In this document: piece by piece, positions 1 to 64,000 of the stretch
How the letters are laid out: every line of letters starts with the position of its first letter
Numbering within the stretch: the stretch's first letter is position 1
From: Phyllobacterium sophorae
GTDB taxonomy: Bacteria > Pseudomonadota > Alphaproteobacteria > Rhizobiales > Rhizobiaceae
Reading direction: 5' to 3'
DNA length: 64,000 nucleotides
Assembly (NCBI RefSeq): GCF_003010965.1
Contig: NZ_PGGM01000019.1
Coordinates: 1-64,000 of the forward strand
Program-made: the position numbers and the translations under genes
Notes under the pieces: generated by a model
Database searches by the model: none
Seen by the model: only the letters and a program-made list of their open reading frames with translations
Told to the model about the DNA's origin: nothing

Positions 1-299
1 GGAATCGGGGCCAACGCTCTTTAGATTCGACGCGGGAGCTTATGCACAACTACTTCAATTCCCGGCTGCGCAATCCCGAAAAAATTCTGCTCCAACGAGC
101 AACTGCCGCCAAATCTGCCCCGGTTACACCCGGGATCAGTGGGGCAAAATTGCGTGACGGATGCCCCTGGCTCGATGGGGACAAACCAACAACGAGCGTA
201 AGGCAACGCAACGGCGGGCCGACCCGCACCACAGTCGGGAAACTGTACCTACAACTGGTATGCCGATCGGCCGTGTGAATTGAAAGCGGTCTGCGATAA
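1..299. other. leading stretch with no supported gene
   Basis: Several short overlapping open frames exist on both strands but none has a convincing ribosome-binding site or a family I recognise. The stretch may be the tail of a feature outside the window. I see no tRNA, hairpin terminator or insertion-sequence end here. Confidence 0.4.
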
Positions 300-311
300 A
301 TTGTTGACAAT
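300..311. promoter_or_regulatory. GntR/FCD-type operator, ATTGTTGACAAT
   Basis: The 12-mer has inverted arms ATTGT and ACAAT around a central TG, the layout known for FCD-subfamily GntR operators (ATTGT-N2-ACAAT). It lies 42 bases before the first regulator gene, a natural place for autoregulation. Near-identical elements occur before three other genes of the same island. Binding is inferred. Confidence 0.6.
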
Positions 312-353
312 AAGCAATCTTCAATCTATCACCGCTCCAACGGGGATGGTTCC

Positions 354-1025
354 ATGACGTTGACAGCCTTCGAAATATTACGTTCCAGTTCACTACCAAT
401 CTTGCTTGAGCAGGAGATCGAGCGTGTCATTCTCGGTGGTCAATTCTCGCCTGGCGATCATTTGAACGAAAAGGAACTGGCGCTGCGCTTCGGCATCAGC
501 CGCGGTCCGGTGCGCGAAGCGTTGCGATCGCTCGAGGCATCTGGGCTCGTCGACCAGGTACCGAACCGCGGATTCTTTGTGCGCCGATTAAGTGCGTCCG
601 AGGCCTCGAACGTTTATGATGTGCGCTCCGTTCTCTTCGGCCTGGCCGGGAAACTTCTGGCCGAACGAATTACCGGTGACGGCATCGAACGGCTAAAACA
701 GCTCATGGCTGATATGGATGCCGCCGTCTTGGCAGATGATTTCAGGCTTTATGTGAAGCTCAACTTCGCCCTGCACGAATTCATCGTCGCCGCTTCCGGC
801 AATGAGGTTCTGGCTCATCAATATCTGACATTGGTTAAGCAGCTCAAGCTCTATCGCACGCACAGTCTGATGCTTGGCGAGGCGATGCATGCGTCGCATT
901 GCGAGCATCAAGTGATGGTTGATGCCATCGCTGCGCGCGATCCAGCCGCGGCCTTCGAAGCGCACTTCAAGCACGTCGAGGCGGCAAAAGGCCGACTGAC
1001 GTCGGCCACAACAAATCTTGTATAA
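354..1025 (+). CDS. GntR family regulator, FCD subfamily
   Basis: This 223-residue transcription factor probably controls the carboxylate catabolic island. A winged helix-turn-helix covers about residues 16-80, with the recognition-helix signature SRGPVREAL. The C-terminal all-helical FCD effector domain follows. Its likely metal/effector ligands are N137, H141, H185 and H207, with Asn where many relatives have Asp. Known FCD domains bind carboxylate ligands. The gene starts the plus-strand block, just after a candidate operator at 300-311, and the MmgE/PrpD gene follows within about 20 bases. It is a close paralogue of the regulator at 16,927-17,697, sharing SRGP, NRGFF and LAERIT stretches. 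The ligand is unknown. Confidence 0.9.
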   Translation: MTLTAFEILRSSSLPILLEQEIERVILGGQFSPGDHLNEKELALRFGISRGPVREALRSLEASGLVDQVPNRGFFVRRLSASEASNVYDVRSVLFGLAGKLLAERITGDGIERLKQLMADMDAAVLADDFRLYVKLNFALHEFIVAASGNEVLAHQYLTLVKQLKLYRTHSLMLGEAMHASHCEHQVMVDAIAARDPAAAFEAHFKHVEAAKGRLTSATTNLV

Positions 1026-1043
1026 GTATTGGAGACCTGCCAC

Positions 1044-2459
1044 GTGAATACCTCTTTCGACATTACGGCCCAGGCCATACGTTTTATCGAACGCACGACC
1101 TACGCGGACTTGCCGGATGAGGCTCTCATTGTGGGACGCCGGTGCATGGTTGATACGGTCGGATTATATCTGGCCGGCAGCCGTGAGGCATCCGTTCAAA
1201 TTCTGATCGCTGACGCCTTGGCCCAAGGTGGCCGGAAAGACGCGTCATTGCCCGGCAATGGACCCAGCAAAGTCCCAGCCCCTTTGGCCGCTCGGGTTTG
1301 GGGCACCGCCGGGCACGCACATGATTGGGACGACACGCAAGTTTCCCACGATCCGGCGCATGTGTACGGGCTGCTCACGCACCCATCGGTTCCACCGCTT
1401 ACCGCAGCGCTTATCGTTGCGAGCAAGGAAGGCAAGGTTGATGGACGTGAACTCATGCTCGCCTTTCAGGTTGGCTTTGAGGTCGAATGCAAGATCGCGG
1501 AATGGATGAAGCCGCGTCACTACCGCCGTGGGCATCACACCAGCGGAACCGTCGGCACGTTCGGCGCTACCGCGGCTGCCGCGAAGCTTCTGGGACTTCA
1601 GGGTGATAAGCTTGCTCACGCGTTTGGGTTAGCAGCAAGTTTCGCCGCCGGCATAAGGGTCAACTTCGGCACGATGACAAAGCCGCTTCATGTGGGGCGT
1701 GCCTGCGAGAACGGTGTTACCGCGGCGTTTCTGGCTGCCCGCGGCTTTGAGGCCGATCCATCGGCGCTTGATGGGCAATGGGGATTCTTCTCGGTGATGG
1801 GCGAAGGCTTTGATGCCGATAAAGCCGCCATGGGCTTTTCGTCGCCCTTGACCATTGTCGAGCCCGGCGTCAGCATCAAGCCTTACCCTTCGGGCATTCT
1901 CACCCATCAATCGATGGATGCCATGCTGAAGCTCGTCATCGACCATAAGCTGAAAGCAGAAGAGGTCGAACGTATCCGCTTTTTTGCCGGAAAGAATATT
2001 ATTGAACCGATCCGCTATCCGATCGCCCGGAACCATCTCCAAGCGAAATTCTCCATGCCGGCATTGCTTGCAATGATCATATTGTGTCGGCGGGCCAGCC
2101 ATCACGAGTTCGAGGATAGTTTCGTCGCTGGCAACGATATGCAGGACCTGCAGGCGCGGACGGATGTCATCAACGATCCGAGCATCGACGCGGCCGGCTA
2201 CGACAAGATACGCTCGCGCATAGAGGTGGATACCAAAGACGGCCGGACATTGGTGCAATGGGCAGACGAACGTTACCGCGGCGGTCCCTCCAACCCCATC
2301 AGCGATGCGGGGCTCGACGCCAAGTTCCGCATGTGCGCCGAGGGCGTAATTGATAGCGGCACGCAGGAAGAACTGTTGGGACAGGTGCGTGGTGTCGATG
2401 CGGGGGCGAATGTGCAGCGCATTTTACAGCTGATCAGCGGGGAAGGAAAAGCCCGGTGA
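1044..2459 (+). CDS. MmgE/PrpD family protein (copy 1)
   Basis: The protein belongs to the MmgE/PrpD family, which includes 2-methylcitrate dehydratase, cis-aconitate decarboxylase and iminodisuccinate epimerase. These enzymes act on polycarboxylates at the carbon next to a carboxylate. I chose GTG at 1044 because GGAGA sits nine bases before it; a TTG at 1029 lacks a site. The predicted protein is 471 residues. Visible family motifs are GHAHDWDDTQ, TMTKPLHVGR and SIKPYPSG. It is the same length as copy 3 (15,391-16,806) and shares VYGLLTHP, GFEVECKIAE and NFGTMTKP with it, so these two form one subfamily. The exact substrate cannot be told from sequence. Confidence 0.85.
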   Translation: MNTSFDITAQAIRFIERTTYADLPDEALIVGRRCMVDTVGLYLAGSREASVQILIADALAQGGRKDASLPGNGPSKVPAPLAARVWGTAGHAHDWDDTQVSHDPAHVYGLLTHPSVPPLTAALIVASKEGKVDGRELMLAFQVGFEVECKIAEWMKPRHYRRGHHTSGTVGTFGATAAAAKLLGLQGDKLAHAFGLAASFAAGIRVNFGTMTKPLHVGRACENGVTAAFLAARGFEADPSALDGQWGFFSVMGEGFDADKAAMGFSSPLTIVEPGVSIKPYPSGILTHQSMDAMLKLVIDHKLKAEEVERIRFFAGKNIIEPIRYPIARNHLQAKFSMPALLAMIILCRRASHHEFEDSFVAGNDMQDLQARTDVINDPSIDAAGYDKIRSRIEVDTKDGRTLVQWADERYRGGPSNPISDAGLDAKFRMCAEGVIDSGTQEELLGQVRGVDAGANVQRILQLISGEGKAR

Positions 2460-2512
2460 GCTGAGTTTGAGGAAGCCGTTCTGGAGAAACGGTGGTTAAA
2501 TGGGAGAGAGAA

Positions 2513-3481
2513 ATGACCTTGATGAAATCGATCGGTGCGGCCGTTCTTGGCCTTGCGACAATTGCAATTCTTTCGGCTACCAGCGCCAATGCTGACCCGT
2601 TGCCTTACCCTAGCAAGGTGGTCACGCTGGTGACGCATTCCAGCCCAGGTGGCGGCAGTGATGTTTTCCTACGCGAAATGTCGAAATATCTTGGCAAGTA
2701 TATCGACGCAACCTTCATCGTCGAAAACGTGCAGGGCGGAAGTGGTGCAAAAGCCATGGCCCGCGTTGCGACCGGCCCGGCTGACGGCAGCGTTTTCTAC
2801 GCAACCACACCGACATACATCTACACGTCGTTGATGAGCAAGCCGCAGAACACCTATAAGGACATGGATCCCCTGGTGAACATCTTTGCCGATAGCGAAG
2901 TGATCTATACGCGCACCGATGGTCCGTTCAAATCGCTCCAGGACGTTATCGAGCATGCAAAGAAGGAACGGGGTCGCTGGGGTGCTGCCAATCCCGCCTC
3001 GCTGGAGCGCCAGGCTGCCGAGCAACTGAAACGGGCTGCCGGTGTTACCCCGGCAATCGTCACCCATGAGGGTGGCGGCGACATGATGCTCAACGTCCTC
3101 AACGGAACTCTCGATATAGGCATCGGCGAGATTCAAGAGCTCCGTTCGCAGCTCGATGCCGGCAAGATTACGCTGCTGGCCACATTCAATCCCGAGCGTA
3201 TTGCCGAAAAACCCGATGTGCCGACGGTCAAGGAACTGGGTTACGACGTCAGTCTCGTCAAGTTTCGCGGTCTTGCTGGACCCAAGGGTGTGCCAGAATC
3301 GACAAAAGCGATCTGGGACGAAGGCGTGAAGAACTTGCTGGCTGATCCGGACTACAAGAAGGCCTATACGGCGGAGGTGCTCGTTCCCCAGCTCATCGGC
3401 CAGAAGGATTATCCGGCGTTCATCAACAATTTCGGCGCGTCGACGGAGGAATTCCTCAAATCGACAGGCGCCATCAAGTGA
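2513..3481 (+). CDS. tctC: TctC-type solute-binding protein
   Basis: This is the periplasmic substrate-binding subunit of a tripartite tricarboxylate transporter (Bug/TctC family, PF03401). ATG at 2513 is preferred over an upstream GTG because GGGAGAGAG precedes it closely. An N-terminal Lys, a hydrophobic stretch and an Ala-Asn-Ala region around residue 27 form a Sec signal peptide. The mature part starts with the family pattern PYPSK and then THSSPGGGSD, the carboxylate-binding loop. The protein has about 322 residues, normal for the family. A strong hairpin separates it from tctB. The family binds citrate, tricarballylate, nicotinate, aspartate and other carboxylates, so the ligand remains open. 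Confidence 0.9.
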   Translation: MTLMKSIGAAVLGLATIAILSATSANADPLPYPSKVVTLVTHSSPGGGSDVFLREMSKYLGKYIDATFIVENVQGGSGAKAMARVATGPADGSVFYATTPTYIYTSLMSKPQNTYKDMDPLVNIFADSEVIYTRTDGPFKSLQDVIEHAKKERGRWGAANPASLERQAAEQLKRAAGVTPAIVTHEGGGDMMLNVLNGTLDIGIGEIQELRSQLDAGKITLLATFNPERIAEKPDVPTVKELGYDVSLVKFRGLAGPKGVPESTKAIWDEGVKNLLADPDYKKAYTAEVLVPQLIGQKDYPAFINNFGASTEEFLKSTGAIK

Positions 3482-3486
3482 TGGCG

Positions 3487-3520
3487 TTGAATGGGGGCGG
3501 GCTTGCCCGTCCCCCTTCAA
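3487..3520 (+). promoter_or_regulatory. intercistronic hairpin after tctC
   Basis: Arms TTGAATGGGGGCGGGC and GCCCGTCCCCCTTCAA pair with one bulged T on each side around a TT loop. There is no following T-run, so an mRNA-stabilising or partly terminating element within the operon is more likely than a full terminator. Confidence 0.65.
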
Positions 3521-3544
3521 CCATTCAACCGGAAGGGCTGATCC

Positions 3545-4021
3545 ATGAGAAAAGACCTTATCAGCGGCCTCGTTCTCCTCGCGGTAGCGGGTATCTATTA
3601 CTCGTGGTCTGGAGCCATCGCTGACAGCACCTTGTCGGACGAGGTCGGCGCAGCAGGTTTGCCGCATGCGCTTGCCGTCGTTCTTGCCATTCTCGGCACC
3701 CTCCTGATCGGGCGGACATTGCTGGCGCGCAAGCCACGGACAGTAACGGTGGATGACAGCACCGATGAAAGCGATGCCGGTTTGCCGCGTGCGGTAGGAT
3801 TCCTGCTGTTTGGCGCGGCCTATGTGATCGTGCTGCCGTTCGCCGGATACGTGATTGGGACAGCGCTGTTGATCGGCGGTGTTGCGCTTTACGAGGGCGC
3901 CGCGCGCAACTGGACCGTACCGGCTGCCGCCATCGGCGGCGGCGTCTTTTACTGGGCCATATTCGTAAAATTGCTCGGCGTCCACCAGCCGGTGGGTTCG
4001 CTGATTCAAGGATTGTTCTGA
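3545..4021 (+). CDS. tctB: TctB-type small permease subunit
   Basis: This 158-residue integral membrane protein matches the small subunit of tripartite tricarboxylate transporters (TctB, PF07331). It has about four hydrophobic segments (roughly residues 5-20, 37-55, 80-110 and 118-140) and a charged loop near residue 65. The ATG at 3545 has AAGGG about eight bases upstream. Its stop overlaps the tctA start (TGATG), so the two are translationally coupled. It forms the transporter with TctC and TctA in the inner membrane. Confidence 0.85.
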   Translation: MRKDLISGLVLLAVAGIYYSWSGAIADSTLSDEVGAAGLPHALAVVLAILGTLLIGRTLLARKPRTVTVDDSTDESDAGLPRAVGFLLFGAAYVIVLPFAGYVIGTALLIGGVALYEGAARNWTVPAAAIGGGVFYWAIFVKLLGVHQPVGSLIQGLF

Positions 4022-5517
4022 TGACGACGCTTCTGGACATAATAAGGCTCTTGACGGAAACACCACTGGTTTTCGTTGCCATAGCTGGCTTGACCTGGGG
4101 CATCCTTGGCGGCGCCCTTCCGGGCATCTCCGCCTCGATAACGATGGCTCTGGTCTTACCCTTCACCTATACAATGGACCCGGCCCAAGCGATCGCACTG
4201 CTCGCTTGCGTCTATATCGGCGCAGAGTATGGCGGTTCAATTCCGGCCATTTTGATCAGGACTCCCGGCACGAACTCCTCTGCGGCAACGGTCATCGACG
4301 GTTATGAGCTTAACCGGCAGGGACGGGCCGGCGAAGCGCTCGGCATCTCGCTCATGTCGGGCGTGATCGGCAGCCTCTTCGGCCTGGCGATGCTGATACT
4401 GCTTACCGAGCCACTGTCATGGCTTGCGCTCGCATTCACCCCAGCATCCTATTTCGGACTGGGCATCCTTGGCCTCAGCGTCATCGCCTCCATGAGCGGA
4501 GGATCGCTGATCAAGGGTCTTGCGGCCGCCATCATCGGCCTGATGATCGCAACGGTTGGGACCGACCCAATATCCGGCGTAACACGCTTTACCTTTGATA
4601 TTCCCGACCTGCTCGGCGGTGTCGAGCCGGTCCTCGTGATGGTCGGACTCTTCGCGCTTACCGAATTGATGTGCCAATCGGGTTCAACCACGGTCACGCA
4701 GCTCAACCAGAAAATCAGGATCAAACTGCCAAGCCTTGCCGTCATGAACAAGCTCAAGCGCTCGCAGTTCATCGGCTGCATCCTCGGCCTGTTTGAGGGC
4801 CTGACGCCCGGCGGCGGCGGTTCGATCGCAGCCTTCATGTCCTACAACGAAGCAAAGCGCTGGTCGAAAACGCCGCATCTTTTTGGCAAGGGATCGGAGG
4901 AAGGCGTTGCGGCACCGGAGGCCGCCAACAACACAGTGGCAAGCACGGCCCTCATTCCGCTGCTCAGCTTCGGTATTCCAAGTTCGAATTCGACGGCCGT
5001 CCTGCTCGGCGGTCTGTTGATGCATGGCCTGATCCCCGGTCCGCGCCTGTTCGAGCAAAGCGCCCAGGTGATCGACAGTATCTATGTTGGCTCGTTCATT
5101 GCCATCATCGCCCAGATCGGTGTCGGTATCATCATTCTTCCGGCCTGTATCTGGCTGGTCAACCGGCCGCGACCCTACCGCGCCGGCTTTATCTTTGCCC
5201 TGATCCTGTCGGGCATCTTTACACTCAACAACAGTTTGTTCGATCTCGGTATCGCTCTTGTCCTCGGGCTCGTAGGCTTCCTGATGCGCCTGGCCGGGTT
5301 TCCCGTCTTGCCGATGATCCTTGGCGTGGTTCTCGGCCACATGGTTGAATCAAGCTATCGCCGGTCGCTTGTCCTTTCCGGCGGCGATCACATGATCTTC
5401 CTGCAGGATCCTATTGCCGTCGCGCTCTTGTCCATCGCTTTCATCTTCGTCGCTTTCTCGCTCAGCCGTGAACTGCGCGAGGCCCGCAAGGCCAAAATAG
5501 AGGAAGTTCCTTCATGA
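4021..5517 (+). CDS. tctA: TctA-type large permease subunit
   Basis: This is the large integral-membrane subunit of the tripartite tricarboxylate transporter (TctA, PF01970). At 498 residues it has the usual length and about 12 hydrophobic segments. Two diagnostic Gly/Pro-rich segments are visible: GGALPGISASITMA near residue 30 and GLTPGGGGSIAAF near residue 260, with GIPSSNSTAVLLGG further on. It overlaps tctB upstream and the second MmgE/PrpD gene downstream by four bases, so it is the centre of a tightly coupled operon. The transporter probably brings in the carboxylate used by the surrounding enzymes. Confidence 0.93.
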   Translation: MTTLLDIIRLLTETPLVFVAIAGLTWGILGGALPGISASITMALVLPFTYTMDPAQAIALLACVYIGAEYGGSIPAILIRTPGTNSSAATVIDGYELNRQGRAGEALGISLMSGVIGSLFGLAMLILLTEPLSWLALAFTPASYFGLGILGLSVIASMSGGSLIKGLAAAIIGLMIATVGTDPISGVTRFTFDIPDLLGGVEPVLVMVGLFALTELMCQSGSTTVTQLNQKIRIKLPSLAVMNKLKRSQFIGCILGLFEGLTPGGGGSIAAFMSYNEAKRWSKTPHLFGKGSEEGVAAPEAANNTVASTALIPLLSFGIPSSNSTAVLLGGLLMHGLIPGPRLFEQSAQVIDSIYVGSFIAIIAQIGVGIIILPACIWLVNRPRPYRAGFIFALILSGIFTLNNSLFDLGIALVLGLVGFLMRLAGFPVLPMILGVVLGHMVESSYRRSLVLSGGDHMIFLQDPIAVALLSIAFIFVAFSLSRELREARKAKIEEVPS

Positions 5518-6884
5518 ACCAGAGAGTTGCGACATCGACGCCGGTCGCGGCGAAGTTGGCAGAATTTGCGACCGCCGCGCTGCCACCCGCAGCGGTAAAA
5601 GCCGTCGGCCGACGCCTGCTCTTCGATATTGTCGGTCTTGCGGTTGCCGCCCGTCATACCGACTACGTCCGCTCGGCGCTGGCAAGCGCGACCGACGATG
5701 GAACCTGCACCGCCTATGGCCACAGCCGCGGCCTCGGACTTTACGACGCCGCCCTCGTTAACGGGACCGCCGCACACGGCGAGGATTTCGACGATACTTT
5801 TGAGGGGGGGCCGGTCCACGCCGGTGCGGTTATTGTCCCTGCGGTTGTTGCGATTGCCGAAAAGCGGGGCCTTGATGGTTGTGCAGTGATGCGCGGCATT
5901 GTGGTGGGCGCCGAACTCATGTGCCGCATGAGCCTGGTGGCTCCCCAGGCAACGCACAAGGCCGGCTTTCACCCCACCGCAATTTTCGGGGCGCCTGCGG
6001 CCGCCGCCGCGGTTGGGGCCGCACTCTCCTTGGATGCGGAGACGATCGGCCGGGCCTTCGGCATTGCGGGAAGTCTTGCTTCGGGCATTATCGAATATCT
6101 CGCCGATGGAAGCTCGACCAAGCGGCTTCATGCCGGCGCTGCGGCTCAATCCGGATTGCGCGCCGCGCTGCTGGCAGAGGCCGGCTTCACTGGACCGATA
6201 TCGGTTTTTGAAGGCGCGCATGGACTGTACAAAGCCTTTGCCCCCGCGAAAGTTCCGGACTTTACCCCTTTGATCGAGGATCTCGGCGATAGCTGGATCG
6301 TTGAGACACTGGCATTCAAACCCTATGCGTGCGGGACGATGACCCAGCCATTCATAGACTGCGTCCGAAAGCTTGCTGCATCCGGCGTCAAGGCCGATGA
6401 TATTGTTTCGATCGTTTGCAGTGTCGGTGAGGGGACGGTGCATCGGCTATGGGAGCCGCTTGCCGCGAAACACCGGCCCCCCAATGGTTACGCAGGCAAG
6501 TTCTCAACACCCTACTGCATGGCTGTCAGCTTTCTCGACGGCGAGGCGGGACTCGGCCAGTTTACCGATGAGCGTGTCAGGGATCCGCACGTTCAGGCTC
6601 TGGCGGCCAAGATTTCCTACGAAGTAAATCCCGACGATCCCTATCCACGAAATTTCACCGGACATTTGAAGGCGGTTCTGAAGGATGGATCTGTGCGGGA
6701 ATTTTACCAGCCCCACATGCGAGGCGGTTCAAAAGAGCCCTTGCCGGATGCCGAACTGTCGAGCAAATTCGCGGCAAACCTGCGTTTCGGCGGATTTTCT
6801 GATGCTGCCATCGCAGCGCTGCGCACCGCGCTTGACCGGATCGCAGGCGGAGACAGTGTCGAATTGTCCGGTGCGCGCGCATGA
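5514..6884 (+). CDS. MmgE/PrpD family protein (copy 2)
   Basis: This 456-residue protein is a second, more divergent member of the MmgE/PrpD family. It shows AHGEDFDDTF in place of the HAHDWDDTQ motif of copy 1, followed by HAGAVIVPA, and KRLHAGAAAQSG in the active-site region. Those differences set it apart from copies 1 and 3 and suggest a different step or stereoisomer. ATG overlaps the tctA stop, with GAGGAAG just upstream, so translation is coupled to the permease. The SDR gene begins at its stop. Dehydratase, decarboxylase or epimerase activity on a polycarboxylate is the family expectation. Confidence 0.85.
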   Translation: MNQRVATSTPVAAKLAEFATAALPPAAVKAVGRRLLFDIVGLAVAARHTDYVRSALASATDDGTCTAYGHSRGLGLYDAALVNGTAAHGEDFDDTFEGGPVHAGAVIVPAVVAIAEKRGLDGCAVMRGIVVGAELMCRMSLVAPQATHKAGFHPTAIFGAPAAAAAVGAALSLDAETIGRAFGIAGSLASGIIEYLADGSSTKRLHAGAAAQSGLRAALLAEAGFTGPISVFEGAHGLYKAFAPAKVPDFTPLIEDLGDSWIVETLAFKPYACGTMTQPFIDCVRKLAASGVKADDIVSIVCSVGEGTVHRLWEPLAAKHRPPNGYAGKFSTPYCMAVSFLDGEAGLGQFTDERVRDPHVQALAAKISYEVNPDDPYPRNFTGHLKAVLKDGSVREFYQPHMRGGSKEPLPDAELSSKFAANLRFGGFSDAAIAALRTALDRIAGGDSVELSGARA

Positions 6885-6895
6885 GGGGAGAGGAC

Positions 6896-7654
6896 ATGAC
6901 AAATCGAGAACTGGAAGGACGTGTCGCGCTGGTGACTGGCGCTTCGCGCAATATCGGGCGCTCCATAGCGCGAACACTCGCGGACGCAGGAGCAAAAATC
7001 GCCGTCGTGGCCCGCTCGGATCGGGCCGCGGCGGAGGCTGTCGCGCACGAGATCGAGGCGATGGGCGGATCTGCCATCGTCCTGCTTGGTGACGTCGCGC
7101 AGGAAGCCGATGCCGAGCAGCTTGTCGGGGAAACGGTCAAAAGATTGGGGCGTCTTGATCTGCTCATCAACAATGCCGCAATCAGGCGTGAAGCACCAAT
7201 CGAAACGCTGGCGTTTTCAGACTGGCGTGAAGTGATGGGCGTGACACTGGATGGCGCATTCCTCATGAGCCGCGCTGCAATACCGCATTTGCTCGCCAGC
7301 GACCGGGGGGCGATCATCAACATTGGTGGCCTTACGGCCTATACCGGCGCGGCGCACCGTGCCCATGTCATATCGGCAAAAGCCGGACTTGACGGATTCA
7401 CCAAGGCGCTTGCAAATGAGCTCGGATCGCGCGGTGTCACGGTCAATCTGGTTTCTCCTGGAATGATCGACACCAACCGGGCTCACAGCTCGTCCGGCGG
7501 TGACCCGGCCCATCACAATACGACGCGCACGCTGGTCGGCAGGCGCGGAACGCCTGAGGAGGTGGCCGCGGCAGTGCTGTATCTTGCCGGATCAAATGCC
7601 CGCTTCGTTACCGGTCAGACGCTGCATGTAAACGGCGGGGCGTTTCTGCCCTGA
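6896..7654 (+). CDS. SDR-fold protein lacking the catalytic Ser-Tyr pair
   Basis: The protein is a short-chain dehydrogenase/reductase fold of 252 residues. ATG at 6896 follows GGGGAGAGGA; an upstream ATG at 6881 is less likely. The cofactor motif TGASRNIG (14-21) and the NNA motif (92-94) are present. The catalytic tetrad is not: K162 remains, but the position of the catalytic Tyr is V158, the Ser position falls at G144/G145 (NIGGLTAYTG), and the Asn region reads VTLDG. It may bind NAD(P) without classical oxidoreductase chemistry or use another residue such as H157. It ends the tightly packed operon. Confidence 0.8.
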   Translation: MTNRELEGRVALVTGASRNIGRSIARTLADAGAKIAVVARSDRAAAEAVAHEIEAMGGSAIVLLGDVAQEADAEQLVGETVKRLGRLDLLINNAAIRREAPIETLAFSDWREVMGVTLDGAFLMSRAAIPHLLASDRGAIINIGGLTAYTGAAHRAHVISAKAGLDGFTKALANELGSRGVTVNLVSPGMIDTNRAHSSSGGDPAHHNTTRTLVGRRGTPEEVAAAVLYLAGSNARFVTGQTLHVNGGAFLP

Positions 7655-7741
7655 TCCGGCCGCATGCGGCGCGCGTGAAGGCGAGGTATTGGTGCTGGCA
7701 AGCCAAAGCCAATTCAAGTTCAGGTTTTTCTCAATGAAAGG

Positions 7742-8308
7742 ATGGCATTAGCAGTGTCAGATCCTTGCTCCGGGTTCCAATCGCCACGTCTTCGCTCGCT
7801 CTTCATCCTTTGCTTCAAGATCGGAATCTTAAGCTTTGGCGGCGGCCTCACCGGCTGGCTTTATCAGGGCTTCGTCCTCAAAAATCGCTGGATAGAGGAA
7901 GACGACTTTGCAAGCAGCCTGGCCATATCGCAGATGTTGCCGGGTGCGAACGTCGTCAATCTGGTCATATGTATGGGTGAGCAGCTTCGTGGTCCAGTGG
8001 GCGCGCTCAGCTGCGTTCTCGGGTTTCTCGTTGGACCGTTTTTTGCAGTCATAGCACTTTGCCAGGTCTTCGATGCGCTCGCAGACTTTGCCTTGCTGCC
8101 CGCGATTTCCGATGGCGTTGCATTTGCCGCAATGGGGTTATTGGTTGTCATGTGCATGCGTGGCGTGCGCCGAGCGCTGCGGTTTCCGCCTTCCGTTGCC
8201 ATAATTGCATTGACGGCCGTTCTCGTGGGCCTGCTGCAATTGCCGCTCATTCCGGTCGTTGTGCTGATCGCACCGATCAGCGTCGCTTTGGCGTGGCGGA
8301 GGGCCTGA
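7742..8308 (+). CDS. Chromate-transporter family protein, first half (CHR domain)
   Basis: This 188-residue membrane protein is a single CHR domain (PF02417). It shows the family motifs FGGGLTGWL near residue 36 and MLPGANVVN near residue 65, with about five hydrophobic segments. ATG at 7742 and GTG at 7754 are both possible; AAAGGA precedes them. The next gene supplies the other CHR domain, as in split ChrA pairs. Known ChrA proteins export chromate, but many homologues have unknown roles. Its position at the end of a carboxylate operon makes anion export or exchange in this pathway a reasonable guess. Confidence 0.8.
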   Translation: MALAVSDPCSGFQSPRLRSLFILCFKIGILSFGGGLTGWLYQGFVLKNRWIEEDDFASSLAISQMLPGANVVNLVICMGEQLRGPVGALSCVLGFLVGPFFAVIALCQVFDALADFALLPAISDGVAFAAMGLLVVMCMRGVRRALRFPPSVAIIALTAVLVGLLQLPLIPVVVLIAPISVALAWRRA

Positions 8309-8310
8309 CG

Positions 8311-8847
8311 TTGCGGCTCGACACACTCATTGCACTTGCCCTGGTGTTCATACCATTCTCGCTGACCTCGATCGGCGGCGGCAGTGCCATTGTCGCCGGT
8401 ATTCAGCACGAGACTGTTGTCGTCCACGGCTGGGTGAATTCGCGCGAGTTTCTTGATCTTTTTGCCGTTTCGCGCGCAGCGCCCGGACCCGGTATGATGC
8501 TGGCCACCGTTATCGGCTGGCGCGTGGCGGGCTGGCTTGGAGCACTGATCGCTACCTTCGCGCTTTTCGTGCCGTCTTCGCTGCTGTGCTACGCAGTGTT
8601 CAAGTTGACCAACGCCCATCGGCGCAAAAGGTGGCACCGGGCCATGCGAGAAGGGTTGGCCCCGGTCGGTGTCGGACTGATTATTGCCGGCATCATCGCG
8701 CTTTTCCGGCTCTCCAATGGCGGTGTCGTGGCCGTTGTCATCATCAGCCTCGCCGCCGCGATTTTTTACATGTTCCCGCGATTTCCGGTCTTGGGTGTTT
8801 TGACCCTCGGAGGGTTGGGCGCTGCGATGCTGTCGTTTGCCGGTTAG
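8311..8847 (+). CDS. Chromate-transporter family protein, second half (CHR domain)
   Basis: This is the partner CHR-domain membrane protein, about 178 residues. The TTG at 8311 is chosen because GGAGGG lies seven bases upstream and the family homology starts there; the same frame is open much further upstream but that part is antisense-like filler. Motifs SIGGGSAIVAG and RAAPGPGMML are typical of CHR domains. It begins three bases after the first half stops. Its stop overlaps the convergent PdxA-like gene at 8844-8847. The two halves would form a heterodimer in the inner membrane. Confidence 0.8.
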   Translation: MRLDTLIALALVFIPFSLTSIGGGSAIVAGIQHETVVVHGWVNSREFLDLFAVSRAAPGPGMMLATVIGWRVAGWLGALIATFALFVPSSLLCYAVFKLTNAHRRKRWHRAMREGLAPVGVGLIIAGIIALFRLSNGGVVAVVIISLAAAIFYMFPRFPVLGVLTLGGLGAAMLSFAG

Positions 8848-9857
8848 GCCTCCAGCCGTTTGACCTGCGCCAGCCTGCTGGCGAGCTTGATCGCGTTCTC
8901 CAAAGCCCCCGTGTCCGCGATACCCTTCCCAGCGATGTCGAAGGCTGTGCCGTGGGCAGGCGTGGTGAAAACCGTATCAAGACCTGCAGTGACAGTCACG
9001 CCGCGGTTAAAGCCGCGCATTTTCGTCGCGATCTGGCCCTGGTCGTGATACATGGCGAGCACTCCGTCGAAGTCTCCGGCAAAGGCTTTCAGATAGACCG
9101 TGTCGGAGGGAAAAGGGCCCTTGCAGTCGACCCCCTTCGCTGCCATGGCTTCGACGGCAGGGCGGATGATATCGATCTCTTCGGTGCCAAAGAGACCGCC
9201 TTCGCCTCCATGCGGGTTGAGAGCCGCGACGGCAAGGCGAGGCGCCGGGATGCCAGCTTTTCGCATCATCGTCGTTGCAAGGATGATGGCATCTTCAATC
9301 GCTTGACGCGTGATCTGCTCGACGGCCTGGCGGAGCGAGACATGTGACGTCACCCTCGACATCCATTGATTGTCGAGCACGTTCATCTCGCTGAAATAGC
9401 TTTGGTGGCCAAGAAGGTGGGCAAACATCTTGTGTTCGTCGGGGAATTTCCAGCCACCGTCATACATCGCCCGTTTGTTCAGGGGTGCAAACGAGACCGC
9501 GTCGACTTCTCCAGCCTTGGCAAATTCGATGGCGCGCGCCAAAGTTTCGCCGGTCACCCGGCCGGATGCAGCGCTACCCGCACCTGGTGTATGGAGGGCG
9601 ACGTCGGTGTTGAAAAGGTCGATGAGCGCAATTGCACTGTCCGTCCAATCGACGCTGGCCGGGGCCGGGTAGCGCCGGTACTGGAACGAAACGCCCGCTT
9701 GGCGCATACCCATGTCGAGGACGCGGGCATCGCCGATCACGACAATGCGCGCGACGTCGCTCATGCGCCGGTCATGGAGAATGCGGGCCGTCTGTTCAGG
9801 ACCGATCCCGGTGCAATCGCCAGGCGTAAGGGCGATGATGGGCAGCTCAAACGTCAT
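8844..9857 (-). CDS. PdxA family dehydrogenase
   Basis: This 337-residue enzyme belongs to the 4-hydroxythreonine-4-phosphate dehydrogenase (PdxA) family, NAD- and metal-dependent oxidative decarboxylases. Visible motifs are GDCTGIGPE at the N-terminus, LNPHGGEGGLFG, AMYHDQGQ and HGTAFDIAGKG, holding the metal-binding histidines. Its company, two tartrate-dehydrogenase-type genes directly upstream, argues for a catabolic PdxA2-like role rather than vitamin B6 synthesis. The DUF1537 kinase that usually accompanies PdxA2 in threonate or erythronate pathways is absent. Its start ATG overlaps the stop of the upstream gene by four bases. Confidence 0.85.
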   Translation of the reverse strand: MTFELPIIALTPGDCTGIGPEQTARILHDRRMSDVARIVVIGDARVLDMGMRQAGVSFQYRRYPAPASVDWTDSAIALIDLFNTDVALHTPGAGSAASGRVTGETLARAIEFAKAGEVDAVSFAPLNKRAMYDGGWKFPDEHKMFAHLLGHQSYFSEMNVLDNQWMSRVTSHVSLRQAVEQITRQAIEDAIILATTMMRKAGIPAPRLAVAALNPHGGEGGLFGTEEIDIIRPAVEAMAAKGVDCKGPFPSDTVYLKAFAGDFDGVLAMYHDQGQIATKMRGFNRGVTVTAGLDTVFTTPAHGTAFDIAGKGIADTGALENAIKLASRLAQVKRLEA

Positions 9858-10957
9858 GACTTCCTCGCAATATCCGATGCAGACGACTTGATTGCTTCGG
9901 CGACCGCCTTGCCGGAGGTGATGGTGTCTGCCGATCCGCCAAGGTCGCCGGTGCGCAGCGCAGGCTCTGCGAGAGTGGTTTCGATTGCCGATACAATCGA
10001 TGCTGCCGCATGCGGATGGCCGAGATGGTCGAGCATCATTGCACCAGCCCAGATCTGGCCGATGGGATTGGCGATACCCTTGCCTGCGATATCGGGCGCG
10101 GAGCCGTGAACAGGTTCGAACAGGGAAGGAAAGCGGCGCTCGGGATTGATATTGCCGGACGGCGCTATACCGATGGTCCCTGTGCAGGCCGGACCGAGGT
10201 CGGAGAGAATGTCACCGAAAAGATTGGAGGCAACAACCACATCGAAGCGATCGGGATTGAGCACGAAATGGGCGCAGAGGATATCGATGTGATACTTGTC
10301 CCAGCGCACTTGCCCATAGGATTTCGCCATTTCCTCAACGCGCTCATCCCAATAGGGCATGGTGATCGAAATGCCGTTCGATTTGGTCGCCGAGGTCAGA
10401 TGCTTCTTGGCGCGGCTTTGCGCCAGATCGAACGCGAAGCGAAGAATGCGGTCGATGCCGACCCGGCTCATTACCGTTTCCTGCACCACGATCTCGCGTT
10501 CGGTGCCCGGATACATCTTGCCGCCGATGGAAGAATATTCGCCTTCCGTGTTTTCGCGGACAACGAAAAAATCGATGTCGCCCGGTTTGCGTCCGCTCAG
10601 CGGTGACGGAACGCCTGGCATGAGGCGGACAGGCCGCAGATTGACATATTGATCGAACTCGCGGCGGAACTGCAAAAGCGAGCCCCACAAGGAGATGTGA
10701 TCGGGAACCGTCGCCGGCCAGCCCACCGCACCGAAATAAATCGCGTCATGTCCGCCGATCAGTTCTTTCCAGTTTTCAGGCATCATGCGGCCGTGTTCGG
10801 CATAGTAATCGCACGAGGCAAACGCGAACGTGTCGAACTGGAGATCGAGATCGAAGCGCTCGGCTGCGGCCTCGAGTGCGCGCAAGCCCTCCGGCATCAC
10901 TTCCTTGCCGATCCCGTCTCCGGTGATCACTGCAATCCTACGACGATTGGCTGGCAT
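9854..10957 (-). CDS. Tartrate dehydrogenase-like enzyme (copy 1)
   Basis: The product is a 367-residue isocitrate/isopropylmalate-dehydrogenase superfamily enzyme of the tartrate dehydrogenase/D-malate dehydrogenase type. ATG at 10,957 is preceded by AAAGGA, and an upstream in-frame start would overlap the neighbour. The substrate loop RENTEGEYSSIGG and the segment TKSNGISITMPYWDE mark the tartrate/D-malate subfamily; HGSAPDIAGKGIANPIG is the cofactor end. Such enzymes are Mn- and NAD-dependent and oxidise, often decarboxylate, 2-hydroxy acids. It sits between a second copy and the PdxA-like gene in one minus-strand operon. Confidence 0.87.
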   Translation of the reverse strand: MPANRRRIAVITGDGIGKEVMPEGLRALEAAAERFDLDLQFDTFAFASCDYYAEHGRMMPENWKELIGGHDAIYFGAVGWPATVPDHISLWGSLLQFRREFDQYVNLRPVRLMPGVPSPLSGRKPGDIDFFVVRENTEGEYSSIGGKMYPGTEREIVVQETVMSRVGIDRILRFAFDLAQSRAKKHLTSATKSNGISITMPYWDERVEEMAKSYGQVRWDKYHIDILCAHFVLNPDRFDVVVASNLFGDILSDLGPACTGTIGIAPSGNINPERRFPSLFEPVHGSAPDIAGKGIANPIGQIWAGAMMLDHLGHPHAAASIVSAIETTLAEPALRTGDLGGSADTITSGKAVAEAIKSSASDIARKS

Positions 10958-10967
10958 GGGGTGTCCT

Positions 10968-12044
10968 TTACTCGTTGTCGCCAAGGACAGCGGCGCAGAC
11001 CGCCTCGGTGACGTCCTGCGTCGTTGCAGTGCCGCGCAGGTCCGGCGTGTGCAGTGACGGATTAGCGGTCACCCGCTCGATTGCCCGCATGAGGCGGGCT
11101 GCTGCGGCCGCTTCGCCAAGATGTGCAAGCATCATGACCGCCGACCAGAAAGTCCCGATCGGATTGGCGATGCCCTTGCCGGTGATGTCGAATGCCGAAC
11201 CATGTATGGGTTCGAACATTGAGGGAAATCGCCCCTCCGGATTGAGGTTTGCCGTCGGTGCGATGCCGATTGAACCTGCGAGAGCGGCGGCAAGGTCGGA
11301 AAGGATGTCGGCATGAAGGTTCGTGGCAACGATTGTGTCGATCGATCCTGGGTTGAGCGTCATGCGCACCGTCATGGCGTCGACAAGCATTTTGTCCCAG
11401 GTCACGTCGGGAAATTCCGCAGCGATTTCCTTCGCGATTTCGTCCCATAGCACCATGCCATGGCGCTGCGCATTCGATTTGGTGACAACTGTAAGCAGCT
11501 TGCGCGGGCGCGACTGCGCCAGTTTGAACGCAAAGCGCATGATACAGGTTACGCCAGCACGGGTGAAAATTGAGACTTCCGTCGCCACTTCTTCTGCAAG
11601 ACCGCGGTGCGAGCGTCCACCCTGGCCGGCATATTCCCCTTCGGAGTTTTCACGAACGATCACCCAGTCAAGGTCCTTGGCTGTGACGCCGCGCAGCGGA
11701 CTTTCAATTCCAGGCAGGATTCTGGTGGGTCGGACATTCGCATACTGATCCAGGGGTTGGCAGATGGCAAGGCGCAGGCCCCAGAGCGTCAGATGATCAG
11801 GCACGTCCGGCGCGCCGACGGCGCCGAAGTAGATGGCGTCGAAATTCTTCAGTTGATCCACGCCATCTTCAGGCATGAGATGTCCGTGCTGCTTGTAGAA
11901 GTCAGACCCCCACGGAAATTCCTCGATGCTGAGTTGGAAATTGGCGTCGCGGCTGGCGCAGGCCCCAAGAACCCGCAGGCCCGCGGCCACGACTTCCTTG
12001 CCAATGCCGTCCCCTGGGATGGCGGCGATGCTATATGTTTTCAT
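10968..12044 (-). CDS. Tartrate dehydrogenase-like enzyme (copy 2)
   Basis: This is a 358-residue member of the same superfamily as the next gene. Start ATG at 12,044 is chosen because MKTYSIAAIPGDGIG is the normal family N-terminus and GGGAG lies upstream. The substrate loop is RENSEGEYAGQGG, and the region TKSNAQRHGMVLWDE replaces the ISMPYWDE of copy 1, so the substrate or stereoisomer may differ. HGSAFDITGKGIANPIG closes the cofactor site. It leads a three-gene minus-strand operon and its promoter carries one of the shared operator elements at 12,114-12,125, in a region divergent from the dehalogenase-like gene. Confidence 0.87.
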   Translation of the reverse strand: MKTYSIAAIPGDGIGKEVVAAGLRVLGACASRDANFQLSIEEFPWGSDFYKQHGHLMPEDGVDQLKNFDAIYFGAVGAPDVPDHLTLWGLRLAICQPLDQYANVRPTRILPGIESPLRGVTAKDLDWVIVRENSEGEYAGQGGRSHRGLAEEVATEVSIFTRAGVTCIMRFAFKLAQSRPRKLLTVVTKSNAQRHGMVLWDEIAKEIAAEFPDVTWDKMLVDAMTVRMTLNPGSIDTIVATNLHADILSDLAAALAGSIGIAPTANLNPEGRFPSMFEPIHGSAFDITGKGIANPIGTFWSAVMMLAHLGEAAAAARLMRAIERVTANPSLHTPDLRGTATTQDVTEAVCAAVLGDNE

Positions 12045-12113
12045 TAAACGGCTCCCGTTGCTGCAGCAACACACTATCGAGATGCCGAACTTTCTCCTAA
12101 TTGTCAATTACAA

Positions 12114-12125
12114 ACTGTTGACAAT
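12114..12125. promoter_or_regulatory. GntR/FCD-type operator, ACTGTTGACAAT
   Basis: The element is one base different from the copy at 300-311 and identical, read on the other strand, to the copy at 16,874-16,885. It lies in the 142-base divergent interval between the tartrate-dehydrogenase-like operon and the dehalogenase-like gene, so it could control both. A looser TTGT-N5-ACAA arrangement lies just beside it at 12,101-12,113. Confidence 0.6.
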
Positions 12126-12186
12126 TTACTAAAAAGGGCATGAAGTTTCGTTCTGCTCGATTTGGAAAGTTTGAAGGAGATAGATC

Positions 12187-13137
12187 ATGTCGCCAACAGA
12201 GCCGCCATCTAAAGTGCCACCGCTCGTTGACACCGAAGGGCAGTTGATGCCTGGATTTCGCTATCATCGGGTCAAAACGAGCGGCGCCGAGATCAATGTG
12301 GCGATCGCTGGCGAGGGACCTCCACTGCTTCTGCTGCATGGCAATCCTTTGACCCATGTCAGCTGGCACCAGATTGCGCCGACCCTCGCAAGGAGTTTCA
12401 CCGTGGTCACCCCCGATCTTCGAGGGTATGGGGACAGTTCCAAACCCGACGGAGGCGAGGACCATTGCGGCTATTCGTTCAGGGCAATGGGCAACGACAA
12501 TGCCGAGCTCATGTCGACGTTCGGTTTCGATCGTTTTCAGGTGGCCGGGCATGATCGGGGAGCGCGCGTCGCATTCCGCATGGCGCTCGACTATCCTGAT
12601 CGCATCGAGCGCGTAGCGGCATTGGATATCGTCCCAACATATCACGCGCTAACCAATGTAACACTGGGTTGGGGGCTTGAGGCGTATCACTGGTTCTTCA
12701 TGGCTCAAAAGGCGCCATTTCCCGAGAAGCTTCTGACAGCGGACCTTGATTATTACATCAACTACAAGCTCAACAAGAAAGGGGTCGGTCTGAAGATATT
12801 TAGCCCGCAGGCCATGGCCGAATACAAGCGCTGCACGACGGCTGAACAGATCCATGCCGTGTGTGAAGACTATCGCGCCACCGTCAGCGTTGATCTTGCC
12901 ATGGATACTGCCGACTTCGGCAAGAAGACGATCGACTGCCCTGTGCTGGCTTTGTGGGGTTCAAACAGTCATTGTGGCCGTCATTTCAAACCGCTCGAGG
13001 CATGGAAACCTTGGGCGAAGGATTTGCGCGGCTGGGCAATCCCCACGGGACATTACCCCGCTGAGGAACGGCCGGATATCGTCTATGATGCGTTTTGGAC
13101 GTTTTTTAGCGGCCATGGAGCGGTGCCGCCGGTCTGA
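12187..13137 (+). CDS. Alpha/beta hydrolase, haloacetate (fluoroacetate) dehalogenase type
   Basis: This 316-residue protein closely follows the fluoroacetate dehalogenase family. The nucleophile elbow is GHDRGAR with D123, followed by R124 and R127, which in that family bind the substrate carboxylate. H168-W169 (AYHWFF) and Y229 (CEDYR) match the halide-binding His, Trp and Tyr, D147 (LDIVPT) matches the acid, and H289 is the catalytic base. HGNP at 51-54 forms the oxyanion region. AAGGAG lies nine bases before the ATG. It would displace a halide from a 2-haloacid; opening a carboxy-epoxide is an alternative. It stands alone, divergent from the dehydrogenase operon. Confidence 0.85.
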   Translation: MSPTEPPSKVPPLVDTEGQLMPGFRYHRVKTSGAEINVAIAGEGPPLLLLHGNPLTHVSWHQIAPTLARSFTVVTPDLRGYGDSSKPDGGEDHCGYSFRAMGNDNAELMSTFGFDRFQVAGHDRGARVAFRMALDYPDRIERVAALDIVPTYHALTNVTLGWGLEAYHWFFMAQKAPFPEKLLTADLDYYINYKLNKKGVGLKIFSPQAMAEYKRCTTAEQIHAVCEDYRATVSVDLAMDTADFGKKTIDCPVLALWGSNSHCGRHFKPLEAWKPWAKDLRGWAIPTGHYPAEERPDIVYDAFWTFFSGHGAVPPV

Positions 13138-13146
13138 GCAATTATC

Positions 13147-13174
13147 TCCGCCGGTCACGTTCATGATCGGCGGA
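13147..13174. terminator. hairpin between convergent genes
   Basis: Arms TCCGCCGGTCA and TGATCGGCGGA pair over 11 bases, with one G-U, around a CGTTCA loop. It lies in the 54-base gap between the dehalogenase-like gene and the convergent dehydrogenase gene, and may end transcription from either side. No clear T-run follows. Confidence 0.5.
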
Positions 13175-13191
13175 CATCAAAAGGAATGACG

Positions 13192-14262
13192 TCAACCGAT
13201 TGCTGCCAAAATGCCTCGTGTCATCCCTGCGGTATCGGCGGTTCCCCTGATATCGCGGGTGCGGGTCGCGGGATTGCCGAGCGCAACGGCAATCGCACGC
13301 TCCATGATCGAAGCTGCTTCGACAGCTTGCGGAATCTTGCGGTTGTGCCCGAGCCATTCGATCATCATGCGCGCGGATTCAATCATCGCGAAGGGATTGG
13401 CGATACCCTTGCCGGCGATATCGGGTGCTGAGCCGTGGGTCGCCTGCGCCATTGCCAGATTGCCTTCGCCGATGCACAGGCCTGGCGCCATGCCCAGACC
13501 ACCGACCAGCCCGGCAGCTTCATCCGTCAATATGTCGCCGAACATGTTCGTGGTAACGATCACATCAAAACTCTGCGGATCGCGAATGAGGCGCATGGCC
13601 ATCGTGTCGACGATCACTTCATCGACCGTGACGTCCGGAAACTCCTTGGCCACGCGGTGGCATTCTTCGACAAACATGCCGCAACCAAGCTTGAACACGG
13701 TGTTCTTGTGGACAAGGGTAAGGCGCTTCCTTCGTTGCTGCGCAATTTCGAGGGCAGCCCGGGCGACGCGCGCGGAACCCAGGCGGGTGATTACCCGCAC
13801 AGAAATGGTTACGTCTTCGGTTGGCCTGAATTCTCCCGATCCGGCAACGACATTGCGATCCGGCTGGAAACCTTCGTTGTTTTCGCGCACGATGACGAGA
13901 TCGATGCCTTCGTGGATGGCACCCAATCCGGGGAACGACTTGGTCGGACGGACATTGGCAAAAAGATTGAAGCCTTTGCGCATGATTGGATGTGGATTGA
14001 TTGCTCCTGGGACCTTTGGATACGCCTGATGTCCGATGGGTCCAAGGATGAAGCCATCCATCTTGGCGAGTGTTTCCATCGTGTGTTCCGGAAATGTCGA
14101 ACCATGGGTTTCAAGCGCGGCGCGCCCAATGGGCATGGCCCGCCAGTCGATTTCAAGACCTGTCTTGAGGGCAGCGGCGCGCGTTACTTCAACGGCCGCG
14201 GGCACGATCTCAAGTCCTATATCGTCGCCGTTGAGGATTCCGATTACGAGGTGGGCAGTCAT
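13192..14262 (-). CDS. Isocitrate/isopropylmalate dehydrogenase family protein
   Basis: This 356-residue enzyme belongs to the NAD-dependent 2-hydroxyacid oxidative decarboxylase superfamily. The substrate loop reads RENNEGFQPDRNVV, unlike the EGEYS form of the two tartrate-type copies nearby, so the 3-position substituent recognised differs. LVHKNTVFKLGCGMF contains the catalytic Lys, TTNMFGDILTDEAAGL the metal-binding Asp cluster and HGSAPDIAGKGIANPFA the cofactor end. AAAGGA precedes the ATG. It is the last gene of the minus-strand block after the AbrB-type protein. The specific hydroxy acid is unknown. Confidence 0.85.
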   Translation of the reverse strand: MTAHLVIGILNGDDIGLEIVPAAVEVTRAAALKTGLEIDWRAMPIGRAALETHGSTFPEHTMETLAKMDGFILGPIGHQAYPKVPGAINPHPIMRKGFNLFANVRPTKSFPGLGAIHEGIDLVIVRENNEGFQPDRNVVAGSGEFRPTEDVTISVRVITRLGSARVARAALEIAQQRRKRLTLVHKNTVFKLGCGMFVEECHRVAKEFPDVTVDEVIVDTMAMRLIRDPQSFDVIVTTNMFGDILTDEAAGLVGGLGMAPGLCIGEGNLAMAQATHGSAPDIAGKGIANPFAMIESARMMIEWLGHNRKIPQAVEAASIMERAIAVALGNPATRTRDIRGTADTAGMTRGILAAIG

Positions 14263-14274
14263 AGGGCAGTCCTT

Positions 14275-15375
14275 TCATCCGGGTGCAGCGCCGCGCCGGC
14301 GCGCAATTCTTTCAAATATCTTCAGCGTCAACAGGATCGTCGTCATGACCACGGCGATACGGGTGATCTGGAACGCGGTCACGGTTGTGGCGTCGAGATG
14401 CATTGCTGTCGCCGTCAGCACCATTTCGGTGACGCCCGCCGGTGCGACGGCGAGCAGGCTTGTGACAAAGGACAAACCAGTCGTTGCCGATAGAACCCAC
14501 GCTGTCGCCATGGCCATGGCGAGCAGGAATGTCGTCGTCACAAGCGCTGAGAAGGTCACGCGTGAAAGCCGGCCCAGCAAAGATCGGCGGAAACGGCAGC
14601 CAAGCCAAACGCCGATGACGATCTGCGCCCCCACCAGAGCCGCAGATGGGACGGCGAAGGGGCCAAGGCCGAAACCCGCCACAAGACTGCCGATCAGGGC
14701 GGGGACAAGCAGCCATGAGTTCGGTATTTTCAGCCGCCGCACGAGATAGCTGGCAAGGACCGCCACAATGAACAGCGCGATAATCGGCATCAACTCGGCT
14801 CTGAAGGCAACCGGCACCGGATCGATGCCGCCATTTTCGCCGAAAAACGCAACAAGGAATGGCACTGTCGTCACGATCGAGGCGACGCGGATAAGGTGAA
14901 CAAGCGCGACCGTATCGCTATCGGCGCCCTTTTGATGGGCGAGGATGGCCATCTCTGCAACCCCTGCAGCAGCCGTGGCAAAGAAAGCGGTTCTAAGGTC
15001 AAGCGCGGCGAGCTTCCTGATGATCAAGGCGGCGGCCATGGTTGTCGCGATCATCAAGGCTGTCGCACCCAGCATGAACGGCAGCATTGCAATTGTTGCG
15101 AAGACCACCGCGGGAACAAATCGCAAGCCTATGGCAAGCCCGACGACGACCTGACCCAATTCACGTCCATAGGGGAGCGCCAGAATCGGCGCACCGAGGA
15201 TCGATGCTGCGGCACAGGTAAGCAACGGACCCAGCAGGAAGGGAAGGGGCATCGCAAACAATCTGGCAGCCAGGGCCCCCAGGACGCCGAGCAGAAATGC
15301 CAGAGCAATTTTGGCAGGTTCACGATCAAACAAACGCTGACCGTGCCCATCATGCATTGTCCCGGAATCCGGCAT
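14275..15375 (-). CDS. AbrB family membrane protein
   Basis: The protein has 366 residues and about ten hydrophobic segments, with the duplicated AbrB membrane domain (PF05145). Diagnostic stretches are PLPFLLGPLL near residue 43 and IPNSWLLVPALIG in the second half, plus two copies of an APAGVTEM/AAGVAEMA helix. AbrB proteins have been reported as regulators of ammonia monooxygenase but many sit in carboxylate-use operons, as here, between a MmgE/PrpD gene and a dehydrogenase. Transport of the pathway substrate is plausible. The exact start is uncertain: a second ATG lies six codons downstream. Confidence 0.8.
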   Translation of the reverse strand: MPDSGTMHDGHGQRLFDREPAKIALAFLLGVLGALAARLFAMPLPFLLGPLLTCAAASILGAPILALPYGRELGQVVVGLAIGLRFVPAVVFATIAMLPFMLGATALMIATTMAAALIIRKLAALDLRTAFFATAAAGVAEMAILAHQKGADSDTVALVHLIRVASIVTTVPFLVAFFGENGGIDPVPVAFRAELMPIIALFIVAVLASYLVRRLKIPNSWLLVPALIGSLVAGFGLGPFAVPSAALVGAQIVIGVWLGCRFRRSLLGRLSRVTFSALVTTTFLLAMAMATAWVLSATTGLSFVTSLLAVAPAGVTEMVLTATAMHLDATTVTAFQITRIAVVMTTILLTLKIFERIARRRGAAPG

Positions 15376-15390
15376 CGCAAGCTTATACTG

Positions 15391-16806
15391 TCAGTCGACG
15401 GAGATCAGCAGCGATGTCAGATCGCTCAGCGACGTAACGTTCTCCAACCCCCGCACGAGTTCGACGATCGCGTTTGCCCTCGCCTGCGTCATCCCGGCGA
15501 AGTCGGCATTCTCGCGAAATTTGCCGGCGACGTCGTCATAGCTCATGGGAAAGGCAGGACTTCCCTTGCCGAAATCAGCGCGTCCCGAGATTTTGCGACC
15601 GTCTTTGAGGTGGATGTCGAGGAGGGTCGTCATCAGGTGGTAACCGGCGGCTTCAGCTTCGTCATCGATGACGAAATCAATCCGTTCGATCATGGCCTTG
15701 ACGTCGTCGCGTTCGACTGCGGCATCGGTGAATTCATTGAGACCGGCGCGGCGATCGAGCAATAGAATTGCCATGCAAAATTCCATCGAGAACTTTGCCT
15801 GTAATTCGTCCTTGGGACGGTGATGGATGAGTGCGTTCGGCATGTTGGAGTTGGTGCCGACGCGCACGCGCTCGACATCCTCGGCGCGGATATTGTTGTC
15901 CGTAATCAGCCGCAGCATCTCCGTCATTCCGGGATGCGTGAGCGAGCCCGATGGATGCGGCTTTATGGATATGCCGGGGTCGGCAAAAGTCCAGGGCGCA
16001 CCGAGTTTGTTGAAGATCGCATTCTCGTCATAACCGCCGCCGGCCGCAGAGAAGAAGCCGCGCGGCGCTTCCAGGATACGCGCCGCGGCCGTCCAGCCAT
16101 AGGATGCAAATTGGGCGGCGGCGACACCGCTTTCAGACGAGCGGCCGGCATGGAAAGGCTTTGTCATCGTGCCGAAGTTCTCGCGCAGGCCGGCAGACTG
16201 GCTGCCAGCGATCGAAAGCGCGCGCTGGGTAGTCGGAACATCGAACTTCATCAACTTGGAACTGGCTGCGGCAGCAGCGAATGTTCCGCATGTCGCCGTT
16301 GCATGAAAACCGGTCTGATAGTGGCGCGGGGCAATCGCTTCGGCAATCTTGCACTCGACTTCGACGCCGAGGTGATAGGCCAGCATGAGGTCTTTGCCGG
16401 AACCATTCACGAGTTCGGCGACAGCAAGTGCTGCGGGAAGTGCAGGCGCTGTCGGATGGGTCAACAGACCATAGACGCGGTCCTTGGCGACGGCGAGCTG
16501 CGTATCGTCATAGTCGTCGGCGTGAATGCCAACCCCGTTGGCAAAGGCTGCAAAGCGTGGGGCCACTTTGCGTCCACCACCGATGACCGTTGCGGCGCCC
16601 TCGGCAAGGCCCAAATTGTCAAGGTGCTGACGCACGAGCTCGCCGCTCTTGGCAACAGAACCAGAAAGGGCCAAGCCCAAGCCGTCGAGTATGGATTTCT
16701 TGCCAAGGTCAATAACGTTTGACGAGAGTTCATCAAAGTCCGTTTCAACAATGAAACTGGCAACGTATTTCGTCAGCTCGACATTTTCCTGGTGTTTCTG
16801 GTCCAT
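15391..16806 (-). CDS. MmgE/PrpD family protein (copy 3)
   Basis: The 471-residue product is a MmgE/PrpD member closely related to copy 1. ATG at 16,806 is chosen because AGAGGA lies seven bases upstream; the frame stays open to 16,881 but crosses the candidate operator. Motifs are IHADDYDDTQ, TMTKPFHAGR and SIKPHPSG. It shares VYGLLTHP, GVEVECKIAE and NFGTMTKP with copy 1. Two such paralogues plus the divergent copy 2 in one island suggest sequential dehydration/rehydration or epimerisation of related polycarboxylates. A likely promoter and operator lie just upstream, after the regulator gene. Confidence 0.85.
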   Translation of the reverse strand: MDQKHQENVELTKYVASFIVETDFDELSSNVIDLGKKSILDGLGLALSGSVAKSGELVRQHLDNLGLAEGAATVIGGGRKVAPRFAAFANGVGIHADDYDDTQLAVAKDRVYGLLTHPTAPALPAALAVAELVNGSGKDLMLAYHLGVEVECKIAEAIAPRHYQTGFHATATCGTFAAAAASSKLMKFDVPTTQRALSIAGSQSAGLRENFGTMTKPFHAGRSSESGVAAAQFASYGWTAAARILEAPRGFFSAAGGGYDENAIFNKLGAPWTFADPGISIKPHPSGSLTHPGMTEMLRLITDNNIRAEDVERVRVGTNSNMPNALIHHRPKDELQAKFSMEFCMAILLLDRRAGLNEFTDAAVERDDVKAMIERIDFVIDDEAEAAGYHLMTTLLDIHLKDGRKISGRADFGKGSPAFPMSYDDVAGKFRENADFAGMTQARANAIVELVRGLENVTSLSDLTSLLISVD

Positions 16807-16873
16807 CCCTGATCCTCTGTTTGTCGCAGTCCCAAAACGTATTTCCGTTTTGACCATGCTCGGAGGATTGTTA

Positions 16874-16885
16874 ATTGTCAACAGT
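16874..16885. promoter_or_regulatory. GntR/FCD-type operator, ATTGTCAACAGT
   Basis: This is the reverse complement of the element at 12,114-12,125. It lies 68 bases upstream of the copy-3 MmgE/PrpD start and just after the stop of the regulator gene on the same strand, so the MmgE/PrpD-AbrB-dehydrogenase genes probably have their own regulated promoter. Confidence 0.6.
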
Positions 16886-16926
16886 TTTGTGTTTGCAAAA
16901 TTACTGCAGCAACGGATGGCATTTTT

Positions 16927-17697
16927 TTAAATGTTTTCGCCGGATGCCGTGTCGGACGCAGTTTTGCGCCCGGGCTTTTGCGGCGCGACCTGGTCGCCAA
17001 AGCCGGGTTGCCCGGCCTGGCGGGTGCGGACAATCCCATTGAGAATATGGGTACGGGCCGCAATCAAGCTGCGTACGGGGTCGCGTGCCTCAAGGGCATC
17101 GACAATGGCGCGGTGCTCCTGATTGGAGATATGCAGCACGTCCCTGCTCGAGAGAGCCCGATAGCGCTGGATGTGCAGTTCACGTACGAAGCTCTGGTAG
17201 ATGAGTTCCAGCCGGTTGTTTCCGGCCATGTGCGTAAGCTGCTTGTGGAATTCCAGATTAACCGGGTAGTAAATATGAACGTCGCCAAGTTTGACGATTT
17301 CGTCCATGCGCGCCAAGAGCGCTCTCAAGATGGCAATCTGGGCATCGGTGATACGCTCTGCCAGCATCATCGCCATGCAGCCAAACACACCGGCACGTGC
17401 CTCGGAAAGATCCTGCGCCTCATCATTGGTGAGGGCGCGGATGAAAAAACCACGATTGGGGATAATTTCAATCAGGCCCATCGCTGCCAATGCACTGCAA
17501 GCCTCGCGGATTGGGCCGCGGCTTACGCCAAGGCGCTGCGACAGACCATTCTCGTTGACCCGTTCATTCGGCTTAAGCTCGCCATCGATGATCATGCGCT
17601 CGATCTCCGCTTGCACCACATTTGCAAGCGAACGGGTGCGAAGAAAATCGATCGCGGACAAATTGTGCGGGGCGTTGGTAGTGTCTGTCATGAGCAA
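16927..17697 (-). CDS. GntR family regulator, FCD subfamily (paralogue)
   Basis: The 256-residue protein has an N-terminal winged helix-turn-helix (about residues 25-90, recognition segment SRGPIREAC) and an FCD effector domain with likely ligands N147, H151, H195 and H217. The Asn variant matches the regulator at 354-1025, and the two share long stretches including NRGFF and MLAERIT/LLAERIT. They therefore probably recognise similar DNA, fitting the repeated ATTGTTGACAAT element. A Lys/Arg-rich tail of about 30 residues follows the FCD domain. It is flanked by the ABC importer upstream and the MmgE/PrpD operon downstream. Confidence 0.9.
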   Translation of the reverse strand: MLMTDTTNAPHNLSAIDFLRTRSLANVVQAEIERMIIDGELKPNERVNENGLSQRLGVSRGPIREACSALAAMGLIEIIPNRGFFIRALTNDEAQDLSEARAGVFGCMAMMLAERITDAQIAILRALLARMDEIVKLGDVHIYYPVNLEFHKQLTHMAGNNRLELIYQSFVRELHIQRYRALSSRDVLHISNQEHRAIVDALEARDPVRSLIAARTHILNGIVRTRQAGQPGFGDQVAPQKPGRKTASDTASGENI

Positions 17698-17835
17698 GCC
17701 ATTGTGACGGGTCCATAAAAGGGATCGAATCTCACCATTAGGGTTTCGCTCCCAAGCTTTCGTTTATCAGCAAATACATGCGTTGGCGACCCTGCTGAAA
17801 CCACAGTATCATGGGTTTCCAACGCTCCAAACACC

Positions 17836-19554
17836 TCAGCCGCGCGCATTCATTTGCGAGCCGCCAAGGACCGGAACCCGGTTGGCAACAAAGACGACGG
17901 CGAAGGAGGCAACCAGCAATATGATGCCAAGAACGCATATTGCGCCAAGGTCACCACTCTCATTGAGATCGTAAATGATCACCGAGACGAGTTTGGTATT
18001 GGCGGTTGTCAGCAGAATCGTTGCTGAGAGTTCGCGGATCGTGCCGACGAAGACAAAACACCACGCCGCGACGACGCTTGTTCGCAGCAACGGAGCGGTA
18101 ATGTCCCACAAAGTCCGCAAACGTGATGCGCCCATGATGCGGCCAGCTTCTTCAAGTTCGGGATGAACGCCTGCGAAGGCGGACGACATTTGCTGATAAC
18201 CGGCGGGCAATTCGATGGTCATGAACGCGATAAGCAGGATCCAGATTGTGCCGTAGAGTTGGAATGTCGGGTTGGCGTAGCTCAGGAACAGGCCAACGCC
18301 GAGGACAATCCCCGGAATGGCTACGGGCGCGGTTGCCAGGACGCCAAGGTAACGCGCCCCCGGGACCGAGCGGCGGATGACAAGATAGGATACGACCAGC
18401 GCGATCGCCGTAACCGCGGTTGCAGTCAGGAACCCAAGGAGGAAGGTGTTCCTGAGCGCAAGCTGGGTTGCGGAGAATTCGAACAGAACGAACTTCCAAT
18501 GGCGCAGCGTCAGCGTATCGAAATTGATGGGATCGCCGACCGTACCCGTGAAGGCCGTCTTCAAGATCGCAAGATAGGGTAAAAGAATGGTCAGGCTGAG
18601 GATGCAAAAGACAAAGGCGACGGCAACCCATTTCCAGCTGCCGAGCTTGGTAATCCGCGGTGTACCGCTCTTGCCCCCAAGAACCGTATAGCCTTTGCGC
18701 CCGAGAATTGATTTTTGGGCGCGCAGCAGGACGACGGTGATGATGAGCAGCGGCAACGCGGCAGCGGCCGCAAGTCCAAGACGCGGTGGAAACTGGAACA
18801 GGCTCCAGATCTTCGTCGTGATGACATGGAAACCAGCGGGCAGCGCCAGGATGGCGGGAGAGCCGAACATGGTCAGCGCCTGGAGGATGGCAATCAATGT
18901 ACCAGCCAGCATTGCCGGCAATACAAGGGGAATCGTGACTTTGCGCAATGTCGTCATCGATTTGCCGCCAAGGATCGACGAAGCGTCCTCCAGATCAGAC
19001 GGAACCTTGTCGAGCGCATTGGCAACGAGCGTGAAAACATAAGGGAAAGTGAAGCAGGCGATGGCGAAGACCAGACCACTGAAGGTGTAGATATTCACCA
19101 GATATTGAGACGGATCGAGGCCAAAGGCGCTTCGGTAGATGATATTGACAATGCCGCTATTGGGCGCGGCGAGAATTTCATAGGCGATGGCGCCGATGAA
19201 GGGCGGCGTAACGAACGATGCCGTCACCAGCATGCGAATGATCCGCCTTGCAGGCAGGTCGGTTCGCGCAACCAGCCAGGCCATTGGAGTAGCGATGAGG
19301 CAGGCAAGAATGCCAACCGCAAGCGCCATTGAGATCGCCAGTCCGTACGCCCGCAGCAGGGTTGGATCAGCGACAAGAGCGATGAAGTTGTCAAGCGTTG
19401 CTCCCCCACCCGTATCGCTGCGCAAGCTGTAGTAGGCGAGCCAAAACAATGGCAGCAGAACCAGAACGCTCAGGACAAGGGACAACAGAGCGAAGGTGGG
19501 CCATGAAAGGTCGATGCTGCTGCGCCGACCCTGAACCTGAGCGATGCTGGTCAT
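17836..19554 (-). CDS. ABC transporter permease, fused double domain
   Basis: This 572-residue inner-membrane protein contains two binding-protein-dependent permease domains in one chain, as in FbpB/AfuB-type importers, with about 12 hydrophobic segments. Each half has an EAA-type loop: LEDASSILGGKSMTTLRKV near residue 200 and LEEAGRIMGASRLRTLWDI near residue 495. ATG at 19,554 follows directly after the binding-protein stop; a TTG two codons earlier is possible. It completes an importer with the binding protein and ATPase upstream. The family carries iron, thiamine, phosphonates or organic anions. Confidence 0.88.
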   Translation of the reverse strand: MTSIAQVQGRRSSIDLSWPTFALLSLVLSVLVLLPLFWLAYYSLRSDTGGGATLDNFIALVADPTLLRAYGLAISMALAVGILACLIATPMAWLVARTDLPARRIIRMLVTASFVTPPFIGAIAYEILAAPNSGIVNIIYRSAFGLDPSQYLVNIYTFSGLVFAIACFTFPYVFTLVANALDKVPSDLEDASSILGGKSMTTLRKVTIPLVLPAMLAGTLIAILQALTMFGSPAILALPAGFHVITTKIWSLFQFPPRLGLAAAAALPLLIITVVLLRAQKSILGRKGYTVLGGKSGTPRITKLGSWKWVAVAFVFCILSLTILLPYLAILKTAFTGTVGDPINFDTLTLRHWKFVLFEFSATQLALRNTFLLGFLTATAVTAIALVVSYLVIRRSVPGARYLGVLATAPVAIPGIVLGVGLFLSYANPTFQLYGTIWILLIAFMTIELPAGYQQMSSAFAGVHPELEEAGRIMGASRLRTLWDITAPLLRTSVVAAWCFVFVGTIRELSATILLTTANTKLVSVIIYDLNESGDLGAICVLGIILLVASFAVVFVANRVPVLGGSQMNARG

Positions 19555-19560
19555 GATCAA

Positions 19561-20610
19561 TTACGTCCCAAAGAATTTTTCATAATTGGCTTTGATGGTC
19601 TGAATTTCGGGCTCGAGCTTTGCCGGATCAGAATGAAGGACCTTGATCTTCGAAAGCGGCGTGCGCCCTTGCTTTTCCTTCACGTCAGGGTGGAACGATC
19701 TCAGCCCGCCAAAATCACTGTTGAGCTGCTGCGCATCGAGCGAAAACAGGAACGCATAAAAGAGCTTGGCAGCATTTGGGTGCGGGGCTTGCTTGAGCAC
19801 CGCGGCATTTCCCACGGCAAGCGGGGTCCCTTCGTCAGGATAGACGATCTTGATCGGCTTGCCCTCGTCGATAAGTCGGAAGACATTGTATTCATTGCCA
19901 TCGACTTCGAGCGCCCGTTCCCCTTGAGCCAGCTTTTTCGGCGGCTCTGTAGAGGACTGGACTTGCATGATGTTCTGCTTGCCGAGTTTTTCGAAATAGT
20001 CCCAGCCAAGCATCTGGCTAAGGACGAAGGTTGAGGTCATCACGGTGCCGCTATACCCGGGATGGGCCTTCACCATCTTGTCCTTAAAGCGCGGATCAAG
20101 CAGATCTTCCCAGGTCTTGGGGGCGTCTGCTTCTTTCATCAGATCCGTCCGGTAGGCCAATACGGAAAGGTGGGCGCGGTAGGCGGCAAAGTTACCGTCC
20201 GGATCACGTTCATCTGCCGGCCATTTGTCGGCCACTTCCTGCGGCACCATGGGTTCGAGCCAGCCTTGACGCTTGAAGTACTCGAAATGCACGGCGTCTG
20301 ACGTTTCGATGACGTCGGCATTATAAATGCTCGTCGAATATTCCTGGCCGATCCTTTGGAAGACGCGCTCGGATCCGGCGCGCTCAACCTGCACGTCGAT
20401 GCCGGGAAATTTGGTCTTGAAGTGTTCAGCCAGCTTTTCCGCGACCGCTACGTCCGTGGCAGTGTAGAACACGACCTTGCCTTCCGCCTTGGCCGCTGCT
20501 TCCAGCTCGGGGGTAATTTGATAAGGTGCCGGTGCCTCGGCCCGGGCAGCGGCGGGTATTGCCGCAAGTCCCGAAGCCAAAAGAGCGGCAGACAGCGCTT
20601 TCTTCCACAT
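19561..20610 (-). CDS. ABC transporter substrate-binding protein, FbpA/AfuA-like fold
   Basis: This 349-residue periplasmic binding protein has a signal peptide ending near AAARAEA (residues 20-26). ATG at 20,610 is preceded by GGGAGG at good distance. The fold is that of the ferric-iron/thiamine/2-aminoethylphosphonate binding class, opening with EGKVVFYTATD. The paired iron-binding tyrosines of FbpA are not visible; the corresponding region reads DGNEYNVFRLI. I therefore infer an organic anion rather than iron. Unlike the other binding-protein genes here, no hairpin separates it from its permease. It lies between the ATPase and the permease in one operon. Confidence 0.85.
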   Translation of the reverse strand: MWKKALSAALLASGLAAIPAAARAEAPAPYQITPELEAAAKAEGKVVFYTATDVAVAEKLAEHFKTKFPGIDVQVERAGSERVFQRIGQEYSTSIYNADVIETSDAVHFEYFKRQGWLEPMVPQEVADKWPADERDPDGNFAAYRAHLSVLAYRTDLMKEADAPKTWEDLLDPRFKDKMVKAHPGYSGTVMTSTFVLSQMLGWDYFEKLGKQNIMQVQSSTEPPKKLAQGERALEVDGNEYNVFRLIDEGKPIKIVYPDEGTPLAVGNAAVLKQAPHPNAAKLFYAFLFSLDAQQLNSDFGGLRSFHPDVKEKQGRTPLSKIKVLHSDPAKLEPEIQTIKANYEKFFGT

Positions 20611-20624
20611 GCATATTTCCTCCC

Positions 20625-21689
20625 TTATTGCGCGAGCGCCCGGCATTTCTCTGGTGGGAAATGCAGCCAAACCTCCTGGCCAACCGGGATCGCAACGTTG
20701 ACTGGTGCGACGGTGCGCACCATTTCTCCACCAGCGATGGAGACGAGATAATCCCGGTGCGAACCGAGATAGATTTGCCGCGTGACCGTGCCGACAGTCG
20801 TGTTGGTATTGGCGCCGTTCGGCTTGGTCGAAAGCTCAATGTCATGGTGGCGGATGGAGACGGCTGTCTTGCTCGATCCGTCGGTGGTTCCATTGCCGCA
20901 CCGCAAAACCAGACCGGCCTGACAAAGAACGGTGTCCTTGTCGTTGCGCGTTCCGCTGAAAATATTGGTTCCGCCAATAAACCGCGCGACGAACTCGGTC
21001 GCCGGCCGTTCATAGATATCTTCGGGCGAGCCTGACTGTTCGATGCGCCCGTCGTTCATGACGACGATGATGTCCGCCGTCGTCATCGCTTCGGCTTGAT
21101 CGTGAGTAACGTATACGGTGGTATAGCGAAACTCGTCATGAAGCCTGCGGATTTCGAAGCGCATTTCCTCGCGCAGGTTCGCATCCAAATTGGACAGCGG
21201 CTCGTCAAGCAGCAGGATTTCAGGTTTGATCACCAGTGCTCGCGCCAGGGATACGCGCTGCTGTTGTCCGCCCGACAGTTCACCCGGATATCTTTCCGCA
21301 AGCGCGAGAAGCTGAGTGGCGGAAAGGATCGTGCGGACAAGTTCGGTAACTTGCGCTTGCGGCATTCGCCGCAGCTTCAGCCCGTACGCCACGTTCTCAT
21401 AAACAGTCATATGCGGCCAAAGCGCATAGCTTTGGAAGATCATCGACATGTTGCGGGCTTCCGGCGGCACCGTGGAATGAGCCGAGGATACGGTCTTTCC
21501 ACCGACTCGAATTTCTCCGCCATTTGCGGGAACGAAGCCGGCGACAAGGCGCAGCGTCGTCGTCTTGCCGCAACCCGACGGTCCCAGGAGGCAGACAAGT
21601 TTTCCCTTGTCCACCGACAAGTTCACGCCTTTGACAACCGTCAAACTGCCGTAGCTTTTCGTCAAACCGTCTAATTCCAGGAATGCCAT
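20625..21689 (-). CDS. ABC transporter ATP-binding protein, PotA/FbpC type
   Basis: The 354-residue ATPase has Walker A GPSGCGKTT (36-44), Q-loop FQSYALWPHM, signature LSGGQQQRV, Walker B EILLLDEP and switch HDQAEAM. A C-terminal TOBE-like domain of about 110 residues follows. ATG at 21,689 sits right after GGGAGG; an upstream TTG at 21,701 is less likely. It is first in the importer operon and powers the permease at 17,836-19,554. A shared operator element lies about 70 bases upstream, so the importer probably belongs to the same regulon as the catabolic genes. Confidence 0.92.
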   Translation of the reverse strand: MAFLELDGLTKSYGSLTVVKGVNLSVDKGKLVCLLGPSGCGKTTTLRLVAGFVPANGGEIRVGGKTVSSAHSTVPPEARNMSMIFQSYALWPHMTVYENVAYGLKLRRMPQAQVTELVRTILSATQLLALAERYPGELSGGQQQRVSLARALVIKPEILLLDEPLSNLDANLREEMRFEIRRLHDEFRYTTVYVTHDQAEAMTTADIIVVMNDGRIEQSGSPEDIYERPATEFVARFIGGTNIFSGTRNDKDTVLCQAGLVLRCGNGTTDGSSKTAVSIRHHDIELSTKPNGANTNTTVGTVTRQIYLGSHRDYLVSIAGGEMVRTVAPVNVAIPVGQEVWLHFPPEKCRALAQ

Positions 21690-21760
21690 CACACCTCCCA
21701 AGTGTTCGCGGAAAAAAGTCCGCCTCCGTGGCTACCTAGAACGTAGGCAGCAAATTGAAG

Positions 21761-21772
21761 ACTGTCAACAGA
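21761..21772. promoter_or_regulatory. GntR/FCD-type operator, ACTGTCAACAGA
   Basis: The core CTGT-CA-ACAG has perfect arms and is the same element as at 16,874 with one arm changed. It lies 72 bases before the ABC importer start on the minus strand. Confidence 0.55.
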
Positions 21773-21966
21773 TTACTATTTCGGCAGGAACTTGATTGCG
21801 CTGGCTGGGAGTGATTGGGCTCCCCTTGGGCTCTGGACGCACAACCAAACAATACCGTTGCCGCGAGGCGATGGCAGACAGGAAAATTATAGACGCCCAC
21901 CGCATCGGCGCTTGGAGTTCAGCCCACCCTCGGTGCGGCCATTGGCGTGCCGGTCGCATGAGGGCG

Positions 21967-22368
21967 AAACCATCATCGTGCGTCGCGATTTCACCCATCC
22001 ACCCGCCCGCCTCTGGCCTGCGTTGACCGAGCCAGCGCTGATTCCCCAGTGGATGGGCACGATGAAACGCTGCGAGGTGGACCTGCGTCCGGGCGGGGCC
22101 CTTCACTATGAATAGGAAGAGTTCTTTTTTCCGGGCCGGTCCTGGCCGTTGATCCCCGCACCACATGACCCATGAATATTTCAACGGCGATACCTCTTCG
22201 GGTCAAGAGATCATAACCGATCTGGTCGCGCGGGGAGCCGGGACCCGCATGACCCAGGTGATGCGCTATGCAAATGCCGAGGCGCGGGCCGCCGCGATTG
22301 CCATCGGCATGACCGACGGCCTGGACGAAGTTTATGGCAAGCTCGAGGCGCTGCTGATCGCGGAATGA
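21967..22368 (+). pseudogene. broken SRPBCC/AHSA1-domain gene
   Basis: Two frames carry consecutive parts of one SRPBCC (AHSA1-like) protein. The first reads VRRDFTHPPARLWPALTEP and QWMGT...LRPGGALHYE and meets a TAG at 22,113. The second frame, from 22,165, reads MTHEYFNGDTSSG to ARAAAIAIGMTDGLDEVYGKLEALL, the typical family C-terminus. The gene therefore has an in-frame stop and a frameshift, and its start is not clear. The parent family binds hydrophobic ligands in a START-like pocket. No intact copy is seen in the window. Confidence 0.7.
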
Positions 22369-22779
22369 CGGGCTTTTCGCCTCAAAGCCGTCGAGTGCCT
22401 GTCACAGGGACGTTGCGCATCGCGCCTGGGTGCTGCACCGCCAGAGGTGTCCGTGCACGAAGAACCTGACACCGCTTAACGTGCCGCTTCGGCGGCGGCC
22501 CAAAAATCATCGAATGACCATGCTGTCCGCACTGCGGTCATTCCCCGATATTCGGCCAACGCCTGTTACTCGAAGAAGCAGTCGTTGGGGTGACTGGCTG
22601 TTCATAGGGTACCCCCCTAGATGGGACATCGCGAAGATTCATGGGGCCGGCTCACCGGTTGAAGCCGTCGAATTAATTCAGCTGCGGCTTCGCACGCCAG
22701 GGGTATGACGCGACCGCTGCCGCTGATGAAGACCAATCCGCAGCACTAGACATGCGTCATTGACGTCAAGATCACCGGC
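22369..22779. other. gap with no supported feature
   Basis: About 410 bases lie between the SRPBCC pseudogene and the nucleotidyltransferase-fold gene. Short open frames have no ribosome-binding sites and no recognisable products. I see no strong hairpin. It may be decayed coding sequence. Confidence 0.4.
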
Positions 22780-23879
22780 TCAGCTCTTGCCCAGACCGTA
22801 GTCTTTCGGGTCTGCTTCCAGATCAGCCATTCCTTTTGCCAGACTGTCTTTGAACAGGACCTGCGTCGGTTCGTCATAGGTCCGCATGCTTTCAGCAAGC
22901 GCGTCTTTCCATGCGTCTCCTCTGACCCAGGCCGCCATATAAGCATCGGCCAAAACGTCGCTCTGTCTCGTGTCGATCATCGCTGTCATCAATATCCGGG
23001 CCTGCAACCTGTCCTTGCGGCTCTTCGCCGAACCATCGGCGTCGGTGCGGCGGCGTGATCCCACAATCAGTCTATGAATGGCGTAGCGCTCCGGCGCCGG
23101 TACCCGGACCGGGACACCTGGTCCATGCAGCAGCACTGCACGTACCGGCTGGTAAATGAGAAAATCCAAAAACCGTAAGGGCTCGGCTGCCGCACCCCCC
23201 AGTGCCGGCATAGGGACTGGATGGCGGCCATAATCGTCTGATCCCGTATTCGGTGTCAGAAACTCGACCCGATAGCCGGAACGGTTGGCGAATTTGATCG
23301 ATAGGTGGCTATCGCTCTGGTGCGGGATTTCACGAAATGTCGGGTCGACAGTTCGCAGCACGTCGAGGATCGGCGGGAGTGCGTCGCCGACCGCAGTTGA
23401 GATGGAGTGGAACTGGGCGAAGTCGGCATCGGCGGTCTGCAACGCCGCGTTCGGCAGGCGGACGCCGAGGATCGCCGAATAGCATTGGAAGGCCACGGTG
23501 CCGACAAGAACGCCGCGCAAACGGAAGAAGCCGGCATCCGCCAGGGTCTGGACCACCGCACCCACAAAGGGTTCCGGCCGCGGAAGGTGGGCTTCCCGGA
23601 CTAGTGTTGAGACGAGCTTGCGCCGTGCTCGGGCATCGGCCTTGAGGTCTTTGAAACTCTCGACGCTGCGGGTAATTTCTGCGTCGTCGACCGGGCCGAC
23701 ATAGCGACGGACCTTGCCGCCGCCCTGTTTTGCGGTATCGAAGTACCAGTAGCGGCGACCACGACTTTCCATTGAGATAAACCGGCCGTCGAGAGGAAAG
23801 TCGCCCGTAAACGCTGCATCGAGCGAGCGCTGCGCCAGGGGGAATAAAGCACCTGATAGGTGTGGTCGATAAGCTGCAT
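22780..23879 (-). pseudogene. GSU2403-type nucleotidyltransferase-fold protein, frameshifted near its N-terminus
   Basis: The family (nucleotidyltransferase-fold, PF12281-like) is recognised from YWYFDT, RRYVGPVDD, LVGTVAFQCY, LGVRLPNAAL and ALGGAAAEPLRFLDFLI. The longest open frame starts at 23,772, but the normal N-terminus is present upstream in two frames: MQLIDHTYQVLYS from 23,879, then LAQRSLDAAFTGDFPLDGRF leading into the main frame. They join if the run of five G at 23,838-23,842 (C on the coding strand) had one more base. Homologues occur in plasmid- and phage-defence-like loci, but function is not established. It could be a true mutation, slippage-dependent expression or a sequence error. 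Confidence 0.75.
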
Positions 23880-23932
23880 TGTGCTATTACCAGTTATGCG
23901 AAAATGATCACATCACAGGCAGCGAAAGGAAT

Positions 23933-23962
23933 CTATTACCAATTTCGCGAAAATGGTAATAG
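23933..23962. promoter_or_regulatory. 30-bp near-perfect palindrome
   Basis: Outer arms CTATTACCA and TGGTAATAG are perfectly inverted, and the centre TTTCGCGAAA is itself palindromic; only one symmetrical pair of the 30 positions mismatches. A degenerate partial copy (CTATTACCA-N5-GCGAAAATG) lies 49 bases away at 23,884-23,906. Together they sit upstream of the nucleotidyltransferase-fold gene and look like a strong operator for a dimeric repressor that is not encoded beside it. Confidence 0.6.
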
Positions 23963-24023
23963 CGAACCCAACAGTTCGATCCGACTGAACAGGGTGGCCA
24001 CTCTGGCCACAAGTGAACGTTAC

Positions 24024-24716
24024 TCACTTGCGAACATAATCGGGGAATTGATCGCTTATAAGATCAATGATGGACAGTGTTCCAGACAAGTGTTTGCGCA
24101 GGGCGATTTCAGCGGTATCTGCGCGTCCCGATCGTATCGCATTGATGATCTCTTGGTGATCTTCAAGCACAGTTTGCATCTTGCCGGGCATCGGCAGATT
24201 CAAGCGGCGCAACCTGTCAAGATGGACGCTCTGGCGACGCACGGTCGACCAGAGGTTGAGGATGTTTGCGCGCTCATAGATCCTCCGATGAAAATCCTTG
24301 TCCAGCGCATCGAACAGATCATATGTCTGCGGAGAGGCGACTTGCCGCTGTCTTGCCAGCAATTCCTCGAGGTCTGCGGCGATTTTGGCCGGACACTCCG
24401 TGGTAAGGCGGCGAACGGCTTCGAGTTCGATTGAGAGCCGAAGGAATTGTGCTTGCCTTGCATGATCGATGTCGATCCTTGCAACGACTGTGGCATATTG
24501 CGGATAGACTTCAACGAGAGCCTCCTCCTCAAGGCGCATCAGCGCGTCCCTAACTGGGGTCTGGCTGACGCCAAACTCCATTTGAAGCGATGCCCTGGAA
24601 AGTATTGTTCCGGGTGTAAGTTCGACGGACAGAATACGGTCTCTCAATATCTCGTGGATTTGATGGGCGACCTGCCTTGTCCGATCCAGCACACTGTTTT
24701 GCACCCTGCCACTCAT
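24024..24716 (-). CDS. GntR family regulator, FCD subfamily, of the ABC/dehydratase locus
   Basis: The 230-residue protein carries a winged helix-turn-helix (about residues 14-80, segment SQTPVRDAL) and an FCD domain with ligands D139, H143, H187 and H209. It differs clearly from the two island-1 regulators, having Asp rather than Asn at the first ligand. It is divergent from the ABC importer operon at 24,863 onward, and the interval contains the palindrome GCACTGATGCATTAGTGC at 24,772-24,789. The likely role is ligand-relieved repression of the importer, dehydratase and RraA-like genes. Confidence 0.9.
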   Translation of the reverse strand: MSGRVQNSVLDRTRQVAHQIHEILRDRILSVELTPGTILSRASLQMEFGVSQTPVRDALMRLEEEALVEVYPQYATVVARIDIDHARQAQFLRLSIELEAVRRLTTECPAKIAADLEELLARQRQVASPQTYDLFDALDKDFHRRIYERANILNLWSTVRRQSVHLDRLRRLNLPMPGKMQTVLEDHQEIINAIRSGRADTAEIALRKHLSGTLSIIDLISDQFPDYVRK

Positions 24717-24771
24717 GAATGTTGTCTCTCGTTTTCTGTCTCCAACACGCTATCACAACTATTGGGTTGAT

Positions 24772-24789
24772 GCACTGATGCATTAGTGC
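24772..24789. promoter_or_regulatory. candidate operator GCACTGATGCATTAGTGC
   Basis: The 18-mer is palindromic at 16 of 18 positions and centred on ATGCAT. It lies in the divergent interval between the GntR/FCD regulator and the binding-protein gene, 55 bases from the first and 73 from the second. It resembles no other site in the window. Confidence 0.55.
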
Positions 24790-24862
24790 TTTAATGAATT
24801 GAGCGATGTCGGAGGTTCGTCGCCCTCGTGCATACGACACGCAAAACGATCGGGAGGAAAAT

Positions 24863-25864
24863 ATGCGATTGATTAAAGGCGCTATCGCCGCATTTGCTAT
24901 CATTGTGGGTTTGGGCCCGTCCGGCCATGCCCAAGAGAAAACCGATATCTCCATCACCCGCCAGCCAGGAATCCTTTACCTGGCCAGCCATGTCATGGAG
25001 ACGCAGAAGCTTATCGAAAAACACGCGGCAGAAGATGGCCTGAAAGGTGTTACCGTTAATTGGCGGACCTTCAGCGGCGGTGGTGCGCAGACGGATGCGC
25101 TCCTTTCGGGGAATGTTGACATCGTCAATACCGGAACCGGCAACTTGCTTTTGCTGTGGGACAGAACGCGTGGCAAGGTGAAAGGGATCATCACCAGCTC
25201 GGCGCAGCCAGTCATCATGGTATCGCGTGACCCGAAGATCAAATCATTGAAAGACATCGGTCCGAGCGACAAGATTGCTGTGCCAACGGTTGGCGTTTCG
25301 ACGCAGGCGATCCTGTTGCAAATGGCAGCGGGCCAAATGTTTGGAGACAGCGATCTGAAGCATTTTGATGTCAACACCGTGCAGCTTGGGCATCCCGATG
25401 CAATGGCGGCGCTGGCCAACAAGAGCCACGAGGTGGCCAGTCATTTCTCCGCCCCGCCGTTCCAATATCTGGAGATTGATGCCGGAAATCACATCGTGGT
25501 CAATTCCAAGGACATCATTGGCGGTCCTTTAACCCAGGCAACGTTCTTTACGACAACGGATTTTGCCGAGACAAATCCCGTTATCATCAAAGCCGTCCGT
25601 GAAGCCACGGTCGAAGCGATCGACATGATCAAGAAGAACCCGCGCGACGCATTGAGCGCCTACAAGCAAGTATCGGGGGATAAAACCGATCTCGATGCCC
25701 TGGTGAAAATCATTGAGCAGCCGGACATGATGGAGTTCCGCACCGATCCGCAGGGTACGATGAAGTTTGCCGCCCATCTGCACAAGGTCGGAACGCTCAA
25801 GACAATGCCTGCGGCGTGGACAGATTACTATCTGCCTGAATCTGCCGATCTGCATGGCAATTAA
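24863..25864 (+). CDS. ABC transporter substrate-binding protein, NitT/TauT type
   Basis: The 333-residue periplasmic protein begins with a Sec signal peptide ending near SGHAQ (residue 22). ATG at 24,863 follows GGGAGGAAAAT. Its fold is that of SsuA/TauA/ThiY-like binding proteins: early ITRQPGILYL and a GAQTDALLSGNVDI segment that detects bound ligand. A hairpin follows, then the ATPase and permease genes. Binding proteins of this class take up sulfonates, nitrate, pyrimidine precursors or other small anions. The downstream sugar-acid-type dehydratase suggests an organic acid, but that is inference. Confidence 0.85.
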   Translation: MRLIKGAIAAFAIIVGLGPSGHAQEKTDISITRQPGILYLASHVMETQKLIEKHAAEDGLKGVTVNWRTFSGGGAQTDALLSGNVDIVNTGTGNLLLLWDRTRGKVKGIITSSAQPVIMVSRDPKIKSLKDIGPSDKIAVPTVGVSTQAILLQMAAGQMFGDSDLKHFDVNTVQLGHPDAMAALANKSHEVASHFSAPPFQYLEIDAGNHIVVNSKDIIGGPLTQATFFTTTDFAETNPVIIKAVREATVEAIDMIKKNPRDALSAYKQVSGDKTDLDALVKIIEQPDMMEFRTDPQGTMKFAAHLHKVGTLKTMPAAWTDYYLPESADLHGN

Positions 25865-25883
25865 TACTCACTCGAACGATATC

Positions 25884-25906
25884 GACCTGGCATGAGATGC
25901 CAGGTC
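25884..25906 (+). promoter_or_regulatory. intercistronic hairpin after the binding-protein gene
   Basis: Arms GACCTGGCAT and ATGCCAGGTC pair perfectly around a GAG loop, followed by TTT only. It lies 20 bases after the stop and before the ATPase gene, where it could protect the upstream mRNA or cause partial termination. Confidence 0.65.
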
Positions 25907-25934
25907 TTTCCACGCAATGCTTATGGAGGCCGAG

Positions 25935-26771
25935 ATGTTACAGGCCGTGCAGCAAAAAAATAATCCTGAAACCGTGTCTCTTGTCACCCCCGCTGCGCAG
26001 AGCGCGGGCGCACCGCTCCTGACGGTCGATAAGGTCACGCTACGCTACAAGACGCCAAACCTGCTCATTACAGCGACCGAGGGCGTAAGTTTTTCAGTCA
26101 ATCGATCGGACCGCTTCGTGCTTCTCGGACCATCCGGTTGCGGCAAATCCACCCTCTTGAAGGCTGTTGGCGGATACATGGCACCGGTGAGCGGTTCGAT
26201 TCACATCAATGGACGTCCGGTGAAAAGACCGGGCGCCGACCGCATGATGGTGTTTCAGGAATTCGATCAGCTTTTGCCTTGGAAAACGGTGCTTGATAAC
26301 GTGATGTTTCCACTGATGGTTGCGCGCAAACTGCCACGCAAGGAGGCGGAGGAGCGGGCGCGGGAATACATTGATAAGGTAAAGCTCACCCGAGCCGCGG
26401 ACAGCTACCCGCACACACTTTCCGGCGGGATGAAACAGCGCGTGGCCATCGCCCGCGGCATGGCGATGCAACCCGACATTTTGCTGATGGACGAGCCGTT
26501 TGCAGCGCTCGACGCACTCACGCGGCGCCAGATGCAAGATGAGCTGCTGCAGCTTTGGGAAGACACCAGGTTTACGGTGATCTTCGTCACGCATTCGATC
26601 GCTGAAGCCATCAAGGTCTCCAACCGCATTTTGCTGTTGTCGCCTCATCCAGGACGCGTGAAGGCAGAGGTGGTCGACGTTGATCATGCCCGTCAGGACG
26701 ACGGCAGTGCCTTGGCACTTGAACGCGATATCCACAATCTGCTCTTTTCCGAGCCTGGCCACAGGGAGTGA
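25935..26771 (+). CDS. ABC transporter ATP-binding protein, TauB/SsuB type
   Basis: This 278-residue ATPase has Walker A GPSGCGKST, Q-loop FQEFDQLLPW, signature LSGGMKQRVAIARG, Walker B ILLMDEP and the switch region VTHSIAEAI. ATG at 25,935 is selected because GGAGG lies five bases upstream; ATGs at 25,917 and 25,923 lack a site. It has about 40 extra residues before the nucleotide-binding domain. It is coupled to the permease gene, whose start region touches its stop. Confidence 0.92.
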   Translation: MLQAVQQKNNPETVSLVTPAAQSAGAPLLTVDKVTLRYKTPNLLITATEGVSFSVNRSDRFVLLGPSGCGKSTLLKAVGGYMAPVSGSIHINGRPVKRPGADRMMVFQEFDQLLPWKTVLDNVMFPLMVARKLPRKEAEERAREYIDKVKLTRAADSYPHTLSGGMKQRVAIARGMAMQPDILLMDEPFAALDALTRRQMQDELLQLWEDTRFTVIFVTHSIAEAIKVSNRILLLSPHPGRVKAEVVDVDHARQDDGSALALERDIHNLLFSEPGHRE

Positions 26772-26776
26772 CGATC

Positions 26777-27646
26777 ATGACCAGTCCGCAAATCATCCTT
26801 GCAGCCGACGTCACAACAAACAGGCAGCATGCCAATGTAGCCGAGGTCGAACAGAAGCTGGGTTCCCTCGAACTTATCTGGGGGATCAGCGCGGTGCGCA
26901 AGACGGTGCTGATTATCGGTCTCGCCATCATTTGGCAGCTCTACGCAAGCTATCTCGACAACCCGCTGCTTTTCCCGACCCTCAGTGACACGCTGGTCAC
27001 TCTTTACGATCGGTTCGTCGATGGCACATTGCCGTCGCGCATCTGGACGACGCTTCAGGTGCTGATCACAGGCTATGTGGCAGGGACTGTGCTTGCAGCC
27101 ATATTGACAATCCTTGCCATCAACACGCGGATCGGCACCGATTTTCTGGAAACCATGACGGCAATGTTCAACCCGTTGCCGGCAATCTCGTTGCTGCCGC
27201 TTGCGTTGATCTGGTTTGGGCTCGGCGCTTCCAGCCTTGTCTTCGTGCTGATCCATTCGGTGCTTTGGGCGGTGGCGCTCAACACCCATGCGGGCTTTCT
27301 TGGCGTGTCACGAACGCTGCGCATGGTCGGAGGCAACTATGGATTGACCGGTTTATCCTATGTGATGCGGATTCTCGTTCCCGCTGCGTTTCCGTCGATC
27401 CTGACCGGCCTGAAAATCGGCTGGGCCTTCGCCTGGCGTACGCTGATTGCCGCCGAACTCGTATTCGGTGTTTCGTCGGGACAGGGCGGGCTCGGCTGGT
27501 TCATCTTTGAGAACCGAAATCTCTTGGACATTCCTGCAGTCTTTGCCGGGCTCCTCACCGTGATCATCATCGGTCTCATCGTCGAGAACCTGGTCTTTCA
27601 GACCATTGAGCGCCACACGATTCAAAAATGGGGCATGCAGGAATAA
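26777..27646 (+). CDS. ABC transporter permease, TauC/SsuC type
   Basis: The product has 289 residues and about six transmembrane segments, with the coupling-loop pattern LGVSRTLRMVGGNYGLTG near residue 175. ATG at 26,777 lies eight bases after GGGAG; a GTG at 26,768 overlapping the ATPase stop is possible. It forms the inner-membrane channel for the NitT/TauT-type importer with the two preceding gene products. Confidence 0.9.
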   Translation: MTSPQIILAADVTTNRQHANVAEVEQKLGSLELIWGISAVRKTVLIIGLAIIWQLYASYLDNPLLFPTLSDTLVTLYDRFVDGTLPSRIWTTLQVLITGYVAGTVLAAILTILAINTRIGTDFLETMTAMFNPLPAISLLPLALIWFGLGASSLVFVLIHSVLWAVALNTHAGFLGVSRTLRMVGGNYGLTGLSYVMRILVPAAFPSILTGLKIGWAFAWRTLIAAELVFGVSSGQGGLGWFIFENRNLLDIPAVFAGLLTVIIIGLIVENLVFQTIERHTIQKWGMQE

Positions 27647-27697
27647 GCCGTTCATTCCCGTCGCTATCCATGACCTTGCAAGGCTGAGCAGATAAAC

Positions 27698-29428
27698 ATG
27701 AAGAAAATCCCGGACACATTGAGAAGCGCCCGATGGTTCGCTCCTGACGACCTGCGCAGCTCCGGCCATCGATCAAGAACCATGCAAATGGGTTATGCAC
27801 CGGAAGAATGGACAGGAAAGCCGGTCATTGCCATCCTGAACACCTGGTCGGATGCCAACCCTTGCCATGCACACTTCAAACACCGTGTCGGGGACGTCAA
27901 GCGCGGTGTATTTCAGGCCGGCGGATTTCCGCTCGAATTGCCGGCCCTGTCCTTGTCGGAAAGCTACGTCAAGCCAACGACCATGCTTTATCGCAATATG
28001 CTGGCGATGGAGGTTGAAGAGCTTTTGCGCTCGCATCCGGTCGACGGTGCCGTGCTGATGGGTGGCTGCGACAAGACCACACCGGGTTTGGTCATGGGAG
28101 CCGTGAGCGCCGGCCTGCCGATGATCTATCTGCCGGCCGGCCCCATGCTGCGCGGCAACTACCGCGGAAAAGCTCTGGGTTCCGGTTCGGACGCCTGGAA
28201 ATTCTGGGATGAACGGCGTGCAGGCAATCTATCGACCGATGAATGGGTCGAGGTGGAAGCCGGAATCGCACGTTCCTACGGCCATTGCATGACCATGGGC
28301 ACGGCCAGCACCATGACAGCGATTGCCGAGGCACTCGGATTGACCTTGCCCGGGGCGAGTTCCATTCCGGCGGCAGATTCCAATCACATCCGCATGTCTT
28401 CCGCGGTGGGAAGGCGGATCGTCGGCATGGTTTGGGACGACCTGATCCCGAGCGAGATTTTGACCAGGGCGGCCGTAGACAATGCCGTTTGTGTCGCCAT
28501 GGCCACCGGATGCTCGACCAATGCCATTGTCCATCTCGTTGCAATGGCGCGCCGGGCAGGGGTCAACCTGACAATGGACGATCTTGATCAAGCGGGCCGG
28601 ACCACCCCGGTTCTGGCAAACATAAGGCCAACGGGCGATAGCTATCTGATGGAAGATTTCTACTATGCCGGCGGTTTGCGAGCGCTCATGGCAAAACTTG
28701 CATCAAGGCTCGATCTTTCGGTGCTCACAGTCTCCGGCCATACGCTCGGGGAAACGCTGGAGGGGGCCAAATGTTTCAATGACGACGTTATCCGCTCGCT
28801 CGACAACCCTGTCTATCAGGAAGGCTCGCTTGCGGTCTTGAGGGGCAACCTCGCGCCCACCGGCGCTGTCATGAAGCCAGCGGCATGCGATCCAAGGCTG
28901 CATCAGCATCAGGGTCCGGCATTGGTTTTCGACAGCTACCCTGAAATGAAGGCAGCCATCGACGACGAAAACCTCGACGTGACGCCCGATCATATCCTGG
29001 TGTTGCGTGGGGCGGGCCCGCAGGGCGGACCCGGCATGCCGGAGTGGGGCATGTTGCCGATGCCCAAGGCCCTGCTCAAGCAGGGATATCGCGACATGCT
29101 GCGTCTGTCCGATGCGCGCATGAGCGGGACCAGCTATGGGGCCTGCGTTCTGCACGTGTCGCCGGAATCGCATGTCGGGGGACCGCTGGCACTTTTGCGG
29201 TCAGGCGACATCGTGCGGCTTGACCTGAATGCGCGCCGTATCGACATGCTGGTCGATGACCGTGAAATCGAACGCCGTCGTTCACAATGGCAAAAACCCG
29301 CCGACAAGGCCGGCCGCGGCTATGGCTGGATGTTTGCCAAACACGTGGGCCAGGCCGACACGGGGGCGGATTTTGACTTTCTCGAAACAGCCTTTGGGCC
29401 CTCGGCTCCTGAACCGGATATTTACTGA
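27698..29428 (+). CDS. IlvD/Edd family dehydratase, sugar-acid type
   Basis: The 576-residue enzyme belongs to the IlvD/Edd dehydratases, which remove water from 2,3-dihydroxy acids using an iron-sulfur cluster. Cluster cysteines C56 (NPCHAH), C124 (GCDKTTPG) and C197 (GHCMTMGTAST) are all present. Sequence features such as NTWSDANPCH and the length resemble the L-arabonate/xylonate-type branch more than biosynthetic IlvD. It follows the ABC importer by about 50 bases and precedes the RraA-like gene, suggesting dehydration of an imported sugar acid to a 2-keto-3-deoxy acid. The exact sugar acid is not evident. Confidence 0.9.
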   Translation: MKKIPDTLRSARWFAPDDLRSSGHRSRTMQMGYAPEEWTGKPVIAILNTWSDANPCHAHFKHRVGDVKRGVFQAGGFPLELPALSLSESYVKPTTMLYRNMLAMEVEELLRSHPVDGAVLMGGCDKTTPGLVMGAVSAGLPMIYLPAGPMLRGNYRGKALGSGSDAWKFWDERRAGNLSTDEWVEVEAGIARSYGHCMTMGTASTMTAIAEALGLTLPGASSIPAADSNHIRMSSAVGRRIVGMVWDDLIPSEILTRAAVDNAVCVAMATGCSTNAIVHLVAMARRAGVNLTMDDLDQAGRTTPVLANIRPTGDSYLMEDFYYAGGLRALMAKLASRLDLSVLTVSGHTLGETLEGAKCFNDDVIRSLDNPVYQEGSLAVLRGNLAPTGAVMKPAACDPRLHQHQGPALVFDSYPEMKAAIDDENLDVTPDHILVLRGAGPQGGPGMPEWGMLPMPKALLKQGYRDMLRLSDARMSGTSYGACVLHVSPESHVGGPLALLRSGDIVRLDLNARRIDMLVDDREIERRRSQWQKPADKAGRGYGWMFAKHVGQADTGADFDFLETAFGPSAPEPDIY

Positions 29429-29444
29429 CATGCAAGGACAGCGA

Positions 29445-30170
29445 ATGACTAACTATGATCTGGGCGATGCAACGCGCAAGAAGCTGATGGGCGTGGCCAC
29501 GCCAACAATTGCGACGGCGCTGTTCAAGCGCGGGCTGCGCAATCAGTTCATTCAAGACGTGCGACCACTGTCCGCAAAAAAAACCAACATGGTCGGGCAG
29601 GCCTTTACCTTGCGCTATATACCGGCCCGCGAGGACCTTAACACGATCGAGGTGTTCCGCGATCCCAACCATCCGCAGCGCGCCGCGGTGGAGCAATGTC
29701 CGCAGGGAAGTGTCCTGGTGATGGACAGTCGCAAGGATGCCCGGGCAGCTTCGGCCGGCTCCATACTGATATCAAGGCTGCAGGTGCGGGGTGTGGCAGG
29801 TGTCGTTACCGACGGAGGCTTCCGCGACAGCCCTGAGATTGCCAATTTGACCATTCACGCTTACCACAATCGTCCTTCGGCGCCAACCAACCTGACCCAT
29901 CACCAAGCCTACGATATCAACGTCCCAATCGGCTGCGGCGATGTCGCTGTCTTTCCGGGCGATGTGCTCGTTGGGGACAATGAAGGGGTCATGGTTATTC
30001 CGGCCCATCTCGCCGACGAGATTGCCGACGAAACGGTCGAGATGACGGCCTATGAAGATTTTGTCACCGAGCAAGTCATGAATGGCGCAACGATCATCGG
30101 GCTTTACCCAGCCACAAGCGAAAAACCGAAGATCGATTTTGCCGCCTGGCGACAAAAGAACGGACGATAA
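29445..30170 (+). CDS. RraA-like protein (possible 2-oxo-acid aldolase)
   Basis: The 241-residue protein is of the RraA/HMG-aldolase superfamily. ATG at 29,445 is six bases after AAGGA; an ATG at 29,430 is possible. The core motif GVVTDGGFRD near residue 125 and GDVLVGDNEGVMVIP near residue 180 are the usual metal/oxo-acid binding and dimer elements. Some members are divalent-metal aldolases that cleave 4-hydroxy-2-oxo acids; others regulate RNase E. Directly behind a sugar-acid dehydratase, an aldolase or decarboxylase role on the keto-deoxy product is the better inference. It is the last gene of the operon. Confidence 0.85.
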   Translation: MTNYDLGDATRKKLMGVATPTIATALFKRGLRNQFIQDVRPLSAKKTNMVGQAFTLRYIPAREDLNTIEVFRDPNHPQRAAVEQCPQGSVLVMDSRKDARAASAGSILISRLQVRGVAGVVTDGGFRDSPEIANLTIHAYHNRPSAPTNLTHHQAYDINVPIGCGDVAVFPGDVLVGDNEGVMVIPAHLADEIADETVEMTAYEDFVTEQVMNGATIIGLYPATSEKPKIDFAAWRQKNGR

Positions 30171-30363
30171 GAATCTAAAAAAGGCGGATTTCGGTTTTCT
30201 CGCAAACGTTAAGCACAGCTGTCTATGGCAGCGCTTTGATGGCATGCGGAACACCAAAACGATGCATCACCAAGCAAGGTGTTGCAGCCGGGTTACGCGA
30301 ATGCGGATCCCGCCAGTAACCCTGTTCGCTGATCTTCGTGCGCCAGTCTAACCCTCCACCATG

Positions 30364-30447
30364 TTAATCGTAGATCATCATGAGCAGGTTCGTTACGATT
30401 ATCAGGCCGATGGTTGTAAGCGACATAAAGGCAATGAGGTCATTCAT
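30364..30447 (-). CDS. 27-residue single-span membrane peptide
   Basis: This short gene encodes a 27-residue peptide beginning MNDLIAFMSL and ending NLLMMIYD. Almost the whole of it is one hydrophobic helix, with an acidic residue near each end. GGAGGG lies eight bases before the ATG, and a perfect TATAAT is found about 35 bases upstream, so it has its own compact expression signals. It follows the TRAP operon terminator and is too short for ordinary gene finding. I do not recognise a family. It may modulate a membrane complex such as the nearby TRAP transporter, but that is speculation. Confidence 0.6.
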   Translation of the reverse strand: MNDLIAFMSLTTIGLIIVTNLLMMIYD

Positions 30448-30481
30448 CGACAGCACCCTCCGTGGATGCGGCTACGATGCA

Positions 30482-30487
30482 ATTATA
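30482..30487 (-). promoter_or_regulatory. -10 box TATAAT for the 27-residue peptide gene
   Basis: A consensus TATAAT lies on the minus strand 35 bases before the ATG of the small membrane peptide, placing the transcript start about 25 bases before that ATG. The -35 region at the right distance is weak (TTCCCC). Confidence 0.45.
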
Positions 30488-30557
30488 GGGCCTTCGGCTC
30501 ATTCGGGGAAATGGTCTTTTGTCGCTGCGCCTTAAGACGCTGTCCCCGATAAAAAGA

Positions 30558-30577
30558 GCCGGACTGAACAGTCCGGC
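30558..30577 (-). terminator. Rho-independent terminator of the TRAP operon
   Basis: GCCGGACT and AGTCCGGC form a perfect 8-bp stem around a four-base loop, followed on the minus strand by TCTTTTTA. It lies 240 bases after the TRAP large permease stop and before the small peptide gene, so it separates the two units. Confidence 0.8.
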
Positions 30578-30819
30578 AATTGTGAAGGCTGAGAACCTTC
30601 ATGGGGGAACAGCCGACGCGGGAAAAATGGGGGAACCGCTACGGCTTGCGCGAGTGTAGCGCATCGTCCGTGTATTGCAACCAAGAGTTGAAAATCCATG
30701 CGCTGCACACCTTGTCCGTTTTCAAGGGTCTGCGCGGCGGCATGGCATGCGGACCGCACCAGTTCACGCGGATGGGCCCTTTTAGTTTGGGTTCGGCGGT
30801 TAAGGCAGGGCGGTCGCCC

Positions 30820-32565
30820 TTAACCGCCATAAAGGTAGTTCGGAAGCCAGAGCGTTATGCCGGGCCAGATATACATGATGATCATGCACACGATGACGAT
30901 CAGCATGTAGGGCATCATGCCGGCAAATATTTGATTGAGTGTGACATGCGCTGGGGAGACACCCTTTAGATAGAACGCCGACATGGCGACGGGCGGCGAC
31001 AGGAACGCCGCCTGTAAATTCACGAAAACCAGCACTCCCCAAAGAACCGGGTCGATGTTGAAATGCTTCAGCATCGGTAGAAAGATCGGCACGAAGATGA
31101 TGATGATCTCGGTCCATTCGAGCGGCCAGCCAAGAATGAATATGATAGCTTGCGACAGGATCATGAACTGGATGGGCGACAGGTCAAGCGACAGGACCCA
31201 TTGCTCGAGCAGCGCCTGACCGCCAAGAATTGCGAAAACAGCCGAAAACAGTGCCGATCCAACAAAGAGCCAACACACCATGGCCGTCGTCTTCGCGGTC
31301 AAAAACACCGCTTCCTTGGTGCGCTTCCAGTTGAGCGTTCGCGCCTGAAACGCCAGCAGAAAGGCCCCGGCGGCACCGACTGCCGCGGACTCGGTAGCCG
31401 TCGTGATTCCAAACAGGATGACGGCGAGCACGACCGCGGTGAGAATGCCAAGCGGCATGACGGAGGAGGTCAGAAGCTTAACAACCTCCAACCGCTCGGC
31501 ATTCATGTTCCGGTAGTAGCGGCCGAGTATCAGCGCAGCCAACACGGCAATGAGGGCGAACGCGATGTAAAAACCGCTCGCCGGCCCAGCAGCCGTCGTG
31601 GGGGCCGCCTCCACGACCGGTGAGCCGAGCTGCTCCAATCCGGATGGAGCTTCAAGTTCGCTCGATGCTTGCGGATGGATAACGACATACCACCAAACGA
31701 GCAAAAGGGTGAATGTCGTCAGGGCGAAAGGTATCAGAGCGGCACTGAAATTCTTCAACAGTTTCCAATAGGTAAGGCGTCCATTGTCTGTCATGAGGGC
31801 CATGGCTCTGGATGGCGCGAGCAATGCCGAAAAAAGTCCAACAAGCATATTGCGTGAGTAGAGCGTCTGAAAGCTTCGCATCCAGGCCGGCACGGGAACC
31901 TTTGTTTGTTGCTCCGTCAAGGGGGGAGCGATCCTTGGGTTGATTGTCGCCCAGGCAAGAATGTAGACGAGATAAAGGAAAGCCAGGAAAAATCCGGGAA
32001 ACATCGCGGCGGCATAGAGCTTTACAACGGACTGTCCTGCGACTGCCGCATAGACGATAATCATGACAGACGGCGGGATCAGGATACCCAGTGTGCCACC
32101 CGCGGTGATCACGCCAGAAGCAAGCTTGACATCGTATCCGGCCCGCAGCATCGGGTTGAAAGCAATCACGCCCATCAAGACCACCACCGCCCCAACGAGA
32201 CCACTGGCGATACCCCAGAACGTGCACACGATGAGCGTGGCAACGGCCAGGGATGCCGGCACACGCCGGAACGAAAGCTGGATGCTGTAGAACATCTTGT
32301 CGACCAATGCTCCGCGTTCCATCACGTAACCCATGAGCACGAACAGCGGGATGGAAATCAGAACGTCGTTGGTCATGGCCCCATAAGTGCGCTGCACCAT
32401 CAGGTCGAAGACGCGATTATCTATCCAGTGCTCGGCGGGGTTGTAGAACGCGTAGAAGCCGAAAAACATGCCAAGGCCCATCAGGGTGAAGGCCGTCGGA
32501 AATCCCATGATGATAACGACTACGATGAGCATGAGCATCGTGATTCCAAGAACTGGATCACTCAC
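30820..32565 (-). CDS. TRAP transporter large permease (DctM type, long form)
   Basis: This 581-residue protein is the large membrane subunit of a TRAP transporter. The ends match DctM: IPLFVLMGYVMERGALVD near residue 75, GTLGILIPPSVMIIVYA near residue 155 and a second half ending with VNLQAAFLSPPVAMSAFYL. It is about 150 residues longer than a typical DctM because of a middle insertion (roughly residues 240-360) with extra hydrophobic segments and a Pro/Ala-rich loop. Such long forms are known among alpha-keto-acid-type TRAP systems. Its start overlaps the DctQ stop by four bases. Confidence 0.9.
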   Translation of the reverse strand: MSDPVLGITMLMLIVVVIIMGFPTAFTLMGLGMFFGFYAFYNPAEHWIDNRVFDLMVQRTYGAMTNDVLISIPLFVLMGYVMERGALVDKMFYSIQLSFRRVPASLAVATLIVCTFWGIASGLVGAVVVLMGVIAFNPMLRAGYDVKLASGVITAGGTLGILIPPSVMIIVYAAVAGQSVVKLYAAAMFPGFFLAFLYLVYILAWATINPRIAPPLTEQQTKVPVPAWMRSFQTLYSRNMLVGLFSALLAPSRAMALMTDNGRLTYWKLLKNFSAALIPFALTTFTLLLVWWYVVIHPQASSELEAPSGLEQLGSPVVEAAPTTAAGPASGFYIAFALIAVLAALILGRYYRNMNAERLEVVKLLTSSVMPLGILTAVVLAVILFGITTATESAAVGAAGAFLLAFQARTLNWKRTKEAVFLTAKTTAMVCWLFVGSALFSAVFAILGGQALLEQWVLSLDLSPIQFMILSQAIIFILGWPLEWTEIIIIFVPIFLPMLKHFNIDPVLWGVLVFVNLQAAFLSPPVAMSAFYLKGVSPAHVTLNQIFAGMMPYMLIVIVCMIIMYIWPGITLWLPNYLYGG

Positions 32566-33227
32566 GTTTGCAAATCTCCCCCCGAACCACGTTTGCGCGC
32601 CGTCTCGTCGATTTGCTGTGCCCGCTCGATCGCGACTTTGCGCGTTTCCTCATCCACGTGCTCGCTGTGCGCGAGTTGCTCCTCGACCACGTCAATTTCA
32701 GCCACATCCTTGAGCCGGCTGGGCCATTCCCCCGTCTTGAGGCAAACGAGACAACGAACAATTTCCGCCAGGCCCTGGAGCATCACCAGGGCCCCAGCCA
32801 ATGGAATGATCGATTTGAAGTAGTAGATCGGCGGGCCTTCTGCGGTCACGGTTGAATGCTCGCCGATCCGCCATGAAAGTGCTGCGTAGTCGTAGCCTGC
32901 GTAAACAAGGGCCGCGATCCCCGGCAGGAAAAAGACGATGTACAATATCAAATCAAGCCCCGCCTGCGTGCGTGGCCGCATCGAACTATAGAGAAAATCG
33001 CCGCGCACATGACCGTTCTGCGCCAGCGTGTACGCGCCGGCGAGCATGAATAACGAGCCATAGAACATGCTGCTGGCGTCGAATATCCACGCCGTCGGCA
33101 TGTTCATGATATAGCGCTTGAAGACCTCGACGCAGACAAGCGTCATCAGTCCGATAATAAGCCACGCTGCGGCTTTTCCCACCCACACGCTGATTGCATC
33201 GACCGCATTCAGAAATTGCTGAACGTT
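32562..33227 (-). CDS. TRAP transporter small permease (DctQ type)
   Basis: The 221-residue product has four hydrophobic segments and the DctQ core (VCVEVFKRYIMNMPTAWIFD, about residues 30-49). The frame is open from a TTG at 33,266, but that lies inside the strong hairpin after the binding-protein gene. GTG at 33,227, behind GGGGGCAGG, is the more likely start. The C-terminal 50 residues are charged and predicted helical, longer than in many DctQ proteins. It pairs with the large permease downstream. Confidence 0.82.
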   Translation of the reverse strand, partial: NVQQFLNAVDAISVWVGKAAAWLIIGLMTLVCVEVFKRYIMNMPTAWIFDASSMFYGSLFMLAGAYTLAQNGHVRGDFLYSSMRPRTQAGLDLILYIVFFLPGIAALVYAGYDYAALSWRIGEHSTVTAEGPPIYYFKSIIPLAGALVMLQGLAEIVRCLVCLKTGEWPSRLKDVAEIDVVEEQLAHSEHVDEETRKVAIERAQQIDETARKRGSGGDLQT

Positions 33228-33259
33228 CACACCTGCCCCCGATGGCGAGATATTTTTGC

Positions 33260-33302
33260 CGAACAAAGCATCCCGGTCATGTTCCCAACGATGCTTTGTT
33301 CG
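33260..33302 (-). promoter_or_regulatory. intercistronic hairpin after the TRAP binding-protein gene
   Basis: CGAACAAAGCATC and its exact complement GATGCTTTGTTCG form a 13-bp stem with a 17-base loop. It begins ten bases after the binding-protein stop and precedes the small-permease start, matching hairpins after three other binding-protein genes in the window. Confidence 0.7.
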
Positions 33303-33311
33303 AACTGCGTC

Positions 33312-34457
33312 TTAGATTTTCTTTGCCGCCGCGTTCTCGCCGAAATAGTGATCGAACACCATCCGGCGGCTGACAACGGTGTCCTGTTCCCAACGCGTTG
33401 CCCGCTCGGCAAAGGCGAGCTGCGATTGGAGGATTTCCTTGAAAAGCGGGTTTTCGCCGGCCTTTTTCTTCACCACCTCGTCATAAACTTCCAACTGTTT
33501 CTTCAAGATCGCGTCCGGTGTCTTGTAGAATTTGACTTTGTCCGTCGTCTGCATCTCTCGATAATCTTTCGAATAGCGGTCAATTGCCTTCCAGTGCATA
33601 TCCTGCGAAGCGGCCTCGACCGCATTGGCGATGATGGCCTTCATTTGTTCTGGCAGTGCGTCGTATTTCGTCCTGTTGAACAGGATCTCGAACTGCTCCG
33701 CATTTTGGTGATAGCTCTGGAGCATGCAGATCTTGGATACGTCAGGAAAACCAAGCACCCGGTCAGACGAGGCATTGTTGAATTCGGCCGCATCAAGCAG
33801 TCCGCGGTCCAGTGCCGAGACGATTTCGCCGCCCGGCAGTGCGTTGACCGCAGCGCCCAGACCCGTGAAGACATCAATGGAGATGCCAACGGTGCGGAAC
33901 TTCATGCCATTGAGGTCTTCTGCCTTGGCAACGGGTTTCTTGAACCAGCCGAGCGGCTGAGTCGGCATGGGACCATACGGGAATGACACAACATTGGCAC
34001 CTATGGAGTCATAGAGCTTTGCGAGGAGCTCCTTCCCGCCGCCATATTTGTGCCACGCCAGCAGCATGTTGGCATCCATCGCAAAGCCGGGGCCCGATCC
34101 CCATAGTGCCAGCGCCGTCTGTTTGCCGTAGTGGTAGACAAGCACGCCGTGGCCGCCGTCCAGCGTTCCTTGCGACACCGCATCAAGCAGGCCAAATGCA
34201 GGCACCACCGCGCCCGCCGGAAGCACTTCGATCTTGAGGTCTCCGCCGGTCATGTCATTGACCTTCTTGGCAAAATCGAGCGCGAACTCGTGGAAAATAT
34301 CCTTGGAGGGCCATGTGCTCTGCCAGCGCATATTGACTGGCCCTTGCGCCTTGACGACACTTGGTGCAGCAACGATCGCCGCGCTGGCCATAGCCACACC
34401 GCCCAAGAACTTGCGGCGCGAGGTCTTGTCCCCTGTTTGGGTCCTTGATTTGGTCAT
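33312..34457 (-). CDS. TRAP transporter solute-binding protein (DctP/TakP type) with Tat signal
   Basis: The 381-residue periplasmic protein starts with a twin-arginine signal, SRRKFLGGVAMASAAIVAAP, and a cleavage region near VVKAQG (about 38). Export folded via Tat is therefore likely. The mature part, with MRWQSTWPSKDIFHE, LPAGAVVP and MKFRTVGISID, resembles the TakP/DctP subfamily that binds 2-oxo acids or aromatic and sugar carboxylates. GGGAGG lies upstream of the ATG. It is first in the TRAP operon. Two 12-base direct repeats, ACTACTYRATGA, lie in its promoter region. Confidence 0.9.
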   Translation of the reverse strand: MTKSRTQTGDKTSRRKFLGGVAMASAAIVAAPSVVKAQGPVNMRWQSTWPSKDIFHEFALDFAKKVNDMTGGDLKIEVLPAGAVVPAFGLLDAVSQGTLDGGHGVLVYHYGKQTALALWGSGPGFAMDANMLLAWHKYGGGKELLAKLYDSIGANVVSFPYGPMPTQPLGWFKKPVAKAEDLNGMKFRTVGISIDVFTGLGAAVNALPGGEIVSALDRGLLDAAEFNNASSDRVLGFPDVSKICMLQSYHQNAEQFEILFNRTKYDALPEQMKAIIANAVEAASQDMHWKAIDRYSKDYREMQTTDKVKFYKTPDAILKKQLEVYDEVVKKKAGENPLFKEILQSQLAFAERATRWEQDTVVSRRMVFDHYFGENAAAKKI

Positions 34458-35108
34458 TTGTTCCTCCCAAAAGCCCGGGCCTTCATGCCCAATTCAAACA
34501 ATACTACTCAATGATTGCACAAGCAAAGACTACTTGATGAGTGCCAAAGCAATGAATCGAGCCGGGTCGCCTTCAAATACTAAAATTCAATATTGCTGGA
34601 CTTGTTAAATTCTGACCGCTCTTTGACGAGGGCTCGCCCAGCCATTGAATGACTGCCTTGCCGAGGTAAAGACGGTCAGGGTGCATAGCGCACGGACTTG
34701 CCAATACGTCGTTTCGAACCCCGTAACGTGCGAAGGCGCAACATGTGCAACAGGGACGGCGCGATACGCAGCGCGAGGTGGCGATCGTCATCGCCCTCAA
34801 GGCCGGTCAAATGACTTCATGCCGGTTCTTCGGTTCTGCCGGCAGTATCGCGGCATTGCTGAAAAGGCCCCGGACCTGGTGGAAACTGCCAAAGAATTTA
34901 GCGCCGACAAGCCTTGGCGGGAAACCGGATTGCTCATGGTGTGGGCAAAAGTATCTCTATGCAGGATATTCAACATGCAACTACTATCGCAAGGCAACGC
35001 CTGACACACCGGCCAAAATACTACTGGCCACGTCGGCGAGGCGCCGAGCCATGGTGGCAATGGTGGACAACAGCTTCGCTAAGCTGGAAACTCTAAACAG
35101 GACCCGGG
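34458..35108. other. long intergenic stretch with TRAP promoter
   Basis: About 650 bases separate the TRAP operon from the divergent acetyltransferase gene. The first 90 hold the TRAP promoter region with direct repeats at 34,503-34,514 and 34,529-34,540. The rest has open frames on both strands without ribosome-binding sites or recognisable products. A tRNA-like T-arm word near 34,711 is not part of a tRNA. Confidence 0.4.
34503..34540. repeat. paired direct repeat ACTACTYRATGA before the TRAP operon
   Basis: ACTACTCAATGA at 34,503-34,514 and ACTACTTGATGA at 34,529-34,540 are 26 bases apart, about two and a half helical turns, and lie 46-83 bases before the TRAP binding-protein ATG. They may be regulator binding half-sites. 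The regulator is unknown. Confidence 0.4.
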
Positions 35109-35951
35109 ATGCCCGCGATCATTCGAAAAGCCGGCCGCGCCGAACTTGATATCATGATTGACTGGGCCGCAAGGGAGGGCTGGAATCCCGGCCTTGACGA
35201 TGCCGCTGCCTTTTGGGCGGCAGACACGCAAGGATATTGGATTGCCGAAAAACACGGTGTTGTCGCGGCGGCGCTTTCCCTGGTCCGTTTTGATGCGACC
35301 TATGCCTTTCTCGGTTTCTACATTGCGCACCCGGATTATCGCGGCCAGGGCATCGGCTTTGCCCTCTGGCAAAAGGCGGTATCGAGCGCGGGAGACCGTA
35401 CGATCGGGCTCGATGGCGTGGTGGCGCAGCAGGACCGCTACCGCAAATCGGGTTTCGTCTATGCGCATGCCAATTTACGCTATGGTGGCCAAGTCCAATG
35501 TGTTGAGCCACCGGGCACGGGGCTTGTTTGCGTCTCTCCGGTGCATGTGCCGATCCTGGTCGACTACGACGCGCGTTTCAATCCGGCCCGGCGCGATGCG
35601 TTCTTGCGCAAATGGCTGCTGCCCCTCGCAACGCGCAAGAGCGTTGCGTTCATCTGCAACGCACAGATCCTGGGCTACGGCACCATCCGCGCCTGCCGGG
35701 AGGGCCACAAGATTGGACCGCTGTTTGCCGATACGCAGACCAGCGCGGATCTCATCTTTCGCAAACTGGTGACGAGCGTCGGCGGTGGCCAGATCTTTCT
35801 CGATATCCCCGAGCCGAACGCCGCCGCGCAGGCGCTTTGCGATCGCTACAATCTGAAGCCGGTGTTCGAGACGGCACGGATGTATCGCGGCCGGGCGCCC
35901 GATTTACCCCTTGGACAAATCTACGGGATCACCACGTTCGAACTTGGATAA
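35109..35951 (+). CDS. GNAT family N-acetyltransferase, two-domain
   Basis: This 280-residue protein has an N-terminal GNAT domain with the acetyl-CoA loop HPDYRGQGIG near residue 75. A second, degenerate acetyltransferase-like domain (YitH/Acetyltransf_18 type) occupies the C-terminal half and ends with IPEPNAAAQALCDRYNL and MYRG. Such proteins acetylate small molecules; no substrate is known for this subfamily. It is monocistronic and convergent with the glycosyltransferase gene. The ATG at 35,109 fits the usual family N-terminus, MPAIIRKA. Confidence 0.87.
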   Translation: MPAIIRKAGRAELDIMIDWAAREGWNPGLDDAAAFWAADTQGYWIAEKHGVVAAALSLVRFDATYAFLGFYIAHPDYRGQGIGFALWQKAVSSAGDRTIGLDGVVAQQDRYRKSGFVYAHANLRYGGQVQCVEPPGTGLVCVSPVHVPILVDYDARFNPARRDAFLRKWLLPLATRKSVAFICNAQILGYGTIRACREGHKIGPLFADTQTSADLIFRKLVTSVGGGQIFLDIPEPNAAAQALCDRYNLKPVFETARMYRGRAPDLPLGQIYGITTFELG

Positions 35952-36000
35952 AGAGGGTGCATAGGGCTGCAGAACAGGGGACTTGCAGGCACATCGCTCC

Positions 36001-37152
36001 CTACGATTTATTGCCAGGATCGTCTGTGTCGCAAGGTTTGAGCCGCAATCTGAATCGTCCGAGGGAAGGACGGTCCGCTGACTTGGCAAGCCTTTCGAGG
36101 GTATCGATGGAAGATGAGAGGGAAAAACGCTCATAAACCCAGGGCTCGATTGCGTAAGGCACGGTTTCCAGATTTTGAATCTGGGATGCGAGCGCATCGC
36201 AATCCCCTACCGGTGACAACCATTGCGAATAGGGACCGGTGAGAATTTCCGCCGGGCCATAGGGGCAGTCCGTTGATAGTACGGGTGTGCCTACGATGAG
36301 GCTTTCGACCAGCACGTTCGGGAACCCTTCGAGGTCCGAGCAAAGGATGAGTCCATCGGCAGCCTGCATGTATGCATAGGGATTGTCGCGAAAGCCAAGG
36401 GCGATTACCCGATCAGCGACATTGAATTCTTGCGCAAGTTTGCTCGCTTCCTGCGGCTTGTCGGTGAGCAGCAACAATTTGCGCCCTGAACCGCTGCGGG
36501 CCAGCGCTTGGAACAACATATCGTGCCGCTTGGCCCCGGCGAAGCGCCCGACATGGATATAATAAGGCTCCTGCGGCAGATCGGCGGGAAGTTCGCTTGC
36601 CATCGCTCGAATACGCTCCACGTCAAACCCGTTATAGATGAGCGTGGATCGGCAGGGTGCCGCATTGAACGTCGATAAATCGTCGATGACACCTTGCGAA
36701 ACACCGATGACCGGCTTGCCACGATAAACAGCTTGCAAGAGGCGCGTACGGCGTGCCCGCTTGCGTTTGTCGGTGACGGCTCCAAGCAGTTCCGTGGTCG
36801 CTATATGAATCCAGTGATAGACGTTCACCAGACCTGAACGTGCAACAACGCGGTCCGTTGGTGTCATGGATGAGGAAACAAAATCAAAAGGGCAGGTTCT
36901 TGTTTCTCGTTTGAACCATCGGCGCAACCTGAAGGCAAAGCGGACCTGCTGGAATACCGTGCGCAAACTATGGGTGGTTTCGGCGTCGAGTATCTCAAAT
37001 CTTACACCCTCCGGGATCGTTCGTGTCTCTCCCTTGATCAGCGCCAGTATGGTTACCTCGTGCCCACGGCGCGCAAGTTCCCTTGAATAGCGTATCCGCG
37101 TGTTCGCCACACCATGCGGTCCCAAATCCTTTAAAACAAACAGAAATCGCAC
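36001..37152 (-). CDS. Glycosyltransferase family 4 protein
   Basis: The 383-residue enzyme has the GT-B fold of GT4 retaining glycosyltransferases. The N-terminal part has FVLKDLGPHGVANTRIRYSRELARRGHEV, and the C-terminal part has VGRFAGAKRHDML, GFRDNPYAYMQAADGLILCS and the donor-binding segment EGFPNVLVESLIVGTPVLST. It probably adds a sugar from a nucleotide donor to a surface polysaccharide or lipopolysaccharide intermediate on the cytoplasmic side. It lies near a second glycosyltransferase gene on the same strand. Confidence 0.88.
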   Translation of the reverse strand: MRFLFVLKDLGPHGVANTRIRYSRELARRGHEVTILALIKGETRTIPEGVRFEILDAETTHSLRTVFQQVRFAFRLRRWFKRETRTCPFDFVSSSMTPTDRVVARSGLVNVYHWIHIATTELLGAVTDKRKRARRTRLLQAVYRGKPVIGVSQGVIDDLSTFNAAPCRSTLIYNGFDVERIRAMASELPADLPQEPYYIHVGRFAGAKRHDMLFQALARSGSGRKLLLLTDKPQEASKLAQEFNVADRVIALGFRDNPYAYMQAADGLILCSDLEGFPNVLVESLIVGTPVLSTDCPYGPAEILTGPYSQWLSPVGDCDALASQIQNLETVPYAIEPWVYERFSLSSSIDTLERLAKSADRPSLGRFRLRLKPCDTDDPGNKS

Positions 37153-37441
37153 AAATCGCCCTCAATTGGCCACCTGCAAAGCCTATTGGAGGTGTCCTGT
37201 AAAGGTCAACTGATCGAGCGCGGCAATTTCGTTTCAAACGGGTCCGCTCCTGGTGCTAAAAAAGGAAGCGAGCCGTCCTCCCCGCTACCTTTCGATCAGG
37301 CTCGCCGAGGTACTTCCTGGTCTGCCATACCGGGCATGAAGAATGTTCATCCGGGTGTCCCGCGCCCAAAAGGTTCGGCAAACAGACTTTGCCAAGTCAT
37401 TGCAAATCCAGCCGGTCGTTCATAAGCATTTGCAACCGCCG

Positions 37442-38488
37442 TTATTGTTCGGGCAAATGCGCAAAAAAACCCAAATCCGCAAGTTGACGCGAACTCTTAA
37501 ACGAAACGGAGTGGGGCCCAGCCAAAGTCGCATCGTCGTGTGCGCTTAAAACCTCGACAACATTTTTATAGACGTGGGCACCACCATAGTATTGGCCATC
37601 GGCCACAGCCGCCTGCGCAAACAAAAGCGCATCGCTGAAGAATTTGAAGTGCAGCAAGGAGCCGAGGATGGGGGAAAAGTTTCGGTAATATGGCAAAGGT
37701 TTGTGAATGCTGGAGGCCAAAGCAAGAGGGTTTTGTACGTATAGCAAGGGGTACTTCATGAGCTCGACATGCTCATTGAGAATGCGCTTGCGCGGCCCCC
37801 CCGTAAGTGACATGGACCGATTGTCCCGTTTAAGATGGTACCCGCTCGCATCGAACATACTTGCAACTTGCCAGGGCATCACATCGCTCGACCCATCAAA
37901 AACCGCCGATGAGATGACACCTTCTGGATAAAGGTCAATCATGGGAGCAGGGCAATGCATGATCTTCAACGCCTCAAGTTGTGAGATCAATGTATGCAGA
38001 GACTTTTCCTCATAGCCATCATAGATAAAATATTCGTCGCAATCCACATTGAGATACCAGCGGCCGATACCGAACAGGCGGAACAGTTCCTGTCTCCACA
38101 ATCTGCCACGATCTGCTTCGCCATAACGAATTGGCGAGCCGAACAGTTCAACGTCGGATTGCTTCAAAAGGATTTCACGTGTCGCGTCGGAAGATTGGTC
38201 ATCCACGCACAAGAATCGTGTCACACCAAGCTGTCGGTAATGTGCAAGGAACGACGGCAGAAAGTTCTCAGCGTTGCGGGTTAAGAAAACCAACGGAATA
38301 TCGCTGTTTGTCAGGGTCCGGATGTCGCCTGAACGCAGCGAGAAAATTGCAACCCGTCGGGCATTTCTCATTCGCAGTCGCGATTGAATTTTGAAGGTTT
38401 CCCAATGACTTGCCAACCGATGGATGAAAGAAACGGGGGAGGAATCCAATGCGATCTTCTTATGGGGAAACGGTTCTTCTCGCGGCAC
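37442..38488 (-). CDS. Glycosyltransferase family 2-like protein (GT2/DUF23 type)
   Basis: This 348-residue protein carries a GT-A-like domain: FLTRNAENFLPSFLAHYRQLGV, VDDQSSDATREIL and WYLNVDCDEYFIYD, the last holding the DxD-type metal site. It resembles PF13704 glycosyltransferases that extend surface glycans. The C-terminal part has GPRKRILNEHVELMKYPLLY. GC is visibly lower than in the catabolic regions, fitting a transferred surface-polysaccharide locus. The start is uncertain; several in-frame starts lie in the first 100 bases. Confidence 0.82.
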   Translation of the reverse strand: MPREEPFPHKKIALDSSPVSFIHRLASHWETFKIQSRLRMRNARRVAIFSLRSGDIRTLTNSDIPLVFLTRNAENFLPSFLAHYRQLGVTRFLCVDDQSSDATREILLKQSDVELFGSPIRYGEADRGRLWRQELFRLFGIGRWYLNVDCDEYFIYDGYEEKSLHTLISQLEALKIMHCPAPMIDLYPEGVISSAVFDGSSDVMPWQVASMFDASGYHLKRDNRSMSLTGGPRKRILNEHVELMKYPLLYVQNPLALASSIHKPLPYYRNFSPILGSLLHFKFFSDALLFAQAAVADGQYYGGAHVYKNVVEVLSAHDDATLAGPHSVSFKSSRQLADLGFFAHLPEQ

Positions 38489-39054
38489 TTTTCAGGTAAT
38501 TCCAATTTGTTGGCAACATGCAAGGCTTGAATGATGTCCGGAATGAAGGAGCACAGCTCGATTTTTCATCTGCATAACATATCAGGGCCCTGGATATCGA
38601 TCGACTGCGCGCCGGTTTGCGATATGCGGCACCATAAGCTGAACCGACAAACGCATTCAAGGCAAAACGGTCGGCTTTGGCAGCGGCGAATGTCGCAGAT
38701 GCCTGGGCGTTCCCCCAGACCGTGCGGCTCGATCAATTGATGAAGCAAGCTTCGCACCGCTTCACGTAGTGGCAGCGCCATTGCCGATCACCAGCCCGCG
38801 GATGGAGGCGCGGACGGTCCCGCGAATTCTCGGCCGCTGGCGTCGCTCGCATCAGCCACCACCGCATCGCGCGAGCACGAGGCCCTCGCCGTCGAAGTCG
38901 CTCTCGATTTCTCGCCGACGCAATTCCTTCAAACTCGGGTTGGCGAATGCCGTCTTCGGAGGTGGGCCCCGAGCGCCCGTGCACGACAAGGTCTCGATGG
39001 CCAGCGGCAGCGGTCGCTTTTGGGATGCGCTGCGGGCATGCCGTCGGTGCGGGC
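38489..39054. other. intergenic stretch, no supported gene
   Basis: About 565 bases between the glycosyltransferase and methyltransferase genes. The right-hand 300 bases are GC-rich with open frames on both strands, but none has a ribosome-binding site or family resemblance I trust. It may hold a decayed gene. Confidence 0.35.
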
Positions 39055-39906
39055 TTAACTCGGGAAGGGATCCGGGGTCATGCCGTAATCGATTGCCGGC
39101 TTCTCGAACCAGACACCGCTACCACCGACATAGCCGGACTTTTGCTGCACGGCGGCAACGACGGCTTCGGGTAACACCTCGGCGAGCTCGCGCTGGAACG
39201 TTCGCGCCGCATGCGCGCAAGCGAAGATCAGCGGGAATGCGAGGCCGAAGGCGAGCATATAGGTGCCGAGCATATACTGTTCGTTGTAGTATCGCTCCAC
39301 CCAGGCGGGCGGATAGTCCCACGGCCAATAGACGTCGTGGATGCCGACAGTGGTCCCCGCCTTCAGCTCTGGAAGGATGTCGATGAAGAAGACGGTCACG
39401 TCGGAATTTTGAAAGCAGCGGTGGCTGCCGTCGAAAAAGACCACGCTGTCGGTGTCGAGCTGCGAGAACAGCGAAACATCGACGGATTCGACGCCCGAGC
39501 GAATAACCTCGTCGGCGATTGCATCGACTTCAGTGCGCGGCTCCGGGTCGATCGAGACGATCCGCGTCCCGAGACGGTGGTCCTCGATCGCACGACGGGC
39601 GAACTTGGTAGAGTTTCCCGAGCCGATCTCGACATAGGTCGGCGGATTGCGCTGTGCCAAGAGGTGATAGAGCATCATGCAATCGAGGCTGGGGAACCAA
39701 CCGTTTATCCAGCGCGGTTGCAAGCTCTTGGCATCAGCTCCGATAGGAATTGCAGAAAAGAGAGTGCGATACTTTGCAAGATCCTTGACCATCTCGCGCA
39801 TTTTCGCATCGTGATGCGAGAATATCGCCAGAATATGTTTGGAAATATCGCAGGCATATCCATAGCGCGGTCGAAAATCGGGCGGGAAATTGATATCCAG
39901 CTTCAT
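39055..39906 (-). CDS. Class I SAM-dependent methyltransferase-like protein
   Basis: The 283-residue protein has the Rossmann methyltransferase pattern: YVEIGSGNSTKFARR (motif I, near residue 91), TRIVSIDPEPR (the acidic residue that binds SAM ribose) and VVFFDGSHR. It resembles Methyltransf_24 proteins in sugar or peptide modification loci. ATG at 39,906 follows AAAGGA by seven bases; the frame is open further upstream without a site. It lies between glycosyltransferase genes and the RTX gene and may modify a surface glycan. Confidence 0.82.
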   Translation of the reverse strand: MKLDINFPPDFRPRYGYACDISKHILAIFSHHDAKMREMVKDLAKYRTLFSAIPIGADAKSLQPRWINGWFPSLDCMMLYHLLAQRNPPTYVEIGSGNSTKFARRAIEDHRLGTRIVSIDPEPRTEVDAIADEVIRSGVESVDVSLFSQLDTDSVVFFDGSHRCFQNSDVTVFFIDILPELKAGTTVGIHDVYWPWDYPPAWVERYYNEQYMLGTYMLAFGLAFPLIFACAHAARTFQRELAEVLPEAVVAAVQQKSGYVGGSGVWFEKPAIDYGMTPDPFPS

Positions 39907-40358
39907 GTCGATATCCTTTGCGGAAAAAATCAACTGTTCTCTGGTTTCAAAATACTTTCGACTTGATGTGGCGTAAGTGTGTCGAAGCTTGTACGGAACG
40001 AAGAAACGAGATGTTGGCGCGCACGAACAGCATCCTGGAACACCGTTGGTGTGGTTCGCCAATCCTTGTACCGTTTAATGCGACATCATTGGCAAACGAG
40101 CCCTCGTCTGCGGCTGGGAGTATATTCAATCAAGGATTGTTTTCCCGTTGAATGGCGATTTTACTACAAAGTATCGAAATCTGTTGCCGCTTCGCCTTCG
40201 TTGCTTATGAAGGTTGCATGGATATTAATTTAAGTTTTGAATTATAACCGAATTAGTTCGGACAGAGAGGATTCTAATAATGTGTCATAAATGTAATACT
40301 TGATTGTAGCGATTGGGTGCTTATAACCTGCTTCCTTAATCTTAAGGAGGAGGATGTG
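39907..40358. other. intergenic stretch before the RTX gene
   Basis: An AT-rich 450-base interval, divergent between the methyltransferase and RTX genes, most likely holding the RTX promoter. A perfect small hairpin CCGAA-TTAG-TTCGG lies at 40,248-40,261. Otherwise I see no gene. Confidence 0.45.
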
Positions 40359-42119
40359 ATGGCAACGATCGTTGGTACGGACGCAAGCGATACGCTACGC
40401 GGCACGGACGAAAAAGACCACCTTTGGGCTCTTGCCGGCAATGACGATCTTGATGGTGGCGCGGGGAATGATTTCCTTGTTGGCGGGAGCGGTGATGACG
40501 TCCTGTCGAGCTCAAGTGGCTTTGACGAATTTACCGGCGGCGATGGCAATGACCGGCTGGCATTTACTGGGGTCGGTGGTGCGGCGCGCGGCGGTGACGG
40601 TGTCGATACGCTTGTTGTCGATCTTTCTGCAACGGCCGACGCCTTCACGTTGAATGGTGCAAACGGACATGCCCGCTTCGGTGATCCCGCCGTGGGCGCC
40701 AATCATCTGTATTTTGTTGATATCGAGCGGCTGAATCTGACGACGGGCAGTGGTAATGACGAAATCATCGCCACCAATTTTACGCAAATCAATGTCCATG
40801 CGGGTGCCGGCAATGATCGCGTCGAGGGCGGCAATGGCAATGACCTCGTATCCGGCGGCGACGGCAGGGATGTGCTGTTCGGCGGTGAGGGCAATGACGA
40901 GCTGCACGGCGACGGCGGAGATGACCACGTCGACGGCGGTAACGGCAACGACCAGGTCTTCGGCGATGCTGGCGATGACAGTCTCGCAGGCGGCCGCGGC
41001 GATGATCAGATCGACGGCGGTGATGGGGATGACAATATCAATGGCGGCGATGGCAGTGACAGTCTCGGTGGTGGCAATGGAGACGACACCATCAAGGGCG
41101 GCATCGGCAATGACCTGCTGTTTGGCGAGGACGGTGCTGATCATTTGCTAGGTGGCGCTGGTGATGACCGGTTCTACGGCGGCGCCGGAGATGATCACAT
41201 CGAAGGCGGAGAAGGTAATGATTTCCTGCAGAGCGCGATCGGTTATCAGGGCGAAGGTTACGATGTCCTCGATGGCGGTGATGGTGATGATGTCCTGATC
41301 GATGGCAGTGAGGAATACTACATGGGCGGAAACGCTCAGATGCATGGTGGTGCCGGCAATGACAGCCTCAGCCTTTATTCGACAGAAGGTCAGATCGGTA
41401 CACTCGATGGTGGCGAAGGCTATGACAAGGCTGACCTACATTTCCACGCCACGCCTGAGAATTTCGTATTCGACGCCGCGTCTTACTCGACGATCGAAGA
41501 CTTCAGGATAAGCGTGATCACCGGTTATAAGGGAGTCGAACTTTATGGCGCTGACGGCAACGATTATTTCGTGAGCCTCGACACGTACAAGGGCGGACCC
41601 AGCGGCGATGACGTCATGGACGGGCGTGGCGGCGATGACGTGCTCCTGGGTGGTACCGGCGACGACCATCTGATCGGCGGCGATGGCGACGATTCGCTTG
41701 ATGCCGACTACGGGGGAGGGTCCATGTACGGTACCATGGCCGACATCCTGGAAGGCGGGAATGGCAATGACACCCTCGACGGGGGTTTTGAGGCCGATAC
41801 GCTGGACGGCGGCAGCGGCGCCGATATCCTGAAAGGCGGTTCGGGGGCTGACACCTTCATCTGGAATTACTCCGATGTCAGTGCCGATAACAGCACCGAC
41901 CGCATTACCGATTTTGCCACGGACAGCGGCGACGTGATCAGTTTTTGGAATTTCGCCTCTGGCAATGCAACCGGTATCCATGATTACGAGAGCTTTATCG
42001 CGGCATCACATGATACCCAAGGCGGCGTTTATGTCAGCTTCGACGGCGATACGAATGGCATCTTCATAGAGAACATCTCGATGGCCGATCTTTCGCCCGA
42101 CGACGTTGCCTTTGCATGA
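40359..42119 (+). CDS. RTX (hemolysin-type calcium-binding repeat) protein
   Basis: The 586-residue acidic, Gly/Asp-rich protein consists mainly of calcium-binding GGxGxDxUx nonapeptides. Blocks lie at about residues 27-65, 148-290 (the longest), 305-315, 328-357, 413-450 and 465-500. The C-terminal part, ADTFIWNYSDVS to ITDFATDSGDVI, resembles the end domain of secreted RTX proteases, and the last residues DDVAFA fit a type I secretion signal. There is no N-terminal signal peptide and no recognisable catalytic domain, so a structural or adhesive surface protein is likely. AAGGAGGAGG lies before the ATG. No secretion ABC or adaptor gene is nearby. Confidence 0.9.
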   Translation: MATIVGTDASDTLRGTDEKDHLWALAGNDDLDGGAGNDFLVGGSGDDVLSSSSGFDEFTGGDGNDRLAFTGVGGAARGGDGVDTLVVDLSATADAFTLNGANGHARFGDPAVGANHLYFVDIERLNLTTGSGNDEIIATNFTQINVHAGAGNDRVEGGNGNDLVSGGDGRDVLFGGEGNDELHGDGGDDHVDGGNGNDQVFGDAGDDSLAGGRGDDQIDGGDGDDNINGGDGSDSLGGGNGDDTIKGGIGNDLLFGEDGADHLLGGAGDDRFYGGAGDDHIEGGEGNDFLQSAIGYQGEGYDVLDGGDGDDVLIDGSEEYYMGGNAQMHGGAGNDSLSLYSTEGQIGTLDGGEGYDKADLHFHATPENFVFDAASYSTIEDFRISVITGYKGVELYGADGNDYFVSLDTYKGGPSGDDVMDGRGGDDVLLGGTGDDHLIGGDGDDSLDADYGGGSMYGTMADILEGGNGNDTLDGGFEADTLDGGSGADILKGGSGADTFIWNYSDVSADNSTDRITDFATDSGDVISFWNFASGNATGIHDYESFIAASHDTQGGVYVSFDGDTNGIFIENISMADLSPDDVAFA

Positions 42120-42230
42120 GATCGAGGTGGCGGGCTCCGCGATAGCCCTCGAGCGTGCGCGGTGCTGATTTGGATCGCGCACGACACTTTTCGTCCATAT
42201 TGGACAGATCAGGAATGCAAGTTGACCGGA

Positions 42231-43208
42231 TCAACCCATGCCGGTTGCGCGTACCGGTATCCCCGAGACGACGACTTTTGAGTGAGGATCAGGGACATTT
42301 CTTTCTGCCAGTTTTGCCACGATTGCGTCACGGATCGCGCCAGCATGAGACGACGGTCCTATAATCACACGGTCGATCAATTCGTGCAGCTCTATCCCGG
42401 TTAGATTTTCGTTTGGACTATTCTTCAGGGGCAATTTGTAGATTGTCTGCGGAATACCGTCGATAATATCTTGTTGTTCGATGAACCGGGTCGAAGGCCA
42501 GAGCAGCGGATTGGTCAAAACACGCCATTCCCGCTCTTGGTGAAATCCAGCGTGTTTGGAGCACATAGCCGCGAACAGCAACATCAAGAACACCATCTCG
42601 GTCACCGCGGCCTTGTTGAGTTTGGACAGGAAATCCTTGTTGGCCACTATGCGGTGGGCTACGACTTCGAACTCGTCATCGAGCTGTTGGCGGGTCCAGT
42701 ATGCCACTGGACTGGGATAAGCCTTCAAGGCATCCGTCATCCGCATGAATGGTGCAACGCTCACGACGACGGCAACGCCAACCACACCTTTTTCATAAGC
42801 GCGCCACAGTGCCAATCTGCCGGTCTCATTCTCATCCGGATCATGTTCCGCCACGGACAAAACATAAGATTGACTTCGCAAGTTCGGAAGCCAGTGGTGA
42901 TATTTCCTAAGGCCGTCTTTCCACACCCCAGGAATGCACGCCTCAAGTGCACGGATCAATGGGGCATTGCGTTCCGCATCATTGTTCCATTGTTGCAGTT
43001 GAACCATGCCATTTTCAATATCGCGATGGTCGTTCATGCATCTTGCGTTTCGAAACCAGACTTCCTCCTTGTCCAAGATACGAAACAGGTTTGCTGCTGT
43101 CGTATAGTGAACGAAGCGAGAATAGTCTTTAATGGCAAATCGCCTCTCAAAGGTGGTCGGCATAAAAATGCTGAACAACTTGACGATCGCCGGATCCCAT
43201 TCTTCCAT
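42231..43208 (-). CDS. DUF2971 domain protein
   Basis: The 325-residue protein carries the DUF2971 signature: HYTTAANLFRILDKEEVWFRN and MNDHRDIENG near residues 30-60, SYVLSVAEHDPDENETGRLALWRAY near residue 120 and EREWRVL near 250. ATG at 43,208 follows CAGGGG. The family has no proven biochemical role; members often appear in variable or defence-associated regions, and this gene stands alone in such a region. An ADP-ribosyltransferase-like relationship has been suggested for similar folds but cannot be judged here. Confidence 0.8.
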   Translation of the reverse strand: MEEWDPAIVKLFSIFMPTTFERRFAIKDYSRFVHYTTAANLFRILDKEEVWFRNARCMNDHRDIENGMVQLQQWNNDAERNAPLIRALEACIPGVWKDGLRKYHHWLPNLRSQSYVLSVAEHDPDENETGRLALWRAYEKGVVGVAVVVSVAPFMRMTDALKAYPSPVAYWTRQQLDDEFEVVAHRIVANKDFLSKLNKAAVTEMVFLMLLFAAMCSKHAGFHQEREWRVLTNPLLWPSTRFIEQQDIIDGIPQTIYKLPLKNSPNENLTGIELHELIDRVIIGPSSHAGAIRDAIVAKLAERNVPDPHSKVVVSGIPVRATGMG

Positions 43209-43630
43209 AGTTGACCCCTGAATGCTTAAGCCTTGCCGGCAGGCAACTTGCATGCTTTGACGCCGATCGGCAATGTATACCGCGGTCCCAGCGTCCATGG
43301 TGTTCGTATAGCATTTGCCGGCGGGAGGGCCGGTTCATTTTGGCCTAAAACGTCGTTGTCGTGTTCGCTGTGATAAGGACGAAAACTAACGACGTTAGGC
43401 TCTGCCTCGTTATGATCCGTGCGTGCAGAATTTGCAACATTCCCCTAGCCTCAACAGCTGAACGTCACTGCCACAACAGGCCACCTTTACCTGTGCAATG
43501 CTGATGTCAGCCATACCGGGTTTTCAACTTGCTGAATGAATCCGCTTCCGGGGTGACCGACGGACTGCTTTGGGACGTGAGGACTTCCACGAGGTCGCGC
43601 ACCAAAATTGCAGTTTGATCTGGCATCGGA
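43209..43630. other. intergenic stretch with inverted repeats
   Basis: About 420 bases upstream of the DUF2971 gene. It holds the palindrome CTAACG-A-CGTTAG at 43,386-43,398, whose sequence also pairs with GCCTAAAACGTCGTT at 43,343-43,357. No gene is supported. Confidence 0.4.
43386..43398. promoter_or_regulatory. palindrome CTAACGACGTTAG
   Basis: Perfect six-base arms around a single A, about 180 bases upstream of the DUF2971 start. It could be an operator or, with the complementary stretch at 43,343-43,357, part of an RNA hairpin. Confidence 0.35.
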
Positions 43631-43912
43631 TCATGATTGGCAAACGCCGCGCCGCCGGCTGGAAACCAGCTTCAGCCAAGGCGTCAAATGCAATGCGCTC
43701 ATGAGCAAGTACATCGGGACCATTCCGCCCAGTGGTGACGCATCTTGCACAACCGAGCAGATCATGTCCGGCGTGCCGCCAAGAAGCGTCAGCAGCGCCA
43801 TGATTGCGAAGGTGGGCGTGGCCGCGAGCGATAGCCAATCGGCAGCGCCAAGGGCGGTCGTGTTGGCGCTTCCCCCACCGCCGCCTGCAGGTTCATGCTC
43901 AGCAGCATTCAT
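43631..43912 (-). CDS. small membrane protein following DUF899
   Basis: The 93-residue protein has a Gly-rich N-terminus and two or three hydrophobic segments (about residues 24-45 and 58-75). ATG at 43,912 has GAGAGG nine bases upstream. It starts 24 bases after the DUF899 stop on the same strand, so the two are co-transcribed. I recognise no named family. It may be the membrane partner of the DUF899 protein. Confidence 0.65.
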   Translation of the reverse strand: MNAAEHEPAGGGGGSANTTALGAADWLSLAATPTFAIMALLTLLGGTPDMICSVVQDASPLGGMVPMYLLMSALHLTPWLKLVSSRRRGVCQS

Positions 43913-43935
43913 CGAAGAAAACCTCTCGGGGGAAA

Positions 43936-44712
43936 TCACGTGTTGTACTCGTCGTGGCGGCGCCACCAGATCCCCGTCTCGTTGCGCCCCTTTGGAGCGC
44001 GGTCGAGCCACTGGAACATGCCCCAAAGCCCGTCCAATCCGCGCGAATAGGTGGAATAGGTGTGGTAGAGGATGCCGTCCTCAAGTGCGAACGCGCTCAC
44101 GCCCGGTCTCTCGCGTGTGTATCTGGTCACGTCGGTTCCGGTCATCGCCGCGATTTGGGCGACAGGCCCCTCACCCCGTTTCGTCAAGGAATCGCCGATT
44201 CCGCTTTGCGCCCACGCCGCCTCGCGGCGGTAGTTGTATTGTGCCCCCTCGCGCTGTTGCTCCTCGGTGAGTGAAACGCTGAAGTCAAAGTTAAACTCTC
44301 CGCCAAGCGAGGACGTCCAGGGGAAGCTCCAGCCCATCCTCTGCTTGTAGGCACGCAACTTTGCAAGGGGAGCTTGTGACACTGCCGTAAACGCAACGTC
44401 GTGATTGGCCAAGTGGACCACGATGCCGTTGAACCCGTCCGCGATTGCAGAGCAGGACGGACACCCTGCGGTGTAGTCGGGCCCGAACATGAAGTGGTAG
44501 ACGAGGAGCTGCGAGCGTCCATGGAAGAGGTCTGGCAGCGCGGCGCTCCCATCATCGGTCTCGAATCGGTATTGTTTGTCAATGCGGACCCATGGCAGCG
44601 CTTGGCGTCGCTGCGCCAGCTTGTCGCTTTGGCGCGTAAGCTCCTTCTCCCCTTCGAGCAGATCAAGCCGTGCTGTCAGCCATTCTTCACGGGTCGCGGT
44701 TCGGTGGGTCAT
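43936..44712 (-). CDS. DUF899 (thioredoxin-like) protein
   Basis: The 258-residue protein matches DUF899 (PF05988), a thioredoxin-fold family. Conserved stretches are REEWLTARLDLLEGEKELTR, LPWVRIDKQY, QLLVYHFMFGPDY, the CPSCS motif with two cysteines, HLANHDV and WSFPWTSS. The start ATG at 44,712 gives the usual MTHRT N-terminus; an ATG 12 codons upstream is possible. A redox role is likely from the fold and cysteine pair but unproven. It is divergent from the winged-helix protein gene. Confidence 0.87.
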   Translation of the reverse strand: MTHRTATREEWLTARLDLLEGEKELTRQSDKLAQRRQALPWVRIDKQYRFETDDGSAALPDLFHGRSQLLVYHFMFGPDYTAGCPSCSAIADGFNGIVVHLANHDVAFTAVSQAPLAKLRAYKQRMGWSFPWTSSLGGEFNFDFSVSLTEEQQREGAQYNYRREAAWAQSGIGDSLTKRGEGPVAQIAAMTGTDVTRYTRERPGVSAFALEDGILYHTYSTYSRGLDGLWGMFQWLDRAPKGRNETGIWWRRHDEYNT

Positions 44713-44847
44713 TCTCGTCTCTTTTCGCTTGTGGGGTTGATCGGTCATCTATTTCGCGCAACGTGGGTTTCGCGGAAGTTGTTGGTCATGCATTGATCTT
44801 AGCGCCGGGTATCAAACCACGGGAGTTACAAGTATGACGGGATTCCG

Positions 44848-46068
44848 ATGGACTCGATGATCACAGCCGCGGCGCGCGCTCTGGCGGCAGGTGATCTCCT
44901 CGGGGCATTGAAGCGGGTCGCCTTGCGTGACGACGCGCCAGCGCTCGCGCTCAGAGGCATTGTGATGGCGCAGCTCGGCGATTTCGTTCGAGCAAAAGCG
45001 CTCCTGAAAAGTGCCGGGCGCGCGTTCGGCCACAAAGAGGCGGTGGCACGGGCGCGATGTGTCGTCGCCGAAGCCGAGATCGCACTCGTCTCGCGCGACC
45101 TCTCCTGGCCGGCCAAAGCGCTCGATGCAGCGCGGGCGACGCTGGAAGCGCACGGCGACGGCGTTAATGCCGCGCATGCCCGCAATCTCGAAGTGCGACG
45201 CCTGCTGCTGATCGGCCGCATCGACGAGGCCGAGCGCACACTCGCCGCGCTTCATCCTGGGCCGCTGCCTCCTGCCTCAAAAGCGGCTCACGCGCTGGTG
45301 GTCGCGGGCATCGCTATCCGGCGCTTGGATACGAAGGCGGCTCGCGCCGCGCTTTCACAGGCAAAACAAGCCGCTCACCTGGCTGACATTCCCGCTCTGA
45401 CGGCGGAGGTCGAAAGCGCGTTTCTCGTCTTTAATACGCCTGCAGCACGATTGATCGCGCGCGGCGAAGAACACCCCCTGCTGATCGAAGGCGTTGAAGC
45501 ACTGCTGGTGTCGGGTGCGCTCGTCGTGGACGCGTGCCGCCACGCCGTGCGCAAGTCAGGCACGACAGTTTCGCTGGCGACGCGCCCGGTATTGTTTGCG
45601 CTGGCCCGGGCATTGGCTGAAGCATGGCCAGAAGACGCGGCACGCAGCACACTGATCGCACGCGCCTTTGGAGGAAAACACGTCGACGAATCGCATCGTG
45701 CGCGGCTGCGGGTCGAGGTCGGGCGATTGCGCGCCGAGATCGGGCCGTTTGCCGACGTCAGCGCGACGAAGCGTGGCTTTGTGCTGGAGCCGCGTGACAC
45801 AAGCGACGTCGTCACACTGGCCCCGCCCGTTGAAGAACGCCATGCCGATGTGCTCGCCTGTCTTGCTGACGGTGAGGCGTGGTCGAGCTCTGCCTTGGCG
45901 ATTGTGCTGGGAGCCAGCCCGCGCACCATCCAGCGAGCGCTCGACCAGCTTGCAACCACAGGCAAGGTGCAGTCGTTTGGGCGCGGGCGAGCGCGCCGGT
46001 GGATAACACCGCCCGTGCCAGGTTTCCCGACTATTTTGTTACTCCCCGGTCCGTTGCCGGGCGACTAG
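44848..46068 (+). CDS. winged-helix protein with TPR-like N-terminus
   Basis: This 406-residue protein has an Ala/Leu-rich helical repeat region over about residues 5-250 that resembles tetratricopeptide repeats. Its C-terminus (about 325-390) has a helix-turn-helix with ASPRTIQRALDQLATTGKV and then GRGRARRW, a wing. It is likely a transcription factor. It faces the DUF899 pair and precedes the beta-propeller gene by about 30 bases; control of one or both is a natural guess. No named family is assigned. Confidence 0.7.
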   Translation: MDSMITAAARALAAGDLLGALKRVALRDDAPALALRGIVMAQLGDFVRAKALLKSAGRAFGHKEAVARARCVVAEAEIALVSRDLSWPAKALDAARATLEAHGDGVNAAHARNLEVRRLLLIGRIDEAERTLAALHPGPLPPASKAAHALVVAGIAIRRLDTKAARAALSQAKQAAHLADIPALTAEVESAFLVFNTPAARLIARGEEHPLLIEGVEALLVSGALVVDACRHAVRKSGTTVSLATRPVLFALARALAEAWPEDAARSTLIARAFGGKHVDESHRARLRVEVGRLRAEIGPFADVSATKRGFVLEPRDTSDVVTLAPPVEERHADVLACLADGEAWSSSALAIVLGASPRTIQRALDQLATTGKVQSFGRGRARRWITPPVPGFPTILLLPGPLPGD

Positions 46069-46100
46069 TATTGTCGAATTGCCAGGATCAGGATGCAATC

Positions 46101-46736
46101 ATGAAAAGCTCCGCTGCCGAAATACTTCGTGAGTATGGACCCTTCCCGCAAACCGATCACGTGCACGGTGTCACGTTTGACGGCCAGAGCGTCTGGTTTG
46201 CGTCCGGCGACAAGCTGAATGCCTTTGATCCGGTGAGTGGCAACACGGTTCGGACGATTGAGGTTGCCGCACATGCGGGGACGGCTTTTGACGGGCGGTA
46301 TCTTTACCAGATCGCTGAAGATCGCATCCAGAAAATAGATCCGAAGAGCGGTCGTGTTCTCTCCACGATCCCAGCGCCCGGCAAGGGTGGCGATTCCGGG
46401 CTCGCCTGGGCCGAAGGCACATTATGGGTGGGTCAGCATCAAGGCCGCAAGATCCATCAAATCGATCCCCAAACAGGACAGATACTTCGCACCATCGAAT
46501 CCAAGCGCGTCGTCACAGGGGTCACCTGGATAGACGGTGAACTGTGGCATGGCACCTGGGAGGGTGACGAAAGCGATGTCAGGCGCGTCGATCCTGAGAC
46601 GGGCGCAGTCCTGGAGAAGCTCGAGATGCCGCCTGGAGCAGGCGTATCGGGACTCGAGTCGGATGGTGGCGATCAGTTCTTCTGCGGAGGCGGAAGCAGC
46701 GGGACGGTGAGAGCGATACGCCGTCCGAAAAGCTGA
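46101..46736 (+). CDS. beta-propeller protein, Vgb/YncE or glutamine-cyclotransferase-like
   Basis: The 211-residue protein has repeated blade-like units with the pattern DGxxVWFASGDKL, FDPVSGNTVRTI, YLYQIAEDRIQKIDPKSGRVL, LWVGQHQGRKIHQIDPQTG and RVDPETGAVLEKL. ATG at 46,101 follows CAGGA by six bases. There is no signal peptide, so it is probably cytoplasmic. It is coupled with the winged-helix gene. Ligand binding or lyase-like activity is unknown. Confidence 0.75.
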   Translation: MKSSAAEILREYGPFPQTDHVHGVTFDGQSVWFASGDKLNAFDPVSGNTVRTIEVAAHAGTAFDGRYLYQIAEDRIQKIDPKSGRVLSTIPAPGKGGDSGLAWAEGTLWVGQHQGRKIHQIDPQTGQILRTIESKRVVTGVTWIDGELWHGTWEGDESDVRRVDPETGAVLEKLEMPPGAGVSGLESDGGDQFFCGGGSSGTVRAIRRPKS

Positions 46737-47246
46737 CGGGCTCTATTTTGCGCCTGCGGCCCGTACCCTGTGCGCCCTTATGCCGGCATTGGGACCGTGC
46801 GCGATAATATCCTCGGTCCGTGCCCGAACCCCAGGAGCTAGACAAGTGGCGACGGGCCCGTAACTGGCGAGCGCGGGTAGGCGCTGTGATTGCCCGGGCA
46901 AAGGTAATCGCCTCGGGCCCCACAGCGGCCGGGTTAAGGATTGCGCTGGAGCGAGTGAAGCAAGAAGGCGGAATTAGGCGGCAAGAACCATCAGTGGGAC
47001 TGTCCTCTACCCCCCAATCTTTCATCGTCCGACCAACTCTGAATGAGCTGACGAATTCGACAAAGTCGTCATCGGCATCATAGTCAGAAGAAAATCACCA
47101 CCGACATGTGCTTGCCTCGCGTGCCTTCCTGATCTCACGAGCCTCAGCAAGGGCGGCACGGGTTGTTTGGTTGGGGACCTTGAGTTCAAGGGGAAAGCTC
47201 TGGCTGGCGACGACACGATGAAGAAATATTCGAACGGCGTCCGACA
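46737..47246. other. intergenic stretch, no supported gene
   Basis: About 510 bases between convergent genes. Short open frames on both strands lack ribosome-binding sites and recognisable products; I see no RNA gene or strong terminator. Confidence 0.4.
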
Positions 47247-47891
47247 TTACTCGGGGGTCTTGAGATAACTGACGACCGCGTCAGCAATCAGGTTGCGATG
47301 GCGCTCCATGGTTTCCGGTTTTGACAGATCCCGGCGAAAAATCGTTCCAAACGTATATCGGTTCGAGACGCGAAAGAAGCAAAACGCGCTTATCATCATA
47401 TGGACGTCAACTGGATCAGCGTTCCGACAGAAAACCTTGTCCTTGATGCCGCGTTTGAGGATGCCGGCTATTGTCTCGATCACGGAGACATTCAAATCGC
47501 GGATCGCTTCGGACCGAAGCATATGGGAGGCGTGATGAATATTCTCGATACTTACCAATCGGACAAAATCTGGATTGGCTTCGTCATGATCGAATGTGGT
47601 TGAAATCAACGTGCGCAATGCTGCCTCTGGCGGCAGGTTCGTCAGCTCCAGATCTGCTTCAAGTGTTCGGATTTTGCGATATGATCGTTCTAATACGGCC
47701 AGATAGAGACCTTCCTTGCTGCCGAAATAATAATAGATCATTCGTTTGGACGTGCGGGTGCGCTCCGCGATGGCATCGACGCGGGCCCCAGCAAGACCAT
47801 GGGTTGAAAACTCCTCCGTTGCCACAACGAGGATGTCTTCCTGCGTTCTCTGCGGATCGTTTTTTCTTGCGCTCACTGCCGCTGCGGTCAA
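47247..47891 (-). CDS. TetR family regulator of the quinate/shikimate operon
   Basis: The 214-residue protein has an N-terminal TetR helix-turn-helix (about residues 14-60: TQEDILVVATEEFSTHGLAG, VDAIAERTRTSKRMIYYYF) and an all-helical ligand domain. It is divergent from the TRAP-AroE-QuiC operon 300 bases away, so repression released by a pathway intermediate is expected. The family alone does not identify the ligand. Confidence 0.88.
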   Translation of the reverse strand: MTAAAVSARKNDPQRTQEDILVVATEEFSTHGLAGARVDAIAERTRTSKRMIYYYFGSKEGLYLAVLERSYRKIRTLEADLELTNLPPEAALRTLISTTFDHDEANPDFVRLVSIENIHHASHMLRSEAIRDLNVSVIETIAGILKRGIKDKVFCRNADPVDVHMMISAFCFFRVSNRYTFGTIFRRDLSKPETMERHRNLIADAVVSYLKTPE

Positions 47892-48030
47892 TTCAAGCGC
47901 GCTCCCCTCGCATCAAGCAAACTGAATGTAGACGTGAAAATTCCCGGCGTGTGCAATCGTCGCGCCGAATACCCTGCCTCGGTGCCTTTGAAGTCATATT
48001 CAGCTTCAACCGATCTTTCAATAGAAGCGC

Positions 48031-48059
48031 TTGACATTCGAACTGGTTAGTACATTTTA
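48031..48059 (+). promoter_or_regulatory. candidate promoter of the TRAP-AroE-QuiC operon
   Basis: A consensus -35 TTGACA at 48,031-48,036 is followed, 17 bases later, by ATTTTA as a weak -10. It lies in the 300-base divergent interval, about 130 bases before the first TRAP gene. Confidence 0.35.
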
Positions 48060-48191
48060 AGGCAATATGCAATTTGGCCTGTGCTGGAGGAGCGCCGGCC
48101 ATACGGATAGCGTGCCTGGTTTTCGGGCGCTTGCCGTTTGCATGAAAGACAAAAAGACTGTTCGAAACAGGTCACTCGCCGGGAGGAGCGA

Positions 48192-48767
48192 ATGGTTCGC
48201 ATAATCGAATTCTGCTTTTTCATGCTGAAGATAGCAATCGCACTGTTGCTTGCCGGCATGGTGGTGCTGGTTTTCGGCAATGTTGTCCTACGCTACGCGT
48301 TCAACCAGGGCATCACCTACTCCGAAGAACTCTCGCGGCTCTTCTTCGTATGGCTGACGTTTCTTGGTGCTGTTGTCGCCATGCACGAACACGGCCATCT
48401 GGGCGTCGACTCGGTTATCCGGCGATTGCCACCCAATATTGCCAAGGCGGCCGTCATAGGCGGTCATTTCCTCATGCTGGTGGCGACGTGGTTGTTGATC
48501 AGCGGCAGCTGGGATCAGACTTTGATCAATCTGCATGTCAAAACTCCTGCGACCGGCATCTCCATGGCATTCTTCTACGGCGCGGGCCTTGCGTTCGGGG
48601 TCCCCGCATTTCTCATCCTGCTTTGGGACGCCTTCTGCGTCGCAACCGGCCGCATCGATCTGGCGACAGCCGAGCTTGTACGCGACTCCGAAGAACAGAT
48701 CGCCGACGATGACCATTCGAGCACGGCGCTGGGCCGTTCAGCAAATACGCTGGGGAGCCAAGGATGA
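48192..48767 (+). CDS. TRAP transporter small permease (DctQ type)
   Basis: This 191-residue protein has four hydrophobic segments and the DctQ core NVVLRYAFNQGITYSEELSRLFFVWLTFLGA with the conserved EE pair. ATG at 48,192 follows GGGAGGAG; the frame extends upstream without a site. It overlaps the large permease gene by four bases. Within this operon it should take part in uptake of quinate, shikimate or 3-dehydroshikimate. Confidence 0.9.
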   Translation: MVRIIEFCFFMLKIAIALLLAGMVVLVFGNVVLRYAFNQGITYSEELSRLFFVWLTFLGAVVAMHEHGHLGVDSVIRRLPPNIAKAAVIGGHFLMLVATWLLISGSWDQTLINLHVKTPATGISMAFFYGAGLAFGVPAFLILLWDAFCVATGRIDLATAELVRDSEEQIADDDHSSTALGRSANTLGSQG

Positions 48768-50044
48768 CGGTGGCGATTTTCCTTGGTGCACTTCTCGGGC
48801 CCATGGCGCTGGGCGTTCCGATCGCCTTCGCACTGATCATCAGCGGCGTTGCGCTGATGATGTATCTGGACATGTTCGATGCGCAGATCGTTGCGCAAAA
48901 TGTGTTGAACGGCGCAGATAGTTTCCCGTTGATGGCAGTCCCGTTTTTCATGCTTGCTGGCGAAGTGATGAATACGGGAGGGCTATCGCGGCGCATCGTC
49001 GCTCTGGCCATGGCCATGGTCGGCCATATTCGCGGCGGTCTGGGTTTTGTGGCAATCTTTGCTGCCTGCGTGCTGTCGAGCCTCTCGGGCTCTGCGGTGG
49101 CGGACGCGGCCGCGCTTGGTACTTTGCTGCTGCCGATGATGCTGAAATCGGGTCACGATCCTGCCCGGGCAGGCGGGCTGCTCGCCTCTGCGTCGATCAT
49201 TGGACCAATCATCCCGCCGTCGATCGGTTTCATCCTCTACGGTGTCGTCGGCGGCGTATCGATTACCAAGCTGTTTCTTGCCGGAATATTTCCTGGTCTT
49301 TTGATAGCGTTGGCGCTTTGCATCACGTGGCTGATGGTCGCCAGCAAGGAGCAATTCGCCCTGCCCCCACGGCAATCGGGTACCGTCCGGTTGAAGGCAT
49401 TCATTGACAGTATCTGGGCTCTCATGCTGCCGCTGATCATCATCGTAGGGCTGAAATTCGGCGTGTTCACGCCCACCGAAGCCGGCGTGGTCGCAGCCGT
49501 TTATTCACTTTTCGTCGCCATGGTGATCTATCGCGAATTGCCGCCGGCGAAACTTTTCCATGTCTTCGTCGCTGCGGCGAAGATTACGGCTGTCGTCATG
49601 TTTCTTGTGGCGACTGCGGCGGTTTCCGCCTGGCTGATCACGGTGGCTGACGTGCCTGGCGATCTCGCCGCCCTCATCGAGCCGTTGATGGGGAATCAGA
49701 CATTGCTGCTGCTCGCCATCATGCTGCTCGTGGTGGTCGTCGGGACTGCAATGGATATGACGCCGACCATCCTCATCATGACACCGGTCCTGATGCCGAT
49801 CATCAAAGAGGCAGGGATTGATCCTGTGTATTTCGGTGTCCTGTTCATTATCAACAACTCGATCGGCCTCATAACCCCACCGGTTGGTACCGTACTTAAC
49901 GTCATCTGCGGAATTTCCAAACTTTCGATGGAAGAGCTGATGAAGGGCGTCATGCCATTTCTCATCGCAGAACTCATTGTGCTTTTGCTGCTCGTCCTGT
50001 TCCCGCAACTGGTGATGGTTCCGGTCAGTTGGCTGGGACATTGA
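48764..50044 (+). CDS. TRAP transporter large permease (DctM type)
   Basis: The 426-residue protein has normal DctM length and about 12 hydrophobic segments. Diagnostic stretches include GSAVADAAALGTLLLPMM, GPIIPPSIGFILYGVV and NNSIGLITPPVGTVLNV. It forms the membrane channel with the preceding small permease and depends on the periplasmic binding protein at 50,118-51,134. Confidence 0.93.
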   Translation: MTVAIFLGALLGPMALGVPIAFALIISGVALMMYLDMFDAQIVAQNVLNGADSFPLMAVPFFMLAGEVMNTGGLSRRIVALAMAMVGHIRGGLGFVAIFAACVLSSLSGSAVADAAALGTLLLPMMLKSGHDPARAGGLLASASIIGPIIPPSIGFILYGVVGGVSITKLFLAGIFPGLLIALALCITWLMVASKEQFALPPRQSGTVRLKAFIDSIWALMLPLIIIVGLKFGVFTPTEAGVVAAVYSLFVAMVIYRELPPAKLFHVFVAAAKITAVVMFLVATAAVSAWLITVADVPGDLAALIEPLMGNQTLLLLAIMLLVVVVGTAMDMTPTILIMTPVLMPIIKEAGIDPVYFGVLFIINNSIGLITPPVGTVLNVICGISKLSMEELMKGVMPFLIAELIVLLLLVLFPQLVMVPVSWLGH

Positions 50045-50117
50045 AGAGCGGTTGTTTGACGAGGTGGAAGAATTCAACCGGCCGCGGGGAAACGTCGGCC
50101 ACAACCGGGAGGAAAAA

Positions 50118-51134
50118 ATGCTCAATAAATTAATGAAAGTCCTGATGGGAGTGGCGCTGCCGCTCGCCTTTTTGACCACTGGTCCTGCCATAGCCGAGAT
50201 CAGAGAGCATCAACTCAAATTTGCTTCGGCCAACAACAAAGGCCATCCGCAGGTTATGGGCATGGAGAAGTTCGCTGATATCGTGAAGGAAAAGAGCAAT
50301 GGCAAGATTACGGTGAAGCTTTTCCCGGGCGGCGTGCTCGGCGGTGACGTGCAGACTGTGTCTGCGCTTCAGGGCGGCGTGATCGAGATGACGGTCCTGA
50401 ACGCCGGCATCCTGGCCGGCAACGCCAAACAGTTTGGCGCGGTCGATCTGCCTTTCCTGTTCAACAGCGGTGAAGAGGCCGACAAGGTCATGGACGGGCC
50501 GTTCGGCGCCAGCTTGATGAAATTGCTGCCCGATACGGGGCTTGTGGGGCTGGCTTTTTGGGAGCTCGGTTTTCGAAACCTGACCAACAACCGCCATCCG
50601 GTCGCCAAACTCGAAGACATCAAGGGTTTGAAAATTCGTACGATTCAGTCGCCCATTCCCATTGAGCTTTTCAACAGTCTTGGCGCCAATGCGGTGCCAA
50701 TGCCCTATACGGAACTTTATACCGCGCTCGAAACCGGAACTGTGGACGGCCAGGAAAATCCGGCTGCAAATATCGTAAACGCGAAATTCTACGAAGTTCA
50801 GAAATACATGACGGTTACGCGCCATCAGTACAATCCGCAGATCGTGCTGGTCAGCAAGAAGTTTTTTGACGGGCTGAACGATGAAGAAAAGGCGGTGTTG
50901 CAATCGGCGGCAGACGAAGCGCGTGATTATCAGCGCAAGGTCTCGCGCGAGCAGGATGCCGCCTCGATCGACGAAATCAAGAAGACCGGGATGGAAGTGA
51001 CCGAACTCAGCCCGGAGGAGACACAGAAACTTCGCGAAGCCGTCAAGCCCATTATCGACAAGTTCAGTGCGGAGATCGGCCCTGAAACGGTCGAGCAACT
51101 CTTCAAGGAACTGAATGCGGCTCGAGGCCAGTAG
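50118..51134 (+). CDS. TRAP transporter solute-binding protein (DctP type)
   Basis: The 338-residue periplasmic protein has a Sec signal peptide (LMKVLMGVALPLAFLTTGPA, cleavage near AIAE). ATG at 50,118 follows GGGAGG. Family motifs are LKFASANNKGHPQVMGMEKFAD, LFPGGVLGG and LKIRTIQSPIPIE, where the Arg normally forms the salt bridge with the ligand carboxylate. VDGQENPAANI is also typical. The neighbouring enzymes point to quinate or shikimate as ligand. A hairpin follows the gene. Confidence 0.9.
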   Translation: MLNKLMKVLMGVALPLAFLTTGPAIAEIREHQLKFASANNKGHPQVMGMEKFADIVKEKSNGKITVKLFPGGVLGGDVQTVSALQGGVIEMTVLNAGILAGNAKQFGAVDLPFLFNSGEEADKVMDGPFGASLMKLLPDTGLVGLAFWELGFRNLTNNRHPVAKLEDIKGLKIRTIQSPIPIELFNSLGANAVPMPYTELYTALETGTVDGQENPAANIVNAKFYEVQKYMTVTRHQYNPQIVLVSKKFFDGLNDEEKAVLQSAADEARDYQRKVSREQDAASIDEIKKTGMEVTELSPEETQKLREAVKPIIDKFSAEIGPETVEQLFKELNAARGQ

Positions 51135-51142
51135 AGGCAAGA

Positions 51143-51169
51143 GTCAGCCCGCCTTTGCGGCGGGCTGAC
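51143..51169 (+). promoter_or_regulatory. intercistronic hairpin after the TRAP binding-protein gene
   Basis: GTCAGCCCGCC and GGCGGGCTGAC form a perfect 11-bp stem with loop TTTGC, nine bases after the stop. No T-run follows and the operon continues into the dehydrogenase gene, so read-through must occur. Confidence 0.7.
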
Positions 51170-51218
51170 ACTGCTTGATGAACTTGGGCCGCGCCGAAGC
51201 ACAAACGGAATCGAAGTG

Positions 51219-52109
51219 ATGAGCGAAACACTGTTGAAGCCGATCAAGGCGGGGCTTATCGGGGCGGGCATCCAGGCCTCGCTTACGCCCGCCATGCACA
51301 TGAAGGAGGGAACGGCGCAGGGGCTCGCCTATGAGTATGAACTGATTGACCTCAGCCCGCTTGATGCGTCGGTCGACGATCTACCGCAGCTCCTTTTGCA
51401 TGCCGAACAACGCGGCTTTTCAGGCCTCAATATCACACATCCCTGCAAGCAGGCGGTCATGCCGCATCTTGACGAGCTTTCCGCCGACGCCAGATCGATT
51501 GGCGCGGTCAATACCGTGGTTTTGAAAGACGGAAGACGCTACGGCCACAATACCGATTGGTGGGGTTTTGCCGAAAGCTTCCGTCGTGGTCTTCCAGAGG
51601 TCGACACCTCGTTTGTCGTTCAGCTTGGTGCCGGAGGTGCCGGCGTTGCAACGGCGTACGCCGCCTTGTCGCTTGGGGTGGCCAAGTTTGCGATATTCGA
51701 TCGTGAACGCCAGCGTGCCGTAGCGCTCAGCATGGCGATGCAGCAAATATTTCCCGATGCGCAAATCATTGCCAACGGGGACCTTCTTAAGGCAATGCAA
51801 CAGGCGTCGGGGCTTATTCACGCCACACCCACGGGCATGTCCAGGTATCCCGGACTTCCGCTGCCGGCGGAGATGCTCGATCGTCGCCACTGGGTGGCGG
51901 AAATCGTCTACTTTCCGCTCGAGACAGAGTTGTTGAAACAGGCGCGCCTGCGCGGCTGCTTGACGCTTGATGGCGGCGGCATGGCGGTCTTTCAGGCAGT
52001 AGGAGCCTTCCGGCTTTTTACCGGTCTGGAACCGGACGCGAACCGGATGCTCAAGCATTTTCAGTCGATGACCGCCGAGAGTGCTATGGAGGCAAGGACC
52101 CGGAAATGA
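51219..52109 (+). CDS. Shikimate/quinate dehydrogenase (AroE family)
   Basis: The 296-residue enzyme is an AroE-type NAD(P)-dependent dehydrogenase. FSGLNITHPCK holds the catalytic Lys, IGAVNTV and HNTDWWGF hold the substrate-binding Asn and catalytic Asp, and GAGGAG is the cofactor loop. HATPTGM is also characteristic. Its neighbours show it works in the catabolic direction, oxidising shikimate to 3-dehydroshikimate (or quinate to 3-dehydroquinate). ATG at 51,219, one codon after a GTG, is used; the ribosome site is weak. It overlaps the dehydratase gene by four bases. Confidence 0.88.
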   Translation: MSETLLKPIKAGLIGAGIQASLTPAMHMKEGTAQGLAYEYELIDLSPLDASVDDLPQLLLHAEQRGFSGLNITHPCKQAVMPHLDELSADARSIGAVNTVVLKDGRRYGHNTDWWGFAESFRRGLPEVDTSFVVQLGAGGAGVATAYAALSLGVAKFAIFDRERQRAVALSMAMQQIFPDAQIIANGDLLKAMQQASGLIHATPTGMSRYPGLPLPAEMLDRRHWVAEIVYFPLETELLKQARLRGCLTLDGGGMAVFQAVGAFRLFTGLEPDANRMLKHFQSMTAESAMEARTRK

Positions 52110-53992
52110 AGACGTCGATTGCAACAGTTTCGATCAGTGGCGATTTGCCTGAAAAGCTCAAAGCAATTGCCAAGGCCGGGTTCAGCGGCGTCGAGATCTT
52201 CGAAAACGACTTCCTTGCCTTCGATGCGACCCCGCGCGAGGTCGGCACAATGGTCAGGGATTATGGGCTGGAGATCACCTTGTTTCAGCCTTTTCGTGAT
52301 TTTGAAGGAATGCCGGAACCGCATCGATCCCGCGCATTCGATCGGGCCGAACGCAAATTCGACGTGATGCAGGAATTGGGGACGGACCTTGTGCTTGTCT
52401 GTTCGAACGTATCGCCGGTCGCGCTGGGGGGGCTGGATCGTGCTGCGGATGATTTTCGCGAACTTGGCGAACGTGCCTCAAGACGCGGCCTGCGTGTTGG
52501 CTACGAAGCGCTGGCCTGGGGACGGCACATCCATGATCATCGGGATGCGTGGGAAATCGTGCGCCGCGCTGATCACGCCAATATCGGGCTCATTCTCGAC
52601 AGTTTCCATACGCTGGCGCGAAAGATCGATGTGAATTCGATCCGCTCCATCCCCAAGGAAAAAATATTCATCGTCCAGCTTGCCGACGCACCGCTTATCG
52701 ACATGGATCTTCTCTACTGGAGCCGCCACTACCGCAACATGCCCGGAGAGGGGGATCTTCCGGTGGTGGATTTCATGCAGGCCGTTGCTGCCACCGGCTA
52801 TGATGGATATCTGTCATTGGAAATTTTCAATGATCAGTTTCGTGGTGGATCACCGCGCTCCATCGCGCTGGATGGTCATCGATCGCTCATCTACCTCGGC
52901 GACCAGATACAGCGCCGCGCGCCGGAGGGGGCGGTTGCTCTGCCAAGCATGCCGGAGCGCATTCATGTCGACGGCGTGGCATTTGTTGAATTTTCTGCCA
53001 GTGAAGAGGACGCCGAAGAACTCGGCGGGCATTTGCGCACTCTGGGTTTCCGCGTCGCTGGCACGCACAAAACGAAGCGGGTAACTTTATTCCGGCAAGG
53101 CGAAATCAACCTTGTCATCAACACCGAGCATGAAGGATTTGCTCATTCCTCTTACTTGGTCCATGGCACGTCGGCCTACGCGATCGGTCTTGAGGTGGAG
53201 GATGCAAAAGCAACCGCGCAGCGTGCACGCGCGCTTATTGCAGAGCCTTTCGAACAAACCGTCGGTCCCGGCGAGCTGACGATGCCAGCGATCCGCGGAG
53301 TTGGCGGCGGTATCATCTATTTTGTCGATCAAAAATCTGATTTGAAAAACATATGGGAGATCGAGTTCAACATGATTGCCGGCGAAGAGCGCGATGGTGT
53401 GGGGCTCCGGCGCGTTGATCATATCGCTCAGACGATGAAGTACGACGAGATGCTGACTTGGATCCTATTTTACACCTCGATTTTCAAGGTGCGCAAAACG
53501 CCCATGGTCGACATCGTCGATCCAGCGGGCATCGTGCGCAGTCAGGTCGTTGAAAACAATGACGGCCGCTTCCGCCTGACACTCAATGGCGCAGAAAACC
53601 GCACCACTCTTGCTGGACATTTCATTGCCGAGAATTTCGGATCCGGCGTCCAGCATCTGGCGTTTGAGACCAACGATATATTTGCAACGGCGTCTGCGCT
53701 CCAAAAAAACGGCTTCACGCCACTTCAGATATCATCGAACTACTACGATGATCTGGAAGCACGGTTCGGTCTCGATCTCGGGCTTTCCGACAGACTGAGG
53801 TCAGCCAACATCCTCTATGACCGTGATGAAAACGGTGAATATTTTCAGCTCTACAGTCCAAATTATGGCGAGGGCTTTTTCTTTGAAATCGTTCAGCGTA
53901 GCGGATATCGAGGTTATGGTGCGTCCAACTCCATCTTCAGGATAGCCGCACAAAAGCGCCATTTGAGGCCGAAAGGCATGCCGCGAGTCTGA
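52106..53992 (+). CDS. quiC: 3-dehydroshikimate dehydratase, isomerase/HPPD-like fusion
   Basis: This 628-residue fusion converts 3-dehydroshikimate to protocatechuate. The N-terminal TIM barrel (about 1-275) is of the sugar phosphate isomerase/AP endonuclease fold, with metal-site stretches VGYEALAWG, LILDSFHTL and YLSLEIF. The C-terminal half (about 285-620) is a 4-hydroxyphenylpyruvate-dioxygenase-like double VOC domain in which H439, H517 and E578 form an intact metal site. The layout is that of QuiC1-type dehydratases of Pseudomonas and rhizobia. The ATG overlaps the aroE-type stop, so the two steps are coupled. Protocatechuate ring-cleavage genes are not in the window. Confidence 0.88.
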   Translation: MKTSIATVSISGDLPEKLKAIAKAGFSGVEIFENDFLAFDATPREVGTMVRDYGLEITLFQPFRDFEGMPEPHRSRAFDRAERKFDVMQELGTDLVLVCSNVSPVALGGLDRAADDFRELGERASRRGLRVGYEALAWGRHIHDHRDAWEIVRRADHANIGLILDSFHTLARKIDVNSIRSIPKEKIFIVQLADAPLIDMDLLYWSRHYRNMPGEGDLPVVDFMQAVAATGYDGYLSLEIFNDQFRGGSPRSIALDGHRSLIYLGDQIQRRAPEGAVALPSMPERIHVDGVAFVEFSASEEDAEELGGHLRTLGFRVAGTHKTKRVTLFRQGEINLVINTEHEGFAHSSYLVHGTSAYAIGLEVEDAKATAQRARALIAEPFEQTVGPGELTMPAIRGVGGGIIYFVDQKSDLKNIWEIEFNMIAGEERDGVGLRRVDHIAQTMKYDEMLTWILFYTSIFKVRKTPMVDIVDPAGIVRSQVVENNDGRFRLTLNGAENRTTLAGHFIAENFGSGVQHLAFETNDIFATASALQKNGFTPLQISSNYYDDLEARFGLDLGLSDRLRSANILYDRDENGEYFQLYSPNYGEGFFFEIVQRSGYRGYGASNSIFRIAAQKRHLRPKGMPRV

Positions 53993-54068
53993 TCGAAATT
54001 GCCAACCAGGCGGAACGTTCAGGGCATCCAGCCAAAGAAGATGCGCGGATGTGATGATGCGTCAATGG

Positions 54069-54275
54069 TTATTTCGCGCGCATGATCAAATTATGGATCC
54101 ACGCCAACAGGGAGAACGAACCGGCCCCGGCCACAGCCCCGCCGAGCAGGTCTATCAGGTAACCGGCCATCGGCACATTGCGCGCCCTCCCTGTAAAGGC
54201 AATGATCGCTAACATGCACAGCGCTCCAATGACGAGCCCCCATAGGGCAGAGTTTGTGACACTGAATTTTCTCAT
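54069..54275 (-). CDS. 68-residue membrane protein
   Basis: A small protein with two hydrophobic segments (about residues 9-27 and 40-60) and a basic C-terminus. GGGG lies about six bases before the ATG. I recognise no family. Other small membrane-protein genes lie on the same strand over the next few kilobases. Confidence 0.6.
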   Translation of the reverse strand: MRKFSVTNSALWGLVIGALCMLAIIAFTGRARNVPMAGYLIDLLGGAVAGAGSFSLLAWIHNLIMRAK

Positions 54276-54473
54276 AGCATCCCCTGACAGATTACTGTGT
54301 GATGCGGCAGCAGCTGCTTGTCGCCGGCGTCATGCCAGCGAAGTCTTTAAAGCTTGGTGGACCGCAGGGAGAGATAGTCCGCAGGCCCCGCAACGGTTTA
54401 TCAAAACTGTGCCTGATCGGCCAGGCAACGCAGTTGATGCCACTGCAGCCCGGTCCTGATCTTACCAAGGAGC

Positions 54474-54563
54474 CTACCAAATCATCTGCACCGCGAAATA
54501 GATGATCGCGGCTCCTATGAAAATTGCGCCAAAGATAACCAACGATCTAACGTTATTTTCCAT
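54474..54563 (-). CDS. 29-residue single-span membrane peptide
   Basis: The gene encodes 29 residues starting MENNVRSLVIFGAIF and ending FAVQMIW, essentially one transmembrane helix with a polar N-terminus. GAGGGAG lies five bases before the ATG, a strong ribosome-binding site. It is missed by usual length cut-offs and sits just downstream of the AraC regulator gene on the same strand. No family is recognised. Confidence 0.6.
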   Translation of the reverse strand: MENNVRSLVIFGAIFIGAAIIYFAVQMIW

Positions 54564-54615
54564 GTGAACTCCCTCAAACGTTGATCGCCCAGCCAGAAGC
54601 GATTGTCGTCCCATC

Positions 54616-55758
54616 TCAGCCGTGAAGCCGGCGCAACAGCACGCCGAACCGCTCTGCAGGCGCGTACGCAGCCAGGTCCGCCGCGGGCTTGTAAGGCAGG
54701 CAGGCGCTCTGTCCGTTCCTGACATCGGTAGGGCTGCACCCGAACTCGCGCCTGAAGGCACGGCTAAATTCTGTTCCATCGTTGAAACAGCGTTGCTCGG
54801 CGATGTCGATGATACGGCGTTGATCGTTCGGATCAGAAAGCGCCGCATGCGCGTCGAGGAGACGCCGATGCTGGATGTAATGCGTGACGCCGCCAAACGG
54901 CTCGAACAATCGATAGAGCCGCGAGCGCGAAACACCAAGTTCGCGCCGCAGGGTCTCGGCACGAAGTGCTGGATCGAACAATCTGGACTGGATGATCCGA
55001 TGCGCTTTTTCGATCAGGGCCGTCGCAATTGGTTCGCGCGCCTCATCCAGATGATCTGCAGTTGGAGAAACGCAAGCAAGGATCATCGCCCGCGTTGCAG
55101 CGACCAATGCAGGAAGATCAGCTTCCTCGACTGCCGGCAGCCGCTTGGCAAGGCCGGTCATGAAATCGGAGAACAGACGGCCCAACCCGGTGTCGAGAGT
55201 CGAGAATTCCGCGCCACTTAAGGTCTTGGTCACTTCATAGGAAAAATCGCGTGGAACGAACAGCATGAGCATTTCACTATCGGTGACATTTCCTTCGAAA
55301 GTCCGGCCGAGTGAGTGAACCTGCACCACGCCGGCACCACCCTCAAAAGTCCTGGTTGGCGCAATCGTGTTGACGCTGCCATGCAGTAACATCGTCAATG
55401 TCCAGTGATCGAGGGGATCGCGCCGCGTATGGCCGGGCAGGCTGGCGAATCTCAATGCATCGGTCTTGATGCGCGAGAAGGCAAGGCAGCCGAGGTCCCA
55501 AATGACTTGCTTACCACCAAAACCGACGGTCACATCCTCGGGCGACTTGAGTTCAAGCATGGATGCGAAATTGTTGCGCCAAGCTTCAAATTGATAACCT
55601 GGGGGAAGGTCGTGCGTTGTGAGCTCATAGGCCGGCAGGTGCAATGGCGCGCGCACTTTTCGCCCAGGTTCAGGCGTGGTGCTTTTTGATGCCATAGCGA
55701 TAGCATTGGAGATTGTGGTGGGTAGCACATCTTGCCGTATCGCGCTTTCGGCTCTCAT
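54616..55758 (-). CDS. AraC family transcriptional regulator
   Basis: The protein of up to 380 residues has an AraC_binding_2-type N-terminal domain (DPLDHWTLTMLLHGSV, FVPRDFSYEV) and a C-terminal double helix-turn-helix (about residues 265-345: LRRELGVSRSRLYRLFEPFGG, FNDGTEFSRAFRREFGCSP). The start is uncertain: a downstream ATG at 55,695 is also good. The target is unknown; it lies among stress-like small membrane protein genes and has no adjacent metabolic operon. Confidence 0.85.
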   Translation of the reverse strand: MRAESAIRQDVLPTTISNAIAMASKSTTPEPGRKVRAPLHLPAYELTTHDLPPGYQFEAWRNNFASMLELKSPEDVTVGFGGKQVIWDLGCLAFSRIKTDALRFASLPGHTRRDPLDHWTLTMLLHGSVNTIAPTRTFEGGAGVVQVHSLGRTFEGNVTDSEMLMLFVPRDFSYEVTKTLSGAEFSTLDTGLGRLFSDFMTGLAKRLPAVEEADLPALVAATRAMILACVSPTADHLDEAREPIATALIEKAHRIIQSRLFDPALRAETLRRELGVSRSRLYRLFEPFGGVTHYIQHRRLLDAHAALSDPNDQRRIIDIAEQRCFNDGTEFSRAFRREFGCSPTDVRNGQSACLPYKPAADLAAYAPAERFGVLLRRLHG

Positions 55759-56377
55759 AGCTTCACTCTATCGGGTGTGAATAAGGACCACGGCCAAACA
55801 TTCGACTTGCCGTCGCACACAATGATCAAGATAGCGGCGTTGTTCTGGAACTGTTGTTTTGACATCGCTCCTCCCCCGGGAGCTCAGATGGCCATATCAA
55901 TTGAAACCTGTCACAGTAAAACAACGTATAACACAGTTAGCCCGAATTGTTTAGTCGGTAATTCTACCAAAGCCGAATGCAAATCGGTGGTTGAATTTCA
56001 CAGCTTGGTCAGGTGAACCGTTAGAGCCCTCGGTTGCTATGCCTCCAAACTATCATTCGCCCCAGCTTGGTCTTGCGAGCAGGTTTTTTCATGCGTTCAT
56101 TATCCAGCAAGACGAACAGGTTAAATCTTGGGTCAAGGATGACATTCGCTGTGCGTCTCCAAACCTTGGCTATAGGTCCAAATCTACTGTGTACGACGGG
56201 AATTGCTGGCTACAATGGCTTCCGATATTTCCCCCCGCTGCGATGGTGCGAGCGATGAGGATATCCAATCATGAAGGATATCTCCTGGACCATCCTTTCC
56301 GTATCTTTCTGCCTTGCCATTCCCGTGCCCGAACGGCGCGGGATAACGGCGGTCGTTCGCAGGCAGGCTTTGATTGG
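55759..56377. other. intergenic stretch, no supported gene
   Basis: About 620 bases between the AraC regulator and the end of the AI-2E family gene. Open frames exist on the plus strand but have no ribosome-binding site and no recognised product. The first 100 bases should contain the AraC gene promoter. Confidence 0.4.
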
Positions 56378-57409
56378 CTAACTGGCGTCAATGGCGTTGC
56401 CCGAAGCAAGTATCGCGATCCATCTGGCGGATGGATGGCGTGCGCAATAGACAATAAAGGCGATAAGAATCGGCACGCCGATGAAAGCGCCGGGCACCCC
56501 CCACATGAAACTCCAAAAGAACACTGCGAATATTACCGCAAAGGGTGAAATCGAAAGAGAAGTACCGATCAGCAAAGGCTCCAGATAGCTGCCAATAACG
56601 AATTGTATCAGGTTGAGCCCCACGAAAACCCCGACCGCCATCGGCCAGGATTCGAATTGGGCAATGGCAAACAAGGTTGGCAATACGGTGGCAACGAACG
56701 GACCGAGGAAGGGGATATAATTGAGCGTGAAGGCGATGGCACCCCAAGCGGCCGCGAGCTCGAGCCCGGCAACGAGGGCGAAAATCCAAACGACGAGACC
56801 TGTTAGCATACTGGCGAACGTGCGGACAATCATGAAGCGGCGCAACTTGATGCCAATCTCGCGGTTTGCGAGCAGGATCTGCAATCCCTGGGGCTGAGCT
56901 GCAGAACTATTCAGCCGTTTGTTGAAATCGTCGACCTCGAGCAAGCCAAGCATGGTGAAGACCAGAACCAGCAGTGCGAATCCGACGAAGCTATTGAGCC
57001 GACCCGCCATCCCTTGCGTGAAGCCGACCAGCCAGCGCACATCGAAACGGTCGGCGAGTACGCCGGCGATCGCGATGCCGTGCTCCTCCAGCCAATCGGT
57101 CCAGTTGGCATAAATTAGCTGGAATCGACCCGCATTGGCGAACAGCCATTGGCCAAGTTTGCCCAGGCCCCAAGTTACCGACGAACTGATGGCAACGATG
57201 ACTGCGAGCGTTACGACAAGGGTGATAAGCAGCGCAATGAGGCGCGGCAACCGCTGCTGCAGCGCGGATTGGATGGGATAGACCAATGCAATAACGAACA
57301 GCGCGAATGCGAGCGGAACGAAGATTGCCTGAGCCAAATGGAGGAGGGCAAGAACAAGAATGCCGGTCGCAATAGGTCCAATCAGCTGGCTTCCACTTTG
57401 TTTTGCCAT
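56378..57409 (-). CDS. AI-2E family transporter (PerM-like)
   Basis: The 343-residue membrane protein has eight or so hydrophobic segments and the family pattern (PF01594): FALFVIALVYPIQ early, then LNYIPFLGPFVATVLPTLFA, FVIGSYLEPLLIG and FWSFMWGVPGAFIGVPI. ATG at 57,409 follows AAAGGG. Members include TqsA (AI-2 export) and sodium/proton antiporters; substrate cannot be assigned. It is upstream of no obvious partner gene. Confidence 0.9.
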   Translation of the reverse strand: MAKQSGSQLIGPIATGILVLALLHLAQAIFVPLAFALFVIALVYPIQSALQQRLPRLIALLITLVVTLAVIVAISSSVTWGLGKLGQWLFANAGRFQLIYANWTDWLEEHGIAIAGVLADRFDVRWLVGFTQGMAGRLNSFVGFALLVLVFTMLGLLEVDDFNKRLNSSAAQPQGLQILLANREIGIKLRRFMIVRTFASMLTGLVVWIFALVAGLELAAAWGAIAFTLNYIPFLGPFVATVLPTLFAIAQFESWPMAVGVFVGLNLIQFVIGSYLEPLLIGTSLSISPFAVIFAVFFWSFMWGVPGAFIGVPILIAFIVYCARHPSARWIAILASGNAIDAS

Positions 57410-57509
57410 GTTGACCCTTTGCCGGCTTTGCCGATGGACGTGGAAACATGCGACATGATCTTTGCCCTGGCTGAACCACAGCATAGATCACTCGGCTACG
57501 TTGAAAATT

Positions 57510-57851
57510 TCAATAGTTGCGAGCCGCACGGCTTTTTCGCGTCAGCCCGACAAGCAAGGTCAGAAGAATCCCCCCTGAAAGGCCGGCGATGCCAACGCCG
57601 ACGAGAACAATTGGGGTTAGCCCGCCCGCACTTTGGGTGACAGCGTCAGCGGCATTTTCAACGTGGCCGACAAAGCGACTTACATAAGGAACGTGTGCCG
57701 CCACCCAGGTCAGGATCAAGCCTCCAATCGCGCCCATCAGGGCATTTTTACCTGGGCCGAGGCTGAGCCCTGGCGCCCACGCGCCAAGGGCAATTGCGCC
57801 CGCAGCGCCGCAAACGATTTCGATCAAGATCGATACGAGTGTCTCCGCCAT
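57510..57851 (-). CDS. 113-residue Gly-rich membrane protein
   Basis: The protein has three hydrophobic segments rich in Gly and Ala (about residues 5-30, 38-55 and 78-103) and the pattern LSLGPGKNALMGAIGG seen in small envelope-stress-type membrane proteins of rhizobia. GAGGAG lies about 12 bases before the ATG. It follows the DUF1269 gene on the same strand with a 50-base gap. Function unknown. Confidence 0.6.
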   Translation of the reverse strand: MAETLVSILIEIVCGAAGAIALGAWAPGLSLGPGKNALMGAIGGLILTWVAAHVPYVSRFVGHVENAADAVTQSAGGLTPIVLVGVGIAGLSGGILLTLLVGLTRKSRAARNY

Positions 57852-57904
57852 GAGCGCGTCGTTCTCCTCGGCCTACAGAGCCCGTGTTCCCGCAGACTTT
57901 AAAA

Positions 57905-58399
57905 CTATGTTGCCGAAGCTTTCTGCAACGCGTCGCGTAGAATCTGCTCCTTGGATTCATCAAGGGAAGTTTTGAGCACCACGCCCCCGAAGCCAGATAT
58001 TTCCTTCAGCACTTTATCGGCGGTCATCTCCTGCACCAGCACGAACAACGCCGCATTTCCCGGCTGAAGGTTGCTCGCCAGGTCTTTCATGAATGCGTCG
58101 TTGATGCCGACATCGGTCAGGGCACCGCCGATGGCACCCGATGCAGCACCCACGGCTGCACCGATGAGCGGATTGAGGAAAAGGACACCGATCAGAAGCC
58201 CCCAAAAACTGCCCGATACGGCCCCAGCTGCTGTCGTACTTACAAGCTGGTTTAGTTTAACCTTGCCAGTGTCGGTCTTGGTGGCGATGACAGCGTCACC
58301 GAGCGTGATCAAATATTCCTTCTGCAGTTCGATGAGACGGCGGCGCACCTCTTCAGCCTTGGCTTCTGTTGGATAGACGATGGCGATGAGACTAGACAT
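57905..58399 (-). CDS. DUF1269 membrane-associated protein
   Basis: The 164-residue protein matches DUF1269 (PF06897): N-terminal ferredoxin-like part SLIAIVYPTEAKAEEVRRRL, LGDAVIATK, a Gly/Ala-rich double hydrophobic segment (about residues 60-100: SGSFWGLLIGVLFLNPLIGAAVGAASGAIGGAL), and the end part GNAALFVLVQEMTADKVL. ATG at 58,399 follows GGAGGGG. Members are often induced by stress, but no mechanism is known. Confidence 0.85.
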   Translation of the reverse strand: MSSLIAIVYPTEAKAEEVRRRLIELQKEYLITLGDAVIATKTDTGKVKLNQLVSTTAAGAVSGSFWGLLIGVLFLNPLIGAAVGAASGAIGGALTDVGINDAFMKDLASNLQPGNAALFVLVQEMTADKVLKEISGFGGVVLKTSLDESKEQILRDALQKASAT

Positions 58400-58598
58400 G
58401 ACCCCTCCAGATTGCGAGCGCTTGGACGTAAATAACAAAGTCACATCAAATCATATCGCGCCGAAGCAACAAGGAAATTGGCACAGAATCCCGTCATCAT
58501 GCATTGCGTCTCTTTTTAGGGCGTTCGGTGGGATGTGTTGATGCCTTCACCGATGCAGATAAACGCAAAAGAGACCAGCGCCGCGATTGACCAACATG

Positions 58599-60314
58599 TT
58601 ATCCGCCCGCGGGGGGCTCGGCGCCGTGAGGAAATTTGTTTGCAAAAGATGTCTTCAGACGTATGACATCATCGGCTTGCAGGCCTTGCGGATCAGTGAC
58701 AGCGATCCAGGCATCAATATAGTGTTCCGGCGCGTAAACATGGCCATAGCCGATCGGAGAAGTCGTCGCCATTGCCATGTCCAGCAAAAGTTGAACCATC
58801 GTTACGACAGGGAACCAGCGCAATTGCGGGGAGACGTCCGGGCCGCGTGGAGTCTTCATCCAGTCAGGTTCCCGGTAGAGCGCATGAAAATCGAAGAACG
58901 TTACTGGATCGCTGGCATATTGCAGGTAAACGATCCGGATCGGTCCCCAGATGGCACCCGGAATAGTAAGGGCATTGTCTTGGTTGGTGAATCGAACGAT
59001 CGAGCCGTCACGGAAACGGGGCAGCCAGGCGGGCGATTGAGGAATGCGGTTAGCGGTAATTGATTTCCACGTGCGGCTCTGAAAGGGCGGTCCACTCCAT
59101 AGCGCGCCTTGAAACGGGTCAGCAACGATATCGAACAGGTCGGCTGAAAGCTCCGAATTCATAGCCCCGAGGCTTAGGCCATGCAGGTACAATTTCGGGC
59201 GGTGATCGCGAGGGAGTGTAGTCCAATAGTGATAAACTTCGCGAAAAAGGGCGCGCCCAGCTTCGGCACCGTATGTTGGCTCCACCAGCAGCGACAGCCA
59301 GCTGCTCAGGTAGGAATACTGGAGCGCGACACTCGCAACGTCGCCCTTGTGAAGATATTCAACAGTGTCCACCGCTGCCGGATCGACCCAGCCGGTCCCA
59401 GTTGGAACAATGACGATCAGGATGGACCTGTCGAATGCGCCGTCACGCTTTAGCTCCGCTAGAGCCAATTGAGCTCTTTCCTCAACAGTATCGGCGCTAT
59501 TGAGTCCGACATAAACGCGGATGGGATCGGGAGCACTTTGCTGAAAGAATTCACCAATCTCAGCGCCTGTCGTGCCGGAAGAAATGAATTGGCGGCCCTG
59601 CCTTCCCAACTCTTTCCAGTCAATAAGAGAAGGCACGCTGCCTGTCTTGGCAGGGTCGGCCGGCATCGCCAGATTATCGTCAATAATGGCGTCGAGCTGC
59701 TGGAATGTGGAATCTGCCAGCCGCAACGCTGATCTGAAAAGAAGGCCTTCTGCGATGGACCAAAACAGTCCAACGGCGAGCATCGCGCCGATGACACTGG
59801 ACACCCGTCCTGGGAGAAATCGTTCGAACGCGCTCGAGAGAAACCGACAGGTCAGCCTGAAGAGTCGCGCAAGCAGTAACAGAAAACCAAACACTGTCAG
59901 CGCAATGGCAGCAAGCTCGAAAGGCTCTGCACTTTGTACTGAATCGAGCCCCATCAGTTTCCGGATGGAATTTTGCCACTCCGTGCTCTTCCAGAGAAAG
60001 ATAGCCGCAGTCGCGACACAGATGGCGATCGTTGACCACTTTGCTATTTTTCGGGTGCGTGTTCGCGGCTGCGGCAGCTCCAGATAGAGCCAAAGCCAAT
60101 GCACCAGGACGCCGGCGCCATAGCCGAGCGCCGCACAGCATCCGGAGACCAGGCCTTGAACGAGATAAGTTCGTGGCATCAGGCTCGGAGTTAGGGATGC
60201 AGCGAAGAAGAGAATGCCGACAGCCACGCCGATAACTGATACTGACGATGCCAATGCCGTGGTTTTCGCCTGCAAGCTCCTCCTCCGCATAGTACTGTCG
60301 TTGTTTTCTGCCAT
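58599..60314 (-). CDS. membrane-anchored alpha/beta hydrolase (Abhydrolase_9 type)
   Basis: The 571-residue protein combines an N-terminal membrane domain with about six hydrophobic segments (residues 20-215) and a C-terminal alpha/beta hydrolase domain. The hydrolase part has VYVGLNSADTVEERA, VPTGTGWVDPAAVDTVEYL and the nucleophile elbow LHGLSLGAMNSE (GLSLG with the Ser), as in the PF15420/PF10081 pair. The active site would be on the periplasmic or cytoplasmic membrane face. Substrate is unknown; lipid or ester hydrolysis is likely. Confidence 0.87.
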   Translation of the reverse strand: MAENNDSTMRRRSLQAKTTALASSVSVIGVAVGILFFAASLTPSLMPRTYLVQGLVSGCCAALGYGAGVLVHWLWLYLELPQPRTRTRKIAKWSTIAICVATAAIFLWKSTEWQNSIRKLMGLDSVQSAEPFELAAIALTVFGFLLLLARLFRLTCRFLSSAFERFLPGRVSSVIGAMLAVGLFWSIAEGLLFRSALRLADSTFQQLDAIIDDNLAMPADPAKTGSVPSLIDWKELGRQGRQFISSGTTGAEIGEFFQQSAPDPIRVYVGLNSADTVEERAQLALAELKRDGAFDRSILIVIVPTGTGWVDPAAVDTVEYLHKGDVASVALQYSYLSSWLSLLVEPTYGAEAGRALFREVYHYWTTLPRDHRPKLYLHGLSLGAMNSELSADLFDIVADPFQGALWSGPPFQSRTWKSITANRIPQSPAWLPRFRDGSIVRFTNQDNALTIPGAIWGPIRIVYLQYASDPVTFFDFHALYREPDWMKTPRGPDVSPQLRWFPVVTMVQLLLDMAMATTSPIGYGHVYAPEHYIDAWIAVTDPQGLQADDVIRLKTSFANKFPHGAEPPAGG

Positions 60315-60430
60315 GCATAAGCAATTTCGATGCTTGCCACATGTACAGCCGAGGGCTATCCGCCGTGGCTCAGCACATTTTCCTGATCGTCGCGTGCCTG
60401 GTATTTGCCGCAGTATCGCGCCATGACGGA

Positions 60431-61693
60431 TCAGTAATCCACCGGATCACGGCTGATAGGGCAGGTCATGCAATGACCGCCGCCACGACCGCGGCCAAGT
60501 TCTGCGCCTGTGATGGTGATCACCTCGATGCCCTCCTTGCGCAGCAGCGTATTGGTGTAGGTGTTGCGGTCATAAGCGAAGACCACCCCTGGCGAAGCGC
60601 AAACGAGGTTGGCGCCGCTATCCCATTGGGTGCGTTCACGCACATAGGCATTGCCGCCCGTTTCGACAACGCGCAATTGCTTAAGACCGAGAGCATCGCG
60701 AACCGTCTCGACGAACGTCCCTTTATCCCTGTGCAGCTCGACCGTTCCTGGTTTTTCACCGGGCCGGTAGGAAAACGCATCGATGCCGTCGACGATATCG
60801 GGATAGAGCAGTACGCAGTCGCGGTCGGCGAACGTGAACACCGTATCAAGATGCATTGCGGCCCGCAGCTTGGGCATGGCAGCAACGATCACGCGTTCAG
60901 CAGCTCCCTTTTCGAAGAGGGTTGCCGCAAGCTGGCTGATTGCCTGTCGCGAGGTGCGCTCGCTCATGCCGATGAGCACGTTGCCCTTGCCAATCGGCAT
61001 GACGTCGCCACCTTCAAGGGTTGCAAGACCCCAGTCTTGCGTCGGGTCGCCCCACCAGACATTGACCTTTCCGGCAAAGTCGGGATGGAACTTATATATT
61101 GCGGTTGCGAGGATCGTCTCCTCATGACGAGCCGGCCAATACAGCGGGTTCAGGGTGACGCCGCCGTAGATCCAGCATGTGGTATCGCGTGTGTAGAGCG
61201 TGTTTGGAAGCGGTGGCAACAGATACTCGTTTATACCGGCCGCGTCCCTGACCAACTTCAACATTTCTCCGCCATGCGTTTCGGGAAACTCGTAGGTTGA
61301 AAGGCCGCCGATCAGGGTCTCTGCAAGCTCCCGGTCGGACAAGTCCTCAAGATAGCTGCGGATCTCATCAACCAGTCCCAGACCGACTTGGTTCGCCACC
61401 ACTTGGTTGTCGAGTATCCACTGTTTTGCTACCGGGATTGCCACTGTATCGGTGAGCAGATTGTGCATTTCCAACACTTCAATGCCGCGATCGCGCATTT
61501 TGGTGATGAAATCGAAATGATCGCGCTTAGCATTATCCACCCAGAGTACGTCGTCAAACAGCAGCCTGTCGCAATTGCTCGGTGTGAGCCGTTGATGAGC
61601 GCGTCCCGGCGCGCACACCATGACCTTGCGCAACTGACCGACCTCGGAATGAACCCCGAAATCGTTGTTTTGAGGAATTGGAGAAGCTGACAT
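60431..61693 (-). CDS. arcA: Arginine deiminase
   Basis: This 420-residue enzyme converts arginine to citrulline and ammonia, the first step of the arginine deiminase pathway. Family motifs are [15 protein letters not shown] at the N-terminus, [24 protein letters not shown] with the catalytic Asp, MHLDTVFTF with the catalytic His, and GGGHCMTCP with the nucleophile C408. ATG at 61,693 follows CTGGAGG. It is directly downstream of two amino-acid antiporter genes on the same strand. The carbamoyltransferase and carbamate kinase genes are not adjacent. Confidence 0.95.
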
Positions 61694-61713
61694 GCTGGAC
61701 CTCCAGAGCTGAA

Positions 61714-63147
61714 CTAGATTGTGATGTAACCGGACGCGAGCCCGATGAGCGCTGCGATGCAGCCGATTGCAGCAGCAGCGAAGATGAGCCAATCGACGGA
61801 GGTGTTGAACACAGCCTTGCGCTGCTCGCGCCGTGCCCAGAAGTAGAGCAAGGTACCCGGCGCATAGAGAAGCGCAGAAAGGAGAACGAATTTGAGCCCA
61901 CCTGCTGCGATCATGAACAGTGTATAGACGGCCGCGACGCCGGCTATGATCAGATCACGCTGGCGCTCCTGAGGCTTGATTTCGTAGGTCTCACCGCGCC
62001 TTGCAAGCGTGACGCCGTAAGCTGCTACGAACAGATAGGGGATCAGCGACATGGCGCTGGTCAGGCTGAGCATCAGCGCGAAGGCATCACGCGACCAGTA
62101 GGTGCTGATCACAAAGAGCTGGACCACGCTGTTCGTCAACCACAGGGCAGCGGCGGGAACCCTGTTGGGGTTCTCCGTTGCAAACACTTTCGGCATGTCT
62201 TCATTGCGCGCGGCAATGAACAGTACCTCTGCGCAAACCAGCGACCAGGCGAGATAAGCGCCCAGAACCGAGATGATGACACCGACACTGATGAAGATCG
62301 CACCCCAGTGCCCGACCACCGCCTCAAGAACGCCGGCCATGGATGGTTGCCCCAGCGCCGCGATGTCGGCGCGCGCCATGACCGAATAGGGCAGAAGCGA
62401 AACCAGCACCATCAAAGCCGTTACGCCAATAAAACCCAGAATGGTCGCCGTACCCACGTCCGAGCGTTTTGTGGCATAACGTGAATAGTTGCTTGCCCCT
62501 TCAATGCCCAGGAACACGAAGACCGTCACCAGCATGGTGGCCCGAACCTGATCGAATATACGCGATTCCGGCATGCCAACGCCGCCCCAGAAGTTGACGC
62601 TGAACATGTCTGCCTTGAACATCACGATAAGGATCAAAATAAACGTGATGATCGGCACGATCTTCGCAACGGTGACGACCGTGTTGATGAAGGCGGCCTG
62701 CTGGACGCCCCTCAGGATCGTGAAGTGGAATATCCAGATACCGACCGAGGCGACAATGATGGCGACAATTGTGTTGCCGTCGCCGAATACCGGGAAGAAC
62801 AGCCCAAGGGTCGACTTGATCAGGACCCAGTAGGAGACGTTGCCGATGCAACTGCCGATCCAGTAACCGAATGCCGAAAGAAAGCCCGGATAGTCGCCAA
62901 ACCCGGCCTTGGCATAGGCGAAGACACCGGCGTCGAGTTCGGGCTTGCGCTCGGCAAGCGACTGGAATACGCGGGCGAGCATGTACATGCCGGTACCGGC
63001 GATACACCAGGCAATGATCGCCCCGAAAGGTCCCGTGGCGTTGCCGAAGGTTCGCGGGAGAGAGAAAATACCAGCACCGATCATCGATCCGACAACCATC
63101 GCGGTCAGTGCGAACAGCGAAAGTTTTTGAGGAGAGTCTGAAGTCAT
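61714..63147 (-). CDS. Basic amino acid antiporter, APA superfamily (arginine/ornithine type)
   Basis: The 477-residue protein has about 12-13 transmembrane segments and the ArcD/LysP-like N-terminal pattern [22 protein letters not shown], with [16 protein letters not shown] and [14 protein letters not shown] later. AAGAGGA precedes the ATG. Immediately upstream of arcA it most likely exchanges arginine for ornithine or citrulline across the inner membrane. A second, similar antiporter gene lies upstream at the window end. Confidence 0.9.
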
Positions 63148-63389
63148 GATGTCCTCTTGAAAACTTTACCGAGATCCCGGCGCGCGACGGCTGGGAAACC
63201 TCACTATAGTGTTGTTAGGGTCTCCAAGGGATCAGCATAGAATCCCGTGACTAGTCCTAGCGTCCCGATTTTCCCAACGCCGTTGGAAACAACGCGCCTT
63301 TGGCCAAGCGAACCGATGCGGACTGGCCGGGCCAAAACGGCATTCGATGCCAAAGTATACCGTTTGCCAGACAGCCTCGCGACGCTCAG

Positions 63390-64000
63390 CTAGACTGAAA
63401 TAAGACCTGTGGCGATGGCATGGATCGCTATGGCAGCGCCAAGAATTGCAACGGCGAACATGGCCATTTCGATTGGCGCAAACAGGGCTTTTCTGCGTTC
63501 CAGCCGTGCAATGATATATAGAATTGAGCCGGGACCATAAATCACGGCCGATAGCAGCAGGTGTTTCGCTCCGGCTGCGTAAATCAGGCCGGCCGTGTAT
63601 GCCAGGGCTATGCCCGCACGCGCCAGATCGGTCCTGTGGCCAGCCCGATCCCTGTCATAGGTTTCGCCCGTCCAGGCAATTTTAAACCCGTAGGCAGCCA
63701 CGAGGAGGTAGGGGATGAGGATCATCGAACTGGTTAGCTCGAGCGCCAGCCTGAACGCATACTGCGTAAAAAGCGTCAGGATCAGAAATGTCTGGACGAC
63801 GATATTGGTGAGCCATAAGGCATTGGCCGGCACTCCGTTCCTGTTCTCGTGTGACAAAAACTGCGGCATGGTTTCGTATTTGGATGACGAAAACAGAATT
63901 TCTGCGGCGAGAAGCACCCACGACAGATAGGCGCCCAAAACAGAAATCAACAAACCCAGGCTGACAAATATTGCGCCCCAAGGTCCAACGACCGCTTCAA
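63390..64000 (-). CDS. Basic amino acid antiporter, partial (3' end)
   Basis: The frame is open to the window end and carries only the C-terminal ~203 residues of an APA-superfamily antiporter. It is homologous to its neighbour: [53 protein letters not shown] and GETYDRDRAGHRTDL match the equivalent part of the 61,714-63,147 gene. The two were therefore duplicated in tandem or recruited together. The N-terminal half lies beyond the window. Confidence 0.85.
   Translation of the reverse strand, partial: EAVVGPWGAIFVSLGLLISVLGAYLSWVLLAAEILFSSSKYETMPQFLSHENRNGVPANALWLTNIVVQTFLILTLFTQYAFRLALELTSSMILIPYLLVAAYGFKIAWTGETYDRDRAGHRTDLARAGIALAYTAGLIYAAGAKHLLLSAVIYGPGSILYIIARLERRKALFAPIEMAMFAVAILGAAIAIHAIATGLISV

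Follow-up and report, generated by a model that had tools for sequence, protein, structure and literature searches.

The window, a 64,000-nucleotide stretch of DNA from Phyllobacterium sophorae, contains a block of genes from 354 to 21689 that encodes 20 proteins, with the last open reading frame (ORF) reaching 21701. Pfam and NCBIfam scans of these proteins found all of the gene families named in an earlier sequence-only reading at the coordinates given there; an SDR reductase at 6881-7654 had been missing from its list of families. The features are as follows.

300..311, strand not assigned: operator WTTGTYRACAAW, 0 mismatches, upstream of unit 1
354..1025, +: GntR/FCD regulator 1 (GntR-1; Pfam)
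1029..2459, +: MmgE/PrpD-1 (MmgE-1), catalytic residues kept, 8-residue insert as in MmgE-3
2492..3481, +: TctC binding protein (Pfam/NCBIfam scan)
3545..4021, +: TctB (Pfam/NCBIfam scan)
4021..5517, +: TctA (Pfam/NCBIfam scan)
5514..6884, +: MmgE/PrpD-2 (MmgE-2), epimerase Tyr replaced by His
6881..7654, +: SDR oxidoreductase
7742..8308, +: short ChrA 1
8305..8847, +: short ChrA 2 (start inferred from overlap; ORF listed from 8059)
8844..9857, -: PdxA-like dehydrogenase, substrate site remodelled
9854..10957, -: TTCa, tartrate dehydrogenase-type, canonical residues (ORF to 10984)
10968..12044, -: TTCb, tartrate dehydrogenase-type, substrate Arg replaced by Cys (ORF to 12107)
12114..12125: operator between TTCb and hydrolase, 1 mismatch
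12187..13137, +: fluoroacetate-dehalogenase-like alpha/beta hydrolase
13192..14262, -: IPMDH-like dehydrogenase, catalytic Tyr replaced by Gln
14275..15375, -: AbrB-duplication membrane protein
15391..16806, -: MmgE/PrpD-3 (MmgE-3; start at 16806 inferred, ORF to 16881 would cover the operator)
16874..16885: operator upstream of MmgE-3, 1 mismatch
16927..17697, -: GntR/FCD regulator 2 (GntR-2)
17836..19560, -: ABC permease, two permease domains (fused)
19561..20610, -: ABC solute-binding protein (start inferred; ORF to 20670)
20625..21689, -: ABC ATPase (start inferred; ORF to 21701)
21761..21772: operator upstream of ABC unit, 2 mismatches

The Pfam/NCBIfam scans showed none of the following among the 20 proteins: a CoA ligase, an aldolase, a DUF1537 kinase, a glycerate kinase or pyruvate kinase domain, or a fluoride exporter. 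PADLOC gave no match for two downstream ORFs. Four transport systems are encoded (TctABC, the AbrB-type membrane protein, the ABC importer and the short ChrA pair). The predicted structure of the ABC binding protein matches iron-, citrate- and sugar-phosphate-binding proteins, including the citrate-binding MctA, with iron-binding HitA as the best match by E-value, a range that narrows the ligand little.

The four operator sites coincide with the starts of four transcription units. Within the window their number is near chance, both at up to one mismatch (3 sites versus 1-4 in five shuffles) and at up to two (27 versus 11-25), and the operator is convincing because it is conserved in relatives. 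The exact WTTGTYRACAAW also lies upstream of unit 1 in the scanned relatives, twice in some, and 80 named MmgE-3 loci hold 64 exact sites, as compared to 0-1 in five shuffles, and 198 sites at up to one mismatch, as compared to 8-22. Of these 198 sites, 180 are found at the starts of cluster ORFs, which make up 23% of all positions, while 18 of the 80, of which 14 are assigned to Betaproteobacteria by their titles, lack the operator at any such start. Judged by this conservation, the shared operator is real, as had been proposed, and together with the co-inheritance described below it backs the idea of a single programme. From the motif and its conservation, we infer that GntR-1 and GntR-2 bind the operator (AATTGTCAACAATT sites).

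Both Pfam MmgE/PrpD domains score above cut-off in all three MmgE/PrpD proteins, and a search of the organism's own genome with the N-terminal family at E 0.001 returned these three genes only. The NCBIfam equivalog cut-offs for PrpD (2-methylcitrate dehydratase) were missed by MmgE-1 (best 25.6 of 575 bits) and MmgE-2 (55.8 of 950). In MmgE-1 and MmgE-3 the His, Asp/Glu and Lys positions are conserved, as is the catalytic Tyr, and both have the two-base epimerase set (Tyr, His and both Lys), which MmgE-2 lacks, having His in place of Tyr. According to the residue list in PMC12290011, mapped through the IDS epimerase sequence, the catalytic positions of MmgE-1 and MmgE-3 are like those of IDS epimerase and, by way of it, of the (S)-(R)-methylsuccinate isomerase. 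Over aligned positions the two proteins are 30% and 27% identical to IDS epimerase. Their carboxylate-binding loop has 8 additional residues (..VYGLLTHP) that are missing from IDS epimerase, B. subtilis IRG1, MmgE-2 and MmgE-4. PMC12290011 also gives a common four-carbon dicarboxylate backbone for known MmgE/PrpD substrates.

Three of the four dehydrogenases carry altered substrate residues. The PdxA-like protein shares the three metal-binding His and the Lys with PdxA and D-threonate 4-phosphate dehydrogenase, whereas four of the five usual substrate residues are lost in 55/55 sequences, Lys alone being kept: Glu, His, Thr and Phe/Tyr stand at His136, Thr137, Asn283 and Arg292, which together with Lys274 are the substrate residues of E. 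coli PdxA (UniProt numbering). An ordinary PdxA encoded elsewhere in the same genome (on C46) keeps GHT, N and R. This loss fits the missing kinase gene, and both together led us to reject the usual PdxA-type action on phosphorylated sugar acids. TTCa (565.0 bits) and TTCb (560.8 bits) both pass the tartrate dehydrogenase model TIGR02089 (cut-off 470.4); TTCa is canonical at the residues checked against this family (3flk) and keeps the substrate Arg of the FRREFDQY helix in 22/22 sequences, whereas TTCb has Cys at this position in 35/35. The IPMDH-like protein reaches the cut-off of none of the 16 NCBIfam models listed, its best score being 293.0 against 409.8 bits, and differs from the HICDH/IPMDH family in carrying Gln at the catalytic Tyr in 55/55 sequences, so that it could decarboxylate unusually or not at all. 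Sequences shorter than 300 residues (2/57 IPMDH-like, 2/24 TTCa, 1/36 TTCb) were left out of these counts, and the own-genome Iso_dh paralogue L140, for which there was no alignment, lies outside the residue comparison. The predicted IPMDH-like structure (mean pLDDT 74) was set aside because pLDDT is below 50 around Gln133 (stretch 127-147). Hence two tartrate-type dehydrogenases are present by family, as the sequence-only reading had it, but TTCb lacks the substrate Arg, and the IPMDH-type and PdxA-type enzymes also named there have substrate residues unlike those of ordinary members. Since the substrate residues of TTCb, the IPMDH-like and the PdxA-like protein are altered, tartrate itself is not supported as the substrate, and a plain tartrate operon was ruled out by the remodelled pockets.

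The hydrolase, whose best PDB matches are 3qyj (Alr0039) and 9c9f, has the active-site set of fluoroacetate dehalogenase and Alr0039-type enzymes, invariant in 51/51 relatives: the Asp nucleophile, both Arg, Asp, His, Trp, Tyr and His. It is set apart by its context, being confined at E 1e-100 to the genomes with MmgE-3 (14/149) and followed by a rhodanese gene in 30 loci.

Co-inheritance was surveyed in 149 genomes (own and relatives) from 126 genera. At 74% identity or more for MmgE-3 and E 1e-100 for the hydrolase, with identity limits chosen after the results were known and loci that are related and not independent samples, MmgE-3, the hydrolase and the IPMDH-like gene occur in the same 14/149 genomes (own included; 7/126 genera), and the latter two each lie less than 7 kb from MmgE-3 in all 14. 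The PdxA-like gene (E 1e-90) is present in 11 of these 14 and in none of the remaining genomes; it was not found at this limit in G043, G073 and G127. Among the best 80 of 361 MmgE-3 loci, the neighbors, often in changed order, include the IPMDH-like gene (57), the PdxA-like gene (55), the hydrolase (51), the ABC permease (48) and TctA-type genes (37, a count that takes in second, distant TctA genes); earlier neighbor counts were set aside because remote paralogues, such as TctA at about 31%, had entered them. At least one of the IPMDH-like gene, the PdxA-like gene and the hydrolase accompanies MmgE-3 in 76/80 loci, and all three in 29/80. In the 59 fully flanked loci, an ABC permease or TctA-type gene is found in 58, while within 10 kb the hydrolase is missing from 17 and the IPMDH-like gene from 15. 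In the plasmid and locus comparison, tblastn matches covering less than half of the query were dropped, and G008 and G062 entered it as short loci only. On a Rhizobium sp. BG4 plasmid, the 354-8847 part is accompanied by GntR-2 and by an IPMDH-like gene of 90% identity, and neither MmgE-3 nor the hydrolase was found in the 27 kb examined. Independent occurrence of the gene blocks, which the sequence-only reading had set against its own proposal, is thus largely not what we observed, with the exceptions of BG4, a 57%-identical IPMDH-like gene outside the 14 genomes (G119) and the incomplete flanked loci. The co-occurrence of MmgE-3, the hydrolase, the IPMDH-like and the PdxA-like gene ruled out a chance pile of unrelated genes and, by this comparative evidence, the island is one unit.

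What the sequences show is which genes make up the set, that these are inherited together, that an operator is shared, and which catalytic residues are kept or lost; the step order, the substrate class and the role of each transporter we infer. We consider it somewhat probable (roughly 0.55) that the island is one GntR/FCD-controlled regulon for taking up and degrading a 2,3-substituted succinate, i.e. a C4 1,4-dicarboxylate backbone with a leaving group and further substituents. The TTT importer, the ABC importer or both would take the compound up; the Asp nucleophile of the dehalogenase-like hydrolase would displace the leaving group beside a carboxylate to give a hydroxyl; MmgE-1 and MmgE-3 would set the carboxylate-adjacent stereocentre by deprotonation and reprotonation; and the IPMDH-, TTC- and PdxA-type enzymes would carry out an NAD-dependent oxidation of the hydroxyl with loss of CO2, yielding a 2-oxo acid for central metabolism. 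The released anion may be exported by ChrA. Instead of forming one path, the four dehydrogenases could act on parallel substrates. The MctA resemblance of the ABC binding protein speaks for the succinate reading, its better match to HitA against it. The earlier proposal that di- or tricarboxylates are hydrolysed, epimerised and oxidatively decarboxylated is supported as a plausible course, and the LeuC- and LeuD-type subunits of four related Betaproteobacterial loci fit substituted malates.

Relatives of the island raise the question of sulfur. A rhodanese cluster (about 532 aa; scans of two members showed three to four stretches that match Pfam rhodanese) is represented in 33/80 loci, directly behind the hydrolase and on the same strand in 30/30 loci with both (9 with a 4-base overlap), a pairing seen in Alpha- and Betaproteobacteria, and the rhodanese was also found in G061, G043 and G127. 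In six annotated plasmid regions examined out of 110 matched records, a cysteine dioxygenase gene is near the rhodanese homologue in four (adjoining it in three, 3.5 kb away in one) and was not found in two. This placement behind the hydrolase and often near cysteine dioxygenase hints at an S-substituted succinate or malate, e.g. a thiol adduct of fumarate, from which the hydrolase would free or expose sulfur that the rhodanese handles and ChrA, present as a pair in 15/80 loci, exports. We regard this as unlikely, given that no rhodanese was found in the window's genome, G002 or G005 by a search that was positive in three controls, that ChrA and rhodanese occur together in only 4/80 loci, and that we know of no case of sulfur displacement by this class of hydrolase. 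A shade more doubtful is the extended version, an undescribed and widespread pathway in which the hydrolase, often encoded directly before a multi-domain rhodanese, would remove a sulfur group beside the carboxylate, the MmgE epimerases would make both stereoisomers usable, the carbon skeleton would be finished by three remodelled beta-decarboxylating dehydrogenases whose specificity is new, and the rhodanese would have been lost or replaced in the Phyllobacterium branch.

Three further explanations appear improbable, to a similar degree. Stereoisomers of tartrate and epoxysuccinate could be processed if the hydrolase opened epoxysuccinate, MmgE were a tartrate epimerase and the TTC enzymes oxidized meso-tartrate, and the canonical TTCa agrees with this, as do mandelate-racemase-type genes, which occur in G127 and in clusters found in 12 and in 4 of the 80 loci, that superfamily including tartrate dehydratases; the remodelled pockets of the other dehydrogenases are unexpected for plain tartrate, however, the glycerate and pyruvate kinase domains are missing, and the cis-epoxysuccinate hydrolases known so far have other folds. 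Degradation of a halogenated dicarboxylate, e.g. fluoro- or chloro-malate or -citrate, would account for the invariant dehalogenase residues and give the ChrA pair a possible role in anion export, but the cluster is widespread whereas such compounds are rare in nature, and no fluoride exporter accompanies it. Dehalogenating hydrolases can moreover be promiscuous: PMC13230308 presents an example that shows esterase activity and has Ser as its nucleophile. Finally, a scavenging island, with several independent organic-acid pathways under one regulator and no single substrate, is suggested by the four transport systems, the shuffling gene order, the BG4 plasmid and the flanked loci lacking the hydrolase, against which stands the sharing of MmgE-3, the hydrolase and the IPMDH-like gene by the same 14 genomes.

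The proposed 2,3-substituted succinate regulon also has a near counterpart in the Pseudomonas itaconate/methylsuccinate cluster, which likewise contains an MmgE-type isomerase, but whose CoA-transferase, hydratase and CitE-type lyase were not found among the window's 20 proteins, oxidative decarboxylases being present instead. The earlier statement that CoA ligase and aldolase are absent is true of the window, but in G127 the rearranged island includes genes for a CoA-transferase, an acyl-CoA dehydrogenase and a CitE/RipC-like lyase, which likens it to the Pseudomonas cluster. Literature searches found no published description of this gene cluster, and the island looks like an undescribed pathway for a small two-acid compound in many plant, soil and water bacteria. 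The regulon ties together at least four enzyme subfamilies without assigned specificity, namely an MmgE/PrpD clade, a PdxA clade without the substrate site, an IPMDH clade without the Tyr and a TTC clade without the Arg. Identification of one substrate would therefore help to annotate all four subfamilies together, and the shared operator offers a simple handle for inducer screening.

The island at 354-21689 is one unit, and the families that the sequence-only reading had claimed for it are present according to Pfam and NCBIfam, together with an SDR protein additional to that list. Among 149 genomes, with the own genome counted, MmgE-3 (one of the three MmgE/PrpD proteins of the island) occurs at ≥74% identity in 14, the raw tally of 19 genomes exceeding this through weaker paralogues. 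The fluoroacetate-dehalogenase-like hydrolase (12187-13137, plus strand; E up to 1e-100) was detected in exactly these 14 genomes, the IPMDH-like gene (E up to 1e-120) in the same 14 plus genome G119 (57% identity), and the PdxA-like gene (E up to 1e-90) in 11, all within the 14. Start-to-start distances from MmgE-3 are 3.2-6.7 kb for the hydrolase, 2.2-4.8 kb for the IPMDH-like gene and 6.5-8.5 kb for the PdxA-like gene. MmgE-3 and the hydrolase occupy the identical 7 of 126 genera, an exact match with a chance of about 1e-11 when shared descent and transfer are ignored and with limits chosen post hoc.

The closest named relatives, judged by the island, belong to Phyllobacterium. In the six genus genomes fetched across the whole island (G002, G005, G006, G009, G013 and G018), the 19 genes running from MmgE-1 through to the ABC ATPase are all present in unchanged order, and at the coverage used the regulator GntR-1 was detected in G005 alone. 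G013 and the P. zundukense plasmid record NZ_CP104969 are very probably one strain and hence one witness. Plasmid CP030828 of Neorhizobium sp. NCHU2750 has the gene order of the window without TTCb, one of the two tartrate dehydrogenase-type proteins. The 27 kb read from Rhizobium sp. BG4 contained the 354-8847 part, the IPMDH-like gene and GntR-2, and neither MmgE-3 nor the hydrolase was found there. Much of the set, in changed order, is present in other genera (G043, G056, G061, G073, G127 and Pacificitalea). No paper describing the cluster came up in the literature searches, not all of which targeted it and which took in few subscription papers. Downstream of the island, the window also carries an adjoining NTP_transf_8 nucleotidyltransferase (22780-23772), with no PADLOC match, and a catabolic-looking stretch (24806-34457) with an NMT1-type ABC importer, an IlvD/EDD dehydratase, an RraA-like protein and a TRAP transporter.

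Scanning named genomes with an alignment of MmgE-3 produced 361 relatives, and the analysis went on with the best 80; many of these loci come from metagenome bins and some from the same strains as the genomes above. They span Phyllobacterium, Mesorhizobium, Rhizobium, Aureimonas, Bosea, Microvirga, Paracoccus, Achromobacter, Ramlibacter, Polynucleobacter and others, and their neighbours were counted as clusters of like proteins.

Genes within 10 kb of MmgE-3 in the best 80 of 361 loci
IPMDH-like, 57/80
PdxA-like, 55/80
Hydrolase, 51/80
ABC permease, 48/80
TctA-type, 37/80
TTCb, 36/80
AbrB-type, 35/80
Fourth MmgE/PrpD (MmgE-4), 34/80
Rhodanese, 33/80 (for example L069:14073-15671, plus 32 other loci)
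TTCa, 24/80
ChrA pair, 15/80

At least one of the IPMDH-like, PdxA-like and hydrolase genes accompanies MmgE-3 in 76 of these best 80 of 361 loci, at least two in 58 and all three in 29, with none in L104, L111, L124 and L127; of the 59 fully flanked loci, the hydrolase is present in 42, the IPMDH-like gene in 44 and the PdxA-like gene in 41. Four Betaproteobacterial metagenome loci (L100, L101, L110 and L112) have a ChrA pair, rhodanese, mandelate-racemase-type, TauD-type and LeuC/LeuD-type genes near MmgE-3, and the hydrolase is present in three of the four.

The putative operator WTTGTYRACAAW lies at four unit starts in the window (300, 12114, 16874 and 21761), with mismatches of 0, 1, 1 and 2. 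In the best 80 of 361 loci it occurs 64 times exactly and 198 times with at most one mismatch, compared with 0-1 and 8-22 in five order-1 shuffles. Of the 198 sites, 180 fall at cluster ORF starts (350 bases upstream to 150 bases inside, 23% of all positions), 6 within cluster genes and 12 elsewhere. Such a start site was found in 62/80 loci, with at least three sites in 40; of the 18 loci without one, 14 are Betaproteobacterial by title. Since the site stays at unit starts despite changes in gene order, its distribution supports a shared regulon under this putative operator.

At its active site the hydrolase retains Asp123, Arg124, Arg127, Asp147, His168, Trp169, Tyr229 and His289 (51/51), whose roles we take to be those in fluoroacetate dehalogenase. 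Three metal His and a Lys are kept in the PdxA-like protein, and Glu141, His142, Thr288 and Phe/Tyr297 replace the substrate residues of the E. coli enzyme (55/55). In the IPMDH-like protein, Gln133 occupies the position of the catalytic Tyr and an NPHPI motif is present (55/55). In TTCb, Cys116 takes the place of an Arg of tartrate dehydrogenase 3flk and Arg112 is invariant (35/35), and TTCa has the canonical Arg and Tyr (22/22). Own-genome controls, namely a LeuB-like gene (C11), a TTC-like gene (C48) and the PdxA of C46, carry the usual residues. Another PdxA-like gene of the own genome (C45) has some of the same altered substrate motifs, which extends this PdxA branch beyond the island; in the stretch L144:4364-10976 it stands beside TctC, TctA, a DRL/SAF oxidoreductase and a GntR/FCD regulator.

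For MmgE/PrpD proteins, PMC12290011 describes the catalytic positions and a common four-carbon dicarboxylate backbone among known substrates. Mapped through iminodisuccinate epimerase, the positions described there are retained in MmgE-1 and MmgE-3, including the Tyr characteristic of the two known isomerases. In MmgE-2 this position is taken by His, and MmgE-4 of relatives has the Tyr; B. subtilis IRG1 also carries it, so Tyr alone is no proof of the reaction. An insert of eight residues in the carboxylate-binding loop is common to MmgE-1 and MmgE-3. The own genome, an assembly of 49 contigs in which the window is C10:1-64000, holds no further MmgE/PrpD genes at E 0.001.

The relatives, rather than the window, provide a sulfur clue. 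A rhodanese of about 532 aa stands directly 3' of the hydrolase on the same strand in 30/30 loci holding both, overlapping it by 4 bases in nine (larger negative distances, to -1020, are artefacts of mechanically over-long ORFs), and in 3/33 rhodanese loci no hydrolase lies within the stretch covered. It is absent from the own genome, G002 and G005, and the identical search detects it in G061, G043 and G127. Its homologues matched 110 plasmid records at <60% identity, from which six annotated regions were hand-picked: a cysteine dioxygenase gene adjoins the homologue in three (Aminobacter, Paraburkholderia sprentiae and Azospirillum) and lies 3.5 kb away in Variovorax, and none was seen near it in the Sodalis region read. 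On the Marinobacter sp. M3C plasmid NZ_CP092285 (L148) the rhodanese is near MmgE/PrpD, CoA-transferase, CoA ester lyase and acyl-CoA dehydrogenase genes, a gene company resembling the extra genes of the rearranged G127 island.

Taken together, the parts of the island fit a pathway for 2,3-substituted succinates, with the step order and the substrate as we infer them. The hydrolase would displace the leaving group from the 2,3-substituted succinate, MmgE proteins would carry out epimerisation, and an NAD-dependent oxidation with decarboxylation would form the final step. Loss of the usual substrate site in the PdxA-like protein would account for a pathway that works without a kinase, and the LeuC/LeuD-type subunits in the four related Betaproteobacterial loci would fit substituted malates.
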